Origin: Allacma fusca
Lineage: Eukaryota > Arthropoda > Collembola > Symphypleona > Sminthuridae
Direction: 5' to 3'
Length of the DNA: 64,000 bases
NCBI GenBank assembly: GCA_947179485.1
Contig: OX359245.1
Location: 9,095,001-9,159,000 of the forward strand
The position numbers were made by a program, and so were the translations under genes. The notes below the pieces were generated by a model that searched no databases, was not told the origin of the DNA, and was given only the letters and a program-made list of their open reading frames with translations. Each line of letters begins with the position of its first letter. Positions within the stretch are counted from its first letter, which is position 1. Below are positions 1 to 64,000 of the stretch, piece after piece.

Positions 1-1954
1 ATATTTTTTGACACAGGAAACAATGTGCATTTATCTTATCTTCCTGTAAAATACTGAAACATTTAGTTTCTGGAGAAAAAATGTTTCCGTAAAAAGTCCT
101 CGGAAAAGTTCAAATTTTACATGAAAAATTATTTTCTCGTGTTTAGCTCCTTCGTCATTTTTGCATTGCGTTCAGTGTCGTCAAACTTTGCTCTTTATTT
201 TTACTTGCCCTACCTACAATTTCCAAAGCAAGATATAATTTTGTAGTTGTCTTAAACTTTACTGTAAAAAACCACAAACACTATAATTTTGAAACCCTTA
301 AACTTAAATTAAGACTTTGTATTACTTGTTTAAGCCCTGTGACAGTAGGTACATATAAGGTCAATAAAGCAAGTTTTAGAAATTTCAGGAAATATTTTGT
401 TACGCATTGGGGAAAACTAAATATTTTTACGTTATTTCTTGCATAAGCCAGAATATGAGCAAATGATGTAACAAGCGTTAAATACACTTATAATTACATA
501 CACTGGCAAAACATTTCGATTTTGTACAAATGATGGGATTTCTTGTACGTTGACATGATCTGTATCTTCCTCTTCAGCCGTAGTGAGTTTCCATTCTTTG
601 AAACTGTTCGAATGACTAATCTTTTGTCGGGAAATATTTTGCCGGTTGGGATTATTTTCCCTGTAAATCACCTTCTGCAGTATCAGGGACGATGCTATTA
701 ATAATCCAACGGCTACAAGCTGTAAAAAAGTTTAATGTTTCTTCGTATTTAGACAACTTGCCCAGACAAATATTTATTAATAATAATTAATTACAATTTC
801 AGGTAGACTTAATATATAGCTAAACATTATAACGAATTTACAAATGCAAAGTCACATAAACAATTTGCATCCTCCTCAATTAATTAAATGATTTGTGTTT
901 AATTTATAAAATAATAATTCCCCCTATCCGAATTTTATAGTTTGTTTCATTAACACACGTCAAAATCTGATTTCACAGGGATGAAAAATGGAATGAAAAG
1001 TCAACATTGTACAAGGAAAGTAGAACTCAACCCACAGTATCCATGGTGACCTGCCATTGGGATTGTACACGTACATATATATCCACATTACTCTCCTAAT
1101 TACTCATTTGAAAAAACGGAATAAATATAATTACTCTTGAAAAAATCCCAACTTTGTTGCATTGATTTGACTGTCAAGGATTATTTGTCTACCTTGATCA
1201 ATGTTCCACACGAAATTATTTAAAAATGAGAAATCAAAAATTGGACTTGGAATAATGAAAAAGTAACAACGATTTCAAGTCTTCATAGTATTTTCTATGT
1301 AAAATAAAAATAGTAAATTTGTATCCGTAATAATGCAAATAAATTTACCACATAAATTCCGCCGGCAATTTTGAAGTGGTAAACTATGTTCATTTTTATT
1401 TGCTTCAATAAAATACAAAAATGAATAATTACTTTTAAGCGCACTCCAAATTCAACACCGTCACTTCCATTTAGAACTGAGCAAGTGCTGATTCATGCCA
1501 TTGCACGTAAAAAACTTCCCGTCTTTAGCATCAACAACCACAGAAAAACAAATTCCAGGAATTTTCCCAGCTCATAACGTTGTTTGTTATCATTATTTGC
1601 ATGAAAGAGAAATCCAAATGACGTCAAGCCACCGCACCACAAGGAAAGGAAGATATATGTACAATCATACATACAAGAAGTTTTGATACCCAGTCCTAGA
1701 CAGTGTATGCATATTATTTCCTAAAGTTTCTTGGTAAGTTTCTCTCCTGCCGTTAAACCACATTTAATTTTTTGTCTGTACTTCACTTGTGTGTATCGTA
1801 TAGCAACACTCGCTAATGGGACAACAACGACAGAACAAGCAATAAAAGTTGTTATTTCCACTGATTCTGATCATTTTTGAACACAATCAATCTGCAAGTG
1901 ACTATGCCTAGATTGATATTCAATGTTAGCTCAAGATGTTAATTTCGTGAAATT
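1..1954. other. AT-rich non-coding DNA, nothing recognised
   Basis: This stretch has only short open frames with no recognisable domain, no paired transposon ends and no clear RNA gene. It reads as old, decayed intergenic or repeat DNA. Confidence 0.5.
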
Positions 1955-1967
1955 CTGATAGCAGTCT

Positions 1968-1994
1968 TGCCAGACCCCAGGGGTCGGATTTTTA
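1968..1994. repeat. Orphan transposon end related to the 24266-24668 element
   Basis: The sequence CAGGGGTCGGATTTTTAT near 1978 matches the end of the nested hAT-like element at 24266-24668, where both ends read CAGGGGTC[AG]GATTT[AT]TGT. I did not find a matching second end nearby, so this is a solo terminus or a truncated copy. Confidence 0.4.
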
Positions 1995-2094
1995 TTAAAG
2001 TAGCATTAAAGCAGATTACAAATGAATATCGTTTATTAACTTTGATTTTCCAGGGTTTGTTATACATAGTTCTGTCAAATTATGTTTCAAGCGG

Positions 2095-2480
2095 AACCCA
2101 AAATCATCATTGGGAAATTATTTTCCTTTCAATACCGGAAGTGCTCATTGCACGTCTTACCAAACAATTGTATTTACCAGTTTCACTGTTAAACTTATTC
2201 TACATAAAAATCCATAAAACAATCAAATATGCTGGATAGTGAAATCCTCACAAAGCTACAATTTTCCTGAAAGCGACTGTTCTCTATTTCGTATTTAGAG
2301 CAAGAATATAGCAGGCTATTTAACACCCTTCCGCGAAAAATTTCCTTTAAAACGTGTTCCTTGTCCCAAATTTTACTCCAAGTCGGGTCTAAATTTACCT
2401 TATTATATCTCAACTTTAAGTTGTTTGTCAGGGTATCTTGACTTTTCTACAATATTCATATAATTATATTTACTTGTGGT
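2095..2480. repeat. Dispersed repeat family R2, copy
   Basis: The phrase pattern GGGAAATTATTTTCCTTTC, then a TTGTATTTAC stretch, then a GACTGTTCTCTA block recurs in diverged form at 5066-5240, 12170-12690, 25725-25870, 29880-30790, 48890-49290, 50930-51490, 53900-54440, 57400-57860 and 60790-61080. No protein is visible in any copy. The family is ancient and its class is unknown. Confidence 0.45.
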
Positions 2481-2811
2481 ATTTGTGGTTTCTGATTTAC
2501 CTGATACTTTACCGGATGCCTTTCTAATTGGCATACACTGCTTGCTTAATTGAAAGTAACTTGAATGTAGCAGATGTGTTTGAAAGCTTCACTTGGACGT
2601 TTTATTATGGAGTAAAATAGCAATCCTCTCTTCTAATTAGAGCGAGTGGATAGTGTCCGTGACATTGGTCGTGATGGTAAAAATTAAATATTCGCGCTCA
2701 TTTCACTGTATAGCAAGGCGCTATGTATTATGTATGATGTTATTTCACTATATAGCGAAGCAAGCCGGTGGTATATGCCGCAAGCAAGGAAGTAAGCAAG
2801 CCGAGAACGAG

Positions 2812-2892
2812 AAGCACAGCGAGCTGGAATTAGAAAGGAAAAGCTCGCCTCTGCAACAGAAATTGAGAGTTTAAGTTCAGCTCGCTGTGCTT
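2812..2892. repeat. 15-bp inverted repeat in a purine-word-rich patch
   Basis: AAGCACAGCGAGCTG at 2812-2826 is matched by its exact reverse complement at 2878-2892, giving a stem with a 51-nt loop. The right arm ends in CTGTGCTT, which is exactly the target duplication of the hAT element that starts at 2893. The patch from about 2750 is rich in AAGCAAGC and GCTCGC words and could itself be the worn end of another word-array element. Confidence 0.6.
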
Positions 2893-3722
2893 TAGGGTTG
2901 TATAATTTTGACTGTCAGTCTTTTGAGAGACTGATGTGATTCAGTCAGACTGATGCGACTGGACTGAATATGACTGAAGAATTAAGAGTTGTGAAAGACT
3001 TTGACTGACTGTGACTGATCATACAAAACTCCCAATGACTTTACTTCACCCGGTATCCCTGCAGCCAAATATCCCATACGCGCGAAAATCGTATCGCAAT
3101 GTTTTTCCATTGAACTAGAAATATAATGATCTAGAAATCCTTTGCTGTCGCAATGGAAAAACATTGCGTTATGATTTTCGCGCGTATGGGGTGTCCATTT
3201 TTGACGGAAGCAGCTGTGGGGAATAAATCATACACTACCGAGACTTCAATAATTTTTGAGCGATTCCACGCAAATAATAGTTGATCAGCGTTAGTGCATT
3301 GTGCCCATAGACATTTATTTTTGTGTATTCTTGGGACTTGGGTCCCCCACTGGAATGTCCCGAGTTCGAGTTCTGGACAAAAATTGGAATTTCCACAGGG
3401 TATTTGTTTCGAGTCGAGTCGAGCCCAATTACTTGTTACCGATAGAAACACTGCCCGAGGAGAAATGCAACATAGTTGTTTCATATGAAGGTTTCGGAAC
3501 GTGCTGGTCAAAACCCAATGGTTTAACAAACGATGTTTGCGATATCGCTAGATGTCGCATACATACATGTACGACTCGGACTGATTTTGACTTAAAGTAT
3601 TGCGACTGAGACTGACTGTGACTGCTTGGATTGGCTTTGCTGACTGACTGACTGACTGATTCGGATGGAGTACGGGACTCTTTGCGACTTTGACTTAAAA
3701 AATCGAGATTTATACATCCCTA
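2893..3722. mobile_element. hAT-like non-autonomous element, word GACTGA
   Basis: The ends read TAGGGTTGTATAA (left) and, reversed, TAGGGATGTATAA (right). They are flanked by a perfect 8-bp duplication CTGTGCTT at 2885-2892 and 3723-3730. TAGGG ends with 8-bp duplications are typical of the hAT superfamily. Both subterminal zones (about 2910-3020 and 3575-3700) are degenerate arrays of GACTG/GACTGA on the same strand. The interior holds a 40-bp hairpin but no transposase, so it would need one supplied in trans. Confidence 0.85.
3073..3190. repeat. 40-bp hairpin inside the GACTGA element
   Basis: Arms at 3073-3112 and 3151-3190 are reverse complements with only two mismatches and a 38-nt loop. 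The arms include GCGCGAAAATC and CAATGGAAAAACATTGCG. The hairpin lies in the left half of the hAT-like element and is not part of its terminal repeats. Confidence 0.85.
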
Positions 3723-3737
3723 CTGTGCTTCTGCTCC

Positions 3738-4418
3738 CCCCAAAACCTTATTACAAATAGTAATTTAATTTTCGAAATTTTTGACGGCATAACTCCTACA
3801 AACATAGAAGATTATGCCAATAGGTCAATATTGTGTCCTCTCAATGCCGATTCATCGAAAATCAATGATAAAGTCCTAGACTTATTGTCAGGGGTAGGGA
3901 AATGTTACTGCAGTGCAGATACAGTTGATAGTGCCAATGAAAGTGATGTACAGAATTATCCTGTAGACTATTTAAACTCAATTAATCCGAATGGAATGCC
4001 TGCTCATTTTCTAAAACTTAAAATCGGAGCAATTATTATGTTACTCCGAAACTTAAATACGAAGAGAGGTCTCTGTAATGGTACACGTTTGATTGTTACA
4101 GAACTCAAGGAGAATCTTATATTTGCTAAGGTTTTAACAGGAAGGGCGAAAGGGGAAACCATGTTTCTTCACCGAATTACACCAACTTCAAATGAGGGTG
4201 AATACCCGTTTGTTTTACGAAGGAGACAATTTCCTGTCAAGCTAAGCTTCTCCATGGCTATAAACAAGTCACAGGGTCAAAGTTTTAGTAACGTAGGTAT
4301 TTGGTTATCAAAACCCGTTTTTACTCATGATCAACTCTATGTAGCATTTTCTAGAACCAATTCTCGAGACAATGTAAAAGTATTTGTGGATAAAACTGAG
4401 GACGAGGGGGAATTATAG
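3738..4418 (+). pseudogene. Helitron RepHel, C-terminal PIF1-like helicase fragment
   Basis: This frame encodes the last third of the helicase domain of a Helitron Rep/helicase protein, which unwinds DNA during rolling-circle transposition. Counting from codon 3831, visible helicase motifs are LKLKIGAIIMLLRNL (about residues 61-75), GLCNGTRL (80-87), RRRQFPVKLSF followed by INKSQGQ (130-150, motif V), and QLYVAFSRT (168-176, motif VI). The frame stays open upstream to about 3738 with family-like sequence (YANRSILCPLN) and no start codon, so the N-terminal Rep nuclease and helicase motifs I-III are gone. The stop codon is natural in position for the family. It lies about 190 bp before a Helitron-type 3' end, so this is a 5'-truncated copy. 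Confidence 0.88.
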
Positions 4419-4612
4419 GGTCCAGGGATTGGTACTTATACAGTTAATTGTGTGTACCCCGAAATATTGTATTTTGCACTAAAATTTAACATTTTACCGG
4501 ATATTAAGCTTATATTAGCACTTCAAAGCTAGCTATTGTTTACAACTATTTATTACCTTCGATACTTACATTTGCTTTTGTGAGCTAGCAATAGCTGGCT
4601 GTGCAGTGCTAG
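4419..4612 (+). mobile_element. Helitron 3' end with hairpin and CTAG
   Basis: Downstream of the helicase stop, AGCTAGC (4583-4589), loop AATA, and GCTGGCT (4594-4600) form a 7-bp stem with one G-T pair. Eight bases later comes CTAG (4609-4612), followed by T. A hairpin just before CTRR and insertion before T are the hallmarks of a Helitron 3' terminus. A second inverted copy of the stem region occurs at 4528-4539 (AGCTAGCTATTG) against 4589-4600, with one mismatch. Confidence 0.8.
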
Positions 4613-5664
4613 TAATTTATTATATCTCCGGATCACAAATAAAATGTATTTGCTAAATTTATTTATTAAATAATACTAATACAATCCTTTACTGTAATAG
4701 TTACTACAAATTACGAATGATTATTGAAAATTATTCTCCAATGAATGTTCAATTGCTTTTTTCAAACAATACACAAGCTTTTATACTTGCATTACTTTGA
4801 ATTTCAGACAACACTTTCATTAAACAATTTCGATATTAATTTCAAATGAAACTGAGGAACAAGCTATTGGGTAATAATAATTATTGTAAGTATAGTTGTG
4901 AAACAAATTTAGATTCTTGTTTTTTTCAAATATTAGTGTGTCAGGAGGACCTAAATTTCAAGGCATTGCTTATTCTAGTTCAGGCAAATTGTATGAAGTG
5001 GGCTCAAAGAACTATTTTTAAATATTTCCTTCTGCTGTGTAATTTAAATTATTCTCGGGTTGAATCGTAATGGGAAATAATTTTTCTTTCAACTTCGGAA
5101 GTAATCATTTATTGCGCTTTTCTCACCCAACTATTGTACTTACAATTTGATTATTATAAGTATTGCTTCTCGTACCTTTTAGTATATTCAAAACCATTTC
5201 AAATTTTTCATTCAATAAAACTTTGGTACTTGCGATTTTCAGGAAATAATATCTGGAGTAGCGTATATGTTGAATATTTGTAAAACTATAGCCCGACCAT
5301 TTTTTTTTACTTTATTTTTACAATACAAAAAAAACGATTTGTTTTTGTCACGACACAGGGAGAAAATAAAATAGTCTCCAAATTAGCAACAATCGGAGCT
5401 TTACTAAAAGTATTTTTAGGAATAAAAAGACGTTTAAGAAAAATGTTGCTGAATTAACTAACTGCTGAAACCACAAACTATTCTAACTTTGCTTGATGTG
5501 CATGACGTCCATAGATGCAAAAATTTGAAAACGATTTTGCTAAAAACTGGGGAAATGAAATTGGTCAATCTGAGGCCAAGAGACCAATTGTGACCAATAT
5601 TGGTCAATCTACGGTCAAGAAGGTAGCTAGAATAACGTATTGTGAATGAATGTCATAGATGCGT
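4613..5664. other. AT-rich non-coding DNA with an R2 repeat copy
   Basis: About 5066-5240 is a diverged copy of the dispersed R2 repeat (AATCGTAATGGGAAATAA and the following block). The rest shows no coding signal or paired ends. Confidence 0.4.
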
Positions 5665-5670
5665 CATTCC

Positions 5671-5890
5671 CAGTGCTGCGGACAAGTTCAAGTAATACTT
5701 GAGTTTTCAAGTCAAGTTTGGGTCAAGTTCAAGTAGGCAAATTTTTTTACTTGAATCTTTCGGGTCAAGTTCAAGAACGTACTCGGTTTGACCATGACAT
5801 TATAAGAAAAGTCAGGTTCAAGTACAAGTAAGAGAAATTTACTTGAATCTGAAGTCAAGTTCAGGGTCAAGTAATGGAAAGAAAAAGTTC
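5671..5890. repeat. Orphan word array CAAGTTCAAGT with hAT-like end
   Basis: The left edge reads CAGTGCTGCGGAC and runs into a degenerate array of CAAGTTCAAG/TCAAGT to about 5880. CAGTG is a hAT-type start and the design matches the word-array elements. I found no inverted partner end, so it is a truncated or solo terminus. Confidence 0.5.
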
Positions 5891-6750
5891 AAATTGGGTG
5901 GGCCTTCCCCGTTAAATGCGTAATTTGAAACCAACTTTGAAAATTGGAACGATTTAAAAATTCCAGGCCCAGAAGTCCACGTATGAATTTTTGCAGAGAG
6001 CTTATTGCATCTCGAAAAGCAAGCGTTCTCAGAATACAATTTTGTTTATGAGTTTAAACAGACCCTTTATAATTGAACTAGAGAACGGCTTTGGCGTTTA
6101 TTTGCGAAACATTGATTTTGATTGTCCCGCAAAGGAATACTTGTTGGGGATTTAGATTTGTTGCTTCAAATTAGAATTTTTACTTTTACATACTTATAAA
6201 CTTACTTACAAGGTAACGTTTTGGGATGGTACAAGCCGATTCAAACAAAGCATAGCACATGTTTTAGTACTCACCTAGTATGTTTCAAAACTCATGTAAC
6301 TCGAGTACATTTTGCCCCGTTCTCCTAGGACACGTCACCAAAGTTTCAAAATTTAAAACGATACCACAGGTGGGGACCTGTCTTTTCAAAAAAAGTTAAT
6401 GTTAAATCCCATAAGGATTTTGAGTTTTTGAAAGTCGATGAAATTTTGATTTTCGCTATTTCAATGAAATTCAAGTTTTTACGTACATATTTTTATATCC
6501 TTCAACAAAATTCCCCAAAAAGTAATCCCTCCATCATAGCGCATCTGTATGTATGTTGTCGATATGATATATTCACTCCATATTTAATCACTTATACATA
6601 CGCATTTAGAAGGAAAACCCAAGAGAAGGAAATTACATGTTAAGAGATACCACGCGTCAGTTGGTCGTGGAGTATATTCTCCTTACATGTTACCTTGCAC
6701 TATCACCTTTGAAGATTAAGTAAATTGAGCTATTTGGTTGTTAAACAAAT
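5891..6750. other. Non-coding DNA, nothing recognised
   Basis: No domain-like open frame, no RNA gene and no transposon ends were seen here. Confidence 0.4.
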
Positions 6751-6754
6751 ATAT

Positions 6755-7760
6755 CTTGCAATGCATGGATAACATATGCTCAGCGCGAAAAAGAATCATA
6801 AGATAAGATTTTTAATTTAATTTATTACATTTACTATAAGGAGGGATAATTGAATAGATCAAATTCTCCGTGATTTAGCAAACCTTCCGGATTTCGAAAA
6901 TTCAGATTTGTCAACAGCTGAGCTTAATTAATAAATAGACTTGACTGTCACAACACCTATTTCAACCGCGTCTAACTTTTTCTATTTTCATAACTATCGG
7001 TTATCTGAATTTACTATCACAGTTGTTTGCCTCTGCAACCATTTTGCATAGGTTCTAAAACAAATTTGGTATGAATTTTTTATCCCCTTGTAAATTCATA
7101 ATTTAAATTTGATTCGTTTTTCATTAATAGTATTCAGAGACCATACGTACATACGTTTATTAACAAAAGTTTTATTTATTAGCTACACACTAAGTGATGA
7201 GTGGAAACAAATTCTTCCAAAAATGAACTTAATATTTTAACAATATTCCAATTTCATATTTTTTGTAAAAATATTAATATAAATTAATATTTCAGTTTTT
7301 TGCAAAACATATTGTAATGCAAACGTAAATTCTTTGTGCTAGGTCTAGAAGTTATAGTTGTAGATATCCCGAAAATGAAGTTGTTGTTCGAAAGCTCGAT
7401 ATTTATAATAAAGCATGGATTCCACTTACCGACTAATTTAAATGTGAAAAACAAAAGTTTTAACTTCGCTCCGGATACAATTAAACGTAATCATTTACTA
7501 TTAAATTTTAATCTCAACTCCCACCTTGCACTCCCAGTTTAAACTTTCTCACCTTATTTCGCAAGAAAAGGAAACTCAAGCAAACGGGAATTGCATACTA
7601 TGTAGATTCGTGTTAGAAATTCTCTTACGCAGATCCATTTAAAGTAAGAAATTGGCTAAATTTAAAAAAACTGATAGATAATTCCAGGGTTAAAGCTCAA
7701 ATTACACAAGATAATCAAAAGGAATCCAATTTGTATTCGGCTTGTTGTACACTTTGCGTT
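6755..7760. repeat. Dispersed repeat family R1, diverged copy
   Basis: The block around TGTTTGCCTCTGCAACCATT (7024 on) and the following AACAAATTTGGTATG matches the duplicated units at 40020-41650 and 42415-46390, with lower identity. The open frame at 7336-7542 falls in this repeat and has no recognisable domain. Class unknown. Confidence 0.5.
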
Positions 7761-8098
7761 TTGCACCTGTGTGATCTTCACTGTTATTTCAAATTTTTCA
7801 ATCTACACAGGTAATAATAATAATACTTGCGATTTTCGTGATATAATATATCTTGAGTGCCACCTATGCTGACATACGATACACACGACATCCGATTTGT
7901 ACCAAATAAAATGCTTTCGTGCTTAAAATCAAATCCCGAATCTAATTTTGGTAACTCATGTTTCACTCCGGCATCCGAAGCGGGCACCATGATGCCGCGT
8001 TTAAAATTTGTACCAAATGAATGCAGTTTTTTATTTTGAGGCACGGTTTACATATAAATATGAAATATGTTATTATTGCTGTGTCGCTACGTCTGTAC

Positions 8099-8237
8099 CC
8101 GGGTAGCATAATACCCGGACCTTGTCAAAAACAATCAAAATCTTCAATAAATTAAAACATTGAAATCCCTACAGAATACTAGATAGATCTGCCTGTAATC
8201 CTGATGAACGATTCATACCGGGTAACATATTACCCCG
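8099..8237. repeat. Two spaced CCGGGTA hairpins
   Basis: CCGGGTA-GCATAA-TACCCGG at 8099-8118 is a 7-bp stem with a 6-nt loop. CCGGGTA-ACATAT-TACCCCG at 8218-8237 is the same stem with one mismatch. They are about 120 bp apart and lie just upstream of the polymerase relic. Confidence 0.55.
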
Positions 8238-8341
8238 TTCCCCTATTTAGGGGAATTTGTGCTGTAACTGGTAGATACCTCAAAAGCAATCATTAAAGAT
8301 GTGGAAATCATGCTCCAAAAAAGGTTAAAATTTTTGTAGCA

Positions 8342-10031
8342 AGTCTTGATATAGATTCTTTGTACGCACATTATCTGATGAATGTTTTACCCACTAGAGA
8401 TTTCGATTTCAAAGCGAGCAAGAAATTAAAGAAGCTGCAAAAACAAATCGAAAGAAAATTTTAATACCTTTGATTATTCTGGTTCACATGATAAAGGATA
8501 TGTTTTGGTCGTTGATAGAGCTTCCTTCGGGTTTCCGAAATCCCGAAGTTCCGTGTTCGGAAACGGAACGGAACAATTTCGGAGCATTCTTTTTGATTCC
8601 GTCATTGAATCGGGACAAAACCGGAACATGAGCACTTGTACCGATAATATCGGGACCGGGACGGTTCAGAGCATCGGTACGAAAAATGTCCCATATAATT
8701 TATTTCACCGGAAAGCGGAATTGTTCTGTTCCGTTCCGAACCGATCCCGGTACAATTTCTGAAGTGTCGCGCCATCGTTCAACTAGAATGGAAACACGTT
8801 TCTTATCGCTCTGGCTTGTAAGCAGATTTTTGCCAAAATAACGAAATTGGATGAACACAGATTTAATTTGCGCAAATGCTTATATGTATTGCGAGTATCG
8901 TTTTCCATGAAAATCAACAGAATAACTAATTTTGTTTAAAAACATGGGCATGGGCGATTTTTCTCGAAATGAAAATTCTGAAATCGAAATTATTAGCAGT
9001 AATGAAGCAAGCTTGCAGGAAATTAACACTGTTAGGCCATTGAAATATACACGCTACAAATATTTATTACTAAAAAATAATTAATAATAATTATATAATA
9101 CTGCATAGTAGTTCTTTTTATATGGCCTAATTAATATTAAATATTATTTTATAAAATTAAATAATAGCATTCCCTAGCATCCAATCTATTAAAAGTATAT
9201 CATGTATTTGTATTAAGTTGCCAGTAATTTGTACACGCATTTCACGTATATGTTGTGAACAATTCCGGGATATTTCGGAACGGAACGGGTTCGGAACGGA
9301 AAAACTAGCATAATACGGAACGGAACACAACCTGTAACGGAAAAAATACTTTACTCCTGTGTTCCGAACGGTGTCAGTTCAAATGTTCCGATGTCCCGAC
9401 AGGCGGAACGGAACCGGGACCAATATTATTTGTAGGTTTCGGAACGGAACGGAATTTCCTACGGAACAGAAATGTTGAACACATTGGAAGCTCTAGTCGT
9501 TGATTAATGTATTCCAGGTTATTTGCACGAACATTTTGATGACTATATTATCATTACTGAAACACCTGTAATATATTTTAATGATTTTAGCGACTACCAA
9601 AAGAAATTAGCACAAATCAGTGGATTCAAAAAATCAGCTTTTGGCAACCGAAAAGCTTGTTCAAAGTTTTTGTAATAAGTATCGGTACCGTGTACTATAA
9701 AAATCTAGAATTTTACGTAAAACATGGGATTATTATGCTGGCTTGTCATCAAATTTTGGAATATACAGAAACCAAACTAATTTATGATTATATTTCGCGC
9801 AATATTGAACTACGAAATGCTTGAACAGATATGTTTGAGCGATTGCTTCATTATTTGAACAATAAATGCATTTTCAGGAGATCGATTTGCAACCCAATAC
9901 ATTATTCAGACGTAAAAGAAGTTCGGGATAGAGTTACTAATAAAAAGCTACTGTGCAAGCCTCAGTTTCAGAATTTTTACCCTGTCAGCAAAACTATTTC
10001 TGTATTTACTTCTGCAAGAACAAAACGATGA
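8342..10031 (+). pseudogene. Protein-primed family B DNA polymerase relic, Polinton/Maverick-like
   Basis: Pieces in different frames read together as a type-2 family B (protein-primed) DNA polymerase, the replicase of Polinton/Maverick transposons and related linear elements. At 8342-8464 a palm motif A-like segment reads DIDSLYAHYLMNVLP. At 8490-8515, resuming after 9503, is the GYVLVVD region, followed by YLHEHFDDY (from about 9520). At 9696-10031 come YKNLEFYV, then YISRNIELRN, then a motif B-like YLNN segment and DVKEVRDRV. There are at least two frameshifts and in-frame stops (for example TGA at 9822-9824), so the gene is dead. A hAT-like element at 8516-9495 sits inside the coding sequence with a clean 8-bp duplication. 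I saw no integrase, ATPase or capsid relic beside it, so assignment to Polintons rather than another element is inference. Confidence 0.55.
8516..9495. mobile_element. hAT-like non-autonomous element, word CGGAACGG
   Basis: Ends are TAGAGCTTCC and its reverse complement GGAAGCTCTA. A perfect 8-bp duplication GTCGTTGA flanks them at 8508-8515 and 9496-9503. The left zone (8530-8760) and right zone (9260-9470) are arrays of CGGAACGGAAC-type words on the same strand. The 500-bp interior has no recognisable protein. It interrupts the polymerase relic. Confidence 0.88.
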
Positions 10032-10227
10032 TTTGACTCGTTCACGTCAAGATGACGTTTTAAAATATGCTTCGAAATTTTATGGAACCTACTGTCTGAG
10101 CATTTGATCCAAAACATTTTGCAATTGCATTTTCCATTCTTATAACTTGATTCTTTCTGGAATTGGGTTTTGTTTAGAAAAGCTGTCGAGACAAAGCAAT
10201 CAACTCGCTGGTGTCACTGCTCTCAAC

Positions 10228-11175
10228 TAGTTTTTTATCGAGACGGGTATACTGACGGTAAAGGCAACGGTATCGGAACGGGACGTTCCCGGTAAAACGA
10301 AAATGTCCCATTTGCCCTATCGGAACGGAAACGGGAAAACTGAATGTGAAAATGAAACCGGTAATTTAGTACCGGTAAGGAAAGGTATGACTAAATGTTC
10401 CGAAACCGGAGTGTTCGTACCAATAGTCTCGAACACGTGACATAACCTGTCGGAAAAAATTTGTTGCAGAAAATGCGAAACTAGAATGCACATGGTTTTA
10501 ATTACTTTCCATGATCGCTTTGTATTCAACACAAATTTGCAATATCCCAATTGAGCTCTTTATTTCATCTTTTCTAGTATTTTTTTGCATGGATCATAAA
10601 TTAGGATTTTAAATTAAGATGAAGCGAATTCTACTTTATCATAGAAACCCAAGACTCAACAAAAACAATAATGGACGTCAAAACGCAGGAAACCAATTAC
10701 GAAATCAGATCCAACTTGTTACTGGTAACAATGTATTGTTTTAATCATGACTGGGTCGAAAATCGAGGGTTCGGGGGTGTAAAATAAGTTGCTTAGAGAA
10801 ACTGGGAATTGTAGGTTACATTACTGCGTGGAAAGTGAAATGTTCTTTTGTTTATGTGTACTTCAGTGTGAAACAATTAATATAGAGATTGTGATCTTAT
10901 GCTTAAAATTGTGAATTAAACATTTCAATATGTTATCGATACTGATTTGGAACGGTGTGGAAAAAATCGGTTCAAGATGAACCAATACCGGGTCATTTGG
11001 TTTCGGGTTAGTATCGATACCGGGAAAAAAATATAATTTTTCCCGTTTCGGGATAATAATTTCCCGAACCGAAATTTGGGGTATCGGAACGGTACCAGTT
11101 CCTGATTTGCAATATTTTATTCGGTTAGGAACGGTACGATGGTCGGGACGGTTTTTTGTCTCGATAAAAACATTA
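10228..11175. mobile_element. hAT-like non-autonomous element, words CGGTA and GGAACGG
   Basis: Ends are TAGTTTTTTATCGAGAC (left) and, reversed, TAATGTTTTTATCGAGAC (right). They are flanked by CTCTCAAC at 10220-10227 and CTCTAAAC at 11176-11183, a 7-of-8 duplication. Subterminal zones at 10255-10440 and 10930-11155 carry CGGAACGG, CCGGTA and GGTATCG words in both orientations. The words resemble those of the 8516-9495 element, so the two may be related families. No transposase domain is visible. Confidence 0.75.
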
Positions 11176-11183
11176 CTCTAAAC

Positions 11184-12165
11184 ATAGATGGGCATCCAGT
11201 GAGGAAATGAGGGATTGATAATAATCAGATATAAATGAGAGATCATAATATCATAATACTTAAAATAAAATATGAGAAACAATAAATATTATATAATACG
11301 CAATATAATAATACATCAAATAAAATATAGCGAAGAGTGAATATTATGAATTGATTTTCAATAAGATAACAAATATATCTTTAATGAAAACACGAAAAAG
11401 GACAACTTGAATGCCGCTAATTAAACACTTACCTAAATAATGGATTTACACGCCGTTATAAATGTAAGTTGTGAATATCCTTCAGGTTTTAGTTAATTGT
11501 TAAATGAGGCATTAGCGTTTAACTTAAAGGTTCAATAGGATGTTAACAATTTTAAAAAAATAAGCGTTCAATTGTCTTTAAAAGGTCAGGTTTCAAAAAT
11601 CACTTTTTAACACACGTGCTGTATTTTATTCACAGTCAAAATAAAATTCAGTATTTGTGTTAAAAAGGAATTTTTGCCCTGATCTAATATAATATGCAAA
11701 GTTATATGTATTTTAATTCGCTTGTTTAACTAATTTGTATTAGTATTAATAAATTCAGTTTCAATCAATGTATGTCTGTTTCTCACGAGTAGAATTCACT
11801 TTGTAATGCATGTACATATTTATAAACGTTTGCAGTATTGTTTTTGATTTTTCCATACATTATATTTACGACTTCATTCAAAGTGTCGGTTTTTCATTTT
11901 GCTCACAGTTTTCTGCTTGAAACGGTTTAGTTGTCTGTATCAATTTTCTGAAAGTCCTTTTCGGGTTGAGTATTTTCCAAAAACATTTCTCAATGCACAA
12001 TATTAATATCCATTTAAATATTTGAATTTCACGTCAAACTAAAATTTTAAGAATTTTAAAAAATAATCAATGGAGGATAACCGCAGATAGCAGATATCCC
12101 TTCAGGGATTTGTTAATAATCTTTTGAAGAAATTCTAAAATTGGGATTTAGTTTCTAAAATACTA
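11184..12165. other. AT-rich DNA, nothing recognised
   Basis: The region from 11190 to 11420 is extremely AT-rich with ATAATA-type runs. The rest has no coding signal. The block 11760-11950 recurs diverged at about 29300-29480. Confidence 0.4.
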
Positions 12166-12169
12166 CCTT

Positions 12170-12690
12170 TGAATCGTAATGGGAGAACGATTTTTCATTT
12201 AAACTTGAATGGAGTTGGCTATCATCTTTCCTTAGTAACGAAAATTGGGATACTGCAATGATTTTGCATTAGCATTTGTATTTATCACAAGATAAAAACA
12301 TTAGTAGATATATCTACATGATACCTGCATGTACATCTACCTTGTTAATATTACAGGATTCATTTTAGAAAGCGATTTTTCAATTGGCACCGATTACAAT
12401 CGGGGTTTTATTGAAACAAATTCAAATTCAGATTTTTGATATTGGGGTAAAATTGTTGTTCAAGAAATTCCCACAAGAGGAAAATCCCGTGTTTTGATTA
12501 GACATTTTAAACGCATTCGTAATTTTGAGACACAATATTTAATAAGTTGGTAAGTTATTACCAACTTATACATTATTAAGGAGAACAATTCTATGAGTGA
12601 TAAATTTACAAGTGAAAATGGAAAAGTCTGGCGGGAATTCAAATTTTCTCAATGAATTGAATTAGAATAATTATCGAGTGAACAAATTTT
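12170..12690. repeat. Dispersed repeat family R2, copy
   Basis: It contains the R2 landmarks (AATCGTAATGGGAGAACGATTTT, then CTTGAATGGAGT, then CTTTCCTTAGTAACG) seen again at 25725, 29880 and 57400. Short open frames here are chance. Confidence 0.5.
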
Positions 12691-12785
12691 AACTTATAAA
12701 AGTTTTTCAAAAAATATTTGACATTACTCCATTACTATCACGGCTGTAAGCAGAGTTTTGAACTAGCTGGATGAATCGCAATCTG

Positions 12786-14859
12786 AAAAATCATCGCTAC
12801 GCGATAATTTGAGGCTTCGCGTAGGGTGGCGTCAGCCACAGCCGCCAAAGTAGAACGAATTGCGAGCTTTTTTCAAAACTTCAGATTTAAAAAAAACTAT
12901 CGGACCGATTTTAACGACATAAGCAATAACCATTCCGAATTAAATAAACAACCCTCACAAAAATTTCGTTGAAATCGATTCAGTTTAGAGCTATTATTTG
13001 GCTTGAAGTTCAAAATTTCAAGAATGGTTTTCGAAAAATCTATGTGGCTTATTACAACAACATCACCAACAGCTATTACAATATAAATAAGCAATATTCA
13101 CAAAAAACTTCGTTGAAATGCATTCATTAGTTTTGGAGATATCTTTGATTTGACTTGAAGTTCAAAATTTCAAGAATATTATTCTCAAACACTATCCAGC
13201 CGATTTCAACCAAATACGAACTCAGCCTTACTTTTGGCACAAATACTGTCTATAAAGACTTACATGGAAATTGGTATGGTAGGGTTTGAGCTATTGTGTG
13301 GAGGAACACACAGACGTACGGACAAGTATATTTTACTACGGGGGCTGACGCCACTCTTAAAAACATAGCTTTGACGATTATAAATTTCCACACAATTATC
13401 GATTCATATATTCTCAACTCAAAGCCGAGTCACCCAAATTTTAAATACATTTTTCAAATTTTTTTTCCAATGAATATTATTAAGTATTAAGTAATTGCTT
13501 TAATTAGTGGCCAACCAAATTTTACTTATTTTTTGATCTTGGGGTAAGAGATAAGTCAGTTGACTCCATAAGAAAATGACTAAATTTTATTTTACAATAA
13601 TTCCAGCTTTTTAGAAAGTGAAACTTTCTTATGCACGAGTGTATTCCGTCCGTCCGTCCGTCCGTCCGTCACTACAAAATCTTGTGGTAGCCATATCTTT
13701 ACAACGGAATGACGTACGGACATGTGACCTTTACCAAAATATCGACCATACAATCTAGTTGTGCCTTTTGATAAATTCAGCGACCTGGGGTCAAACGTTT
13801 GACATCAAAATATTATTTTCTGGATACTATTATCAAAAAATTCTTGCATTTGCTATATATTTCTACCGGATTGACATAATACCTTTAACGATAGCAATCC
13901 AAATCTATTTTCCTGCCTTACTATAAATCTTATTATACAAGTTTCACTTTCCTGCACATGCAAACGAAGTTTGCTCAAATCAGTGCAGTGCACGGATTTT
14001 TAAAAGTTTGAAGAGAAACTGAGGAGGATCAACTTATCTACATATGGACATTTGACTTGTTAAATCCCATAAGAAGTTTTAATTTTAAAAAGTCGAGCAC
14101 AAATTTAAACATGACATAGGATCGTTTTATTTACATGCGCGAAATTTTCCTACTTGATATCCCATAAAATTTTGTAAGCTGGAAGAGAATTCAGTTAGCC
14201 ATATTTAAGATTATATCCAAGTAGATTGCGTAATGTTCAGTGAAGGTACGTTCCTTGAGTGGAAGACACTCAATTTTATGTTTTTTTACATACAATGTTA
14301 ACAAGCAACGTTACCATAACAATAATGTGTGGCTTGTTCCTTCACGCCACTGGGGGAATTAAGATGTTGTATGCCTCAAAATGTATCCTGTCTGGCTTTT
14401 ATAGTTGAAACTCTTTTCGTAGTTTTTTAGGGTTTCGTCCTCCCGCTAGTAAAATAGCCTTGCCCGTAGGTCCGTGTGTCCTTCCTCACGATAACTCAAA
14501 CCCTACCATACCAATTTCAATGGAATTCTTTTTGGACACAACAAGTGTCAAAAGTAAAGCTGAGTTCGTATTTGATTGAAATCGATTGATAATTTTTGAG
14601 AACACAATTTTTGAAGTTTTGGACTTCAAGTCAAATGGCAGTTATCTCCAAAACTATTGAATGTGTTTCAATGATTTTTTATATAAATATATTGCTTATG
14701 TAAGTAGTAATGGTTATTGCCAATGTGGTTAAAATCATCCCGATAGTTTTATCGAAAAACAATATGAAATTTCAAAACAAAACTCTACTCCATACTCTGA
14801 TGGCGGTAGCTGACGCCACCCTACCCGAAGCCTTAAATTATCGCGAAACGATGATTTTT
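12786..14859. mobile_element. Foldback-type element with arms of about 420-560 bp
   Basis: The left arm (about 12786-13345) and right arm (about 14442-14859) are diverged reverse complements. They share AAAAATCATCG at the outer ends, GGGTGGCGTCAGCC/GACGCCACCC, TTGGTATGGTAGGGTTTGAG and, at the inner edge, ACTACGGGGG. The arms differ in length because of indels. No coding capacity is seen in the 1.1-kb core. A relative at 27115-27900 keeps the right arm. I found no clear target duplication. Confidence 0.65.
13614..13996. mobile_element. 383-bp insertion with (CCGT)6 tract
   Basis: Comparison with the inverted relative at 27115-27640, which lacks it, shows this segment is an insertion. It is flanked by TTTTTA at 13608-13613 and 13997-14002. 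It begins GAAAGTGAAACTTTC, has six CCGT units at 13646-13669, and repeats GTTTCACTTTC near 13947. It could be a short non-autonomous element or a SINE-like sequence; no tRNA-like promoter was recognised. Confidence 0.6.
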
Positions 14860-15920
14860 AAATACTATCCCTGGTTGTGTAATTTTCTTAATTATTAGCA
14901 TTACATCGTATTGATAATAAAATTTTCTTTTCATACATGAATGTGTTTCGGGACATACTTATTCAACTAGTGACAGAATAAAAATTGCAAAAAAGACTAC
15001 TTAATTTCTTATGTAGCCCAAAAATAAAAGGAATCATTAAACCAATCAGTAATACTATCACGTCATCAGAGCTGATCTTCAAATAATATTTCTAACGGCG
15101 TCTAAATTGATAATTTATTCAACGTTTGTTCTTGCTGTCATTTACTCTTTCATTCGCCACCCTTTTCTTCCAAATTTGTTTGTTACGACAAAACAAACAT
15201 GGACATATAAATATTTGTTGATTATATTAATCCACAAAGTTTCTAACAAAAATTGAGTTGGGGAACCAATTGTACAGAGACTCAAGAATAGATTTACCCT
15301 CTCTAGATCACGTAAGGAAATGTAGTAGGACATATCCGGTTCCCCATGATTTAGCAAATCGTTTTCCAGATTTTAGGAACAATTTTTGCATCTCACTAGT
15401 TCAAAAATTATGAATCAACAGTTTAATAAATAGATCTATGTATAATCATGGTTTCGGAAAGGGTCTTACAATTTTTAAATTGTTTACTCAAATTTTAAAA
15501 TTTGTTCCAAAAAATCCGTTTACAGAAAATGTCATAGTGGTTTGGAAGAGATACTTTAGAGCTCCGTACATCTTTAAGTACGTTTAGTATTTCGGACGTG
15601 GTCCATAATGCGAGGAAAGTATCATTAATGCTATTCAAATGTAATCAAGGGGATTTGAAACAGATGCTGAGTAATTCTGGCGGCGGGAAAGTCGTAATAA
15701 AAAATTACTTCCTTTACAAATCCTTTTCATGTTGGTTTTACTTCGTACTTTATTTGAGTTTTGATTGGATGTTAAATTACAGTGTTCTCACCGGAGTTAG
15801 CAATTAAATGTTGAGTGTAAAAATTTCTAGTAAATGTTTTCAGATGTTCTTTATTAGTTTAATTAAGCCGTTAATTTTAACTGTTGAAATTCTTTAATAG
15901 CCAAACCTTGATACCATCAG
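14860..15920. repeat. Long duplicated block, copy 1 (partner 27900-28960)
   Basis: Downstream of the foldback right arm the sequence is a clear direct copy of 27900-28960, sharing landmarks such as GGGACATACTTATTCAACTA, CAAATTTGTTTGTTAC and GGTTTTACTTCGT. It is non-coding in both copies; the open frame on the minus strand at 15142-15357 is not preserved as a clean frame in the partner. Confidence 0.65.
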
Positions 15921-16240
15921 GGACGGGTGAGGATATGAAAAATACCGGAGACGGCCTGTGAGCTCCAAGTTTTAAAAACATCAAATTCTCTAAACGATTT
16001 GTTCAGAAATTTCGATCTACCTCAGTATTCTTAATAGGAATATACATTCAGATTTGAAAATTCAATTTTAAATAATAAACCAAAATTTTTCACAATTGAA
16101 TTGTTAAACATTTCTTGCTAATTTAGTGTCAGATTTTACTGAATTTACTTTATTGATCTGGGTAAAGATTCCATTTCACCAAGGTCACAAACGTGAAGCG
16201 AAGTCAGATGGACTTTAGAATAGCAATTTTGTTTAATACC
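15921..16240. other. Non-coding DNA, nothing recognised
   Basis: No repeat pair, coding or RNA signal was seen. Confidence 0.35.
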
Positions 16241-16247
16241 ACGAACC

Positions 16248-16425
16248 AATGGTACCCGACAGAATTTACAAATTACCCGAACGCAATGGGGGAAAATTAA
16301 ACGACAGACAGTCGGGCGCATGCCAAATTAACCAATCAAATAGTTTTGTACTACCTACCCGACAATTCGACATGCCAGCAATTTACCCGACACCCGCTAA
16401 TGTTCGGGCAGAATAACCCGACATC
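16248..16425. repeat. Word array ACCCGAC
   Basis: ACCCGAC and its reverse GTCGGG recur with AT-rich spacers (GGTACCCGACAG, AATTACCCGAAC, CTACCCGACAA, TTTACCCGACACCCG, TAACCCGACATC). It resembles the subterminal arrays of the hAT-like elements, but no inverted ends or duplication could be defined. Confidence 0.5.
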
Positions 16426-16440
16426 ATGATTTGTTCCCAC

Positions 16441-17420
16441 ACTACATTACTTTCGGAGAGGGCTATACAACAGATAATGTCGGTCTCTTGTATGAAACAA
16501 GGACCATGCTCAGTTTCTCAACAGGGTTCCTAACTGAAACTTAAGGCGAATAATTAATTACCTACATTCATAATAAATTATAACTTGGAACAAACAAATG
16601 GATTTATTTATTATCCTGTGTGTACTTGCTTGGATAACTATTAGAGAAAAAATTTGAGAAAAGGATGTGGCACAAAAATACAGCAGTTAGTCATCAGGAA
16701 TTATCACTTACAACATATTTAACGATTCCAGCATGGTAGAAATTTTATATAAAACGGACTTGTTTGTGTTGCGGATGACTATTGCGCCACATATAGCCAG
16801 TTCAGGCATTTTCTAAACCTAAATCTGATTTTCAAATCGTCATTACTCTTCCTGAAACAGGTGTAACAGTGAAAAGATTTTATTTGTACACAACTCAGAT
16901 AAAACTGCTTCACTATTTATACATCGATGGAAAAGAAGGCTGTTAAACCATAGATGGTCGTCCGCCATCGTCGTTGCCATCAGTGTATCCTCCACCACCA
17001 TCACAAATATTACCACTAGTTCCTCCAACCCCGCTTCCGTCACCAAACCCGTCAGATCCTAAAACAACGCTTCCGCTACCTTTTTAATTCTTACCCGGCT
17101 TCATTTAATTCCCTTCTCCAAGTCTAGCAGCAAAGTTGCATGATGCCCCCACAAACCCCTCACAATGTATAAACGTACCACAATCTAAAACACCAATTAT
17201 ATTTACATATATGCATACATTACACGTACATACATTATATAAAATACGACACTATTTATTCTTAGGATTTTAAAATTACCTATCCATAATTTACTCGTAA
17301 ATATCCGTCTCTTACAGTCGCTCCTTCAGTTACCCACGCACTTCTAAATTCGTCAATTAATTTTTAAAATTCTTGCCACACTTGCTATACCGGAATATTC
17401 CTACACCTCAGTTTTGCCCT
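16441..17420. other. Non-coding DNA, partly pyrimidine-rich
   Basis: The part from 16960 to 17420 is richer in C and in CCACCATC/CTTCCG-like words than its surroundings. It may be the intron or upstream part of the exon-like blocks that follow. Nothing else was recognised. Confidence 0.3.
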
Positions 17421-17434
17421 CCCCATCCACACAG

Positions 17435-17893
17435 ATGACGGAAGGGCACCACTTGTTAATAAAATATACTCAGAGGGAGAAACTGTGGGACCGTATGAAG
17501 ACTTGCTGTAAGTTCTCATTCCCCTCGACTACTCTCAGCTGTAACAGGACTGGATAACATCAAATATGGTAACACCATTTTGTAATTTATCGAATTAATT
17601 TTTTTAAGAATACTTGGTTTTTATGCACACAGGGAACCCGGGCTGGTGACGACCCTAACGTCTGGAAGGAAGATCGTGCTGATTCAAATCATTACAGTAA
17701 GTCATCCTTAATTATTTTACTTATAGTTTACATAAAACAAATTGTTGCTGAACAGGTGCCGATCCTAGATCTCCTGTGCAAATCTGACTGCGGATTTTCT
17801 GCGCAGGCTAGCTGCGGTCCACATCTGGTTTTCCACTACCACTTGCCGTCCCTTCATGACAGTACTGATGAGGGATCCACTTTTCAGTATTAG
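17435..17893 (+). CDS. Possible three-exon host gene fragment, unrecognised
   Basis: Three consecutive blocks are each open in a compatible frame and bounded by consensus-like splice sites. Block 1 starts after CACACAG near 17433 and ends before GTAAGT near 17509. Block 2 starts after ACACAG near 17632 and ends before GTAAGT near 17697. Block 3 starts after GAACAG near 17756 and runs to a TAG near 17891. In the joined frame the protein is neutral to hydrophobic and I recognise no domain. Blocks 2 and 3 are also open in a second, hydrophilic frame, so the true frame is unsure. The area is not obviously part of a dispersed repeat. Chance remains a real possibility. Confidence 0.22.
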
Positions 17894-19299
17894 ATAAGTT
17901 TTTATTTCGCTTTCTTTCTATCTCACTGGATGCAAAATTTAATCATTCTTTTTGTGTAATTGCAGGTACCCCTTGACAGTTTCATCATATCATCTTCTTC
18001 AGTTCTGACTAAACGCACAAGTTTTTGTGCTAGGCTAGCTGTAAGCCAAAATGAAGTTTTTGCAGGAGTGTATTTATAGTTCACTTGAGTATTGTGAATT
18101 CATAAAGCAATTAATATTATATAACGAATAGCCCCTAACGTTGTGTTTCGTACACGTTACTTTCTGCCAAAATACTTGTTTCAAAGACTCCGTTTCCAAA
18201 GTTATAACATATTGTGCTACACATAGATATATAAACATGCTACTTACAGTTGTGCAATCTATCTGAAGAGGCTGTCAGCTTTGCGACTCAAGAATAGTCA
18301 ATTTGTGAAGGAATATAATAGTAGGTATATAATGACGACAAAATATTTTATCCGCTTCTGGTGTCGTGACCCCCTGGTGTCCGGAAAAAATAAGGAATCG
18401 ATTTTTGAAGCTTCTGGCAAGAATATAGCTTCCAGAAGCTAAGTAAACTAGAAAAATGTTTGATTTTGGATATTTTAAAAATATCAGTATGATCCAGGCC
18501 CATTAACAGTTAAAATATTGAAATTTTGGAACTAATTATTTTTAAAAATTATTTAAACAATTTTGGTAGAATAGAAACACACAAATATTCTACAAAAACG
18601 TTATTTTTGATTATTCGACCTAACAACGTAATATAAACCAGCACGAAATGATGCAGTATTGCTGTTTTTAGAAATAAACAGGCATAATCAGTTAAGTGCA
18701 ATAAAATGTTGCGAGTGTGGAAACATTTTGTTGACAGTAGAATATACTCAGAATATTGGGGAGGATATAATCACGTATAAGTTATATGTAAATGAAGTAA
18801 CGTAAAATAAAGTAGCATTGCTATAATTTAAAAAATCGAAAATTTGAGTAATTCATTTCATTTAAAAATTGAAAAATATACCTAATGCATGTCAATACTA
18901 AACGATCCGTCTAATAAACTGTTCAATAAAGTTGGGATTGTTTTTGAATTTTCTACCTTATATTTTTGTGCAAAAAGGTTCTTACCAACACACTCAAACG
19001 GCGTTTTGTACACTTTCCACAGTGTAGGTGTCTAGTAATATTTTAAGATGTTAGTAAAACAGTCAACTCTTGATATTCATGTTACTGATGAGACCGAAAA
19101 AAAATTTCCTTTTAAAAAAATTATCGCTTATTACAATACTATGGCGAGACACTAGGTAATTGGAATTAATGGCTACAAGAATCTTTCCTTATATCGAAAC
19201 CTCCGATATGAGGGTATCCTTCATAGCAAGTTTCCCTGCAACCACAATCAATGTTGTGTCGGCAATAAGTACAAATTCATGACGCCAACATAAAAGGTA
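17894..19299. other. Non-coding DNA, nothing recognised
   Basis: A 9-bp hairpin AGCTTCTGG/CCAGAAGCT occurs at 18409-18440. No coding or transposon-end signal was seen. Confidence 0.35.
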
Positions 19300-20770
19300 T
19301 TACATGTAGGGTATGCTAAATATAAAAACAGGACAAAAAAAACATTTTGACGGGAATAAAACTATTTCTGGCATTGTATTATAATTTTAGCAAGAAAATT
19401 GGGTTCAGAAACACAACGTAAATGGCTCAGGGTTGGCTACAGATTACCGACTGCAATGGCTTTGAATACTAGGGTTGAGCCACAGTAAATACCTGCATTC
19501 GACCATTTGAAGTCCTCGGTGTGGTAATATTCCCTAATGTATTCCTCAAGTATTACAAAGCCAATTAACTTTGAAAGTTCGAAATTTAAAACTTTAAACA
19601 TAAATGCGTACCGTTTTAAACCGTTTGACAGCTTGTTAACTTTGGCGCGCATTCGACGTGTATGAATTAACACGCGCAGTACAGAACATCACTGCCCTCC
19701 GGAATAATGGGTTTTGAAACCCCAACAAGAGTGTAAATATGATTTTGAGATTTTGCCCAGAGATTTTGGATGAGCCTCTCACCTTTTTTTCACTCACTCT
19801 TCTACGTTTCTGGTTCCTCGCTTCCTACTGTTACGGCTCCATCATCATCTGCTTTGCCAAGGTTAAAATTTGTCTCAACTCTCAAAACTGTGCTCATCTT
19901 TAATTAAAACGTGATTCCAAAGTACTACTTCCTTCCATATCCTAACGTTTGTTGGAATATGCACATGTAGTTGTAGGTTGTAGGATTTTCTACTTTTATT
20001 GGAGCTGGATATTTGATTTTTAGTTTCTGAAAATTAGATCTGATATGTGATATTGTGTGTACATGAATAGAAAAAGGTTTTTAGAAGACAAAATGTGAAG
20101 TTGTTGCTTTAAATTATTGGCAAGGGACATCTAGTGTCATTGCGTAGACAACCCGTGTAACCGTAATCTGTTGAAATATAATGTTAACATGCTATGATAT
20201 GTCTCCATCATTTGTTGGTGTCAAGTACAAGCTTTGCTGATCATCCATCAAGTATTCCAGCGATCTGGTTTTTGAATAATTCCGGCAAACGGTTACCGAC
20301 CTACAGAGATTCTTGGGCCCATTTTCTTTTAGAATAGAATGATGAAATGGCTAATGAATGTAAGGAAGATAAGAAGCTCAAATAATACGGTATGATTTTA
20401 TGTGGACTACAAATTTACTGGAAAAACATTTTGAAGCCTCAGCGTTGCTACAGTTAATACCGGATAGAAATTACACCGCTTAAATTCTCGCTTACAGTCA
20501 ATAGTTGTATCAAAACGTTCCACCATCCTACCACAGTAATGCAAATATAGCCCAGCGATTTTAGCTGAGCATCTCTTATTCTTTTTTTCTCATCCTGCTA
20601 ACTTTCTGCTTCCTCGTTGTTTTTCCTACGGAGCCGATGCGGAAAGTCAACGAAGATTAGATGCTGACAAACTTTTCTACTAGAAACCATCAACCATCTG
20701 CTTTGCTAAGGTTAAATAGTTTCGGAACTCTCAAAACTGTGCTCACCAGATTGGAAAATTTCCATACTGT
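19300..20770. repeat. Local tandem duplication, about 1.05 kb apart
   Basis: The unit 19320-19920 recurs at about 20410-20760, sharing AACATTTTGA, a GAGCCTCTC/GAGCATCTC block, TTCTGCTTCCTCG-like sequence, CATCTGCTTTGC and CTCTCAAAACTGTGCTCA. The second copy has about 70 extra bases at 20620-20690. Both are non-coding. Confidence 0.55.
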
Positions 20771-21660
20771 TGCGGATTTCCAGTTTTTAAAATCATATTT
20801 TTATTAATGTTTTTTTCAAAGCCATTAGTTTCTGATTTACCGCATGTTGACGAGCCTTGGTTTTCCTTTAAAGAAGGCTTCGTTGAAGGCGGTTGGTCGA
20901 TGTATCAGCTAAAAGTCACAAGGTAGGCTGACGTTTCCGCAGACACTTGTGGGATGACTTCTAAAAATTTGCCAAATATGGTAGGCGAAGCAGAGGCCTT
21001 CTTGGGGCGTAGCCTTCTTGGGGTGTAATAAAGGCTCCATGCGGATTACACCATGCATAAAATACAAGGCAACAGTGTGAACACTGCTAAATAAGTTCAT
21101 GAGCTTTCATTCATCACATTAACATGTGACGATACACATGTTGAACAAAACTACTTCATTTTCAAAAGTCATGCACGTTTTGATAATATTTCTGTAATTT
21201 TGCAATAACGAAGGATAGAAATGCATAATGGCTATTTTTGGAGGAAGGCTGAATGAAAAGCGAATTAATTTTAAAATTGAAGGAAGGCTAATGATATTTG
21301 AATAATTGTAAAGGCTTTATTCATCGGCAGAAAGAAGAAAGGGCATTTCAAAAACTGCCCTTCTAAGGCATGAGGGAAGTCATTCCATTTGGACATCTCT
21401 TAGTCATAGTATAAACAGAAGACGTTGATAGTATTATACTATAACACAGTATAGAATAATTTTTGTATAACACAAAAAATTCCGCTGAAACGAATTTTAG
21501 AAACTGACACTGATTAAGTAAAAGTAGATGATTTTTGAAGCTTGTTGTCTTTGGTTCGGCATTGCACGAGTTGTATCCCTTCGTTCCGACTGGTTGACCA
21601 GTATATACAGGTACTTCAAGGTTTGTTTTAAACTAAAGATGCGTGATCATTAGACTAATA
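20771..21660. other. Non-coding DNA, nothing recognised
   Basis: No paired ends or coding domain. The sequence 20880-21060 has AAGGCTTC-type words in short clusters. Confidence 0.3.
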
Positions 21661-21664
21661 TGAG

Positions 21665-22760
21665 TAGGTTGACACTATATAGAAAACCATTATATAGAGG
21701 GAGTTACATATGTTAAAGTTTAGGGTGTGGGACCGGAAAGCCAATGTGACCACTGTAAACAGGAAACCATTATATGAACGGCCATTATATGCAGGCTATA
21801 GCTCCACAAGAGTTTTGATTATGAGTACGGTATCAACTTAAGATAGCTATATACTTCTACTCGTCGATCGAGTATCCGTTCTCATACTCGAATTTGAGTA
21901 TATTTTTAACGAGTATCAGAGCGAGTACGAGTAGGTTCAAAGTTCTAGTACAAAGTCAACATACATATGTTATTATTCCAAAAACTTGCTCATGTTATTC
22001 CAATGCAAAAATGAAAAAGCGTTTAAGTTTAAAATGACTATGAATTGCATGAAACGTTGCAACCACAACATATGGTTTATTGTGAGTCAAAACTTGATTA
22101 TGTTGCAATAATTGTTACAGTTCCAAATGGAGTAATTTTAACTCACAGCTGCAGTTATTAAGTACCTAACGCCGTAAACTATCATGGAACCGGAAAAGAG
22201 TGCTGATTTAATGAAGGTCTAGGATGTGTATCACCTGACTGAAGAGAAACCAGTCTATGTGACTGGCAGTATCAAATCTGGATCTACAGTGCAATACCAT
22301 TTTAATCTCGTTGGAGGAAATTTTTTCCGCAAATACTTTTCGTAAGTTAGTTTTTTTTTCGTAAAAAAAATTAAGTCTACAAAACTAGTTTGTTCTGTAT
22401 ACTTGATTTTCGAGTACGGTTCAAGCACGAGTTCAAGTATGGATAGTTCGGTATAAACGTCGTAGTACGGTCCAAGTTCATTAAAATGCGAAGAAGTATA
22501 TTACCGAGGAAAGGATTTTTTACTTGTACTTGAAGATACAAGCTCGGGTCAACCGGGAATTTGGCCCGATAATTCAAGTACTGTTCCAAGTACGAGTATT
22601 GGAAGGTTTCCATCTGGCCGAATAAATCTAATATCCGAATCTGATACGAAAATTTCGGAAAAGTTTTTGTATTATCCAATCTGATCAGTTACCGTTCGGA
22701 TAAAAATTTTATACATCCGTATTCGATCCTTATCGGATCCGAACAGCGGATATCCAAAAT
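21665..22760. repeat. Mosaic of unresolved word arrays (GAGTA, CAAGTAC, ATCCGAAT)
   Basis: CTATAGCTCC near 21796 matches the hAT-type end of the 59141-60491 element and is followed by GAGTAC/GAGTATC words (21820-21945). CAAGTAC/GAGTACGG words return at 22400-22600. A different ATCCGAAT array fills 22615-22765. An ACCATTATAT-rich patch precedes them at 21680-21790. No right-hand end could be matched, so these are likely truncated and nested elements. Confidence 0.5.
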
Positions 22761-22765
22761 TATCC

Positions 22766-23420
22766 GAATAATTGACACAATTGGGTGATGAAAAATTATT
22801 AAGAGTCTTCATTGCATAAATGCATTAGCTTATTTTTACTACATCGTGATATTATTTATTTTGCTTACATAAACTGAAGGCAAACATTACCAATACAGCC
22901 GTGAATTTGAAGAACAGACTTGCAAAGGTAGCCACCTTTCCCACTTATTGGCCTATTTTTCGCAAGAAGTTTATTAAAAAGGCTTGAAGACAAAATAGGG
23001 TGCAAGTTTAAACACTTAAAAACTAGCCTACAAAATTGGTCGGCTCATTCGAAATATAGGCATATAAATAGGCAATTGCTCATTTTCAATTAATGGCAAT
23101 TTGGAAATGCCAAAATAAAATTCAGAATAATCCGCACCTGGAACTTGCAGATTGTATGCTTCATAGTGCGGTTCACGCATGATACGTTGGTGCTATCACT
23201 CCTTAGTATTCGCTAAAACCTCACCGAAATCAAAAATTCTGTACTAAAGGGGTACAGAAAACGGAATGTAGTGTGAAACAATCTTGTAGAAATGTGTCAT
23301 TTTTTGTATATTTTTCCAAGTGTGAACTCGTACAGCAAATGTTTGGGACTAATGAACAAACTCAATTTTGAATAAATTGTAAAATTTATTTCCATGCTCG
23401 TGGTTTAATTAAAATAGAAA
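22766..23420. other. Non-coding DNA, nothing recognised
   Basis: No coding or paired-end signal was found. The final bases, from about 23420, belong to a repeat that recurs at 49270-49296 joined to 50859-50935. Confidence 0.35.
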
Positions 23421-23526
23421 TCGTCTGCTATTTGCTAATTTTTAGAATACAAATATATTCGAGCTTATTCTTGGGGAAATGTCTCGAATAAATTCAATGT
23501 TTGTCCTTATTATAGGTCCCCCAAAG

Positions 23527-24806
23527 CATGCTTGCAACTTCGAGGTAAAACTCAATTCAAGTTCAAGTCCTTCAGATTCCAAACACATTCAGTTCAATTC
23601 AGTTCGCCGTGAAAATACAAATAAGACGTACACTGTAATTTTTTTAACGCCCATTCAGTTCAGTTTAAATTTATTTTGCAATTATATCAGTTCAGTTTAA
23701 GTTCAGTTAAATCAATTAGTCGTTCAATTCCGCTCAGTTTTAACAATTATTTAATTAATTCTGCATTTAAACATATCAACGGAGAATGAATCCCGGTTTC
23801 GGCATTGTAGAAAAATGCTATTCATTGTCTGGTTTACTTTTATTTTCTGTTCTTCGGAAAATTAAATGAAGAATATAAGGTACTTTCCCATTTTAAAATA
23901 CTAGTTTCAATAAAAATATAATTTTATCAAAATGGGAGGTGGGATTTTCGGGAACATTAATGCAAACTTAACAATTATTATACACTGAACCAAATTCATT
24001 TTCGCATGCAGCAATATTGGCGGTGCTGTTTATGCACTCTGGTTTTCCACGATGAATCGCTCAGTACAAATGATAAAAGCGCATCATAAGCAACACATTA
24101 TAAGACTAGTGGTATTTGCAATTTGAGAAAGTGGCGTCAATAAGTCAAATAATATATCGGTAACCACACAATGTATTATTTCCTGAAGGTTAACTAATTG
24201 TAAGTTCAGTTCATCGCTTTGCCATACTTATCGCTAATAATTCAAGTTCATTCAAAGTTAAAAATCAGGGGTCAGATTTTTGTAAATTTCCCTGGAAGAT
24301 TTTTTTCATTTTCCCTGCTGTACATGATGTCCCTGTTCGAAGCAAATTTAAAACTCCCTGTTGACAAAATAATTTTCGTAATACACCCCAACAAATTCAA
24401 AAATCTCTGCTGAAAAAAAGGTCAACAGATTTGAAAATCCCTGCTGATGAAAAAAAATCATTTTCGTAAATCACCTCAACAATTTTGAAAATCTCTGTTG
24501 ACAAAAATCATTTTCAGTAAAACACCTCAACAATTTCAAAAATGCCTGCCAAAAAAGGTCAACAGATTTGAAAATCCCTGTTTGCAATCCCGTTTGAAAC
24601 TTTCCCTGCTGAAAAATGTTTTTCTCTGGGAAGATTCTTCCCGTCTTCCCACATAAATCCGACCCCTGTTAAAAATAATGTAATTCACGTTCAGTCATTT
24701 ATTCTATTAATTTATTTCCGTTAATTCAAGTTCACTTAAAATGTTAGAAATTCTTGAAAAGTTCAGTTCAGGAACTAGTTCACTGAACGAACTTGTTGCA
24801 AGCATG
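23527..24806. mobile_element. hAT-like element, word GTTCAATT, with a nested insert
   Basis: Ends are CATGCTTGCAAC and its reverse complement. They are flanked by CCCCAAAG at 23519-23526 and TCCCAAAG at 24807-24814, a 7-of-8 duplication. Arrays of TTCAGTTCAATTCA-type words occupy 23550-23720 and parts of 24180-24260 and 24680-24790. A second element (24266-24668) is inserted inside. No transposase domain was seen. Confidence 0.78.
24266..24668. mobile_element. hAT-like 403-bp element nested in the GTTCAATT element
   Basis: Ends read CAGGGGTCAGATTTTTGT and, reversed, CAGGGGTCGGATTTATGT. The flanking duplication TTAAAAAT (24258-24265 and 24669-24676) is perfect. The inside is built of diverged tandem units of about 55-65 bp containing GTCAACAGATTTGAAAATC, CCCTGCTGA and ACACCTCAACAATTT. 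A matching single end lies near 1978. Confidence 0.85.
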
Positions 24807-24894
24807 TCCCAAAGATTGTTTTTGCGGCTTTCATACGCGAAATAAAAATTACTGTATGGGAATATTCGGACCTCTGTAGCCTCTAATCTTGAAC

Positions 24895-25470
24895 CGAAGC
24901 ATGCAACAATTCATTCAATGTACTAGTTTGTTAATTGCACGTTTCTGTAATATTTCAAGATTTGAATGAACTTGAGTGAACTGAAAACATTTCAATTAAT
25001 GTAATGAATGAGTTTGAATTGAACTATTCTGCAAATGCAGCGAAAGTAAATGAATATTAATGTCTATCTATGATTGAGAGATCTGAACTCAATTGACCTG
25101 AACGTGAGAATACGTATTACGGAACTCAAATTGCTCCTAATGCTTAAAGTTTTCCGAAACAGCAATGAACTAAATATTTTCGCCAGATATCCTTGAAAAT
25201 TAATAATTTTCAACAATAAGATTTAAGATCAAAAAAGGAACTTAAAATTAAATATTCATAGTTGAACTGAATGAATTCACGAGACAAATAATCTGAAAGT
25301 GAATTGAACGTTTTATTTTAACGTTCAATTTGAGTGAACGTGTCTGAACTCAAAAATACCTACATACGTATGAATTGAACTGATTGTGAGTGTGAATAGT
25401 ATAACGAATAACAATGAACTGAACTTGAATTGAACTTTCCCTCAACTTTGCATGTATGCATGAACCAGGT
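24895..25470. repeat. Second GAACTGAA word array, ends unresolved
   Basis: Words such as TGAACTGAA, TGAATTGAACT and GAACGTG recur from 24960 to 25440. They are the reverse orientation of the word in the neighbouring 23527-24806 element. Possible ends are CATGCAAC near 24899 and GCATGTATGCATG near 25450, but the flanking 8-mers (AACCGAAG and AACCAGGT) match poorly. It may be a related element that inserted nearby. Confidence 0.4.
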
Positions 25471-25724
25471 CTAATTTCGGAATTTTGAAAAATGATCATG
25501 GGTGAATAATAGCAGGACATAAGCAGCATATTTTGAAGAAAATTCTAAAATCGGGATAAACACCAAAGGTGCAGATATGTAGTCAGTAAAGTGGGGCAAC
25601 TCCATTTTTTATTTACCTCAATTCATTCACTCAATTTTTACACAAGCTGTAGATTAATGTATGATCTGACGACCACGCTTTATGTTGTAAATTGTCTGTT
25701 TTTGGGAAGCTTTTAAAAATATTA

Positions 25725-26500
25725 TTTTTGAATCGTCATGGGGCAGTGATTTCCCATTCATACTTGAATGGAGTCAGGGATCGTCTTTCCTGAGTAGCGA
25801 AAATTGTGATACGACAACGATTTTATAATAAATTGCTTAGATTAAAGATTTTAAGATTTTTTTCCAAGATAAAAACACCATTACGTATAAGACCAATTTA
25901 TCTACGACTAATTTTACCCAATTATGTGAGCAACTAATGTCTTAAGTTTAAGGATTCTTAAGTTTTATCAAATTTGCCCTTAAACCACATTTGAATTGTT
26001 GGGTGTCATTGGTTCGACAGTTATCGGGATGTCAGCAATGAACAGATAAGAAGGCATCCTGGCAATAGCAACGGGATCGCCCCTAAATGCATGGAGCTAA
26101 AGATATATTTGCAATTTTAACAGTCCACGCAAATCATGTATAATCAGGTATTTATTGGAAAACACTGAATTCCCCAATAATTTTAAAAGTTCTGAATTTT
26201 TTATTTTTGAAGCCGCGAGCTTTTAATATTTTAATAACACAATTTTGAATTCTTGTAACATCTTCAATCCTTTCTTTTATAATTATGTCAAAAATCCAAT
26301 CCTTATCAAAGAATTTGAAATTACGACAAAATAGATTGAAAACAACAAATTTAAGCTTCTTGTGTAAAGCAAACTAAATTTTCAATTTATGGTAAAGATT
26401 TGCAGATATAAAGCTTATGTTGCAGAAAATAATGAGAGAATCAACGCGAGCATTAAATGTGTATTTACTCTATACTATAGTATCTGTATAAGGCTTATTG
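25725..26500. repeat. R2 repeat followed by an R1 repeat copy
   Basis: 25725-25870 has the R2 landmarks. From about 25930 the sequence follows the R1 unit seen at 40020 and 42415 (TTAAGTTTTATCAAATTTGCCC, then TTGGGTGTCATTGGTTCG). The order R2 then R1 suggests that they were once parts of one larger repeat. Confidence 0.5.
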
Positions 26501-27110
26501 TATCTTCTAATATATACTTTCAAAGTCATAACATTTGTTTCCAACCATGCAAAATTCTAACGTGTTCATCATTTTTGGTTACAGTATCTGGTATGGCATG
26601 AATGATGAAATATTTTAAAAACAATATATCCTATTATTATCAGAATTATTTAGTATACAGCATTATTGTTCTTGTGTTCTCATAAATCCACCACAGTCTT
26701 TAACACTCTCTCGTAACTGTTTTTCTACAATATTTGGCACAATGTATATTAAACATGTCCTAACAACGCGTAACGATGATCTGTGTTTTGAATCTCTTTA
26801 TATAGCTTATGTTGGGTTGTGTGGTGCTTTATGTTTGAATGACAAGTACCGAATAATGATATGATATTATGTTGTATGGACTGAAAACGGATGTGTGTTA
26901 GTCGCTCCTTTGACACTGGAAAAAAGGTAATAAAAAACTTATTTGCATTGCTTTGGTTAAGTTTTGATTTTTTTTTTCAAATAATCTGAATTGCAATATT
27001 ATATTAGATGACACCTTTGGGAGAACCAGAGGACATTAAGTCAAGGGCCAGAGTAGTTGCGTGCAAGGTTGCTATTCTAACATTACTTTTGTTAACACTG
27101 CATGTAACAA
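26501..27110. other. Non-coding DNA, nothing recognised
   Basis: No coding, RNA or transposon-end signal was seen. Confidence 0.35.
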
Positions 27111-27900
27111 AACATAAAATTGGGTGTCTTCCACTCAAGGAACGTACATTTACCGAACATTAAGCAATCTATTTGGATTTAATCTTAAATATGGCTAACT
27201 GAATTCTCTTCCAGCTTGCAGAATTGTATGCGATTTCCAGTAGGAAAATTTCGCACATGCAAGTAAACCTGTCCTCTGTCACGTTCAAATTTGTGCTCGA
27301 CTTTTTAAAATTAAAATTTCTTATGGGATTTAGCAACTCAAATTGTGTATGTCCATATGTAGATAAGTTTATCCTCCTCAGTGTCTCGTCAAACTGTTAA
27401 AAAGCTGGAACTGTGAAATAAAATTTAATCATTTTCTTACGGAGTCAACTGACTTATCTCATACCCCAAGATCAAAAAATAAGTACAATTTTTTTGTCCA
27501 CTAATTAAAACATGCTTAATACTTAATAATATTTATTGGTAAACAAATTTTGAAAAATGTATTTAAAATTTGGGTGATTGGGCTTTGAGTTGAGAATACA
27601 ATATTTGCTTAATTGTGTGGAAAATTTTAACCGTCCATGCTCTGTTTTTAGGGTGGCGGCAGCCACCTAGTAAAATAGCCTTGTCCATACGTCCGTGTGT
27701 TCTTCCACACGATTATTCAAACACTACTGGTCCGACTTAAATTAAATTTTGTATAAATATTACTTGAGTTAAACGTAAGGTTGAGTTCGTATTTGGTTGA
27801 AATCGGCCGGATTGTTTTTTCGAAAAAATATCTGAAATTTAGAAAAAAAACGCTGACCCCACTTTACCCAAAGCCTGAAATTATCGCGTAAGGATGATTT
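27111..27900. repeat. Relative of the 12.8-14.9 kb foldback with inverted core
   Basis: 27115-27640 is the reverse complement of the core 13370-14310 (without the 383-bp insertion). The sequence from about 27660 is a direct copy of the right arm (TAGTAAAATAGCCTTG, CGTCCGTGTGT, TGAGTTCGTATTTG). So the core is flipped relative to its right flank when compared with the first copy. The left arm is missing here. Confidence 0.65.
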
Positions 27901-28960
27901 TTAAATAGTATCACTGGTTGTGTAATTTTCTTAATTATTAGTACTACATCGTATTGATAATAAAATTTTCTTTTCATGCATGAATGTGTTCCGGGACATA
28001 CTTATTCAACTAGTGACAGAATACAAATTTGCCAAAGAAAAGACTACTTAATTTCTAAGGTACCCCAAAAATAAAAGGAATCATTACACCATTCAGTAAA
28101 ACTATCTTGTGATCAAAGCTAATCTTCATCCAGATAATATTTCTAACGACGTCTAAATTCATAATTTGTTTCAACTTTTGTATTTGCTGGCATTTATCCT
28201 CTCATTCGTCATCTTTTTCTTCCAAATTTGTTTGTTACAGCAATAAGAACATGTACCTATAAATATTTGTGGATTATATCAATCCACAAAATTTCTAACA
28301 AAAATTGAGTTAGGGGACGAATTGTACAGAGACTCAAAAATAGATTTACCCTCTCTAGACCATGTAAGGAAATGAAGTAGGAAATATCCGGTTCCCCCAT
28401 GATTTAGCAAATCCTTTTCCAGATTTTAGGAAAATTTGTTTCATCTCACTAGTTCAAAAATTATGAATCTACAGGTTAAGGAAATAGATCTATGTATAAG
28501 TAAGGTTTTGGTAAGGGTCTTGCAATTTATAAATTGTTAACTCAAATCTTAAAATTTGATTCAAAAAACTCGTTTACAGGAAATGTGATGGTGGTTTAGA
28601 AGCGAGGCTTTAGATTTCCGTACATATTTACGTACTTCTACTGCTATTTAATTTCAATGTCATGGACCCGAAACGGATGCTAAATAATTCCGGCGGCGTG
28701 AAAGTCGTAATAAAAAAAATCACTTCGTTTATTTATTCAATTCATGTTGGTTTTACTTCGTTATTTATTTGACACGTCATGAGTTTTGATTGGATGTTAA
28801 ATGTGCTCACCGGAGTCACCAATTAAATATTGAATGTCCCAATTTCCAATAAATGTTTTTTAGGTGTTGTTTATTATTTTAATTAAGCCTTTAATTTTAA
28901 CTGTTAATATTCTTTAATAGCCAAATCTTGATACCAGCAAGGGTGGGTGAGGATATGAAA
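27901..28960. repeat. Long duplicated block, copy 2 (partner 14860-15920)
   Basis: It is a direct, moderately diverged copy of the block downstream of the first foldback element. It is non-coding. Confidence 0.65.
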
Positions 28961-30923
28961 AATCCCGGAGGAAGCCAGTGAGCTCAACATTTTTAAAAAC
29001 GTCAAAATCTCTAAAAATTTTACTCAAATTTCGATCTACCTCAGTATTTTTACCTGGAGTAAATTTTTTTGTAGCAACAATTGGATTTTTTTAAAATTGG
29101 GATGAATAATTTTCTGAATGGGATTTTTTTGTGAATTCGTACAGCAAAATCTTTGGGACTAATGGGCAAAATAAATTTGCAATAATGTGTTCACTGGATT
29201 CCTTCCATTTACATGGCATTACTGTGTGCGATAAATTCCTTCATTTCCATATCTTCAGTGTATGATTGAGGTTGACTGCTCTGTTGTTAGTTCAGTTTCA
29301 CAGGGGATTCGGTCGAAAACTTCCACGTGTGGCTAGCTCTTTCCCCACGTGTGGAATTCATTTTGTAATGCTTGTATTTATATACGTTTGCAGTAGTTTT
29401 ATTCCCTTTTTCCAAAATTTTTTCGTTCAATGTTTTGGTTTTACAATTTGCTCTCAGTTTTCTACTTGAAACGTTTCAGTTGTTTTTATCAAATTTCTGA
29501 AGAAACCTTCCGTGTTGAGTATGTTCCAAAAAAAATCTCAATTTGTAGAAAATTATTAGAATTAAAAATATTAGAAATTTACATCAAATTAAAATTTTCA
29601 GAATTTTGAAAAATAATCCTGATTGAATAAAAGCAGGACATAATCAATTGTCTTTTGAAAGATTACAAAATTGGTATAACAAAATTTTATACCAAAAGTA
29701 TCTACATAGCAGTGGTCAGGAACGTGAAGCAAACAGATGTTTTAGAACTCGAATTCATTCATTTGTTAAATTCTCACACCAGCTATAAATTAATGTATAC
29801 ACCCGAGGATAAGCGTCGTCCATGCGTTATGTTCTAAATACACAGTATGTTGTTGTGCAGTTTTTAAAATACATATTAACTTTGAATCGTATTGAGAAAT
29901 GATTTCCCATTCATACTTGAATGGAGTCAGGGATCTTCTTTTCTTAGTAACGATAATTATCATACGACATGGCCCATTGGTTTGATATTAAAATGTCGCA
30001 ACACAATATCACTATGTGTTACTCCTGCAAGCGATCTACTCGATGAATGTGAAGACATTTGAGCAAGTAATTGTTCAAGTGGCATCGTAGTTTCAAATTT
30101 ATCCTTTATCCTAACTTATAGTTAGTGGCATACATCATCTACTTATCTCAATATTAGTCTTTCCTTCCATGTTTCGATATTAAAAACAAATATCAATAGA
30201 TATATGCACATTCTGTTTAACAGCCCACAAAAAAATTTTAATTGGGGTTTTTTGAAACGCACTCAAGTTTTGGTTTTCTATATTTTGTTCAAAAATGTTT
30301 TTCAAGGAATGCCCCTGAGAGGAAAGTTACAAGTTTAAATTTGAAAAATGTATTCGTAATTTTGACATACGTCGGAAGTTGACTGGAAATATTTACGGAT
30401 TGTTTGAAAATTTTGAAAATAATAAATTGCTGTATGAAATAAGAATATTGAAATTATCTTTGAATCAGTTTGAATTTCTAACTTCGCTACATATTCAGGA
30501 ATCCTGAAGATTTGTTCCAACAATCCAGATCAGAAATTTTTGTAAAATTTAAATTGATTTGAAATTAGCCATGAGGTAATTTAATTACGATTTCCTAATA
30601 ATTGATAACATTATTAGAAGGACAGTTCTGTGTGTGAGAAGTTTCCACGAGAAATTTGAAGAGTGTAGCGGGAATTCAATTTCTCTGAATGAATAGGATT
30701 AAGAATTTTTCTGGAATTGTCACTTGAATAATTTATAACTTCAATGAGTTTTACAAAAAATATTTGACCTTATTCTATTGCCTTCCCTGCTGTAACCAGA
30801 GTTTTCGAGCCAGCGGGATTAAGCACATTGCAAGAACTGGGAAAAGAGTTTCAACAGTGAAAGCAGAACTAAGGCGTACCAAGGACATTCTTTCGGACAT
30901 CTGCATCAACATGGATTTATGAC
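28961..30923. repeat. Old repeats including R2 copy at 29880-30790
   Basis: Landmarks TTGAATCGTATTGAGAAATG, CTTGAATGGAGTCAGGGATC and the later AAGTGGCATC/ATCCTTTATCCTAAC block recur at 51000 and 57580. There is no domain-like coding sequence. Confidence 0.45.
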
Positions 30924-31695
30924 TAGTGCTGTCCATGGGAACGGAAATTTGGTACCCATACCTGTTCCTGTACCTGTACCCATTTTTTCAGGAACTAAAG
31001 CAACGGTCCTGTTCCTGTTCCCATAAAAATGGGTACCGATTCAAAGTTCCTGGACCTGTTCCTGTTCCCAAAAGTACTTAAAGACTAGCAGAAAAGTACA
31101 ACCTACACATTTATGCCCCAGGTAACTCTATCAAATCGACTTTATTAAAATTAAATAACAGTACACCATCTCCAATACCTTTAGCTACTCGAATTTAAAT
31201 GAGAATTCAGTAACAGTCATTAAATTAATCATCGCAGCGCAAAGTTCAGTAGTAACTGCAATTAACTAAGACAAGTAGCACTTTCAATATACTTTTGCTG
31301 AACTAACAAGGATAAGAGCACGCTGGAGTTTTCTGAGCTACAATTTTGGGTTTAAGTTCCACAGAGTTCCGTTTTTGCAACGTGTTAATTAATTATTATT
31401 TATTATTTTGCTAAATAATAACGTGCGAAAGAGTGACTTATTTGGCATGTTGCGACGTACTTTTAAAATAATATTTTATTTGTGAGGTATTTTTATATTA
31501 TAAACTTGATGTGAATACCAGGTAGGTACACGTTTTGTTCCTGTTTCCAAACCCGCTTTTGTTCCCATATTTTGGGAACAATTTCTATGTTCCCAAACGT
31601 TCCCAAAGTGTTTTGGGAACAAAATTTGTGTTCCCGTACGCACCCATTCCTGTTCCCAAAAACCTGGGTGTCTCCTGTTCCCATGGACAGCACTA
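30924..31695. mobile_element. hAT-like non-autonomous element, word TGTTCCC
   Basis: The 19-bp ends TAGTGCTGTCCATGGGAAC and its exact reverse complement are flanked by TTTATGAC (30916-30923) and TTTATGAA (31696-31703), a 7-of-8 duplication. Left (30945-31075) and right (31520-31690) zones are arrays of CTGTTCC, TACCCAT and GTTCCCA, running on the same strand. The interior is non-coding. Confidence 0.85.
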
Positions 31696-31703
31696 TTTAT
31701 GAA

Positions 31704-32400
31704 TCAGAGGATTTTGCTCCCTATCTCATATACATATGTAGTGTCTCATAAAATATTTGATTCCACCAGTGGTGTCAAACTAAACGTCACTCAGTATTGG
31801 TCAGCACAAATTTTGGTGTTTAATGGTTCACACAAAATAAAATTCTATGGATTTATTACCTACGATTCTTTTAATGTCAGCTTTGCAAATCCATCAAACT
31901 GTTTTTCTTTCAGAACAAAAAAATCTATAAAAGTCATTACATGAAAAATTTGCTTTTTTATATCACAAGGAATCTACCATATTATCCTTCAAAACAGACG
32001 AAGTGCCATGAAAACTAAATGGTAACCTTATTTCGCAATTAACGCTAGTTTATCATTCTCGTTTCCAATTTTAATGTCACAGAAGTGACTGCATGGAGGC
32101 CCTTTGAAATTAAAGATCTCAAAAACGTACGTGTTTTTTGAAACATTTGGGACACTGAATTTTTTGACTGAAGTTTAGACTTTCTGGTGTTCTGAAGAAG
32201 AACCGCCATTAGTTATCTGCAGAATAACATTTGCGCATTTTCCCAAAAATATTTAAAGCAGCGTGTAAATCTCTCATTTAGGTAAACTTTTGGGTACTCA
32301 CCTTCAAGATCTCTGGATTCGTTTGCTCCTTCCAGATTTTTCTATTATGGTATTAAATGTCCGCGGTACTCAACACTGAGCACTTAGGCACTAAGTAAAG
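31704..32400. repeat. Old repeat R6 (partner 51540-51730)
   Basis: About 31965-32150 matches 51550-51725: TTATCCTTCAAAA, GACTGCATGGA and CCCTTTGAAATTAAAG are shared. The remainder has no recognised content. Confidence 0.5.
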
Positions 32401-32403
32401 GAC

Positions 32404-32460
32404 ATATCGTCACCATAAGCTTATGGTGACGATATCAGCTTATGCAGCAGCATAAGCTGA
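32404..32460. repeat. Two adjacent palindromes at a hAT insertion site
   Basis: 32404-32435 is a perfect 32-bp palindrome centred on AAGCTT. 32435-32460 is an 11-bp stem TCAGCTTATGC/GCATAAGCTGA around the loop AGCA. The last base of the second palindrome is the first base of the 8-bp target duplication of the next element. Confidence 0.9.
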
Positions 32461-33465
32461 TAACTATTAGGCATTGGCATACCGATATAGCCATACGATA
32501 TTATCGTCCATATCGTACATTTTTCGAAACGATAATTCTCGTAACCTTTGAACGATATATCGGTCAGTTTCCATATCGTAAATATGTGGTTCAATTCCCC
32601 AAATAATGATTCGCCCCCAACATTTTAATGCATATTAACTAATTCAAAACATCATGTCAGTCAGCTCATAATAATACCATGTAAATTCCTGGTTTTCTCG
32701 TACGTATATAAAACACGTATGTAAAAACATACGTTAAACATAAGTGTAACTTCTTTATTTGCTCATTGTCAGAGCCAGTTTTTCTGTAATTAATACCAAG
32801 GTTGTTTCTGTTGGAATCAAAATACACTTGGTGGATTCCTTATTGTTCTCACCAGTTCCAGAAAATTTAATACCAATTATGCTGTCAGTGGGGTTAAAAT
32901 ATACTTGGTTTGCCTTCGTAACTCCTCATTGTTAGTATCAGTTCTTAATCAATTAATACCAACTATAAACATGTTCATTTGGAGGAGGTTACCAAATCTT
33001 TGGAGCGCGGTTCAAGTTTGAACTTCAAAGCACATTGGTGCTTAGCTCATTTTTGTTTACATATGAAAAACCACTAAGTGTAAGTTTATAAAATTAAAAA
33101 AACTGATTTTGATGAGGTAAATAAACGCTAATCAGTTGAAAATGCCCACACGTATTATTTCTCGTTACAATAATATCGAAACAATTCCCCTTGGAAATTC
33201 TGTCCCCTTCCAGTTAATGAAAAGGACGAATGAATGATTTTTAATTGTTAACACAAGCATACAAATCAATGAATTGCAGGTCATATTACTATAGGTTCAC
33301 ATTAGATTCAGGACAAGATGTATTTTAATGTTAATTTACCTCTACAATGTAAAATGGTAATTTTTATTTATTTTTCGTGGATCCTCTTCAAGGTTCAACA
33401 TGCCCCGTAATGTTATTGCTCCCTTCCCGCTTGGAAATAAGGCAGCACAATTGTGCACAAAAAAA

Positions 33466-33587
33466 TGTGCGACGAATTGGGCCAAAATTGTGCACATGAA
33501 TTTGTGAACAAATAATTGTGAACGTATCTCTGCACACGATTTTGTCAACAAATGATTGTGCAAAATTTTGGCCCAATTCGTCGCACA
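33466..33587. repeat. Large hairpin at the left end of the CACTA-like element
   Basis: A perfect 24-bp inverted repeat (33466-33489 with 33564-33587, including CGACGAATTGGGCC) is extended inward by further matches such as GCACA, TTTGT and ACAAA pairs. The total arm is about 45 bp with interruptions. It lies in the subterminal zone with TGTGCACAA words. Confidence 0.85.
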
Positions 33588-33687
33588 AATTGTTTCCCAC
33601 AATATGATGTGCAGATATATTTATGCACAAATAGTTCTACAGAAAGTCTAATAATTTCGATAAACATCCAGTCTTGGAAGCACATAT

Positions 33688-35374
33688 TTATTCATACCAG
33701 TCTGCCAGTACTACAATTGGAACAGAAATAAATATTATAGGTTTTTTTTTCTTCATCTCCTCTTTCAGAAGCTTCGTAAGCGAAGACAGGATTCTAGCCT
33801 TCTGAATGTCGTACTCGCTTGGAATGCCACGTAGTGTACTCGCAGGTTTGAGTTTATATGACGCTAATGAAAATTCTGCAAAGTACAACCACAATATGAA
33901 GTAAACAAATATGAAATCAATACCAAGTATAATTAATTATATAAATAAAACGAAAGTTCGTCATACCGACTAAAGCATCCCTCTTTCCTTGGTTCACACA
34001 AGGAAGGGTTGGGACGTTTTTATTAGCGTTACAAGAACGACCCATCAGCGACTTTCCAATGATTTCCTCCGATGTAAATAGGTATCGAAACAGGTTTCTA
34101 GCTAATACAGAAGGAGAATTGGCTCCCAGTTTTGCAGCCGCAACCTTTGATTTCTTTTAAAAAACTCCACTGCCCTCAACTAATTCCAACTTGCTCTGAA
34201 AAAATACATACAAATTAGGGTTCCCAAAATATTACTGAATTACAATGCATATAATAGTTTTGGTAAATATTTACTACGCAGTAGATAATTATTTTGGGGG
34301 AGTAAAAATCAGGTTAAGCTTAATCTACTCAATGGTCAAGGGTTCAGATTTTTAAAATCAAAAACCTTAGAAGATAGCTGTAGTTTAGCCTTTAGTGCAT
34401 CCACGTCCTCCCACAGGGATTTAATTTTAGCTAATTAATTTAACTCGTTAGTACCAAATTAGTGGGATAAAATGTATGGTGGACTGGAACTTCGAAATGA
34501 AACCAGAATTTACCTCGATACTTTTTCTTAGCGTCCTTTAACGTGACAATCTGGAGTTCCAACTCCTCACCTTGTCTTCATAATCATTTACTTGGTTGGG
34601 CATAACCACTGGGAGGACTTCATTTCTGAAACGACCAACAGACGCTTCGTGGGTTTCCTGAGGAAGCGTTGCATCGGTATGCCGATCACCAATATCTGGA
34701 TTCTACATAAACAAATTTTGCTCATATACAAACCAACGAAGAATTTTAATTATTTTGATATGTTATTAGTTGATTAAATAGTATTTGACTTTCCTTTAAT
34801 GTTGAATCATCGTTCAGGTTTGAAGGTGGCTTCATTTCTGCTACGCTTACCTAGAACGTCTGAAATGTCTTCTGCAGTTACAGTCTTCTTCGAACGCTAC
34901 ATAAAATAACGAATTTGTAATGGCACGGACCTTTACTTACAAAATAATCGAATTACCTTATGTTTACGATTGATGCTTTTAGAGGAGGTTGCCATTGATT
35001 CACTGTCGCTGTTGTCATTTGTTGCAGCTTCAGTCGCCAAATCATCGCAAATGCTTTCCATTTCCGGTTTAGATGCTGTAATGATATAGCAATGTTATGA
35101 TTGTAAAGATCAAAAATTACATAAACAAGCATTAATTACCAGTACATATAAACCACAAAACAATGGCGATAAGATGACTGCTAATGTCTATGATTGACTG
35201 TTTAAACTTGAATTAAAATTAATTATTACAAGCAGTTAAATAATGAAACTTACCAAAACATCGAACCATAACATCGTAAGACTTCCTTCCCCACCGGATT
35301 TGCAGTTTCTTCCCAACTTTTTTATTGTATTTTGCCCGAATCGTCCCATCAACAACGTTCTCTAATGGCAGCAT
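33688..35374 (-). pseudogene. BEN-domain protein of the CACTA-like element, multi-exon, decayed
   Basis: On the minus strand I can lay out about eight exons with good splice sites. Approximate positions are 35374-35254 (starts ATG, ends before GTAAG), 35075-34957, 34896-34851, 34702-34513, 34430-34366, 34195-33967 and 33875-33688. The early exons are charged, ending in a coiled-coil-like part (KSLWEDVDALKAKLQL). The last two exons carry a BEN-like domain: LARNLFRYLFTSEEIIGKSL, then RSCNANK, then after an intron a helix with KARILSSLTKLL. BEN domains bind DNA. Such proteins are plausible accessory factors of the element. An in-frame TAA precedes the BEN exon and one exon join is out of frame, so the gene is probably dead. 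Exon borders are my inference. Confidence 0.6.
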
Positions 35375-36206
35375 ATTCTTTAAGATCACTTAAAAATTCG
35401 ACGGCAATGAACATTATAACTCAGATAATAATGTTAATGAACTTCACAGAAAAATATAGTCATGAATGCTTGCATGACAAAAAATAACGGAAAGTAAGCG
35501 CGCCATTTTATACTCACGATAGCCACGCTAGGGGTCAGTATAACGACACGGCACGAGACGAATCGCTTAATCTACTGAGATTATCGTTTGCAACTAAGTC
35601 TTGGTTAAAAACATTTTAAACCGAAACATAATGCTTTCTATACAATTGAACTAACACATTTTAGAGCTCGTGGTTCTAGAGTTTAATCTGGTAGGCCTTC
35701 ATTTATTTTTATCAAGGTCTTTATATGCTTTCAAAGTTTATGTTTCCTACCCCGAAATGAATATTGTAGTACTCGTGATTGTTCCAAGTATAGTTGAATT
35801 AAATTAATCTATTTTTATTTATTATTTTAGAACTTTACATTTATATTAGTATAAGCGGTCTATTCCCAGAATTAGTGCACGCTCCAATTGGGTTGCTCAC
35901 ATTTCAAAAAATAATCATGACCTTTGCACTGTCGTTTGTCTTGTTCTTTTCTTACTTCCGCCACTCTCGTTCTCGGTCTTTTTCAACACAGATAACGAGA
36001 CAAGCGAGAATTTTAAAATCAACGATTTACTCACCCCTATTCTACACAGCTGAAGGGAACGAATAATGTGGTGACGTGTAACTTGACAGCATATGTGTAT
36101 GTATACTAATACTGAATATACAGATAGATACAACCAGTCGTTATTTCAGACATTACATGTGCCATTTCGGGTCATTTCAAGGAGATATTAACTGATTGGA
36201 GTGAAA
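35375..36206. promoter_or_regulatory. Shared spacer between divergent element genes
   Basis: The 832 bp separates the first ATG of the BEN gene (minus) from the first ATG of the transposase (plus), so any promoters for both must lie here. I see no definite core promoter motif. Open frames inside it on both strands have no recognisable domain. Confidence 0.35.
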
Positions 36207-38858
36207 ATGGTAAAGAAAAACAAATACCAGAAATATGGTGCATCTACAATTATTAAAATTCCAAGAAGATCGAGACATCGATTCCGACAGGTAAAATCCA
36301 AGTTGATATTATGTTACTACTTTTTCGATTGACTAATTATAAGAGTAATAGTAAAAGTTATTGAATTATGATTTTGGAATATTTATTATTCGCACTACCA
36401 TTTGTATATTATTAGGCACTTGAGGATGGTACTAGCACAAATAATCTTGCTGATTCGGTCCTCGGTTTCAGGATGTCTTCCAGTTTACCCCCAGTGTCAA
36501 GACCCCAAGTTATTTACACAGATGATTGCGATTATCTAGAGTCAGAGTATGAACCTAATGAAACATTTGAGGAGGTAAATGTATAAACTATTTGCAACGT
36601 TTCGTTCAGTGTTAAACTTTTATTTAACAATAATTTGGGTTCACGCATATTATATTTTGAACGTTTATAGAACAGTTCCAGTGGTGATGTGTCTTCTGAC
36701 GAAATTAATGACATTATTTATGTGTTCGTTATCCGTCATAATCTCACTAAAGCAGCCACACAGCACCTGCTTACTCTCATCCAAATGATAAATCCAGATC
36801 TGGTAGGCGTTGCATCAAGTATGTATGCTCTGAGAAAAAGGCTTCAAACAAGAAAATGGAATTCCAAAGCACATTATTTATGTAGTTGCTGTAAAATGTA
36901 CATTGGAACTTCCTGTACTAGCAAAAACTTCAAACGTTGTGATGCTGAGACAAATTACAAATGTTTGCAAGAAAAGAATAGTTACTTTTACCAATTCGAT
37001 ATTCGCAAAATTCTGCATTCCATTCTCGAGGGTCCAAAAGTTGCAGAGAATTTATATGAGAACTTAATCAAGCGGAATGAAAACGTCGGCACGAAGTTTT
37101 GAGAGATATTTATGATGGTGTATTATATCAACACATGAACATTCGGAGCTTCAATTTTACTTGTTCTGTTAATACATGTGGGGTTTCTCTATTTAAGTCT
37201 TCGAAGTTTAACTTCTATCCAATTCTTGTATCAATTAATGAGTTGAGCTACAGTGTGAGACGATCGAACACATTTATAGCCGCCCTTTGGTTTGGGCAAG
37301 GAAAACCTAACTTTGAAGCTTTTTTAAAACCCTTTGTGAAGCAGTGCAACGATTTATCTTTGGTGCCCTTTGAATGGAATCACAAAGACGACAAAATGCA
37401 AAGCTTGGTGTACTTTACAATATTTGTGGCCGACTCTGTAGCAAGGTGTTCTGTGCAGTGAATGCATCAATTTAATGGACAATACGGGTGTCCCTGGTGG
37501 TTATTAAAGGGTGAAAGTATCTGGTTAGATGAGGAACGAAGAAGTCGTAAATGGGTATTTAAATACGACGAAGCTCCTCTGCGATCACCAGAAAACTTTG
37601 TGGACCACCTTAGGCAATTACAGAATTTGCTGAGTGTTGGAAATAGTAGGGAAACAAATTTTATGGACGTCAAATCGGCGTCACAGTTGCTACTTCTTAA
37701 CCATTTTGACATTGTAAACGGATTTGTTTACGATATAATACATTCTGCTTTCCTCGGAGTGGTGAAAATGCTTACATGTTTTTGGTTTGATGCCTGCAAC
37801 CACGACTGGCCGTTCTACATTGGGAAAGATATTGAGAAAGTCGATAAAGTTTTAAACTCGTGTAGAGTTCCGTTTGACTACGATCGAGCGGTTCGGGCTA
37901 TGACTCATAGAACGTTTTGGAAGGCATCGGAGTGGAGGACTTGGTCATTTGTTTCTCCAACAGTTTTAAAAGGTATTCTTCCTGAAGTATACAGAAACCA
38001 CACCAACAAGCTATCAAATAGCTTAATGATTATGTCAGATTAGTCGATTACAATCGAAGATCTTGTTTACTGTGAGAATACACTCCGTGACTTTGTTCAG
38101 CAAACTCAGGATATTTACGGGGCTGAGGCTTGCTCATTTAATTTGCACATTTTACTCCATGCATCGAATTGCGTTAAAAACTGGGGGCCTTTGTGGTGCT
38201 ACTCGGCATTTCAGTACAAAAATTACAATGGAATTTTGAAAAAATTATGTCATGGTAGCAAGAAAATCATAACCCAGATGAAATCAAGAACAGAGGAACT
38301 ATTGGAGCTGCAAAAGCGCGGAAGAAACAATTTCAAAGACAAGGCAGCATCGGAATTTTTTCAATCGTTAATGTTCTCGAAACAATTTGTTCAGAAATTC
38401 AAGAAAATTTCCCACGTCATTTTTTTAGGGCCGTTCCAACAATATTTGTTTACTTCAGAAGAACAAAAAAACTAAATGATATGGGATTTGATTCTTCTCT
38501 AGGAGAAAGTTATAAAAAATGCTTGATTTACGGGAAACTATACAACCGATCTGATCAATGCACGTCACAACGAAATAATTCAATTGTTGTGACGCATGAT
38601 GGAAAGCTTTGGATCCTCCAAAAATTGATATATGTGTTAAGTAGTAATCAAGACGGTGCGGCTCAAGTAAGTAGAATTCACGGACAACCTAGCGCTGTCA
38701 ACTCTTATCTGACTAATGTTACGAATATCGAAGATGAATGGGTCCTTATTAAGCTGTCTTCAATCATACGACAAACATTTATAGTTATTTTTGAATCTGG
38801 AAACAATGGTAGAATTAAATACTTAGTGCGGCTTCCCAATACTAACGAGTTAGAATGA
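36207..38858 (+). pseudogene. Tnp2-type (CACTA/EnSpm) transposase, decayed
   Basis: This is the transposase that would cut and paste the element. Exon 1 (36207-36290, 28 codons, basic, KYQKYGASTI) ends before GTAAAA. Exon 2 (36416-36574, 53 codons, acidic end) ends before GTAAAT. Exon 3 starts at 36671. A cysteine-containing segment (CSCCKMY, then ETNYKC) is followed by the animal Tnp2 core: VSLFKSSKFNFYPIL near 37180, FGQGKPNFEAFLKPFV near 37290, and YGCPWWLLKGES near 37490. Farther on are HSAFLGVVK near 37740 and SFNLHILLHASNCVKNWGPL near 38135-38195, typical of the family's C-terminal part. Breaks: a frameshift near 37095, TGA at 37459-37461, TAG at 38041-38043, and a frameshift near 38476. 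Introns and frame breaks show a relic of a once spliced gene. Confidence 0.8.
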
Positions 38859-39654
38859 GTAAACAAATTGTTTGTAGATGAGAATGAATATTTTAATAAA
38901 TTTTTTTTAAAGTTAGATTGTCCAATTCTTGTCGCTTCATACGAAGGGATTTAAAATATTTTAATCTCATTTAAAATTCCATGAAGCATTGTTTGTGTGT
39001 ATTTGTGCACATTTTCCCTGTAATGCTATTGAAAAAATATTTTGTGCAGAGCTGTGCACAGTGTTGTGGGCAAAATATGTTTTGCTCACTATTGTTCACA
39101 ACATTTCCAAGCGGGTTGGACCATTTTGGTAACGGTTATACAATTAATTTTTGTGGTCTTTTCCTCAAGTCGAAAATTCTAATCTATTTTTAAAAAATTA
39201 GCAATTTTCGACGTTGAAAAAGCACTTATATTTTAGTTTTAATTTGGCAGTCCTATGTGTTTCAATAATAATTGAAAATGAGCTAAGAACCAGTATCGGA
39301 GTCCGCGGAAAATTATACACACTCCCTCCATGTCATGCGCAGAGCAATCTGAACATGTCTATAGTATCGGTGTTCTGAATGGGATTAGTAAAAAGAAAAG
39401 CTCTGATAATTTTCAGAGCAATACATTTTTGTGGAACGTTTTGTTATAAACAGTAGTAATAAGGTGAGTATTTAATTAACCATCAATACTTCGGTCGATT
39501 ATTTTTATATTTTATGTTATTAACCGATGCCTTTCAACTTGAAACAAATATCGTTATATTGTCCATCAATATCGTTATTGACATTTTTAGGATGAACGAT
39601 AACGATATTAACGATATTTAAAAAATGACCGATATGCCAATGCCTAATAACTAT

Positions 39655-40020
39655 ACGTTCCTATATAAATACACCAGTGATCGTTCACGTTTGGTCAATA
39701 AAACTCTTATAGAGACCGGTACGTATGAAATCGTGTGTCTAAGAATTCATCTTCTTACGTACATACAAACATATATCATTTTACACTGTTTGTGTTATAT
39801 TGATCTAAAGATTTAATAAAATTCCTCGTGCATAATCGTAATTTGTATGCGTACACAAATTTTTAAAAAAACATTTAGCGCATACAGAACTGAATGTGAG
39901 CCACAAATGCAACTATTATTGATAGGATAACCAAAAAATCATGGTCTATATACATATGTATTTGTATGTGCTCATACATACTTGAACAATTTAATGTTCT
40001 GAGGTCAAGCAAATAACTCG
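39655..40020. other. Non-coding DNA, nothing recognised
   Basis: Flank of the hAT element; no domain or paired end was seen. Confidence 0.3.
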
Positions 40021-41650
40021 ATATTTTTCTTAAATAATAGGCTTCTTAAGTTTTACCTGATTTGCCCCTACACAATATTTCAATTGTCGGGTGTCATTGG
40101 TTCGGCCAGTGATGACAGATACGCTGGCATCCTTGCAATCACAATGGGATCTTTCAGCTTGGCTTCGCCCCTAAAAACATGGAACTACAGATATATTTGC
40201 ATGAATGACAGCCCACAATTTTTTTTATATTTTTACTCGAAAACACTGAAGTCCCCCAGAAATGTGAAAAGTGTAGCAAATTCTGATACCTTTAAATCCA
40301 TTATTAAAAAATTATCAAAAATTCAAAACTTAACGAAGAATTCCATATTTTGACAAAAGTAAATCAAAATGTCAAATTTAAGCAATTTGAATTAAGGCAA
40401 ATTATATCTTCGATTCAGATTAAAGATTTGTGGATTTAATGCTTAAATTACATAAAATAATCAAAGGAAACGCACCCTAGCATTCAATTTGTATTTAACT
40501 TGTAGTGTAAGACGAAATTGCATTTTTAAAGTCATAATAATTGTTTCAAACCGTACAAAGTTCCAATTTACTCTGATTTGCTCGGTACAGTAACTTGTGT
40601 ATTGTCAATGCTAAAAAAATTAAATAATACAGGGACAATATTTTTACATTGCAGAAAACAATTGTTTAGTATGGATCTAGCGAGGTATGGATGATATGAG
40701 CTCAACCCGAAAACGCAGCCTAAATAAAGACATTTAATTTAATTTAATACAAGAAGCGTTAGTAAAATAGAACAAATTGCTCTCAATTTGCAAAGTCGTG
40801 TTCCATGTTTCCAACATTAACCATAGATTCAACATGGCAGTATATCTTCGCAACAACACAGCTTACATATCACAAAACATATTTCAACTGGCGTCTAACT
40901 CTGCCTGTTTTTATAACTTTATCCTGAATTTATTATCACAATTGTTTGCCTCTACAACCATTTCGCACAGGTGCTAAAACAAATTTGGTATGGGCTCCCA
41001 TTTTATATAGTTGCGTAATTTGAATTTGATTTGTTTTTCATTAAATGTGTGCTGAGACCATATTTAAATGCTTTTATTCGCAAAAGTTTTAAATTCGCTC
41101 CGGTTGTGAAACTCAAGTATACCGTAATTACTTGTACACTAATTGTTAGCAGATCGGTGTTAGAAATCGCCTTGTTAATTTCCATTTGAAGCCTTGGGTT
41201 TCAAATTTCGCGCGAAAACAAAATTTGCGGCATTTTTTAAACAATCATTATGCTGATATGTAATAACAACTATAATAATATAATATGTAAACTAATTTTT
41301 TCACAAATACAATAATTATTTTTATAAAAGTTTTATATTTTCATGATACTTTCTCATTTACTGTTTAATTCTATTTGAACCACTAGCAACGAGAATCATA
41401 ATAATTCATTTGAGCTTAACTGTTAATTCAAAGTACGAAACATATTGTGACGCAAGTTTATTTAATATTTCCAATAGTTTACATCCGAAGCGATTGTTTT
41501 TTTCCAAAGTTTCTAAAAACTATTTTTCCCACTTTCTTTACTTCTGCATATGCAACTTCTTTGACAAGTTATCATTGCGTAAAATGTTTGCCGAATATGT
41601 CAAACAGCTATTGAATGGCGTGGATGCTTTGTTAATTTAAAAACATATTT
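40020..41650. repeat. R1 duplication, copy 1 (uninterrupted)
   Basis: The unit starts near TTAAGTTTTACCTGATTTGC and includes TTCGGCCAGTGATGACAG, TTGTTTGCCTCTACAACCAT and TTGAATGGCGTGGATGC. It aligns with 42415-46390, but lacks the pogo-like element and the solo LTR found there. Open frames within it are short and not domain-like. The reading frame at 40084-40353 is shared only in part with 42434-42640. Confidence 0.75.
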
Positions 41651-42035
41651 GGAACCTGTTGAGTGTGAGTAGAAGAGAGTGGTGCAAAATAAGACACAGG
41701 TATAAACATGTACATGTCAAAAGAAGACAATTGCAAATGAGGACATGTTCAAAAATAAACATGGCCAAAAAAGCACAAATTTGTAATTTTTAAAAAAGAT
41801 TGACAAGCACAAATGTTTATTTCTGATTGGTGGTGATAAAATTAAAAACCTGTGCAAGATTATATCCTCATACTTTGGTTTACCAGGAATTGATTCCACT
41901 ACCAATGATAAATCATAACATTAGAAAATCCCATGCATAAAATTTATATTTTATTACACAATTAAATTTACCAAATAGCAATTAAGATCAATGTTTGTGT
42001 GAAATCATTCACAACAACCTCCAAAACTCTGATCA

Positions 42036-42230
42036 GCATTCTACTATTTTAGACAAGCCAAATTCTCTGATAAGAATTCTACTATATTTGGCAAGCTAAA
42101 ATCTGATCAGAATTCATTTATTTTTGACAAGCCAAATTCTCTAATAAGAATTCTCCTTTTTTTGACAAGCCAAAATCTCTAAACATAATTCATCTATTTT
42201 TGACAAGCTAAAATCTAATAAGAATTCTTT
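42036..42230. repeat. Tandem repeat, about 40-bp unit, 4-5 copies
   Basis: The unit GACAAGCCAAATTCTCT-(AT)AAGAATTC with a T-rich joint is repeated with small changes between the two R1 copies. Confidence 0.75.
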
Positions 42231-43378
42231 TTATATTAAAAAGTAAAAATTTTAAATCACGATTAGTTTCATTATTATCTGCTACGGTGGCTATACATTA
42301 CAAATACCTTGGTTATGGAATCTATTAATTCCAAAATGTAGTTCTAACACAATGAAAAAAACTTATTATAGATAGCGTAACCATAAAATCCTGGTTTATA
42401 TAATTAAGTAATTATTCTTAAGTTTTACCTAATTTGCCCCTACACAATATTGAATTGTCGGGTGGCATTGGTTCGGCCAGTGATGACGGATACGCCGGCG
42501 TCCTGGCAATCACAATGGGATCTTTCAGCTTGGCTTCGCCCCTAAAAACATGGAACTACAGATATATTTGCGCATATGACAGCCCAAATTTTTTTTTTAT
42601 AATTAGGTTTTCATTGAAAAACACTGAAGTCCCCCAGTAATGTGAAAAGTGGAGCAAATTATGGTACTTTTAAATCCATTATTCAAAAATCATCAAAAAT
42701 TCAAAACTTAACAAAGAATTCCATATTATGACAAAAGGTAATCAAAATGTCAAATTTAAGCAATTTGAGTTAAGGCAAATTAGATCTTCGATTCAGGTTA
42801 AAGATTTGTAGATTTAATGCTTAAATTACATAAAATAATCAAAGGGTGGGAACACTAGCATTCAATTTGTATTTAACTTGTAGTATAAGACGTAATTGCA
42901 TTTTCAAAGTCAAAATAATTGTTCAATAAAACAACGTTCCAATTTACTCTGATTTGCTCGGGAAAGTATCTTGTCTATTGTCAATGCTAAAACATGAAAT
43001 AATAGAGGGACAATTTTTTTACATTAAAGAAAACCATTTTTTAGTACAGTCAACTCTCGTTATAAGGGAATCTCTGGGGACTGGGATATTTTATCCCTTG
43101 TAAAAACTTTCCCTTATATGCATATAAGGGACAAATTCCCTTATAGTGTATGCTAGAAAATAATTAGTTCTAATTTGTAATCTCTTTTTAATCGTGCAGC
43201 ATTTGCTTCACCTTTTCTGTCCATAGTTTTATTCGGGAGAAGTTTGTAGAACAATGCCACTTTGAATAACTGTACGCCGGATGGTGGATAGCCACACTTT
43301 CTTAATTGTTTTCAGATTTAAATCTATCGTCACATGGTTTTCTAATTATTTTGACTCTGATTTTCTACTACTGTTCAC

Positions 43379-44511
43379 TAGGCCTCCGCACATGTACACT
43401 TTTATTAAACATGAACATGAACTTGAACATGAACATGAATTTTCATGTTTTACATGAGTTGTTTTCAAAATTACACGAATTAAATCATGTGATTCAAAAC
43501 GAATACTTGATTTTTATTTCATGTTAATAAAGCACACATGAACATGACATTTACATGAACATGAAAAGTGGCAATTTCAAGTACATGAACTGGACATGAA
43601 CATGTACATGAACATGATGACATGAACTAAATTTCAGAGTTATAAAGTTTATATTTAAGAAAGTACACAACAAGAGAGATTCGGATTCCAGCAATAAGGG
43701 AAAAACACTAGTTTGTTTAGCAAATGCTTCTGCAATTACACCCTGGTGGTCTGCGTCAGGTTCTTTCTTTAAATCAATTGATTTGTGATGCTGCACTAAA
43801 TGCCTTCTTCAATTTCCGGTTCCCGAATTTGCTTCAACTTTAAGAGAGTATCTAAAAACAAAGTATTCATTGTCCTTGCCGCTAACTAAATTGTATGTAC
43901 ACAATAATATATCTAGATATTTCCTTCCTCGGGTGTGAAATGATTATGTACACTTGATCGTTGTTTCTTGACGTTTTTAATGGCAATTCTTGGTGTTCTC
44001 CTGAAATGTCAATTTCCTGAATACTGCGACTTCCCGGTGCTTTTTCGGTCATATTTGAACCTTCTTTTTCCATAATAGTGTAAGTGCACAACTCAAAATG
44101 ACTGATACGATTCAAATGGAATAACATGTAGTCTACTGCCTCGTGGGTATAATGTATTGTCACTTTATTCAAATGTATGTCCAGCTTAATGCGCGAAAGG
44201 AATTGAACGACATGGAAACGTTTGGCTATTACTAGCATACTTTGTGGTGACATGAAAATATTCGTGTTTTTGAGCTTGAGTTCATGTCTTCCGCTTTTGT
44301 GAACATGAAATTGTACATGAAAATATTGTCATGTTTTCAAGGTAACCTGCACATGACATAAGACATGACTTGAAAAATCATGTCTGTTGTCAAGTATGTT
44401 TTAAATGCACATGAATGGTTTGTGATTTGATAATCAGATACATGAACATGAGTTGAAACATGAGTCAAACATGAAACATTCATGTCTGAGTTGTACATGA
44501 GCGGAGTCCTA
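43379..44511. mobile_element. hAT-like element, word ACATGAAC, with BED relic
   Basis: Ends TAGGCCTCCGCACATGTAC and, reversed, TAGGACTCCGCTCATGTAC are flanked by a perfect duplication CTGTTCAC (43371-43378 and 44512-44519). ACATGAACATG words fill 43410-43620 and 44255-44500 on the same strand. The interior carries a decayed hAT N-terminal coding segment on the minus strand. The element is nested in a pogo-like element. Confidence 0.9.
43551..44253 (-). pseudogene. hAT transposase N-terminal relic with BED-finger tail
   Basis: On the minus strand an upstream acidic segment (from the 44253 side; TEKAPGSRSIQEIDISGE) is followed, after stops and a frame change near 43800-43880, by YFVFRYSL and then RRHLVQHHKSIDLKKEP and IAEAFAKQTSVF. 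The RRHLVQHH part looks like the histidine end of a BED zinc finger. The following AF.KQTSVF resembles the linker that follows BED in hAT transposases. The cysteine half of the finger is not clear. The catalytic domain and dimerisation region are absent, consistent with internal deletion. Confidence 0.45.
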
Positions 44512-45498
44512 CTGTTCACAGTTGAATTTGCCAAATTTCTTAATTTACACACTTGGCTACGAAATTATATTCCTGTTTGAATATCAGATGTTGTCGATGC
44601 AATCTGTTCTAAAACCAAATGTCTACGATTTGCACTCATTGTGACATATTATAAGTAATTATTACAAGTTGAAGTAATTACATAATGAACACCATACCAT
44701 ACGAACATTAAAAATTACGGGATCAGTATGTATGGATTTTATTGAAACCAAGAAAAGATATAAATCGTTAAAAGCTATGATTGCGTAACATGAGCACAGA
44801 GTGCGGCTACATGATTTCAATTAATTAAAATCCCTTATAGGCATTCCATAGTACCCAGTATATGATCCAATATAGCGAGTCTACCCTTATATGAATATCC
44901 CTTATAAGCACTTTTCTTAGGCGGAAACGGACAAACTCATTCCATATAGCAAATTTTCCCTTATAAAGCCATCCCTTATAACGACAGTTGACTGCATCTA
45001 GCAAGGTATGGATGATATGGGCACAGTCCAAAAACTCAGCCTAAATAAAGATATTTAATTTAATACAAGAAGCGATAGTAAAATAGATAAATTGCTCTCA
45101 ATTTGTCAAGTCTTGTTCCGCATTTCCAACATTAAACTTAGATTCAACATGGTAGTATATCTTTTCAATTACACTACTGAAATATTACAAAACAAATTTC
45201 AATTGGCGTCTAACCCTGCCTGTTTTTATAACTTTGAGTAACATGAGTTTAGCAACACAATTGTTTGCCTCCGCAAACCATTTCGCACAGGTGCTAAAAC
45301 AAATTTGGTATGGGCTCCCATTTTAAATGCGCAATTTGAATTTGATTTGTTTTTCATTAACTGTGTGCGGATACCATACTTAGATGCTTTTATTCACAAA
45401 CGTTTTAAATTCGCATCGGTTGCGAAACTCAAGTATGCAGTAATTACTTGTACGCTAATTGTAAGCAGATCGGTAATAGAAAACTACGTGTTAATTTC

Positions 45499-45915
45499 TG
45501 AGAGTATTTATGAGAAAAGACAACAAGAGAGGATCGATTTAAATAATCAAGTTTAATAAGTAAAAAACAAAGTAAGAGGCACTATTCAGTTAAACAGAGT
45601 AGCAGTGTATATTAACCACACTGACTGTTGGAAGGTATCTACAGCTTATATAGGCCTTAGTCGAGTAAGATTCTTGAGCCTAGAAGTGAAAGTACTCTAA
45701 CAAGTACACAGGGTACTTGATGAGTCATACTACAATAATATGGTGTTGACTGAAGATTAATAATACTTCAATAGAATGTAATTCTATTGATATCGTTACA
45801 GATAGTCATATCTACTACTTAGTCATCAGTCAACCAGATGTATTATGGATACAAATATGAGTATATATATGTATGATTGCAAGAAATACTAGTAATAACA
45901 TGTATTTCTATCACA
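45499..45915. mobile_element. Solo LTR, 417 bp
   Basis: Compared with copy 1 of the R1 duplication this is a clean insertion. It starts TGAGAG and ends TATCACA. A perfect 5-bp duplication ATTTC flanks it at 45494-45498 and 45916-45920. TG...CA ends with a 5-bp duplication are those of an LTR retrotransposon. No internal coding region remains, so it is a solo LTR. The family is not identifiable from the LTR alone. Confidence 0.8.
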
Positions 45916-46390
45916 ATTTCCATTTTAAGCTTTGGGTTTCAAATTTCGCGCGAGAACAAAATTTTTTGAAAACATTAACATGCGGATATGTAATAAAAAC
46001 TATAATAATATAATATGTAAAATATTTTTTTTACAACTTCAATAATTATTTTTATAAAATTTTTATATTTTCCCGTAATTTTCTCGTGTACTGTTTAATT
46101 CCATTTTAACCACTAGGAACGGGAATAATCGGGATTCATTTGATAATCACTTCACTGATAATTCAAAGTACGAAACATATTGTGACGTAAGTTGTTTTTA
46201 ATATTTCCAATAGTTTAAATTCGAAGGGATCATTTTCTTTAGCAAAGTTTCTGAAACAATTTCCCACACTTTCTTTTCGTCTGCATTTGAGTTTTCTTTG
46301 ACAATTTATCTCCGCTTCGTGCATGCTGAATAGGTTAACCAACTATTGAATGGCGTCGATGCTTTGATAATTTAAAAACATTTGGAACCT

Positions 46391-48040
46391 GTTGAGTGTG
46401 AGGACTTATTGAATGTCAATTTAAAAATACCACAGCACTTTGGACATTTTTGTTCAGAGCTAGGAAGGCACAATAAGGCGTCTAAATTTCTGCATATCAA
46501 CTATGAAATTTTTAATTTCCAAACTGGGAACACAATTTCGATACACATTAAATCGAGCATTGAAATCCGCTTCACCGTTTAGAATGTCTTAATTCCTTAC
46601 ATTGAGAAAGTTCGTTGTGGTCCTTGAGAGTACGGAACAAGAAATTTAGAAAACTTATTTGTGGTCTGGAAAGCCCGTAAGAAGTACGCAGGTTAAATAC
46701 TTGCAAATTTAAGGCTTAAATTACAAAAAATAACCATAGGGAACCGGCGCGAGTATTAGATTCGTTTTAGCATTTAGTATATCGCTTATTGCATAAACTA
46801 GTCAATTAGAGGGCGTATCTAACGTTGAGTCTATTTGATCCTGTTATTCAACCGAAATTTTCACGACAAAATATTCTCTGTGGCGTTAGTACTGAAATAT
46901 TTTAAAAGTATTCCGGTACAATTTATATTTGCACGTTTCATAAAACTTTTTTATACTAATTCAATTTGGAAGTTAATATTATAAAAAGGCTGAACAGAAA
47001 TTAATTAAAGGTATTACTTTTTAAAACTAGCTTGATTACTTCTTTTTGTTGTCACTTCGTCAATTTTGATTGGAACAGAAATTGAAGTTTGCGCTCCAAT
47101 TTTTCATACAAACCAGTAATTTTTATTTAAAATTGTGGAATCGACGGTAACTTTAAAAAAACATTAGTATGGTCAGGATATGTGTCAAAAACCTATTGGT
47201 AGATATATGTTTTTGGAAACAGAAAATTACTTTATAAGAAGCTAGGAAGAAATTCCAAATTAGGACAGAAAATTATTTACTACTTTTGGTTATGCGACGC
47301 AAATCCCTGATCTGATTTTTCCCCAAAATTCTGGGAATGCAGAGCCTCACGTACAGATAAGTACATTATTTGGACTATTATAATATAAATAAGAATAGAA
47401 CCTCACAAAACAATTTCAATCCAGAAAGATTTCATTTTAGAGGTCATTTTGGAGAGTATTCGAATTTAAGCCAAAATTTCACAGTCGAGCAAATCGGGAC
47501 CTAATCTCATCCTAATTCTCATTAGCAGGATATAAAACAAATGGGGTCGAAGTAAGTAAAGTAACATTCCAAACACACGTCAACACAGGAATTTTATTTT
47601 TTAAATGTTTTTAAAGAATAGTCTGTCGGATAAGCGTATTCAAACAAAAATTATAATTTCATCTTACAACAAGTTTTGAAGACTTGTTTACCAATTTTGA
47701 AGGCTTTTACAACTTGACTTTACCTTCACAAATTATTTCCAACATCCCGTGAAAAGTTAAAGAATGGCGTCCAAGCACTTTTTTTAAAATAGTACCTCTT
47801 GGAGCATGAATATTGAGCGTTTTATTGGAAAATATTCAAATTTCGTTTTTGGAATCTACGAAACCCCAAACTAGTAAATGACATTGATCAAATTTGCAGT
47901 CTGAAATACTCTGTAATTTCAGTTACCGGGTTGCATTTCGTGTCCGCAATTATTGACCAATTTCTTTCCAATTCCAATATTTGCGCCCAAATATTCATTA
48001 GCTCAAAATATTACTTGAAACATTTTTAGTCACATAAATA
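46391..48040. other. Old non-coding DNA
   Basis: No domain-like frame, RNA gene or paired ends were found. The part from about 47520 to 48040 recurs at about 56200-56700 (AGTAAGTAAA, then GTCTGTCGGATAAGC). Confidence 0.4.
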
Positions 48041-48780
48041 AAATAACGTAAAGTTGTTTTAAAAAAGCGCTTTATTCCAGAATAATTCAATGTATTAAAC
48101 TTTTAATGTCATTGATTTTTACAAACATCCCTTAAAATTTTGAAATTACATTTTAAATCTTGATCGGGGTTTTTTAAGACTACAAATAACGTAAATTTCC
48201 ATATAGCAGGAGCAGTAAATCAAGGTATATGAGAATATATATATATACAGGCCTGTGTATGTACATGTATGCATATTTTTAGGACGAAAGAAACTCATTT
48301 TACGTCGTCTCCAGTTTAGGAAAATTAATAATAAGAATAGTTTAATTCAAACAGAGCCACATCATGCGCACGTGTTTCACAAATTGTGACCCAATATGAC
48401 TTTCAAAAACGTAATTTTCTTATGGGATTTAACATACGAAGGTTTAATTCAAACATGGGGAAGCCATTAATTATTGGAAAAAGAGTCAAACATATTGGGG
48501 TAAATTTTATAAGGGATATAAAAGCAGACGTAATTTTCAGGTATATTAGAAATATCCGTTTATTTTTTTTACAAAGGTCAAAATGCACTTTTGTTGTTGG
48601 TACAGCAAATTTTTGGACCCACACAGAGGTGCAGGGGTCGTCCCTCCATTACCACAATGTTGAGAGTGCTGACATATTTTTCACTGCTATATACAGTGAT
48701 GGGGAAGTAAGACCTTATTATTTTTCGAAAACGACGTCTAGCAAAATCCCCACTTCATCTAACGAAAGTTTCTAATTATT
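48040..48780 (+). repeat. R3 repeat, copy 1, with shared open frame
   Basis: This block is strongly similar to 63270-63970 and more weakly to 56680-56880. The open frame at 48386-48775 (129 codons) aligns with that at 63648-63968. The last part, GAGGTGCAGGGGTCGTCC and about 70 bases around it, is nearly identical in both copies. I recognise no protein domain, and the frame may simply be open by chance within a conserved DNA repeat. Confidence 0.7.
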
Positions 48781-48889
48781 ACACGTACTGATCTACAGCT
48801 TTGAAAGTTATTTCTATCAAATATACAAACCGCTCTAGCTCTATTTTTTAAAAAGTTGCCCTTGCTGTGAAGTGCTGAAATTAATGTCA

Positions 48890-49296
48890 TTGAATCGTAA
48901 TGCGAAAGGGATTTTCGTTTCAATCTTGAATATTGTCATCGATTTAATTTTCTTACTAAGGACATATTTACATTTATTCGAGCACATACGCTCCAAAGAC
49001 TTTCTGGAATCTTTCCATAACTAAACGCGATTTCAAGGTAGGATATTCTAAGTGGCGTATAAGTATATCATTTATTCTAAATTTATATTATAATTTTCCA
49101 TCATCTCATTCGGCGTTTTCTTTCGTCCATATATTTTTCTTTCAGTATTATAAACATGGAAGAGTCGATTACGTGCAAATAATATAACAACTCACACACA
49201 TTTTTAAAATCGGGCTTTTAAATCGAAATTAACAATAGAAATTTGAAACGTTTGGCGGGAATTCAATCATAGAAATCGTCTACTGTTTGCTGATTT
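48890..49296. repeat. R2 repeat copy interrupted by the GACTAGA element
   Basis: It ends in GAAATCGTCTACTGTTTGC, which continues after the element at 50859. The uninserted paralogue is at 23420-23480. Confidence 0.6.
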
Positions 49297-50858
49297 CATA
49301 GCTGTTCTAGTCTAGTCGGACTAGACTAGAAATGACTAGATTTGACTAGACTTTTGACATTATTTTTCGAACATGATTAGACTAGACTGGACTAGGAAGA
49401 TACGTGAGAATTTAGACTATGAGTAGACTAGACTTGAACTGCTAATAATTCCTTGGAATAGACTTGGACTTGAATGTAAAATATAATTAATTCTATTCAA
49501 GTCCTCCTTTTAAAGCCTTGAGTAAACCCATTTCCCGAATACTAAACCCTGCGACTCCAACACAACGTTCATGTATCTCGCTCAAATCAATCACATGCCA
49601 GGAAAACATACGTCTGTAGTAATTAACGTACAAGGATCGTTTGGGGCACTTTGAGATGCCATTTTCACCATTCTTATTATTTCTAATGTTCGACCGTTTC
49701 GTATCTCATAATTATGCAACAATCAAATTTGCATTGATTGATTCATCTTATCACTAGGATAACCAATAAAACAAAATCTAGTTTTTGTGTTAAAATGAGT
49801 TCCCAAAAACCAGAACGAAAATCTACACATACTTATCTCACTTACAATTAGAGTAAAACCACCGTCAAGAAAAATGCCGAAACTGTGCCCAAAATTGATA
49901 AACCAGCGATAATAATCCAGAACAGGTCACAAATACCTCCCAGAAACACATGACACAACTAGTGATAACAGAAAACGACACGTTATTGCCAGTACATCAA
50001 ACGATCCTCCTTTAATCGACTGAATTAGCCGTTCCATCAAACATTAGCGAATCTTCATCAGGAATGCTTGCTCCTATGGCTTCAAAGAGCAAGCGTGCAG
50101 ATGATGGAAATACTATAAAGAAATTGAAACCTAGTCTTGTAAATGGTAAAAGTGACAACAGCAGTGCTGACGAAGTTTACAATTCAGAAAATCCCTTAGA
50201 AATGTACTAAAAAATAATTGTAAAATTCGGCTATAAAATTGCATGCAGGAGTAAAGATATTTTTACATTTGTTGGACATAAATTCGATTAGAATAATCAA
50301 AATTGAATTGCTGCACTGTGCTTCTTGTGTAACGTGTATAGTAGCAGCGCTGCAGGAGGTTCTTCTAATCTGGTTCGTTATTTTAAGGTAATTAATCTAA
50401 AAAGTAAAATGTATTTGTCCAATGTGAACTAACATGGCCTTAACCTCGTTGTTAAATTTCGGGATTTACCAAAATTTCTTCAAGGAACTGCAAATCACTG
50501 GACATTTGGAACCTAAGAATTGCTGGTAAATAATAAATTAGTGTGTAAAGACCCCCTTGTAACTACTTTTGTGTATTATACATTTGGCATACATTTCCAA
50601 TAGTATTTCACTCAGTTACACCGATCTATAAACATCAGTACGTGAATTTTAAGCAGCCCCTCTAATATCACATATATTGTGGACTAGACTTGAGACTAGA
50701 CTAGACTTGAATAGTGAGTCACGTAAAACTTTGGACTATGAATAGACTTGACTTGAACCGCTAAAAGTGATCTTGAATAGAATAGGACTTGAATAGAGTT
50801 TTCCTTGTTTTATTAAGACTAGACTAGACTGGACTTGGGGAGCTCGGGAACAGCTATG
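49297..50858. mobile_element. hAT-like element, word GACTAGA, with BED relic
   Basis: Ends CATAGCTGTTC and its reverse complement are flanked by a perfect duplication GCTGATTT (49289-49296 and 50859-50866). The paralogous uninserted sequence at 23420-23475 (TATTTGCTAATTTTTAG) confirms the junction. GACTAGA/CTAGTC words fill 49305-49470 and 50685-50835. The interior holds a decayed hAT N-terminal exon on the plus strand. Confidence 0.9.
50076..50387 (+). pseudogene. hAT transposase N-terminal exon with BED finger, decayed
   Basis: From ATG at 50076 one frame gives a lysine- and serine-rich leader (SKSKRADDGNTIKK), then, past in-frame stops (near 50211, 50289 and 50304), FTFVGHKFD and the finger core IAALCFLCNVYSSSAAGGSSN followed by LVRYFK. 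The CxxC pair is intact. The expected histidine of RHLK is tyrosine here. The frame ends at AAG followed by GTAATT, a plausible splice donor, so this looks like exon 1 of a spliced hAT transposase. The BED finger binds DNA near the element ends. Downstream catalytic exons are missing. Confidence 0.6.
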
Positions 50859-50866
50859 GCTGATTT

Positions 50867-51733
50867 TTAGAATACAAATATATTCGATCTTATTCTTGGA
50901 TAAATGTATCGAGAAATTTCAATGTACAATTGAAATATAATATATTAAGTACTAATGGTTTAAGTGGCATCTAAATTCAAAAACTATTGTTTATCCTAAC
51001 TTTTGGTTATCCGCCAAAATCATCTACTCGTCTCTCACCATTAGTCTCTTCTTCCTTACTTTTGTATTTCAATATTAAATTCATAGGTAATTAGATATAA
51101 TCACATTCCGTATAACAGCCCATAAAAAAATTCTAGTCGGGGTTTTATTGAAGCATATTCAAATTTTGATTTTCGGTATTGTGGTAATAACTGTGTTTCA
51201 AGGAATGCCCCGAGAGGAAAGTCACAAGTTTAAATTTGACATTTAAAATACATACACTCGTAATTTTGACGTGCGTCGTAAGTTGACGGAAAATATTGAC
51301 CGATTGCTTTCCAACTTTGAAAACCACAAAGAACATAAACTACTGGTTCAAATAGGAATATTAAAAGTATCTTGCAGGTCCGAAATCAATTTGCATTTCT
51401 GGCGTCGATGTACAATTTACTCGTTATTCGTGAAGCAAATTAAAACAATGTTCGAACGAAATAAGATTCTACTAATTTATTAACTGTTTTTCCTTCCGAA
51501 CTAAAGCGCTATAAATTAAACAATTTTTTTTAAACTTTTAGTTTTTATGTTACAAATACTCCTTCAAATTATCCTTCAAAATAGACGGAGTGTCATGAAG
51601 ACTAGAATATTCGCTGGTTTTGCAATCAGCGATAATTTATTAATTTCGATTCCAATTTTAATATTACAGATGTGACTGCATGGATGCCCTTTGAAATTAA
51701 AGGTGTTCAATGGGCTCAAAAACTTATCATTGA
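50867..51733. repeat. Old repeats R2 and R6
   Basis: 50930-51490 contains R2 landmarks and 51545-51730 is the R6 copy related to 31965-32150. The open frames here are short and without recognisable domains. Confidence 0.5.
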
Positions 51734-51741
51734 TTCAGGAG

Positions 51742-53457
51742 CAGTGCTCGGACTGGGTACAGAAACCGTGTACCCGTACCCATACCCGTACCCGAATATC
51801 GGGTACTACAAAATGCTGTACCTATACCCGTACCCATACCCGAGTACCCGGGTAAATTATTTCAGTACCCGTACCCGTACCTGAAAATACAATGTTAGTA
51901 CCTGTACCCACAATTTACCCGTACCCGTGTTGTACCCAAAACCTGTACCCGTACCCGAGTATCTATTTTGTGTATACCCGGGTATTACTCGGGTACTGGA
52001 AGTTTGGCCTATTTAAAATCCCCGACGACATTAGCCTGCCCAGCTGAAAAATTGTAATTTGTCAATTTTTTGACCTCCATTAAAAGTGTCCGGCATTTTG
52101 GGAATTTTCCCTAGGCGTTAAAGACATCCTATTTGAATTTTTTGAAAAAATTATTTAAGGCATTTTGTGATTTTTTAAATAAACACTGACGAAATTCCAA
52201 TCCTACTACCCCAAAATAATAACTTGCTGAATGAAATGAAATGTGTCCTCGCTAATTGGAATTGGGACGGATTCTTTAATACTAAACTCTCCATAACTTG
52301 CTTTTCAACTTCGAGAACAAGAAACAATTTTTTTCCGGCTAATCGAACTCTGTGTATAGAAAATGTTATACTGAAAAATTGAGTTGATCATAATTTTTCC
52401 AAGTCAAATATTGCGGTTTCAAGTAATAAATGTGGGAGGCAATATTGAATATTCATTTTACATTACAGCTTTATAAAACAAACATTCGTAAACTGTCTCT
52501 CACATTTATGAAGCCCGAGACGGAAATTTTCGAAAAATGCAGGCAAAATAGGACTAAAATGCAACCCCATGGAAGTTTTGAACGCCAAGTTCAGATGTCT
52601 GTCAAGTTCTTTTAACATGAAAATTATCAAGATTAATCAAAGGGACTGAAATATAAATATTGCGTGCAAGGAACGATATTTTTCATTCTAAAATGTTATA
52701 AATATTCACCTCAATAAATACTCAAAGTGTCATAAATACCCAGAATTGAAAATGCTCAAATTGCCTGCATAAAATGCCGTGGCGTTTTCAAATGGGCAAC
52801 CCTGGGTATTTGTACCGTTAAGAAATGGATCTGCTAATAAATGTATATTTATTCCGATCTTATCTCGTAATACGTCTTCAAATAATTGTAATGTTACGCT
52901 CCCAATGAAGCTAATTAAATTGAATCCCAAGAACCTCCCCCTTGAAATTCTTCGTTGATGAGCTTTTTTATTTAAGTCGATAAACAGATGATTTCACTGA
53001 CTCTATTTCTTTATTAGATTCCTTGGATGAATTATAAGAAGCGTTAGATTGCAACTACCACGTAATCATAAATGAGACGAAGCCACTTGGCTCTGTCACT
53101 AACGCAAGTATCTGTATACTACGAAATAAGCAACTCCACGGTTGGTAGGTCTTATTGTTAGCCATAGTAATCCGTCCCATCAGGAATCCTTGAAGTACCC
53201 AAAAATACTCGGGTACAGCACCCACGGGTACAGGTATTTTGCATAGCGATACCCGTACCCATTGGGTACTAGCCGATTGCCACTGAGTGAGTACCCATAC
53301 CCGTACCCGTACCTGTACCCACTTTATTGCCTAAAATCAAGAGTACCCGGGTAGTACCCGCGTACTTGCGAGTACTCAACTTCTGTACCCGGGTAGTACC
53401 CATACCTGTACCCGTACCCATTTACCCGAGTATTACCCGTACCCAGTCCGAGCACTG
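51742..53457. mobile_element. hAT-like element, word TACCCG
   Basis: The 19-bp ends CAGTGCTCGGACTGGGTAC match exactly in inverted orientation. The duplication TTCAGGAG (51734-51741 and 53458-53465) is perfect. TACCCG/TACCCA words fill 51765-52000 and 53190-53445 on the same strand. The right array runs straight into the right end (GTACCCAGTCC), while at the left the word flips direction right after the end. The 1.2-kb interior has no recognised transposase. Confidence 0.92.
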
Positions 53458-53465
53458 TTCAGGAG

Positions 53466-54764
53466 GGGAAGTGGAGGGGTCTGCTAATTCTCACGTACAA
53501 TTTGTTTCATAAAATGTTTTAACGCTCTCGGTAGGAAATTTTATGGGATTTCTGGGGAGGTGTGTTTAAGTTAGTAAATTTACAGTAAGTAGAATTATAG
53601 TTTCTCATGAAAACTTTTGATACAGCAAATAACATTCCTGGGTGCACCAGCCGCAATTTTTGAATGAATTTTACTACAAAAACTGCGTTTGGAAACTATT
53701 TATTTTGAAAGCTCTGGGAAAGAAATTAAAACTGAGGATAAAACCGTCAAATTCAATTGCAAAACATGTTCTGATTATCTTCTTTTAGTCAACCAATAAT
53801 ATCACGCGATTACAAATGACTTATTATATTACATTTTTCTACGGTTCGCTCTATAGCTCTTTCAAAGTGCGTTTCCTTCAGAACCCAAAATCTTTAATAG
53901 GAAATTATTTTCCTTTCATTTCCGAATGTGATTGGACACTTCTCGCATTATTGGGCAATTATTGTAGTTGGTATAACTTTTTGTTATAATGTTTGTTATA
54001 ACAAAATGCACTGAATTGTGGAATTTTCACAAATTATGTTTCTGAGAACGACTGTTCTCTACTTCGTATTTATTGCAATAATACAGCACACTCTTAACCA
54101 CCATTCCACATATCTGCAGTATCAAATTCGTGCCCTGTCGCAATAATATTTCAAGTGGCGTCGAAATTTACCTTAAGTATATCTTAACTTTCAGTTTTCT
54201 GCCTGGATTTTTGATATATTTCGAAGATCAAATTTTTATTTTTGTTTAGGGGTTTCTTAAATTTTTTGCAGTTTATATATTTATTTCATTTTTTTAAGTA
54301 TTTTTGCAGGACAATTTTCTGAATTATCTACAATATTCATTTATAATTATTTATAATATTTACAGTGTGATTTACTGCAGTGTTAGAATCTCTCCATGGT
54401 ATTTTATTCATTGGTATTATTTGTCATTGAATGACAGAAGTCTCAGTTAACACTTCCAACACATGTCAACCAAGGATTTTTATTTTTCTCCGTGTCAAAG
54501 TATCTCTAGGTTGGGTTATTTCAATTTATAAAAAATTGGACGTTCCGTCTATAAATAATTTCCTTAAAAAAATTCACCACTACATACAAAATACTGAAAA
54601 TAAAAAATGAATTAAATTAAACGCTTTCAGTTTCTTTTTAGATTACAAAATCTTGCTGTTCGGCCGGATGTTAATTTGCAGAAATAATAGTTAATACAGT
54701 CCATGCCAAGTGCCACGAAGACCTTCGCCTTCACCATTTTCTCATTTATGTACGGTTGAACTAA
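53466..54764. other. Old non-coding DNA with an R2 copy
   Basis: 53900-54440 carries R2 landmarks (GGAAATTATTTTCCTTTC, GACTGTTCTCTACTTCG). Nothing else was recognised. Confidence 0.4.
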
Positions 54765-54772
54765 CTGGAGTA

Positions 54773-55659
54773 CAGAGCTATGCAAAATACTTGGTCTTGG
54801 ATAACAAAATACAAAATAAAATACCTGAAATAAAATATGGAAAATACAAAATACAAAGTAAAATACCTCAGTTTACGTTGGTAAAATACAAATAAAAATA
54901 CAATACATTGTAGGGAATTTAAAATACTCAAATACAAAATACTGTATTTTAAATACAATACTTTCCTTAAAATACCCACCTATATAATGCTCACTGTTTT
55001 CGGTTTCAAGAACACAAACAGCTTTAAGAAGCAACCTTTCAAAACATAATCAGTTAACTAATCACTTCAACACATTATAATTATATATTGTCTTGTTGTC
55101 TGTTTTTGAAGTAATGTAGAATAATATGAAATTTTTATCTATTAGTAATTAAACGTATTTTTGGAATAATTATTATAAAAAGAAGTTTGTATCTGAAATT
55201 AAATCGAGTCGGTCTTCAGCTTTCGGTTTCATTTTAAATATCGCTGTTGAAGAGACAAAATGGTATGTGTTGTAGAAAACCATTTTGCATCTTCAGTGAC
55301 GATATATAATATCAAGAACCTGAACATGATGTAGTAAAGGGATACATTCTAACATATTATTCCCATGCTAAAATGGAATTTTCGTAGATACTGCACATCA
55401 TGCAAGCTACAACCAATGTCAAAGTCAGAAATTATACAGTTGAAAAGTATTTTGAGCCAAATACTTTATTTGAAATCCATGTCATATGTCACTGAGAGTA
55501 AGTAAATACCAAATACTTTAGTACTTACTGGCTCTTAAAATACTAAGTACAAAATACTTGCCCACTGCTTGCTAACATTGAAATACAAAATGCAAAATAC
55601 TTTGTCGTGTGAAAATACGTATTTTAAAATACTGTATTTGAAAATACTGCATAGCTCTG
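54773..55659. mobile_element. hAT-like element, word AAATACAA
   Basis: Ends CAGAGCTATGCA match in inverted orientation. Flanks are CTGGAGTA (54765-54772) and CTGGAATA (55660-55667), 7 of 8. AAATAC/AAAATACA words fill 54785-54980 and 55500-55645, on the same strand. Open frames inside are products of the array. Confidence 0.87.
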
Positions 55660-55667
55660 CTGGAATA

Positions 55668-57399
55668 TCTCGTTTGAACCGCCTCAGTAATCCCGGCTCT
55701 CAGATCATTATACTAGTTTACGGATTTTCGAAATTTCAGCTGGGAATTTCCGAAAAATTTGTGTTACAAATCTAAAATATATTCAAATTTGCTGAAATAT
55801 ATTTTGTTAAATGCCACGCCACTGGTTAATTAATCTAACTGGATTGAGGGAGGATTTATCGAATCGTCTGTTTAATAGTTTCCGATGACTCGCAATTGAA
55901 CGAAAAACATCAGAAACAACCAAAGCTGAAAGATAAGCACTTTTCTCAAAGAACAGAACCAGGCCTAACCTGATACAAATACTCATTTAATTTTCGGCAA
56001 TACATATTCTATATTACGTCTAATGTAATTATTGGTAAAAAATATTTGTACAATCTCATTTACTGCAGTGCTAAATTCTCCCCATGATTTTCCATTCCAT
56101 AGAATGGCAAAAGTGAAGGTTTGTGGAATTTCATTGAGTGAAAGTAAATCCAGGACATCTTGTCAGATTCCACATCGTCAGTGGCAGGACATAAAGCAAA
56201 TGGAGTGGAAGTAAGTAAAACAAAGTTGCAAATAAATGCTAACCCAGGATTTTCATTTTTTTAAATGTTTTTAAAATTAAAGAATAATCTGTTGGATAAG
56301 CATATATTTAAACAAAAATTATAATGTCATCCTAAAATAAGCTTTGAATACTTGAATACCATATTTTTTACAACTTAACTTCACCTAAACGAACTGTTTA
56401 AATTAAGATATAAAATAACTTTCAAGTTATTTTTTAAAATAGTACTTCTTGGAGTATAAAAATTGGGCTTTTCATGCGAAAAATATAGTAAAACAAATAA
56501 TTTTCTATGAAAGCTCCAAGCTAAAAAAGTACATTGGTAATATTTCCAATTTAGAATACCCGTAATTTTAGGTACTGGATTGCACAGCTTGTCCTCAATT
56601 ATTGATCAGTTACTTTTCAATTCAAATATTTGCGCCCAAATTTTTATTAGCTCAAAATATAAATTGAAACATTTTTGGTCAAACAATAAATAAAATAACG
56701 TAAAATTGCTTTAAAAATTCCCTTAATTCCTGAATAATTAATTGTATTAAATTTTTAATGCAATTATTTTTTCCAAACGTCCCGTACAATTTTAAAATTA
56801 AATTTCATACCCTTAACAGGGGTTTCTAAAACCACAAGTAACATAAATTTCCAGTTAGCAGGGATATTAAAAATATCATTTAGTACTGCAAGTTCTGAAA
56901 TCACATTTTTAAATTGTATCCTTCAAAATTTTCTCCCTTCAAAGTTCCGAATAGCGACAATATTATAATACTGTTTCGCCCATAGAAGCGTGACTTGGCC
57001 ATGACTATGGAAACATTCTGAAGGCTTCCTTCCAATTGGAGACTTATTGCCTGTTATTTAATTTTTGATTTTTAATTGCTAATATATCGCCGTTTTCTTT
57101 GGTACCTCATGAGCCCCTCATTTTTCGGTATTTTAACTCGGGATATCTCAGAATCCTGTTTTCAGAGATCTTTAGGCTAATTGTAAAAAACGACCTACTC
57201 TTCAAGGCACACTCTCCAAGCTGTTTTTAATCGAGATCGAACAAGGGCACATCCTCGTAAGAACTTAGCATTGTCCACGTTTTTTTATGCAACATAAAAT
57301 TATTTGTGATTTTTTTGTCTATATTTTTTTTAGTGTGAACTCGTACAGCAAAAACTCTTGCAGTTTTCTGCTTGAAATGTTTAAATTTCTTTTATCAAC
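55668..57399. other. Old non-coding repeats
   Basis: 56200-56880 is related to 47520-48200 and 63100-63440 (R3 family, its upstream part). No coding signal. Confidence 0.45.
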
Positions 57400-59132
57400 T
57401 CATACTAGAATGGAGGCAGGGATCTTCTTTCATGAGTAGAGACAATTGTCTAACGACAATAATTTCATAATAAATTGCTTAGATTAAAGACTAGCATTAT
57501 TTTCATAGATTGAAATACTTTTATATGTTTAAGCTGCAATTTAACTGTTTTTCTTCGTACTGTATTTGAGCAACTAATTTTTTAAGTGGCATCTAAATTT
57601 AAAAATTATCCTTTATCCTAACTTTTAGTTATTGGTCTACATCATCTACTCATTTCTCACCATTAGTCTTTTCTTCCTTATTTTTTGTATTTCATTATTA
57701 AAATCGTGGGTAATTGGATACGTTCTGTATAAGAGCCCATAAAAAACGTCCAGTCAGGGTTTTATTGAAACACATTCAAATTTGGATTTTATGTACTGTG
57801 GTAAAAAAAATTTGTAATGAATACCTCCCAGAGGAAAGTTAAAAGTTTAAATTTGACATTTATAATACATATGTTAAGAATTTTGGGCACGATCCGTAAG
57901 AAGAGAGAACCTGTTTGGAGAAATTCAACTGCCGGGGCAAACACTTGCAAAAGGACTTAAAACCTTAATGGGCAAATTTTACAAGACATTTTAAAAATAC
58001 AATTCCCAGTAAAGTAATTCTAAATTGTTCCAAAATTACATTGAATTTATGGCGAAATTCCAAATTACAACAGCAATTATTTTCAAATCTCATAGTTGAA
58101 ATTAAAGCAAGATTATCATCATCGGAGCAATGATGACATAAGTAGCCGGAAGAATAATTATGGCGGGTGAAAGTCTTAATTTAAAAACAAGCTTTCTTTA
58201 CTAATTATTCATGTTTCGTTGGTTTTACTTCATACTTAATATGACGTTTAGTGAATTTTGACTAGATTTTAAATTAGATTGTGCTCACCAAAGTGTCCAA
58301 TTAAATATTAAATATCTACTAAATATTTTTGTTGAATACAAATAGAATAATTTCAGTTTTGTTTTCAAAACATTTCTTTTGAATAATAAGGATTGCTAAA
58401 AAAATCCAAATTGTTTTGTACTACAGATCTAGCAGAATTTATCAATTTGTGAATCTGATTGTTGCATTTTAGTATTAAAGCATGTGCAGTGGTTTATTGG
58501 TATAAATTAGGCCTGAAATTCAAATTACGTTTTCCCAGAAAACGGGCTTTCACTAATGTAAGATAAATTTTTCTTACAACTCCCACATCAAATTTGCATT
58601 ACAACAGTATTTGTAATGAGATATGTTTGGATAAGATGCGACTTTCAAGTCAAAATCCAGTTTTACTAACTTCACAACTGGTCTCAAAATGCGCTTTTTT
58701 GTAATTCTGAAGACCAATAACACGAACAAGATGTTTGTGAATTTATTCAACTAAATCGTTGAAACATAATTTATTGAAAGTCATGGCAGAGCAATGTCTG
58801 ACCATGCACTTTACAAGGTATTGTTAGGTTAAGCAATAAAATATTGTTTACTGTACAAGAGTTATTTGTAAGATTGGCTATTGCTCAAACAGGTACTGAA
58901 CAAATCTATTCATGGCGATTCCCTAATAATTCAATTTGCAGTTTACGAAATACTACATTTCTGTCTGAAACAATCTGTCTTAAATTACCCGGTGGATCAA
59001 AGGGAACAGACCCGAGAAATAAATACGTATTGGGAACACTACATACCCCATCAATCACACATCTAACTAGTCTGCCATGATCATTCAAAGTAGCAAACAT
59101 TCTGACGGCAGATTATTTATCATTCCTAATGG
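57400..59132. other. Old repeats, R2 copy, no gene recognised
   Basis: 57400-57860 is an R2 copy. The segment 58900-59100 is open on both strands; neither product (for example the minus-strand frame with LGSVPFDPPGNLRQIVSD) could be assigned to a family. Confidence 0.4.
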
Positions 59133-59140
59133 GTTTCAAC

Positions 59141-60491
59141 TATAGCTCCTTATCGAGTTCGAGTATACCGGCGAGTATCGAGTACGAGTTCGAGTCGAGT
59201 ACGGTCAAATTTTTGTGAATACTCGATACTTGAAATGGGTTTCGAGTACGGGTAACGATTTTTCACATACTTACGAGTACGAGTATCAAACGAGTACGAG
59301 TCCAATAAAAATAATTACTCGTAAGGGTTATCGAGTTCGAGTACCACATGCTCAATATACGAGTAGGCGTACACGTGCACACAAGTGTTGCAAACTTTTG
59401 AATTTCCAGTAAAGAGACGAAGGCGCTAATCAAAGATGTAGGTTTTTTCCCCACTCGCACTCACACTCGCACTCCCATAGAGAAAAAATCCACCACTCCT
59501 ACTCTTGCCCACTCGTAGTCTTACTGAGAATGTAAAACTCCTACTCCTACTCTCAGCGCTAACTACAAATCTCACTACTCCTACTCACCACTCGTGAGTT
59601 ACTCAAAGTTTTCACCGAAATATTTGCAAATATTAAGACAAAAATTGTCCTTATAATTATAAAAGCGAATACTAAGCACAAAATAGATCAATTTAATTTT
59701 ATAGTCAAAATCAATGACAAATGCAAAGACCGACGAAGTTTACAATAATTGACTATATTTATAATAACATCGCCTGGAAGTATGCTCAAGATTTATTTCT
59801 AATCTGTGACATATTTTGTCTTCCAATGCATGGTTTGTACATAAGTCGGCATTCCACACTATTGTTTGTTTAAAATTATGAAATATTTTCCAATAACCGC
59901 CAATCTTTTAGCGTGGCAATGCTAGCTTTATGCTATTAATACAATGGTACGAGAAATAGTGAGTAGCAAAGCATGCTACTCCTACTCCTACTCATTTTCT
60001 ATGCTTCGATTTATACCACTCCAACTCACGAAGTTTTATGCGCCTTCACTCCTACTCTTTACCTTGCTACTCCCCTGTGAGTGTGAGTAGGAGTGTGTTG
60101 AGTGCACTCGTCACTCACGAGTAGCCCCCATGTATGGCGCTAATATGAAATTAAATTAAAATGACTTATTGGATCCAAAGAGAATGTTCATGGCTGGAGA
60201 AAAATCACTGTTCAATTGTGGTCTTGTTATTATTACATACTCGAGTATGAAGACTCGAGTCACGGCACGAGTACGAGTACGGGATTTCGGTATTTACAGT
60301 TCCGTACTCGCGAGTATGAAACAAGTTCGGGTTCTGAACTGGAACTCGGTCGCTTATTTCAAGAATTTTCCTGAGTACTCGTATATGTGGCGAGTACGAG
60401 TACCTTGGATTGGAGTTCATACTCGATGCTTCGATTTCGAGTACGAGTTCGAGTACGGTTCCGCAAGGTAATCACTCAATAAGGAGCTATA
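59141..60491. mobile_element. hAT-like element, word CGAGTA, host of a nested element
   Basis: Ends TATAGCTCCTTATCGAGT and, reversed, TATAGCTCCTTATTGAGT are flanked by a perfect duplication GTTTCAAC (59133-59140 and 60492-60499). CGAGTACGAGT words fill 59155-59345 and 60235-60475 on the same strand. A 706-bp second element is inserted at 59431-60136, so this element is about 640 bp net. A related end is at 21796. Confidence 0.9.
59431..60136. mobile_element. hAT-like element, word CTCCTACTC, nested
   Basis: A perfect 8-bp duplication GCGCTAAT flanks it (59423-59430 and 60137-60144). The ends, CAAAGATGTAGG and, reversed, CATACATGGGGG, match only partly. CTCCTACTC/CCACTCG words fill 59450-59605 and 59970-60120, mainly on one strand. 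It lies wholly inside the CGAGTA element. Confidence 0.7.
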
Positions 60492-60499
60492 GTTTCAAC

Positions 60500-63260
60500 C
60501 GGACCGAAACAATAATAATTTTCTCTTGAAACAATTTCTGAAAACAAATTCCCTCACTTCCATTACTCCTGCAGCAGGTTTTTGAAATAACAATCTGAAA
60601 CAAATTTCTAAACATTGTGAAGACAATTTCCTTCAAAATTTGACACCTTAACCATTGTAATACATAATTAGAAAATAAAGTAATATTAATAAAAACGTGA
60701 ACCAAAAACCGAAACAATTAAAATAACAACCCAAGCATTTTAAAACGTAAAAATGGCAAGGCATTTTCAAATCGACTGCTAATAAATTGTGTAATGATAA
60801 AGAAATTTTATTTTCATTCTTGAATATGGTCAAAGATTTTATTTCCTTTCCAAGGATATATGTAGCATTTTAGATTACAAAATTATTATTGATTTGCTCG
60901 AAAGGGTTTTGGAGAAATTTAAATTTACTCAAAATCCAAAACAGAACTTTGCAGCACACTTTTGCTTGATCTGAAATATTGCTTCAAGTGGCGTATAAAT
61001 TAAACATGTTTTTCAATTTTACTCAATTTTTTGTCCTTTTCGTCCATATTGTGTTGATAGTCATTAAAAAACAAGTAATTATATGTGAATGTATATATCT
61101 AACCCCCACAGTTTCCAATATGAATTGAAGAGCCAATTGTATGCGGACTCAAAAATAGAATTACACCCTCTAGCCCAAGTGAGTAAGGCTAGTGGGAAAT
61201 ATCCCATTCCCCCATGATTTAGCATATTATGTTCCAGATGTTTGCAAGTTCGTTTTATCCCACTAGCTCATAATGAACTCTGTAGGATTTCTTTCAGGAT
61301 AGGATTCTTTTCAGGATTGTCTGCGAAAAACCTCTTTAACAATTAGAGTAACATCAACCGGTGATTTATGGCTTAAGTGCTCCTCCTCACTCATGTCTGT
61401 AGCAAATTTATTTCCAGGTTTCCTAACATCTGCTTAATTGACCTGGGTCAAGGTTTTAGGTTACAGGGATTATAAAAAATAAAATTTAAAGTTGGATCCT
61501 CTTTAGAATGTAAAATTCTTCATGTTTTTTTTATTCTCACCCAAAATTCGTTTAAGAAAATGTTTAACGCTCTTTTACGGATATTTTACGGGATTTCTTT
61601 GGGGGGTATTTTAAGGGAAGGAGAACTTCTTTCCATATGTTTCTGGAATATTGGATATAATAAACATTTATTTATGCTAGGGGACTATTACGCATCGTAG
61701 GGTCTTATTAAGCACATGATTTGGCAAGCAAATTTCTGCTGAAATCTGAACATCTTATTAAATTGTTCTTCTTAAAATATTTTATACCAATGCCTTATCA
61801 GAAGTTTTCTTAAAATGATTTTAGTAATTACGCCAACAGATTATTTACTCCGTGTTATAGTCAAAAAGTCTGAATTAGGTACCGTGTATTATCCAAACGA
61901 CAGAAAAGGAAGTTTTTAACTATACAAACATTGAATGTGGATTAATCGTCTCTACGAAAAGGGTACATTGAAGAGCGTTATCTTCATAGGAGCCAAAATG
62001 TTTGCAACGATTCCCACTTCCAAAAATTTCAAAATTTCTTCTTCAAAAACCATTTGTTGTTAACTCTAAAGTCACCTGGGGGTGAAGTGTTTGTTGTTCG
62101 ACTCCAATCCGTTGAAATTGTAACGACGTGCATAAAAGATTTGAGGGCGGACCCTAGTACCTCGAACAGTGCCTCTGTCGTCGCCGAATGTATTCAAATG
62201 TATTTAAATACGATTTATTTTAATTTCCTGAAAATCAATAGAGTTCTGTCAGAGTAGTTAATGTTTCACTGTAAAATGTTTGCTGTTTCTGGTGACATGG
62301 GGTCGGCAGTTATCGTGAGGACGGACAAGCAGAAATCTAAACGATTACACTGTGGAACATCGTTTCATTTCGCACTACAAGTATTAACAACTTGATTTTC
62401 AGCTCTAAAACCACAAATAGCAAATTACCGGGGGTAACAGGTATAGTAAAAGGATAAATTATTGCCGCAGCTTCTGAAATCAGTCACAACTCACAACCTT
62501 GCAGATTCCTACCAATGATGTGGAACTCTGATTTCTTTTTTCAGAAGGCAATAGTGCAATATAGATAAAATTAGTACTGTGCTAATTTAAATAAAGTTTT
62601 GTAAAAATTCACATCTAAAAATAACTAACACGATGATTGATGAATCGGAAAGATTTCAAACATAGACAGTTTTTTCGCTCATCAAAACTTGACTTGGCTG
62701 TGGTCGGAAAATATTCTGGTAGACAATAGGAAAAATAACCACACAATTAGATGAAAACAATGTGATAAAACTGTACACTTACTCCCGACATTATGCATGC
62801 AATGTAAAAATTTCAAATGGAATATTTGTCATCTATAGATTGAGTATTTTTTCCTGAAGAACAACCATCTCGATACCAGCAAGTGGAGATAGGTAATTAA
62901 ATGAAACGTCGGGGAAGCCAATAAAAAAAACATTTGATCAACTGCATCATTTTTAATTGCTTATATTCGCACTTCGATTAACCCAAGTTGTCAATTTTGA
63001 GTAGATTTTACAGAAGGACAATCAGAAGGATCTACAAATCATTGAACGAGCACTTTTGAAACTATGTAAAACAATTGCTTTTCTACAAAACCCCAAGCTA
63101 GTAAAGTACATTGTTAAGGTTTGCTATTTAGAATACTACATAATTTCAGGTACTGGATTTTCACTGCTTGTCCGCAATTATTGACCAATTACCACTCAAT
63201 TCGAATATTTGCTCTCAAATTTTCATTAGCTAAAAATAATAATTAAAACATTTTTGGTCA
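60500..63260. other. Old non-coding DNA with an R2 copy
   Basis: 60790-61080 shows R2 landmarks. The open frame at 62054-62257 is slightly GC-richer than its surroundings but has no recognisable domain. Confidence 0.35.
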
Positions 63261-63975
63261 AACAATAAATAAAATAACGTAAAATTGTTTTAAAAAACGC
63301 TTTATTCCTGAATAATTAAATGTATTAAATTTTTAATGCCATTGTTTTTTACAAACATCCCTTACAATTTTAGAATTGCATTTTAAATCTTGAACGGGGT
63401 TTTTTAAAACTAAAAATAATATAAATTACCGTATAGCAGGGACAGTAAATGAAGGTATATACATATAAACAGGCGTGTGTACGTATGTACATGTATGTAT
63501 ATTTTCAGGACAAAGGAAACTCATTCTACGTCGTCTCCAGTTTGGGAAAATTAATAATAAGATTAATTTAACACAAACAGAGCCATATCATGGGCACGTG
63601 TTTCACAAATTGTCGCCCAATATGACTTTCAAAAGTATAATTTTCTTATGGGATTTAACATACAAAGTTTTAATTCAAAAATGGGGAAGCCAATCATTAT
63701 TAGAAAAAGAGTCAAACATATTGGAGTAAATTTTATAAGGGAAATAAAAGCAGAAGTAATTTTCAAGTATATTAGAAATATCCGTTTAATTTTTTTACAA
63801 AAGTCAAAATGCACTTTTGTTATTGGTATAGCCAATTTTCGGACCCGTACTGAGGTGCAGGGGTCGTCCCTCCATTACCACAATGTTGAGAGTGCTGACA
63901 TATTTTTCACTGCTATATACAGTGTTGGGGAAGTAAGACCTTGTTTTTTTTTCAAAAACGACGTCTAGCAAAATC
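63260..63975 (+). repeat. R3 repeat, copy 2, with shared open frame
   Basis: Collinear with 48040-48780. The frame at 63648-63968 aligns with the 48386-48775 frame, ending in a frame change at the T run near 63945. Around GAGGTGCAGGGGTCGTCC the two copies are nearly identical for about 70 bases, much closer than in the flanking sequence. Confidence 0.7.
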
Positions 63976-64000
63976 CTATGATTCTCGGTTCTGAATTATG

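Follow-up and report, generated by a model that had tools for sequence, protein, structure and literature searches.

Subterminal arrays of a short DNA word, with one word per family, are common among the hAT-type elements examined in Allacma fusca. Quite probably, the word of each hAT family is the binding site of the finger of its own transposase, arrays on a single strand and a palindrome at the transposase-5' end load the transposase multimer, and words are rewritten in place. As part of this joint explanation, the hAT transposons of the window (the whole 64,000-nucleotide stretch of contig OX359245.1 that was analysed) are all non-autonomous.

The first-pass annotation had placed thirteen elements with inverted ends and 8-bp target site duplications (TSDs) in the window (Table 1), and its observation of hAT-like ends with word arrays is confirmed. 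The TSD is exact in 9/13 elements and matches at 7/8 positions in the other four, both ends start with CA or TA in all thirteen, and the terminal inverted repeats (TIRs) are plain in 11/13, being weak at 59431 and requiring the gapping of one base at 10228. What had been read as one element at 32468-39646 is a composite, namely a 1,489-bp hAT-like element interrupted by a second transposon, and its right part opens with the second TT of the insert. A single 7.2-kb autonomous hAT element is ruled out here by this nested non-hAT transposon, in which a scan of four ORFs at 36689-38858 gave no hAT domain and no Pfam match over the cut-off. The insert is not assigned to CACTA/CMC, its four ORFs giving no tnp2 Pfam match, its ends reading CCCGC and its TSD being 2 bp; these ORFs are ones that we take to resemble tnp2.

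Table 1. Transposable elements of the window, with their ends, TSDs and end words
Feature	Positions	Strand	TIR or ends	TSD	Word and remarks
Non-autonomous hAT-like element	2893..3722	.	TAGGGWTGTATAA	CTGTGCTT, 8/8	GACTGA
Non-autonomous hAT-like element	8516..9495	.	TAGAGCTTCC	8/8	CGGAAC
hAT-like element	10228..11175	.	gapped	7/8	weak array (GGAACG, CGGTA)
hAT-like element	23527..24806	.	CATGCTTGCAAC	7/8	AGTTCA
Nested element	24266..24668	.	CAGGGGTCRGA	TTAAAAAT, 8/8	no word above shuffles
hAT-like element	30924..31695	.	TAGTGCTGTCCATGGGAAC	7/8	GGAACA/TGGGAAC
Left part of 1,489-bp hAT-like element	32468..33425	.	TAGGCATTGGCAT		ACGATA
Nested non-hAT transposon	33426..39115	.	CCCGCTTGGAAAT	TT	own end word TGTGCAC
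Right part of 1,489-bp hAT-like element	39116..39646	.		ATAACTAT, 8/8, follows
hAT-like element	43379..44511	.	TAGGMCTCCGC	8/8	ACATGA
hAT-like element	49297..50858	.	CATAGCTGTTC	8/8	GACTAGA; long word palindrome at left end
hAT-like element	51742..53457	.	CAGTGCTCGGACTGGGTAC	8/8	GTACCC
hAT-like element	54773..55659	.	CAGAGCTATGCA	7/8	AAATAC; palindromes at right end
hAT-like element	59141..60491	.	TATAGCTCCTTAT	8/8	CGAGTA
Nested element	59431..60136	.	weak	GCGCTAAT, 8/8	CTACTC

For each element, the commonest 6-mer of the two 300-bp ends (201-bp ends in the case of 24266) was compared with the maximum of 100 dinucleotide shuffles and exceeded it in 11/13 elements, where the word lies at both ends and occurs only 0-3 times inside; among control segments outside the elements, a top count of at least 10 was reached in 4/300. 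Arrays had been claimed for all elements but 24266, which does lack one (top 6-mer 8, shuffle maximum 8), and the claim weakens at 10228 (6 against 7), which exceeds its shuffles at k=7 only. As to the further claim that the word differs between elements, some words are related, GGAAC being common to 8516, 10228 and 30924. Most arrays are not tandem; TRF rows are present in only 3/13 elements (24266, 43379 and 54773).

In a survey, 263 kb chosen without regard to arrays were searched for end pairs with exact 8-bp TSDs, an array being called at a score of at least 10 (the 99th percentile of 2,000 random segments was 10). Arrays were found in all 23 pairs with TIR matches of at least 10/12 and in 2/7 with 9/12, that is, in 25/30 overall; with filters for low-complexity ends and for pairs over 5 kb the figure was 18/18, and decoys gave 0/5. 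As one word per family would lead one to expect, relatives with the same ends retain the same word. These are 32 further copies of 8516 among the matches listed (left ends 97-99% and right ends 94-97% identical), one copy of 51742, and L048, a transposase-bearing relative of 23527 with an identical right TIR and word.

L048 carries a hAT C-terminal dimerisation domain and a zf-BED finger (4.1e-7); the other 12 window elements have no such link, and the domain was not found inside the 13 elements among the matches listed (150 of 860 candidates). Elements of the same type elsewhere encode PF05699 (L033, 1e-17; L039, 1e-16). A composite end search with 40 candidates scored gave no transposase-bearing partners for four window families. 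Around the gene, 7 of the 20 loci with the hAT C-terminal domain have no credible end pair (L031, L034, L041, L042, L045, L046 and L050), and L035 and L049 yielded one end each; they may be truncated copies. Neither the finger of L039, the sole GW-type finger tested, nor that of L047 has a Pfam match, and a link of the GW-type finger to BED is suggested by a profile comparison with other fingers, a match of 72% probability that ends before the helix.

The arrays have an orderly layout. Across the two ends of an element, the word lies on the same strand in 22 cases, on opposite strands in two and is neutral in three (n=27; p=3.6e-5 on 24). No more than 46 bp from the tip, a short palindrome occurs at 12/14 transposase-5' ends vs 1/9 3' ends (10% in shuffled sequence); it follows the TIR and is usually made of the family word, 2/12 being not plainly word-derived. 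In the 19 elements for which no transposase gene is known, it stands at one end in 12, at both in one and at neither in six. This one-end palindrome after the TIR, on the transposase-5' side, is a Hermes-like layout. It and the one-strand arrays are new in this analysis, and together they make it possible to give an orientation and a class to non-autonomous elements that lack a gene. Separately, the right-end array of L037 is one case of growth by tandem repeat, having been extended by a word-bearing repeat unit of about 30 bp.

The clade with GW-type fingers, among whose words are AAGG (L039), TAGG (L044), GTAGG (L054) and GTATG (L057), allows words to be compared with helix residues, of which N67 and R70 contact bases in Hermes (PMC10368747). 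Since no BED structure came up when the fingers were searched against the structure database, residue numbers were obtained by counting backwards from the zinc-ligand His and comparing with the residues listed in that paper. Where position 67 is N, A precedes AGG in 4/4 families (19/20, 16/17, 14/15 and 12/14 sites); where it is not N, T is commonest before AGG in 6/6 (12/23, 10/20, 12/13, 6/6, 14/15 and 9/10 sites), L044 and L032 being mixed with 9 and 7 A. This residue-base association, likewise new in this analysis, comes from a single finger clade and from 9-11 related families, in which sister pairs are not independent. When three of nine families are picked, a private shared helix residue occurs in only 2/84 picks, the A-word set and the G-word set. 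Two blind predictions were readable, and three more blind cases gave no array. L049, predicted before its array was read, fits both the residue-67 rule and the rule linking R70 to G; L057/L058 keeps the T but, with no R70, carries G two positions ahead of the core, because of which the R70-G rule is at best sufficient and not necessary. The idea that word and finger changed together stands in part: words differ with helix residues within this clade, in a small sample, and the R70-G rule has an exception.

Closely related families point to site-by-site turnover. In the L039/L044 and L054/L058 pairs, many word sites lie in the same places and only one word letter differs, and since homologous sites keep their places, change one site at a time is indicated. 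Between L039 and L044, A gives way to T (in the right end, T to A) at 10/23 sites bordering the shared core vs 23/185 other columns (Fisher p=7e-4, with sites aligned by one program and not independent). The proposal that arrays were expanded and homogenised separately in each lineage is thus not borne out as worded, as both pairs change in place. It is unlikely that the words are transposase sites whose covariation with the finger was merely inherited with the family, without rewriting to fit the finger. Such inheritance would suit the few independent lineages (the tree has two separate N67/A groups, no more), the sister families L037/L038 and L039/L051, each sharing finger and word, and a column outside the helix, with L two positions ahead of the first zinc Cys, that splits A and T families equally well. 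However, L044 differs from its clade-mates L039 and L051 in residue 67 and in word while keeping many sites in the same places (support is 0.96 for the clade of three and 0.71 for L044 with L051), and L054 and L058 are identical in their first 16 end bases yet unlike in word and helix.

Two other origins of the words are rejected on array layout and family specificity. It is highly improbable that the arrays are functionless simple repeats, produced at transposon ends when replication slips or gaps are repaired: words are partly tandem at 43379 and 54773, and the L037 repeat is of this kind, but arrays are mostly irregularly spaced, occupy both ends on the same strand, are rare inside and accompany every surveyed pair with good TIRs, and slippage leaves unexplained both the one-end palindrome and the same letter change at many separate homologous sites. 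Equally improbable are host transcription factor sites or promoters captured by each family: 5'-end arrays do lie upstream of the transposase gene, but the word also fills the 3' end and non-autonomous elements and varies by family instead of being drawn from a shared host set.

On the favoured reading, that of words serving as transposase binding sites, the end word is very probably the predicted landing site of the element's own transposase, the putative target of its family's zinc finger. At both ends, numerous weak copies on one strand would load several fingers of a transposase multimer, while a single palindromic pair inside the TIR would help to load it and mark the transposase-5' end, as in Hermes. 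Cleavage would fall to the short TIR, and recognition between families to the word array; a change of finger would be followed by rewriting of the word in place, one site after another. Physical binding, multimer loading and selection at each site are what we infer from these patterns. More tentatively, and with somewhat more doubt than confidence, the specificity of hAT fingers may be legible directly in genome sequence: families would rewrite tens of subterminal sites in place, letter by letter, as the helix residues matching Hermes 67 and 70 change, which would yield a finger-to-word recognition code and a way for new, mutually blind families to arise. Should finger residues and end-word bases prove to change together, one hAT-rich genome would be a natural dataset for how BED-type fingers recognise DNA, and such fingers are also found in domesticated proteins, ZBED and CGGBP factors among them; it would likewise become testable how a transposon family shifts its specificity when dozens of sites must follow one protein, an old question.

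It is already known that the subterminal words bound by hAT transposases are specific to the family. The first-pass annotation, which knew of no description of this as a general design, put the case too strongly: in the available text of the sources, such motifs have been described for Ac, Tag1, Tol2, Herves, Hermes and hAT-19-type proteins, and Kat1 has been put forward as another case. In maize Ac/Ds, the transposase-bound hexamer AAACGG is repeated in the terminal 200 bp and present in most non-autonomous relatives except Ds1 (PMC3260210); this is a single word, and the available passages compare no words between related families. In the mosquito element Herves, CGATTCAT recurs at each end and is enough for the transposase to bind, and the authors state that binding sites differ among hAT transposases (PMC3143072); the passages available concern a single element, with no word-finger comparison. 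In work on CGGBP/hAT-19 proteins, protein-binding microarrays gave diverse motifs for hAT finger proteins, and wherever data exist, in 4/4 hAT proteins, the motif matches the subterminal regions of the protein's own element (PMC8097297); as far as its available text goes, that work gives in vitro motifs across species without array anatomy, in-place rewriting or a residue-base rule. Kat1, a domesticated yeast hAT, has the hexamer AATTCA repeated six times between its TIRs, and BED finger mutants cut unspecifically (PMC4763223); it is a single domesticated locus, and what the hexamer does is a matter on which the authors speculate. A literature search, with most subscription papers outside its scope, found no study of word and finger changing together in hAT elements.

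A close likeness is to the housefly element Hermes, whose AAGT/AAGC motif occurs 17 and 14 times at its two ends, antisense at the left tip and sense at the right, with a quasi-palindromic pair directly after the TIR at the left end only and BED contacts through R63, Q64, T65, S66, N67 and R70 (PMC10368747). With the antisense and sense motifs taken to mean one strand of the element, the available account of Hermes shares with the elements described here the short end motif, the one-strand layout and the palindrome after the TIR at one end only. Hermes, however, is one family with one word, whereas here some 20 words form dense arrays and sister families differ in word.

Subterminal word arrays extend beyond the elements picked by hand. 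A survey of 263 kb, comprising the window and 20 loci of about 10 kb drawn from 150 listed hAT C-terminal matches among 860 candidates, took any pair combining an 8-bp target-site duplication (TSD) with a 12-bp terminal inverted repeat (TIR) beginning CA or TA; arrays played no part in choosing this sample, but the 20 loci surround hAT C-terminal domains and the window was picked by the first-pass annotation. Against a baseline of 2,000 random segments (median array score 4, 95th percentile 7, 99th percentile 10), all 17 pairs with an exact TSD and a TIR of at least 10/12, low-complexity ends being filtered out, scored at least 10. At a TIR of at least 9/12, arrays were present in 18/18 filtered pairs, representing about 16 families, and in none of three decoy pairs, made by shifting the position at which the duplication is read by 15 or 23 bp. 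The filters had removed 12 pairs; an unfiltered rerun allowing lengths up to 8 kb found arrays in 25/30 exact-TSD pairs (23/23 at TIR at least 10/12, 2/7 at 9/12) and in 0/5 decoys. The five array-less pairs, all with TIRs of 9/12 and AT-rich or dissimilar ends, look like chance pairings. Two of the 25 array pairs are soft: window element 24266 (named, like the others, by its start) reaches the score with TGAAAA alone, a word that shuffles reach too, and 54929-55640 is a shifted reading within the 54773 element. Where the TSD matched at 7/8 positions, arrays occurred in 9/53 real versus 1/63 decoy pairs. Families added by the survey carry the words AGGAAC, GCGAAA, ACTTGA, ATAGGA and TTCGAA (the last at L034:7688-9012).

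Within the window (G000:C1:9095001-9159000, in an assembly of 392.7 Mb and 91 contigs), the thirteen elements first annotated with inverted ends and 8-bp duplications have their ends as described, the TSD being exact in 9/13 and matching at 7/8 positions in 4/13. The further claim that all but 24266 carry arrays holds for 11/13, whose top end 6-mer exceeds all 100 dinucleotide shuffles and whose word occurs 0-3 times in the element interior; 10228 fails as 24266 does. The span 32468-39646, originally read as one element, is instead a 1,489-bp hAT-like element split by a second, non-hAT transposon (see the table), four scanned ORFs of which lack a hAT domain and may resemble an insect tnp2-type protein. 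Elsewhere in the window, an ORF with a Pif1-type helicase domain (3831-4418; PF21530, 2.5e-23) is suggestive of a Helitron, and a 38/74-bp imperfect tandem repeat (42021-42250) lies about 1.1 kb ahead of the 43379 element.

A copy search with four sets of ends yielded 3,431 candidates, of which 40 were scored. The 8516 family accounted for at least 32 further copies among these (identity 97-99% at the left end, 94-97% at the right), and the 51742 ends for one 388-bp copy at 86% (G000:C1:55148971-55149358). The latter, an element consisting almost solely of its two arrays, matches the two joined 200-bp ends of 51742. Loci L041 and L042 share 10 bases of one TIR and the word with 51742, and look like a single insertion within two copies of a longer repeat. 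The sole transposase-bearing partner found for any window family is L048, which encodes a zf-BED finger and a hAT C-terminal domain; it matches 23527 exactly at the right TIR and at 9/12 of the left, both carry AGTTCA, and its own duplication is 7/8. Copies with the same ends and unrelated words, the case anticipated as contrary to one word per family, were absent among the copies found, but L054 and L058 have the first 16 bases in common and words one letter apart. At L046 (G000:C5:29097061-29106997), possibly a domesticated hAT gene, a 566-aa open hAT frame lies close to a BED finger encoded in a different frame, and neither a credible pair of ends nor a word array was found at the locus.

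In an intron-bearing hAT transposase clade, the putative fingers end GW-x5-HLV. The five x5 residues, counted back from the first His, were numbered as Hermes 66-70 by position only, because the BED profile match (72%) stops before the helix and Pfam misses the one such finger tested. On this numbering, N67 appears to accompany A before AGG (otherwise T), and R70 G two before AGG.

Finger residues (x5) and words, read on the transposase strand, of GW-clade loci, with the transposon nested in the window
Feature	Position in window	Finger	Word	Ends	TSD
L039		TNSIN	AAGG		
L051		PNSIS	AAGG		
L037		KNHER	GAAGG		
L038		CNHER	GAAGG		
L044		TSQQT	TAGG		
L032		AAHIE	TATAGG		
L053		ASHQN	ATAGG		
L052		NSHIE	TAGG		
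L049		NSHID	CTAGG		
L054		RPHIR	TGTAGG		
L057/L058		RMHVA	TGTATG		
Nested second transposon	33426-39115		TGTGCAC	CCCGCTTGGAAAT	TT (2 bp)

In left arrays, A precedes AGG at 19/20, 16/17, 14/15 and 12/14 sites in the four N67 families, and T at 12/23, 10/20, 12/13, 6/6, 14/15 and 9/10 in six families without N67. G stands two before AGG at 13/15, 11/14 and 8/10 sites in the three R70 families, and at 5/20, 4/17, 6/23, 5/20, 3/13, 3/6 and 2/15 in families without R70. Among the 84 choices of three from nine families (omitting L051 and L057), only two have a private shared helix residue, and these are exactly the set with A before AGG and the set with G two before it; the former is also separated by one non-helix column. 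Both rules were fixed after nine families, and only then were the array of L049 and another four pairs of pieces read. L049 agrees with both rules; L057/L058 agrees with the N67 rule and is an exception to the R70 rule, and three pieces missed the array and bear on neither. In a helix-free tree, the N67 families with A split into two groups, with supports of 0.996 and 0.964, and L044 lies inside the second at 0.71. All five N67+R70 fingers with a known word (L037, L038, L043, L047 and L048) have TGA in it on the transposase strand (TGAAGG, TGAGGG, TGAGTTC beside CGAGTTC, TGAACT), a pattern spotted post hoc; L031, also N67+R70, has no known word.

Between close relatives, words differ through in-place rewriting, because word sites at the same places differ in a letter. 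The ends of L039 and L044 are 58-62% identical, with many word sites at the same places; at 23 shared-core sites with A in L039, L044 has T at 10, A at 10 and another base at 3, and A-to-T change affects 10/23 core sites versus 23/185 other columns (Fisher p=7e-4). Over both ends, L039 words hold A 33 and T 2 times (of 36), versus T 21 and A 18 times (of 44) in L044. At two clear aligned sites, GTAGGC in one of L054/L058 lies opposite GTATGC in the other. Arrays of distant families are unrelated, and in-place rewriting bears on close relatives alone. Tandem duplication can be one route of array growth, as at the right end of L037, where a 30-bp unit containing the GAAGG word is repeated in tandem about seven times.

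The TIRs are inverted between ends and the words are not. Automatically picked 6-mers keep to one strand across the two ends in 17/23 elements (1 opposite, 5 neutral), 5-mers in 16/23 (3 opposite, 4 neutral), and survey words in 22/27 (2 opposite, 3 neutral; p=3.6e-5 on 24), the 22 including two pairs of near-identical copies. With direction taken from the transposase, an inverted repeat (arms at least 5, loop at most 4, at most 46 bp from the tip) is found at 12/14 transposase 5' ends versus 1/9 3' ends, and in 10% of shuffled sequence. Most of these 5'-end palindromes are formed by the family's own word, as in ATCCTTCGAAGGAT, CCCTCATGAGGG, GAACTCATGAGTTC and CCTAGATCTAGG; those of L038 and L058 are not plainly made of it. 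In 19 elements for which no transposase gene is known, one end has a palindrome in 12, both in 1 and neither in 6 (expected 4.3, 0.4 and 14.4), a few of them not of the word.

On the best reading, the words would be binding sites of each family's own transposase finger, laid out to suit a transposase multimer, as in Hermes, with finger and word drifting together. The residue-base part of this account is a putative association based on 9-11 related families. Many-family layout, in-place rewriting and a residue-base association were not found in the literature searched. Published work already supports the finger-site half for single elements and hAT-19-type proteins (PMC8097297; PMC3143072; PMC3260210; PMC4763223), the microarray motifs of the latter matching their own subterminal regions (PMC8097297). 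In Hermes, a quasi-palindromic pair occurs at the left end only, and the motifs run antisense at one tip but sense at the opposite tip (PMC10368747); the elements described here resemble Hermes in having a palindrome at one end, which is mostly the transposase 5' end.
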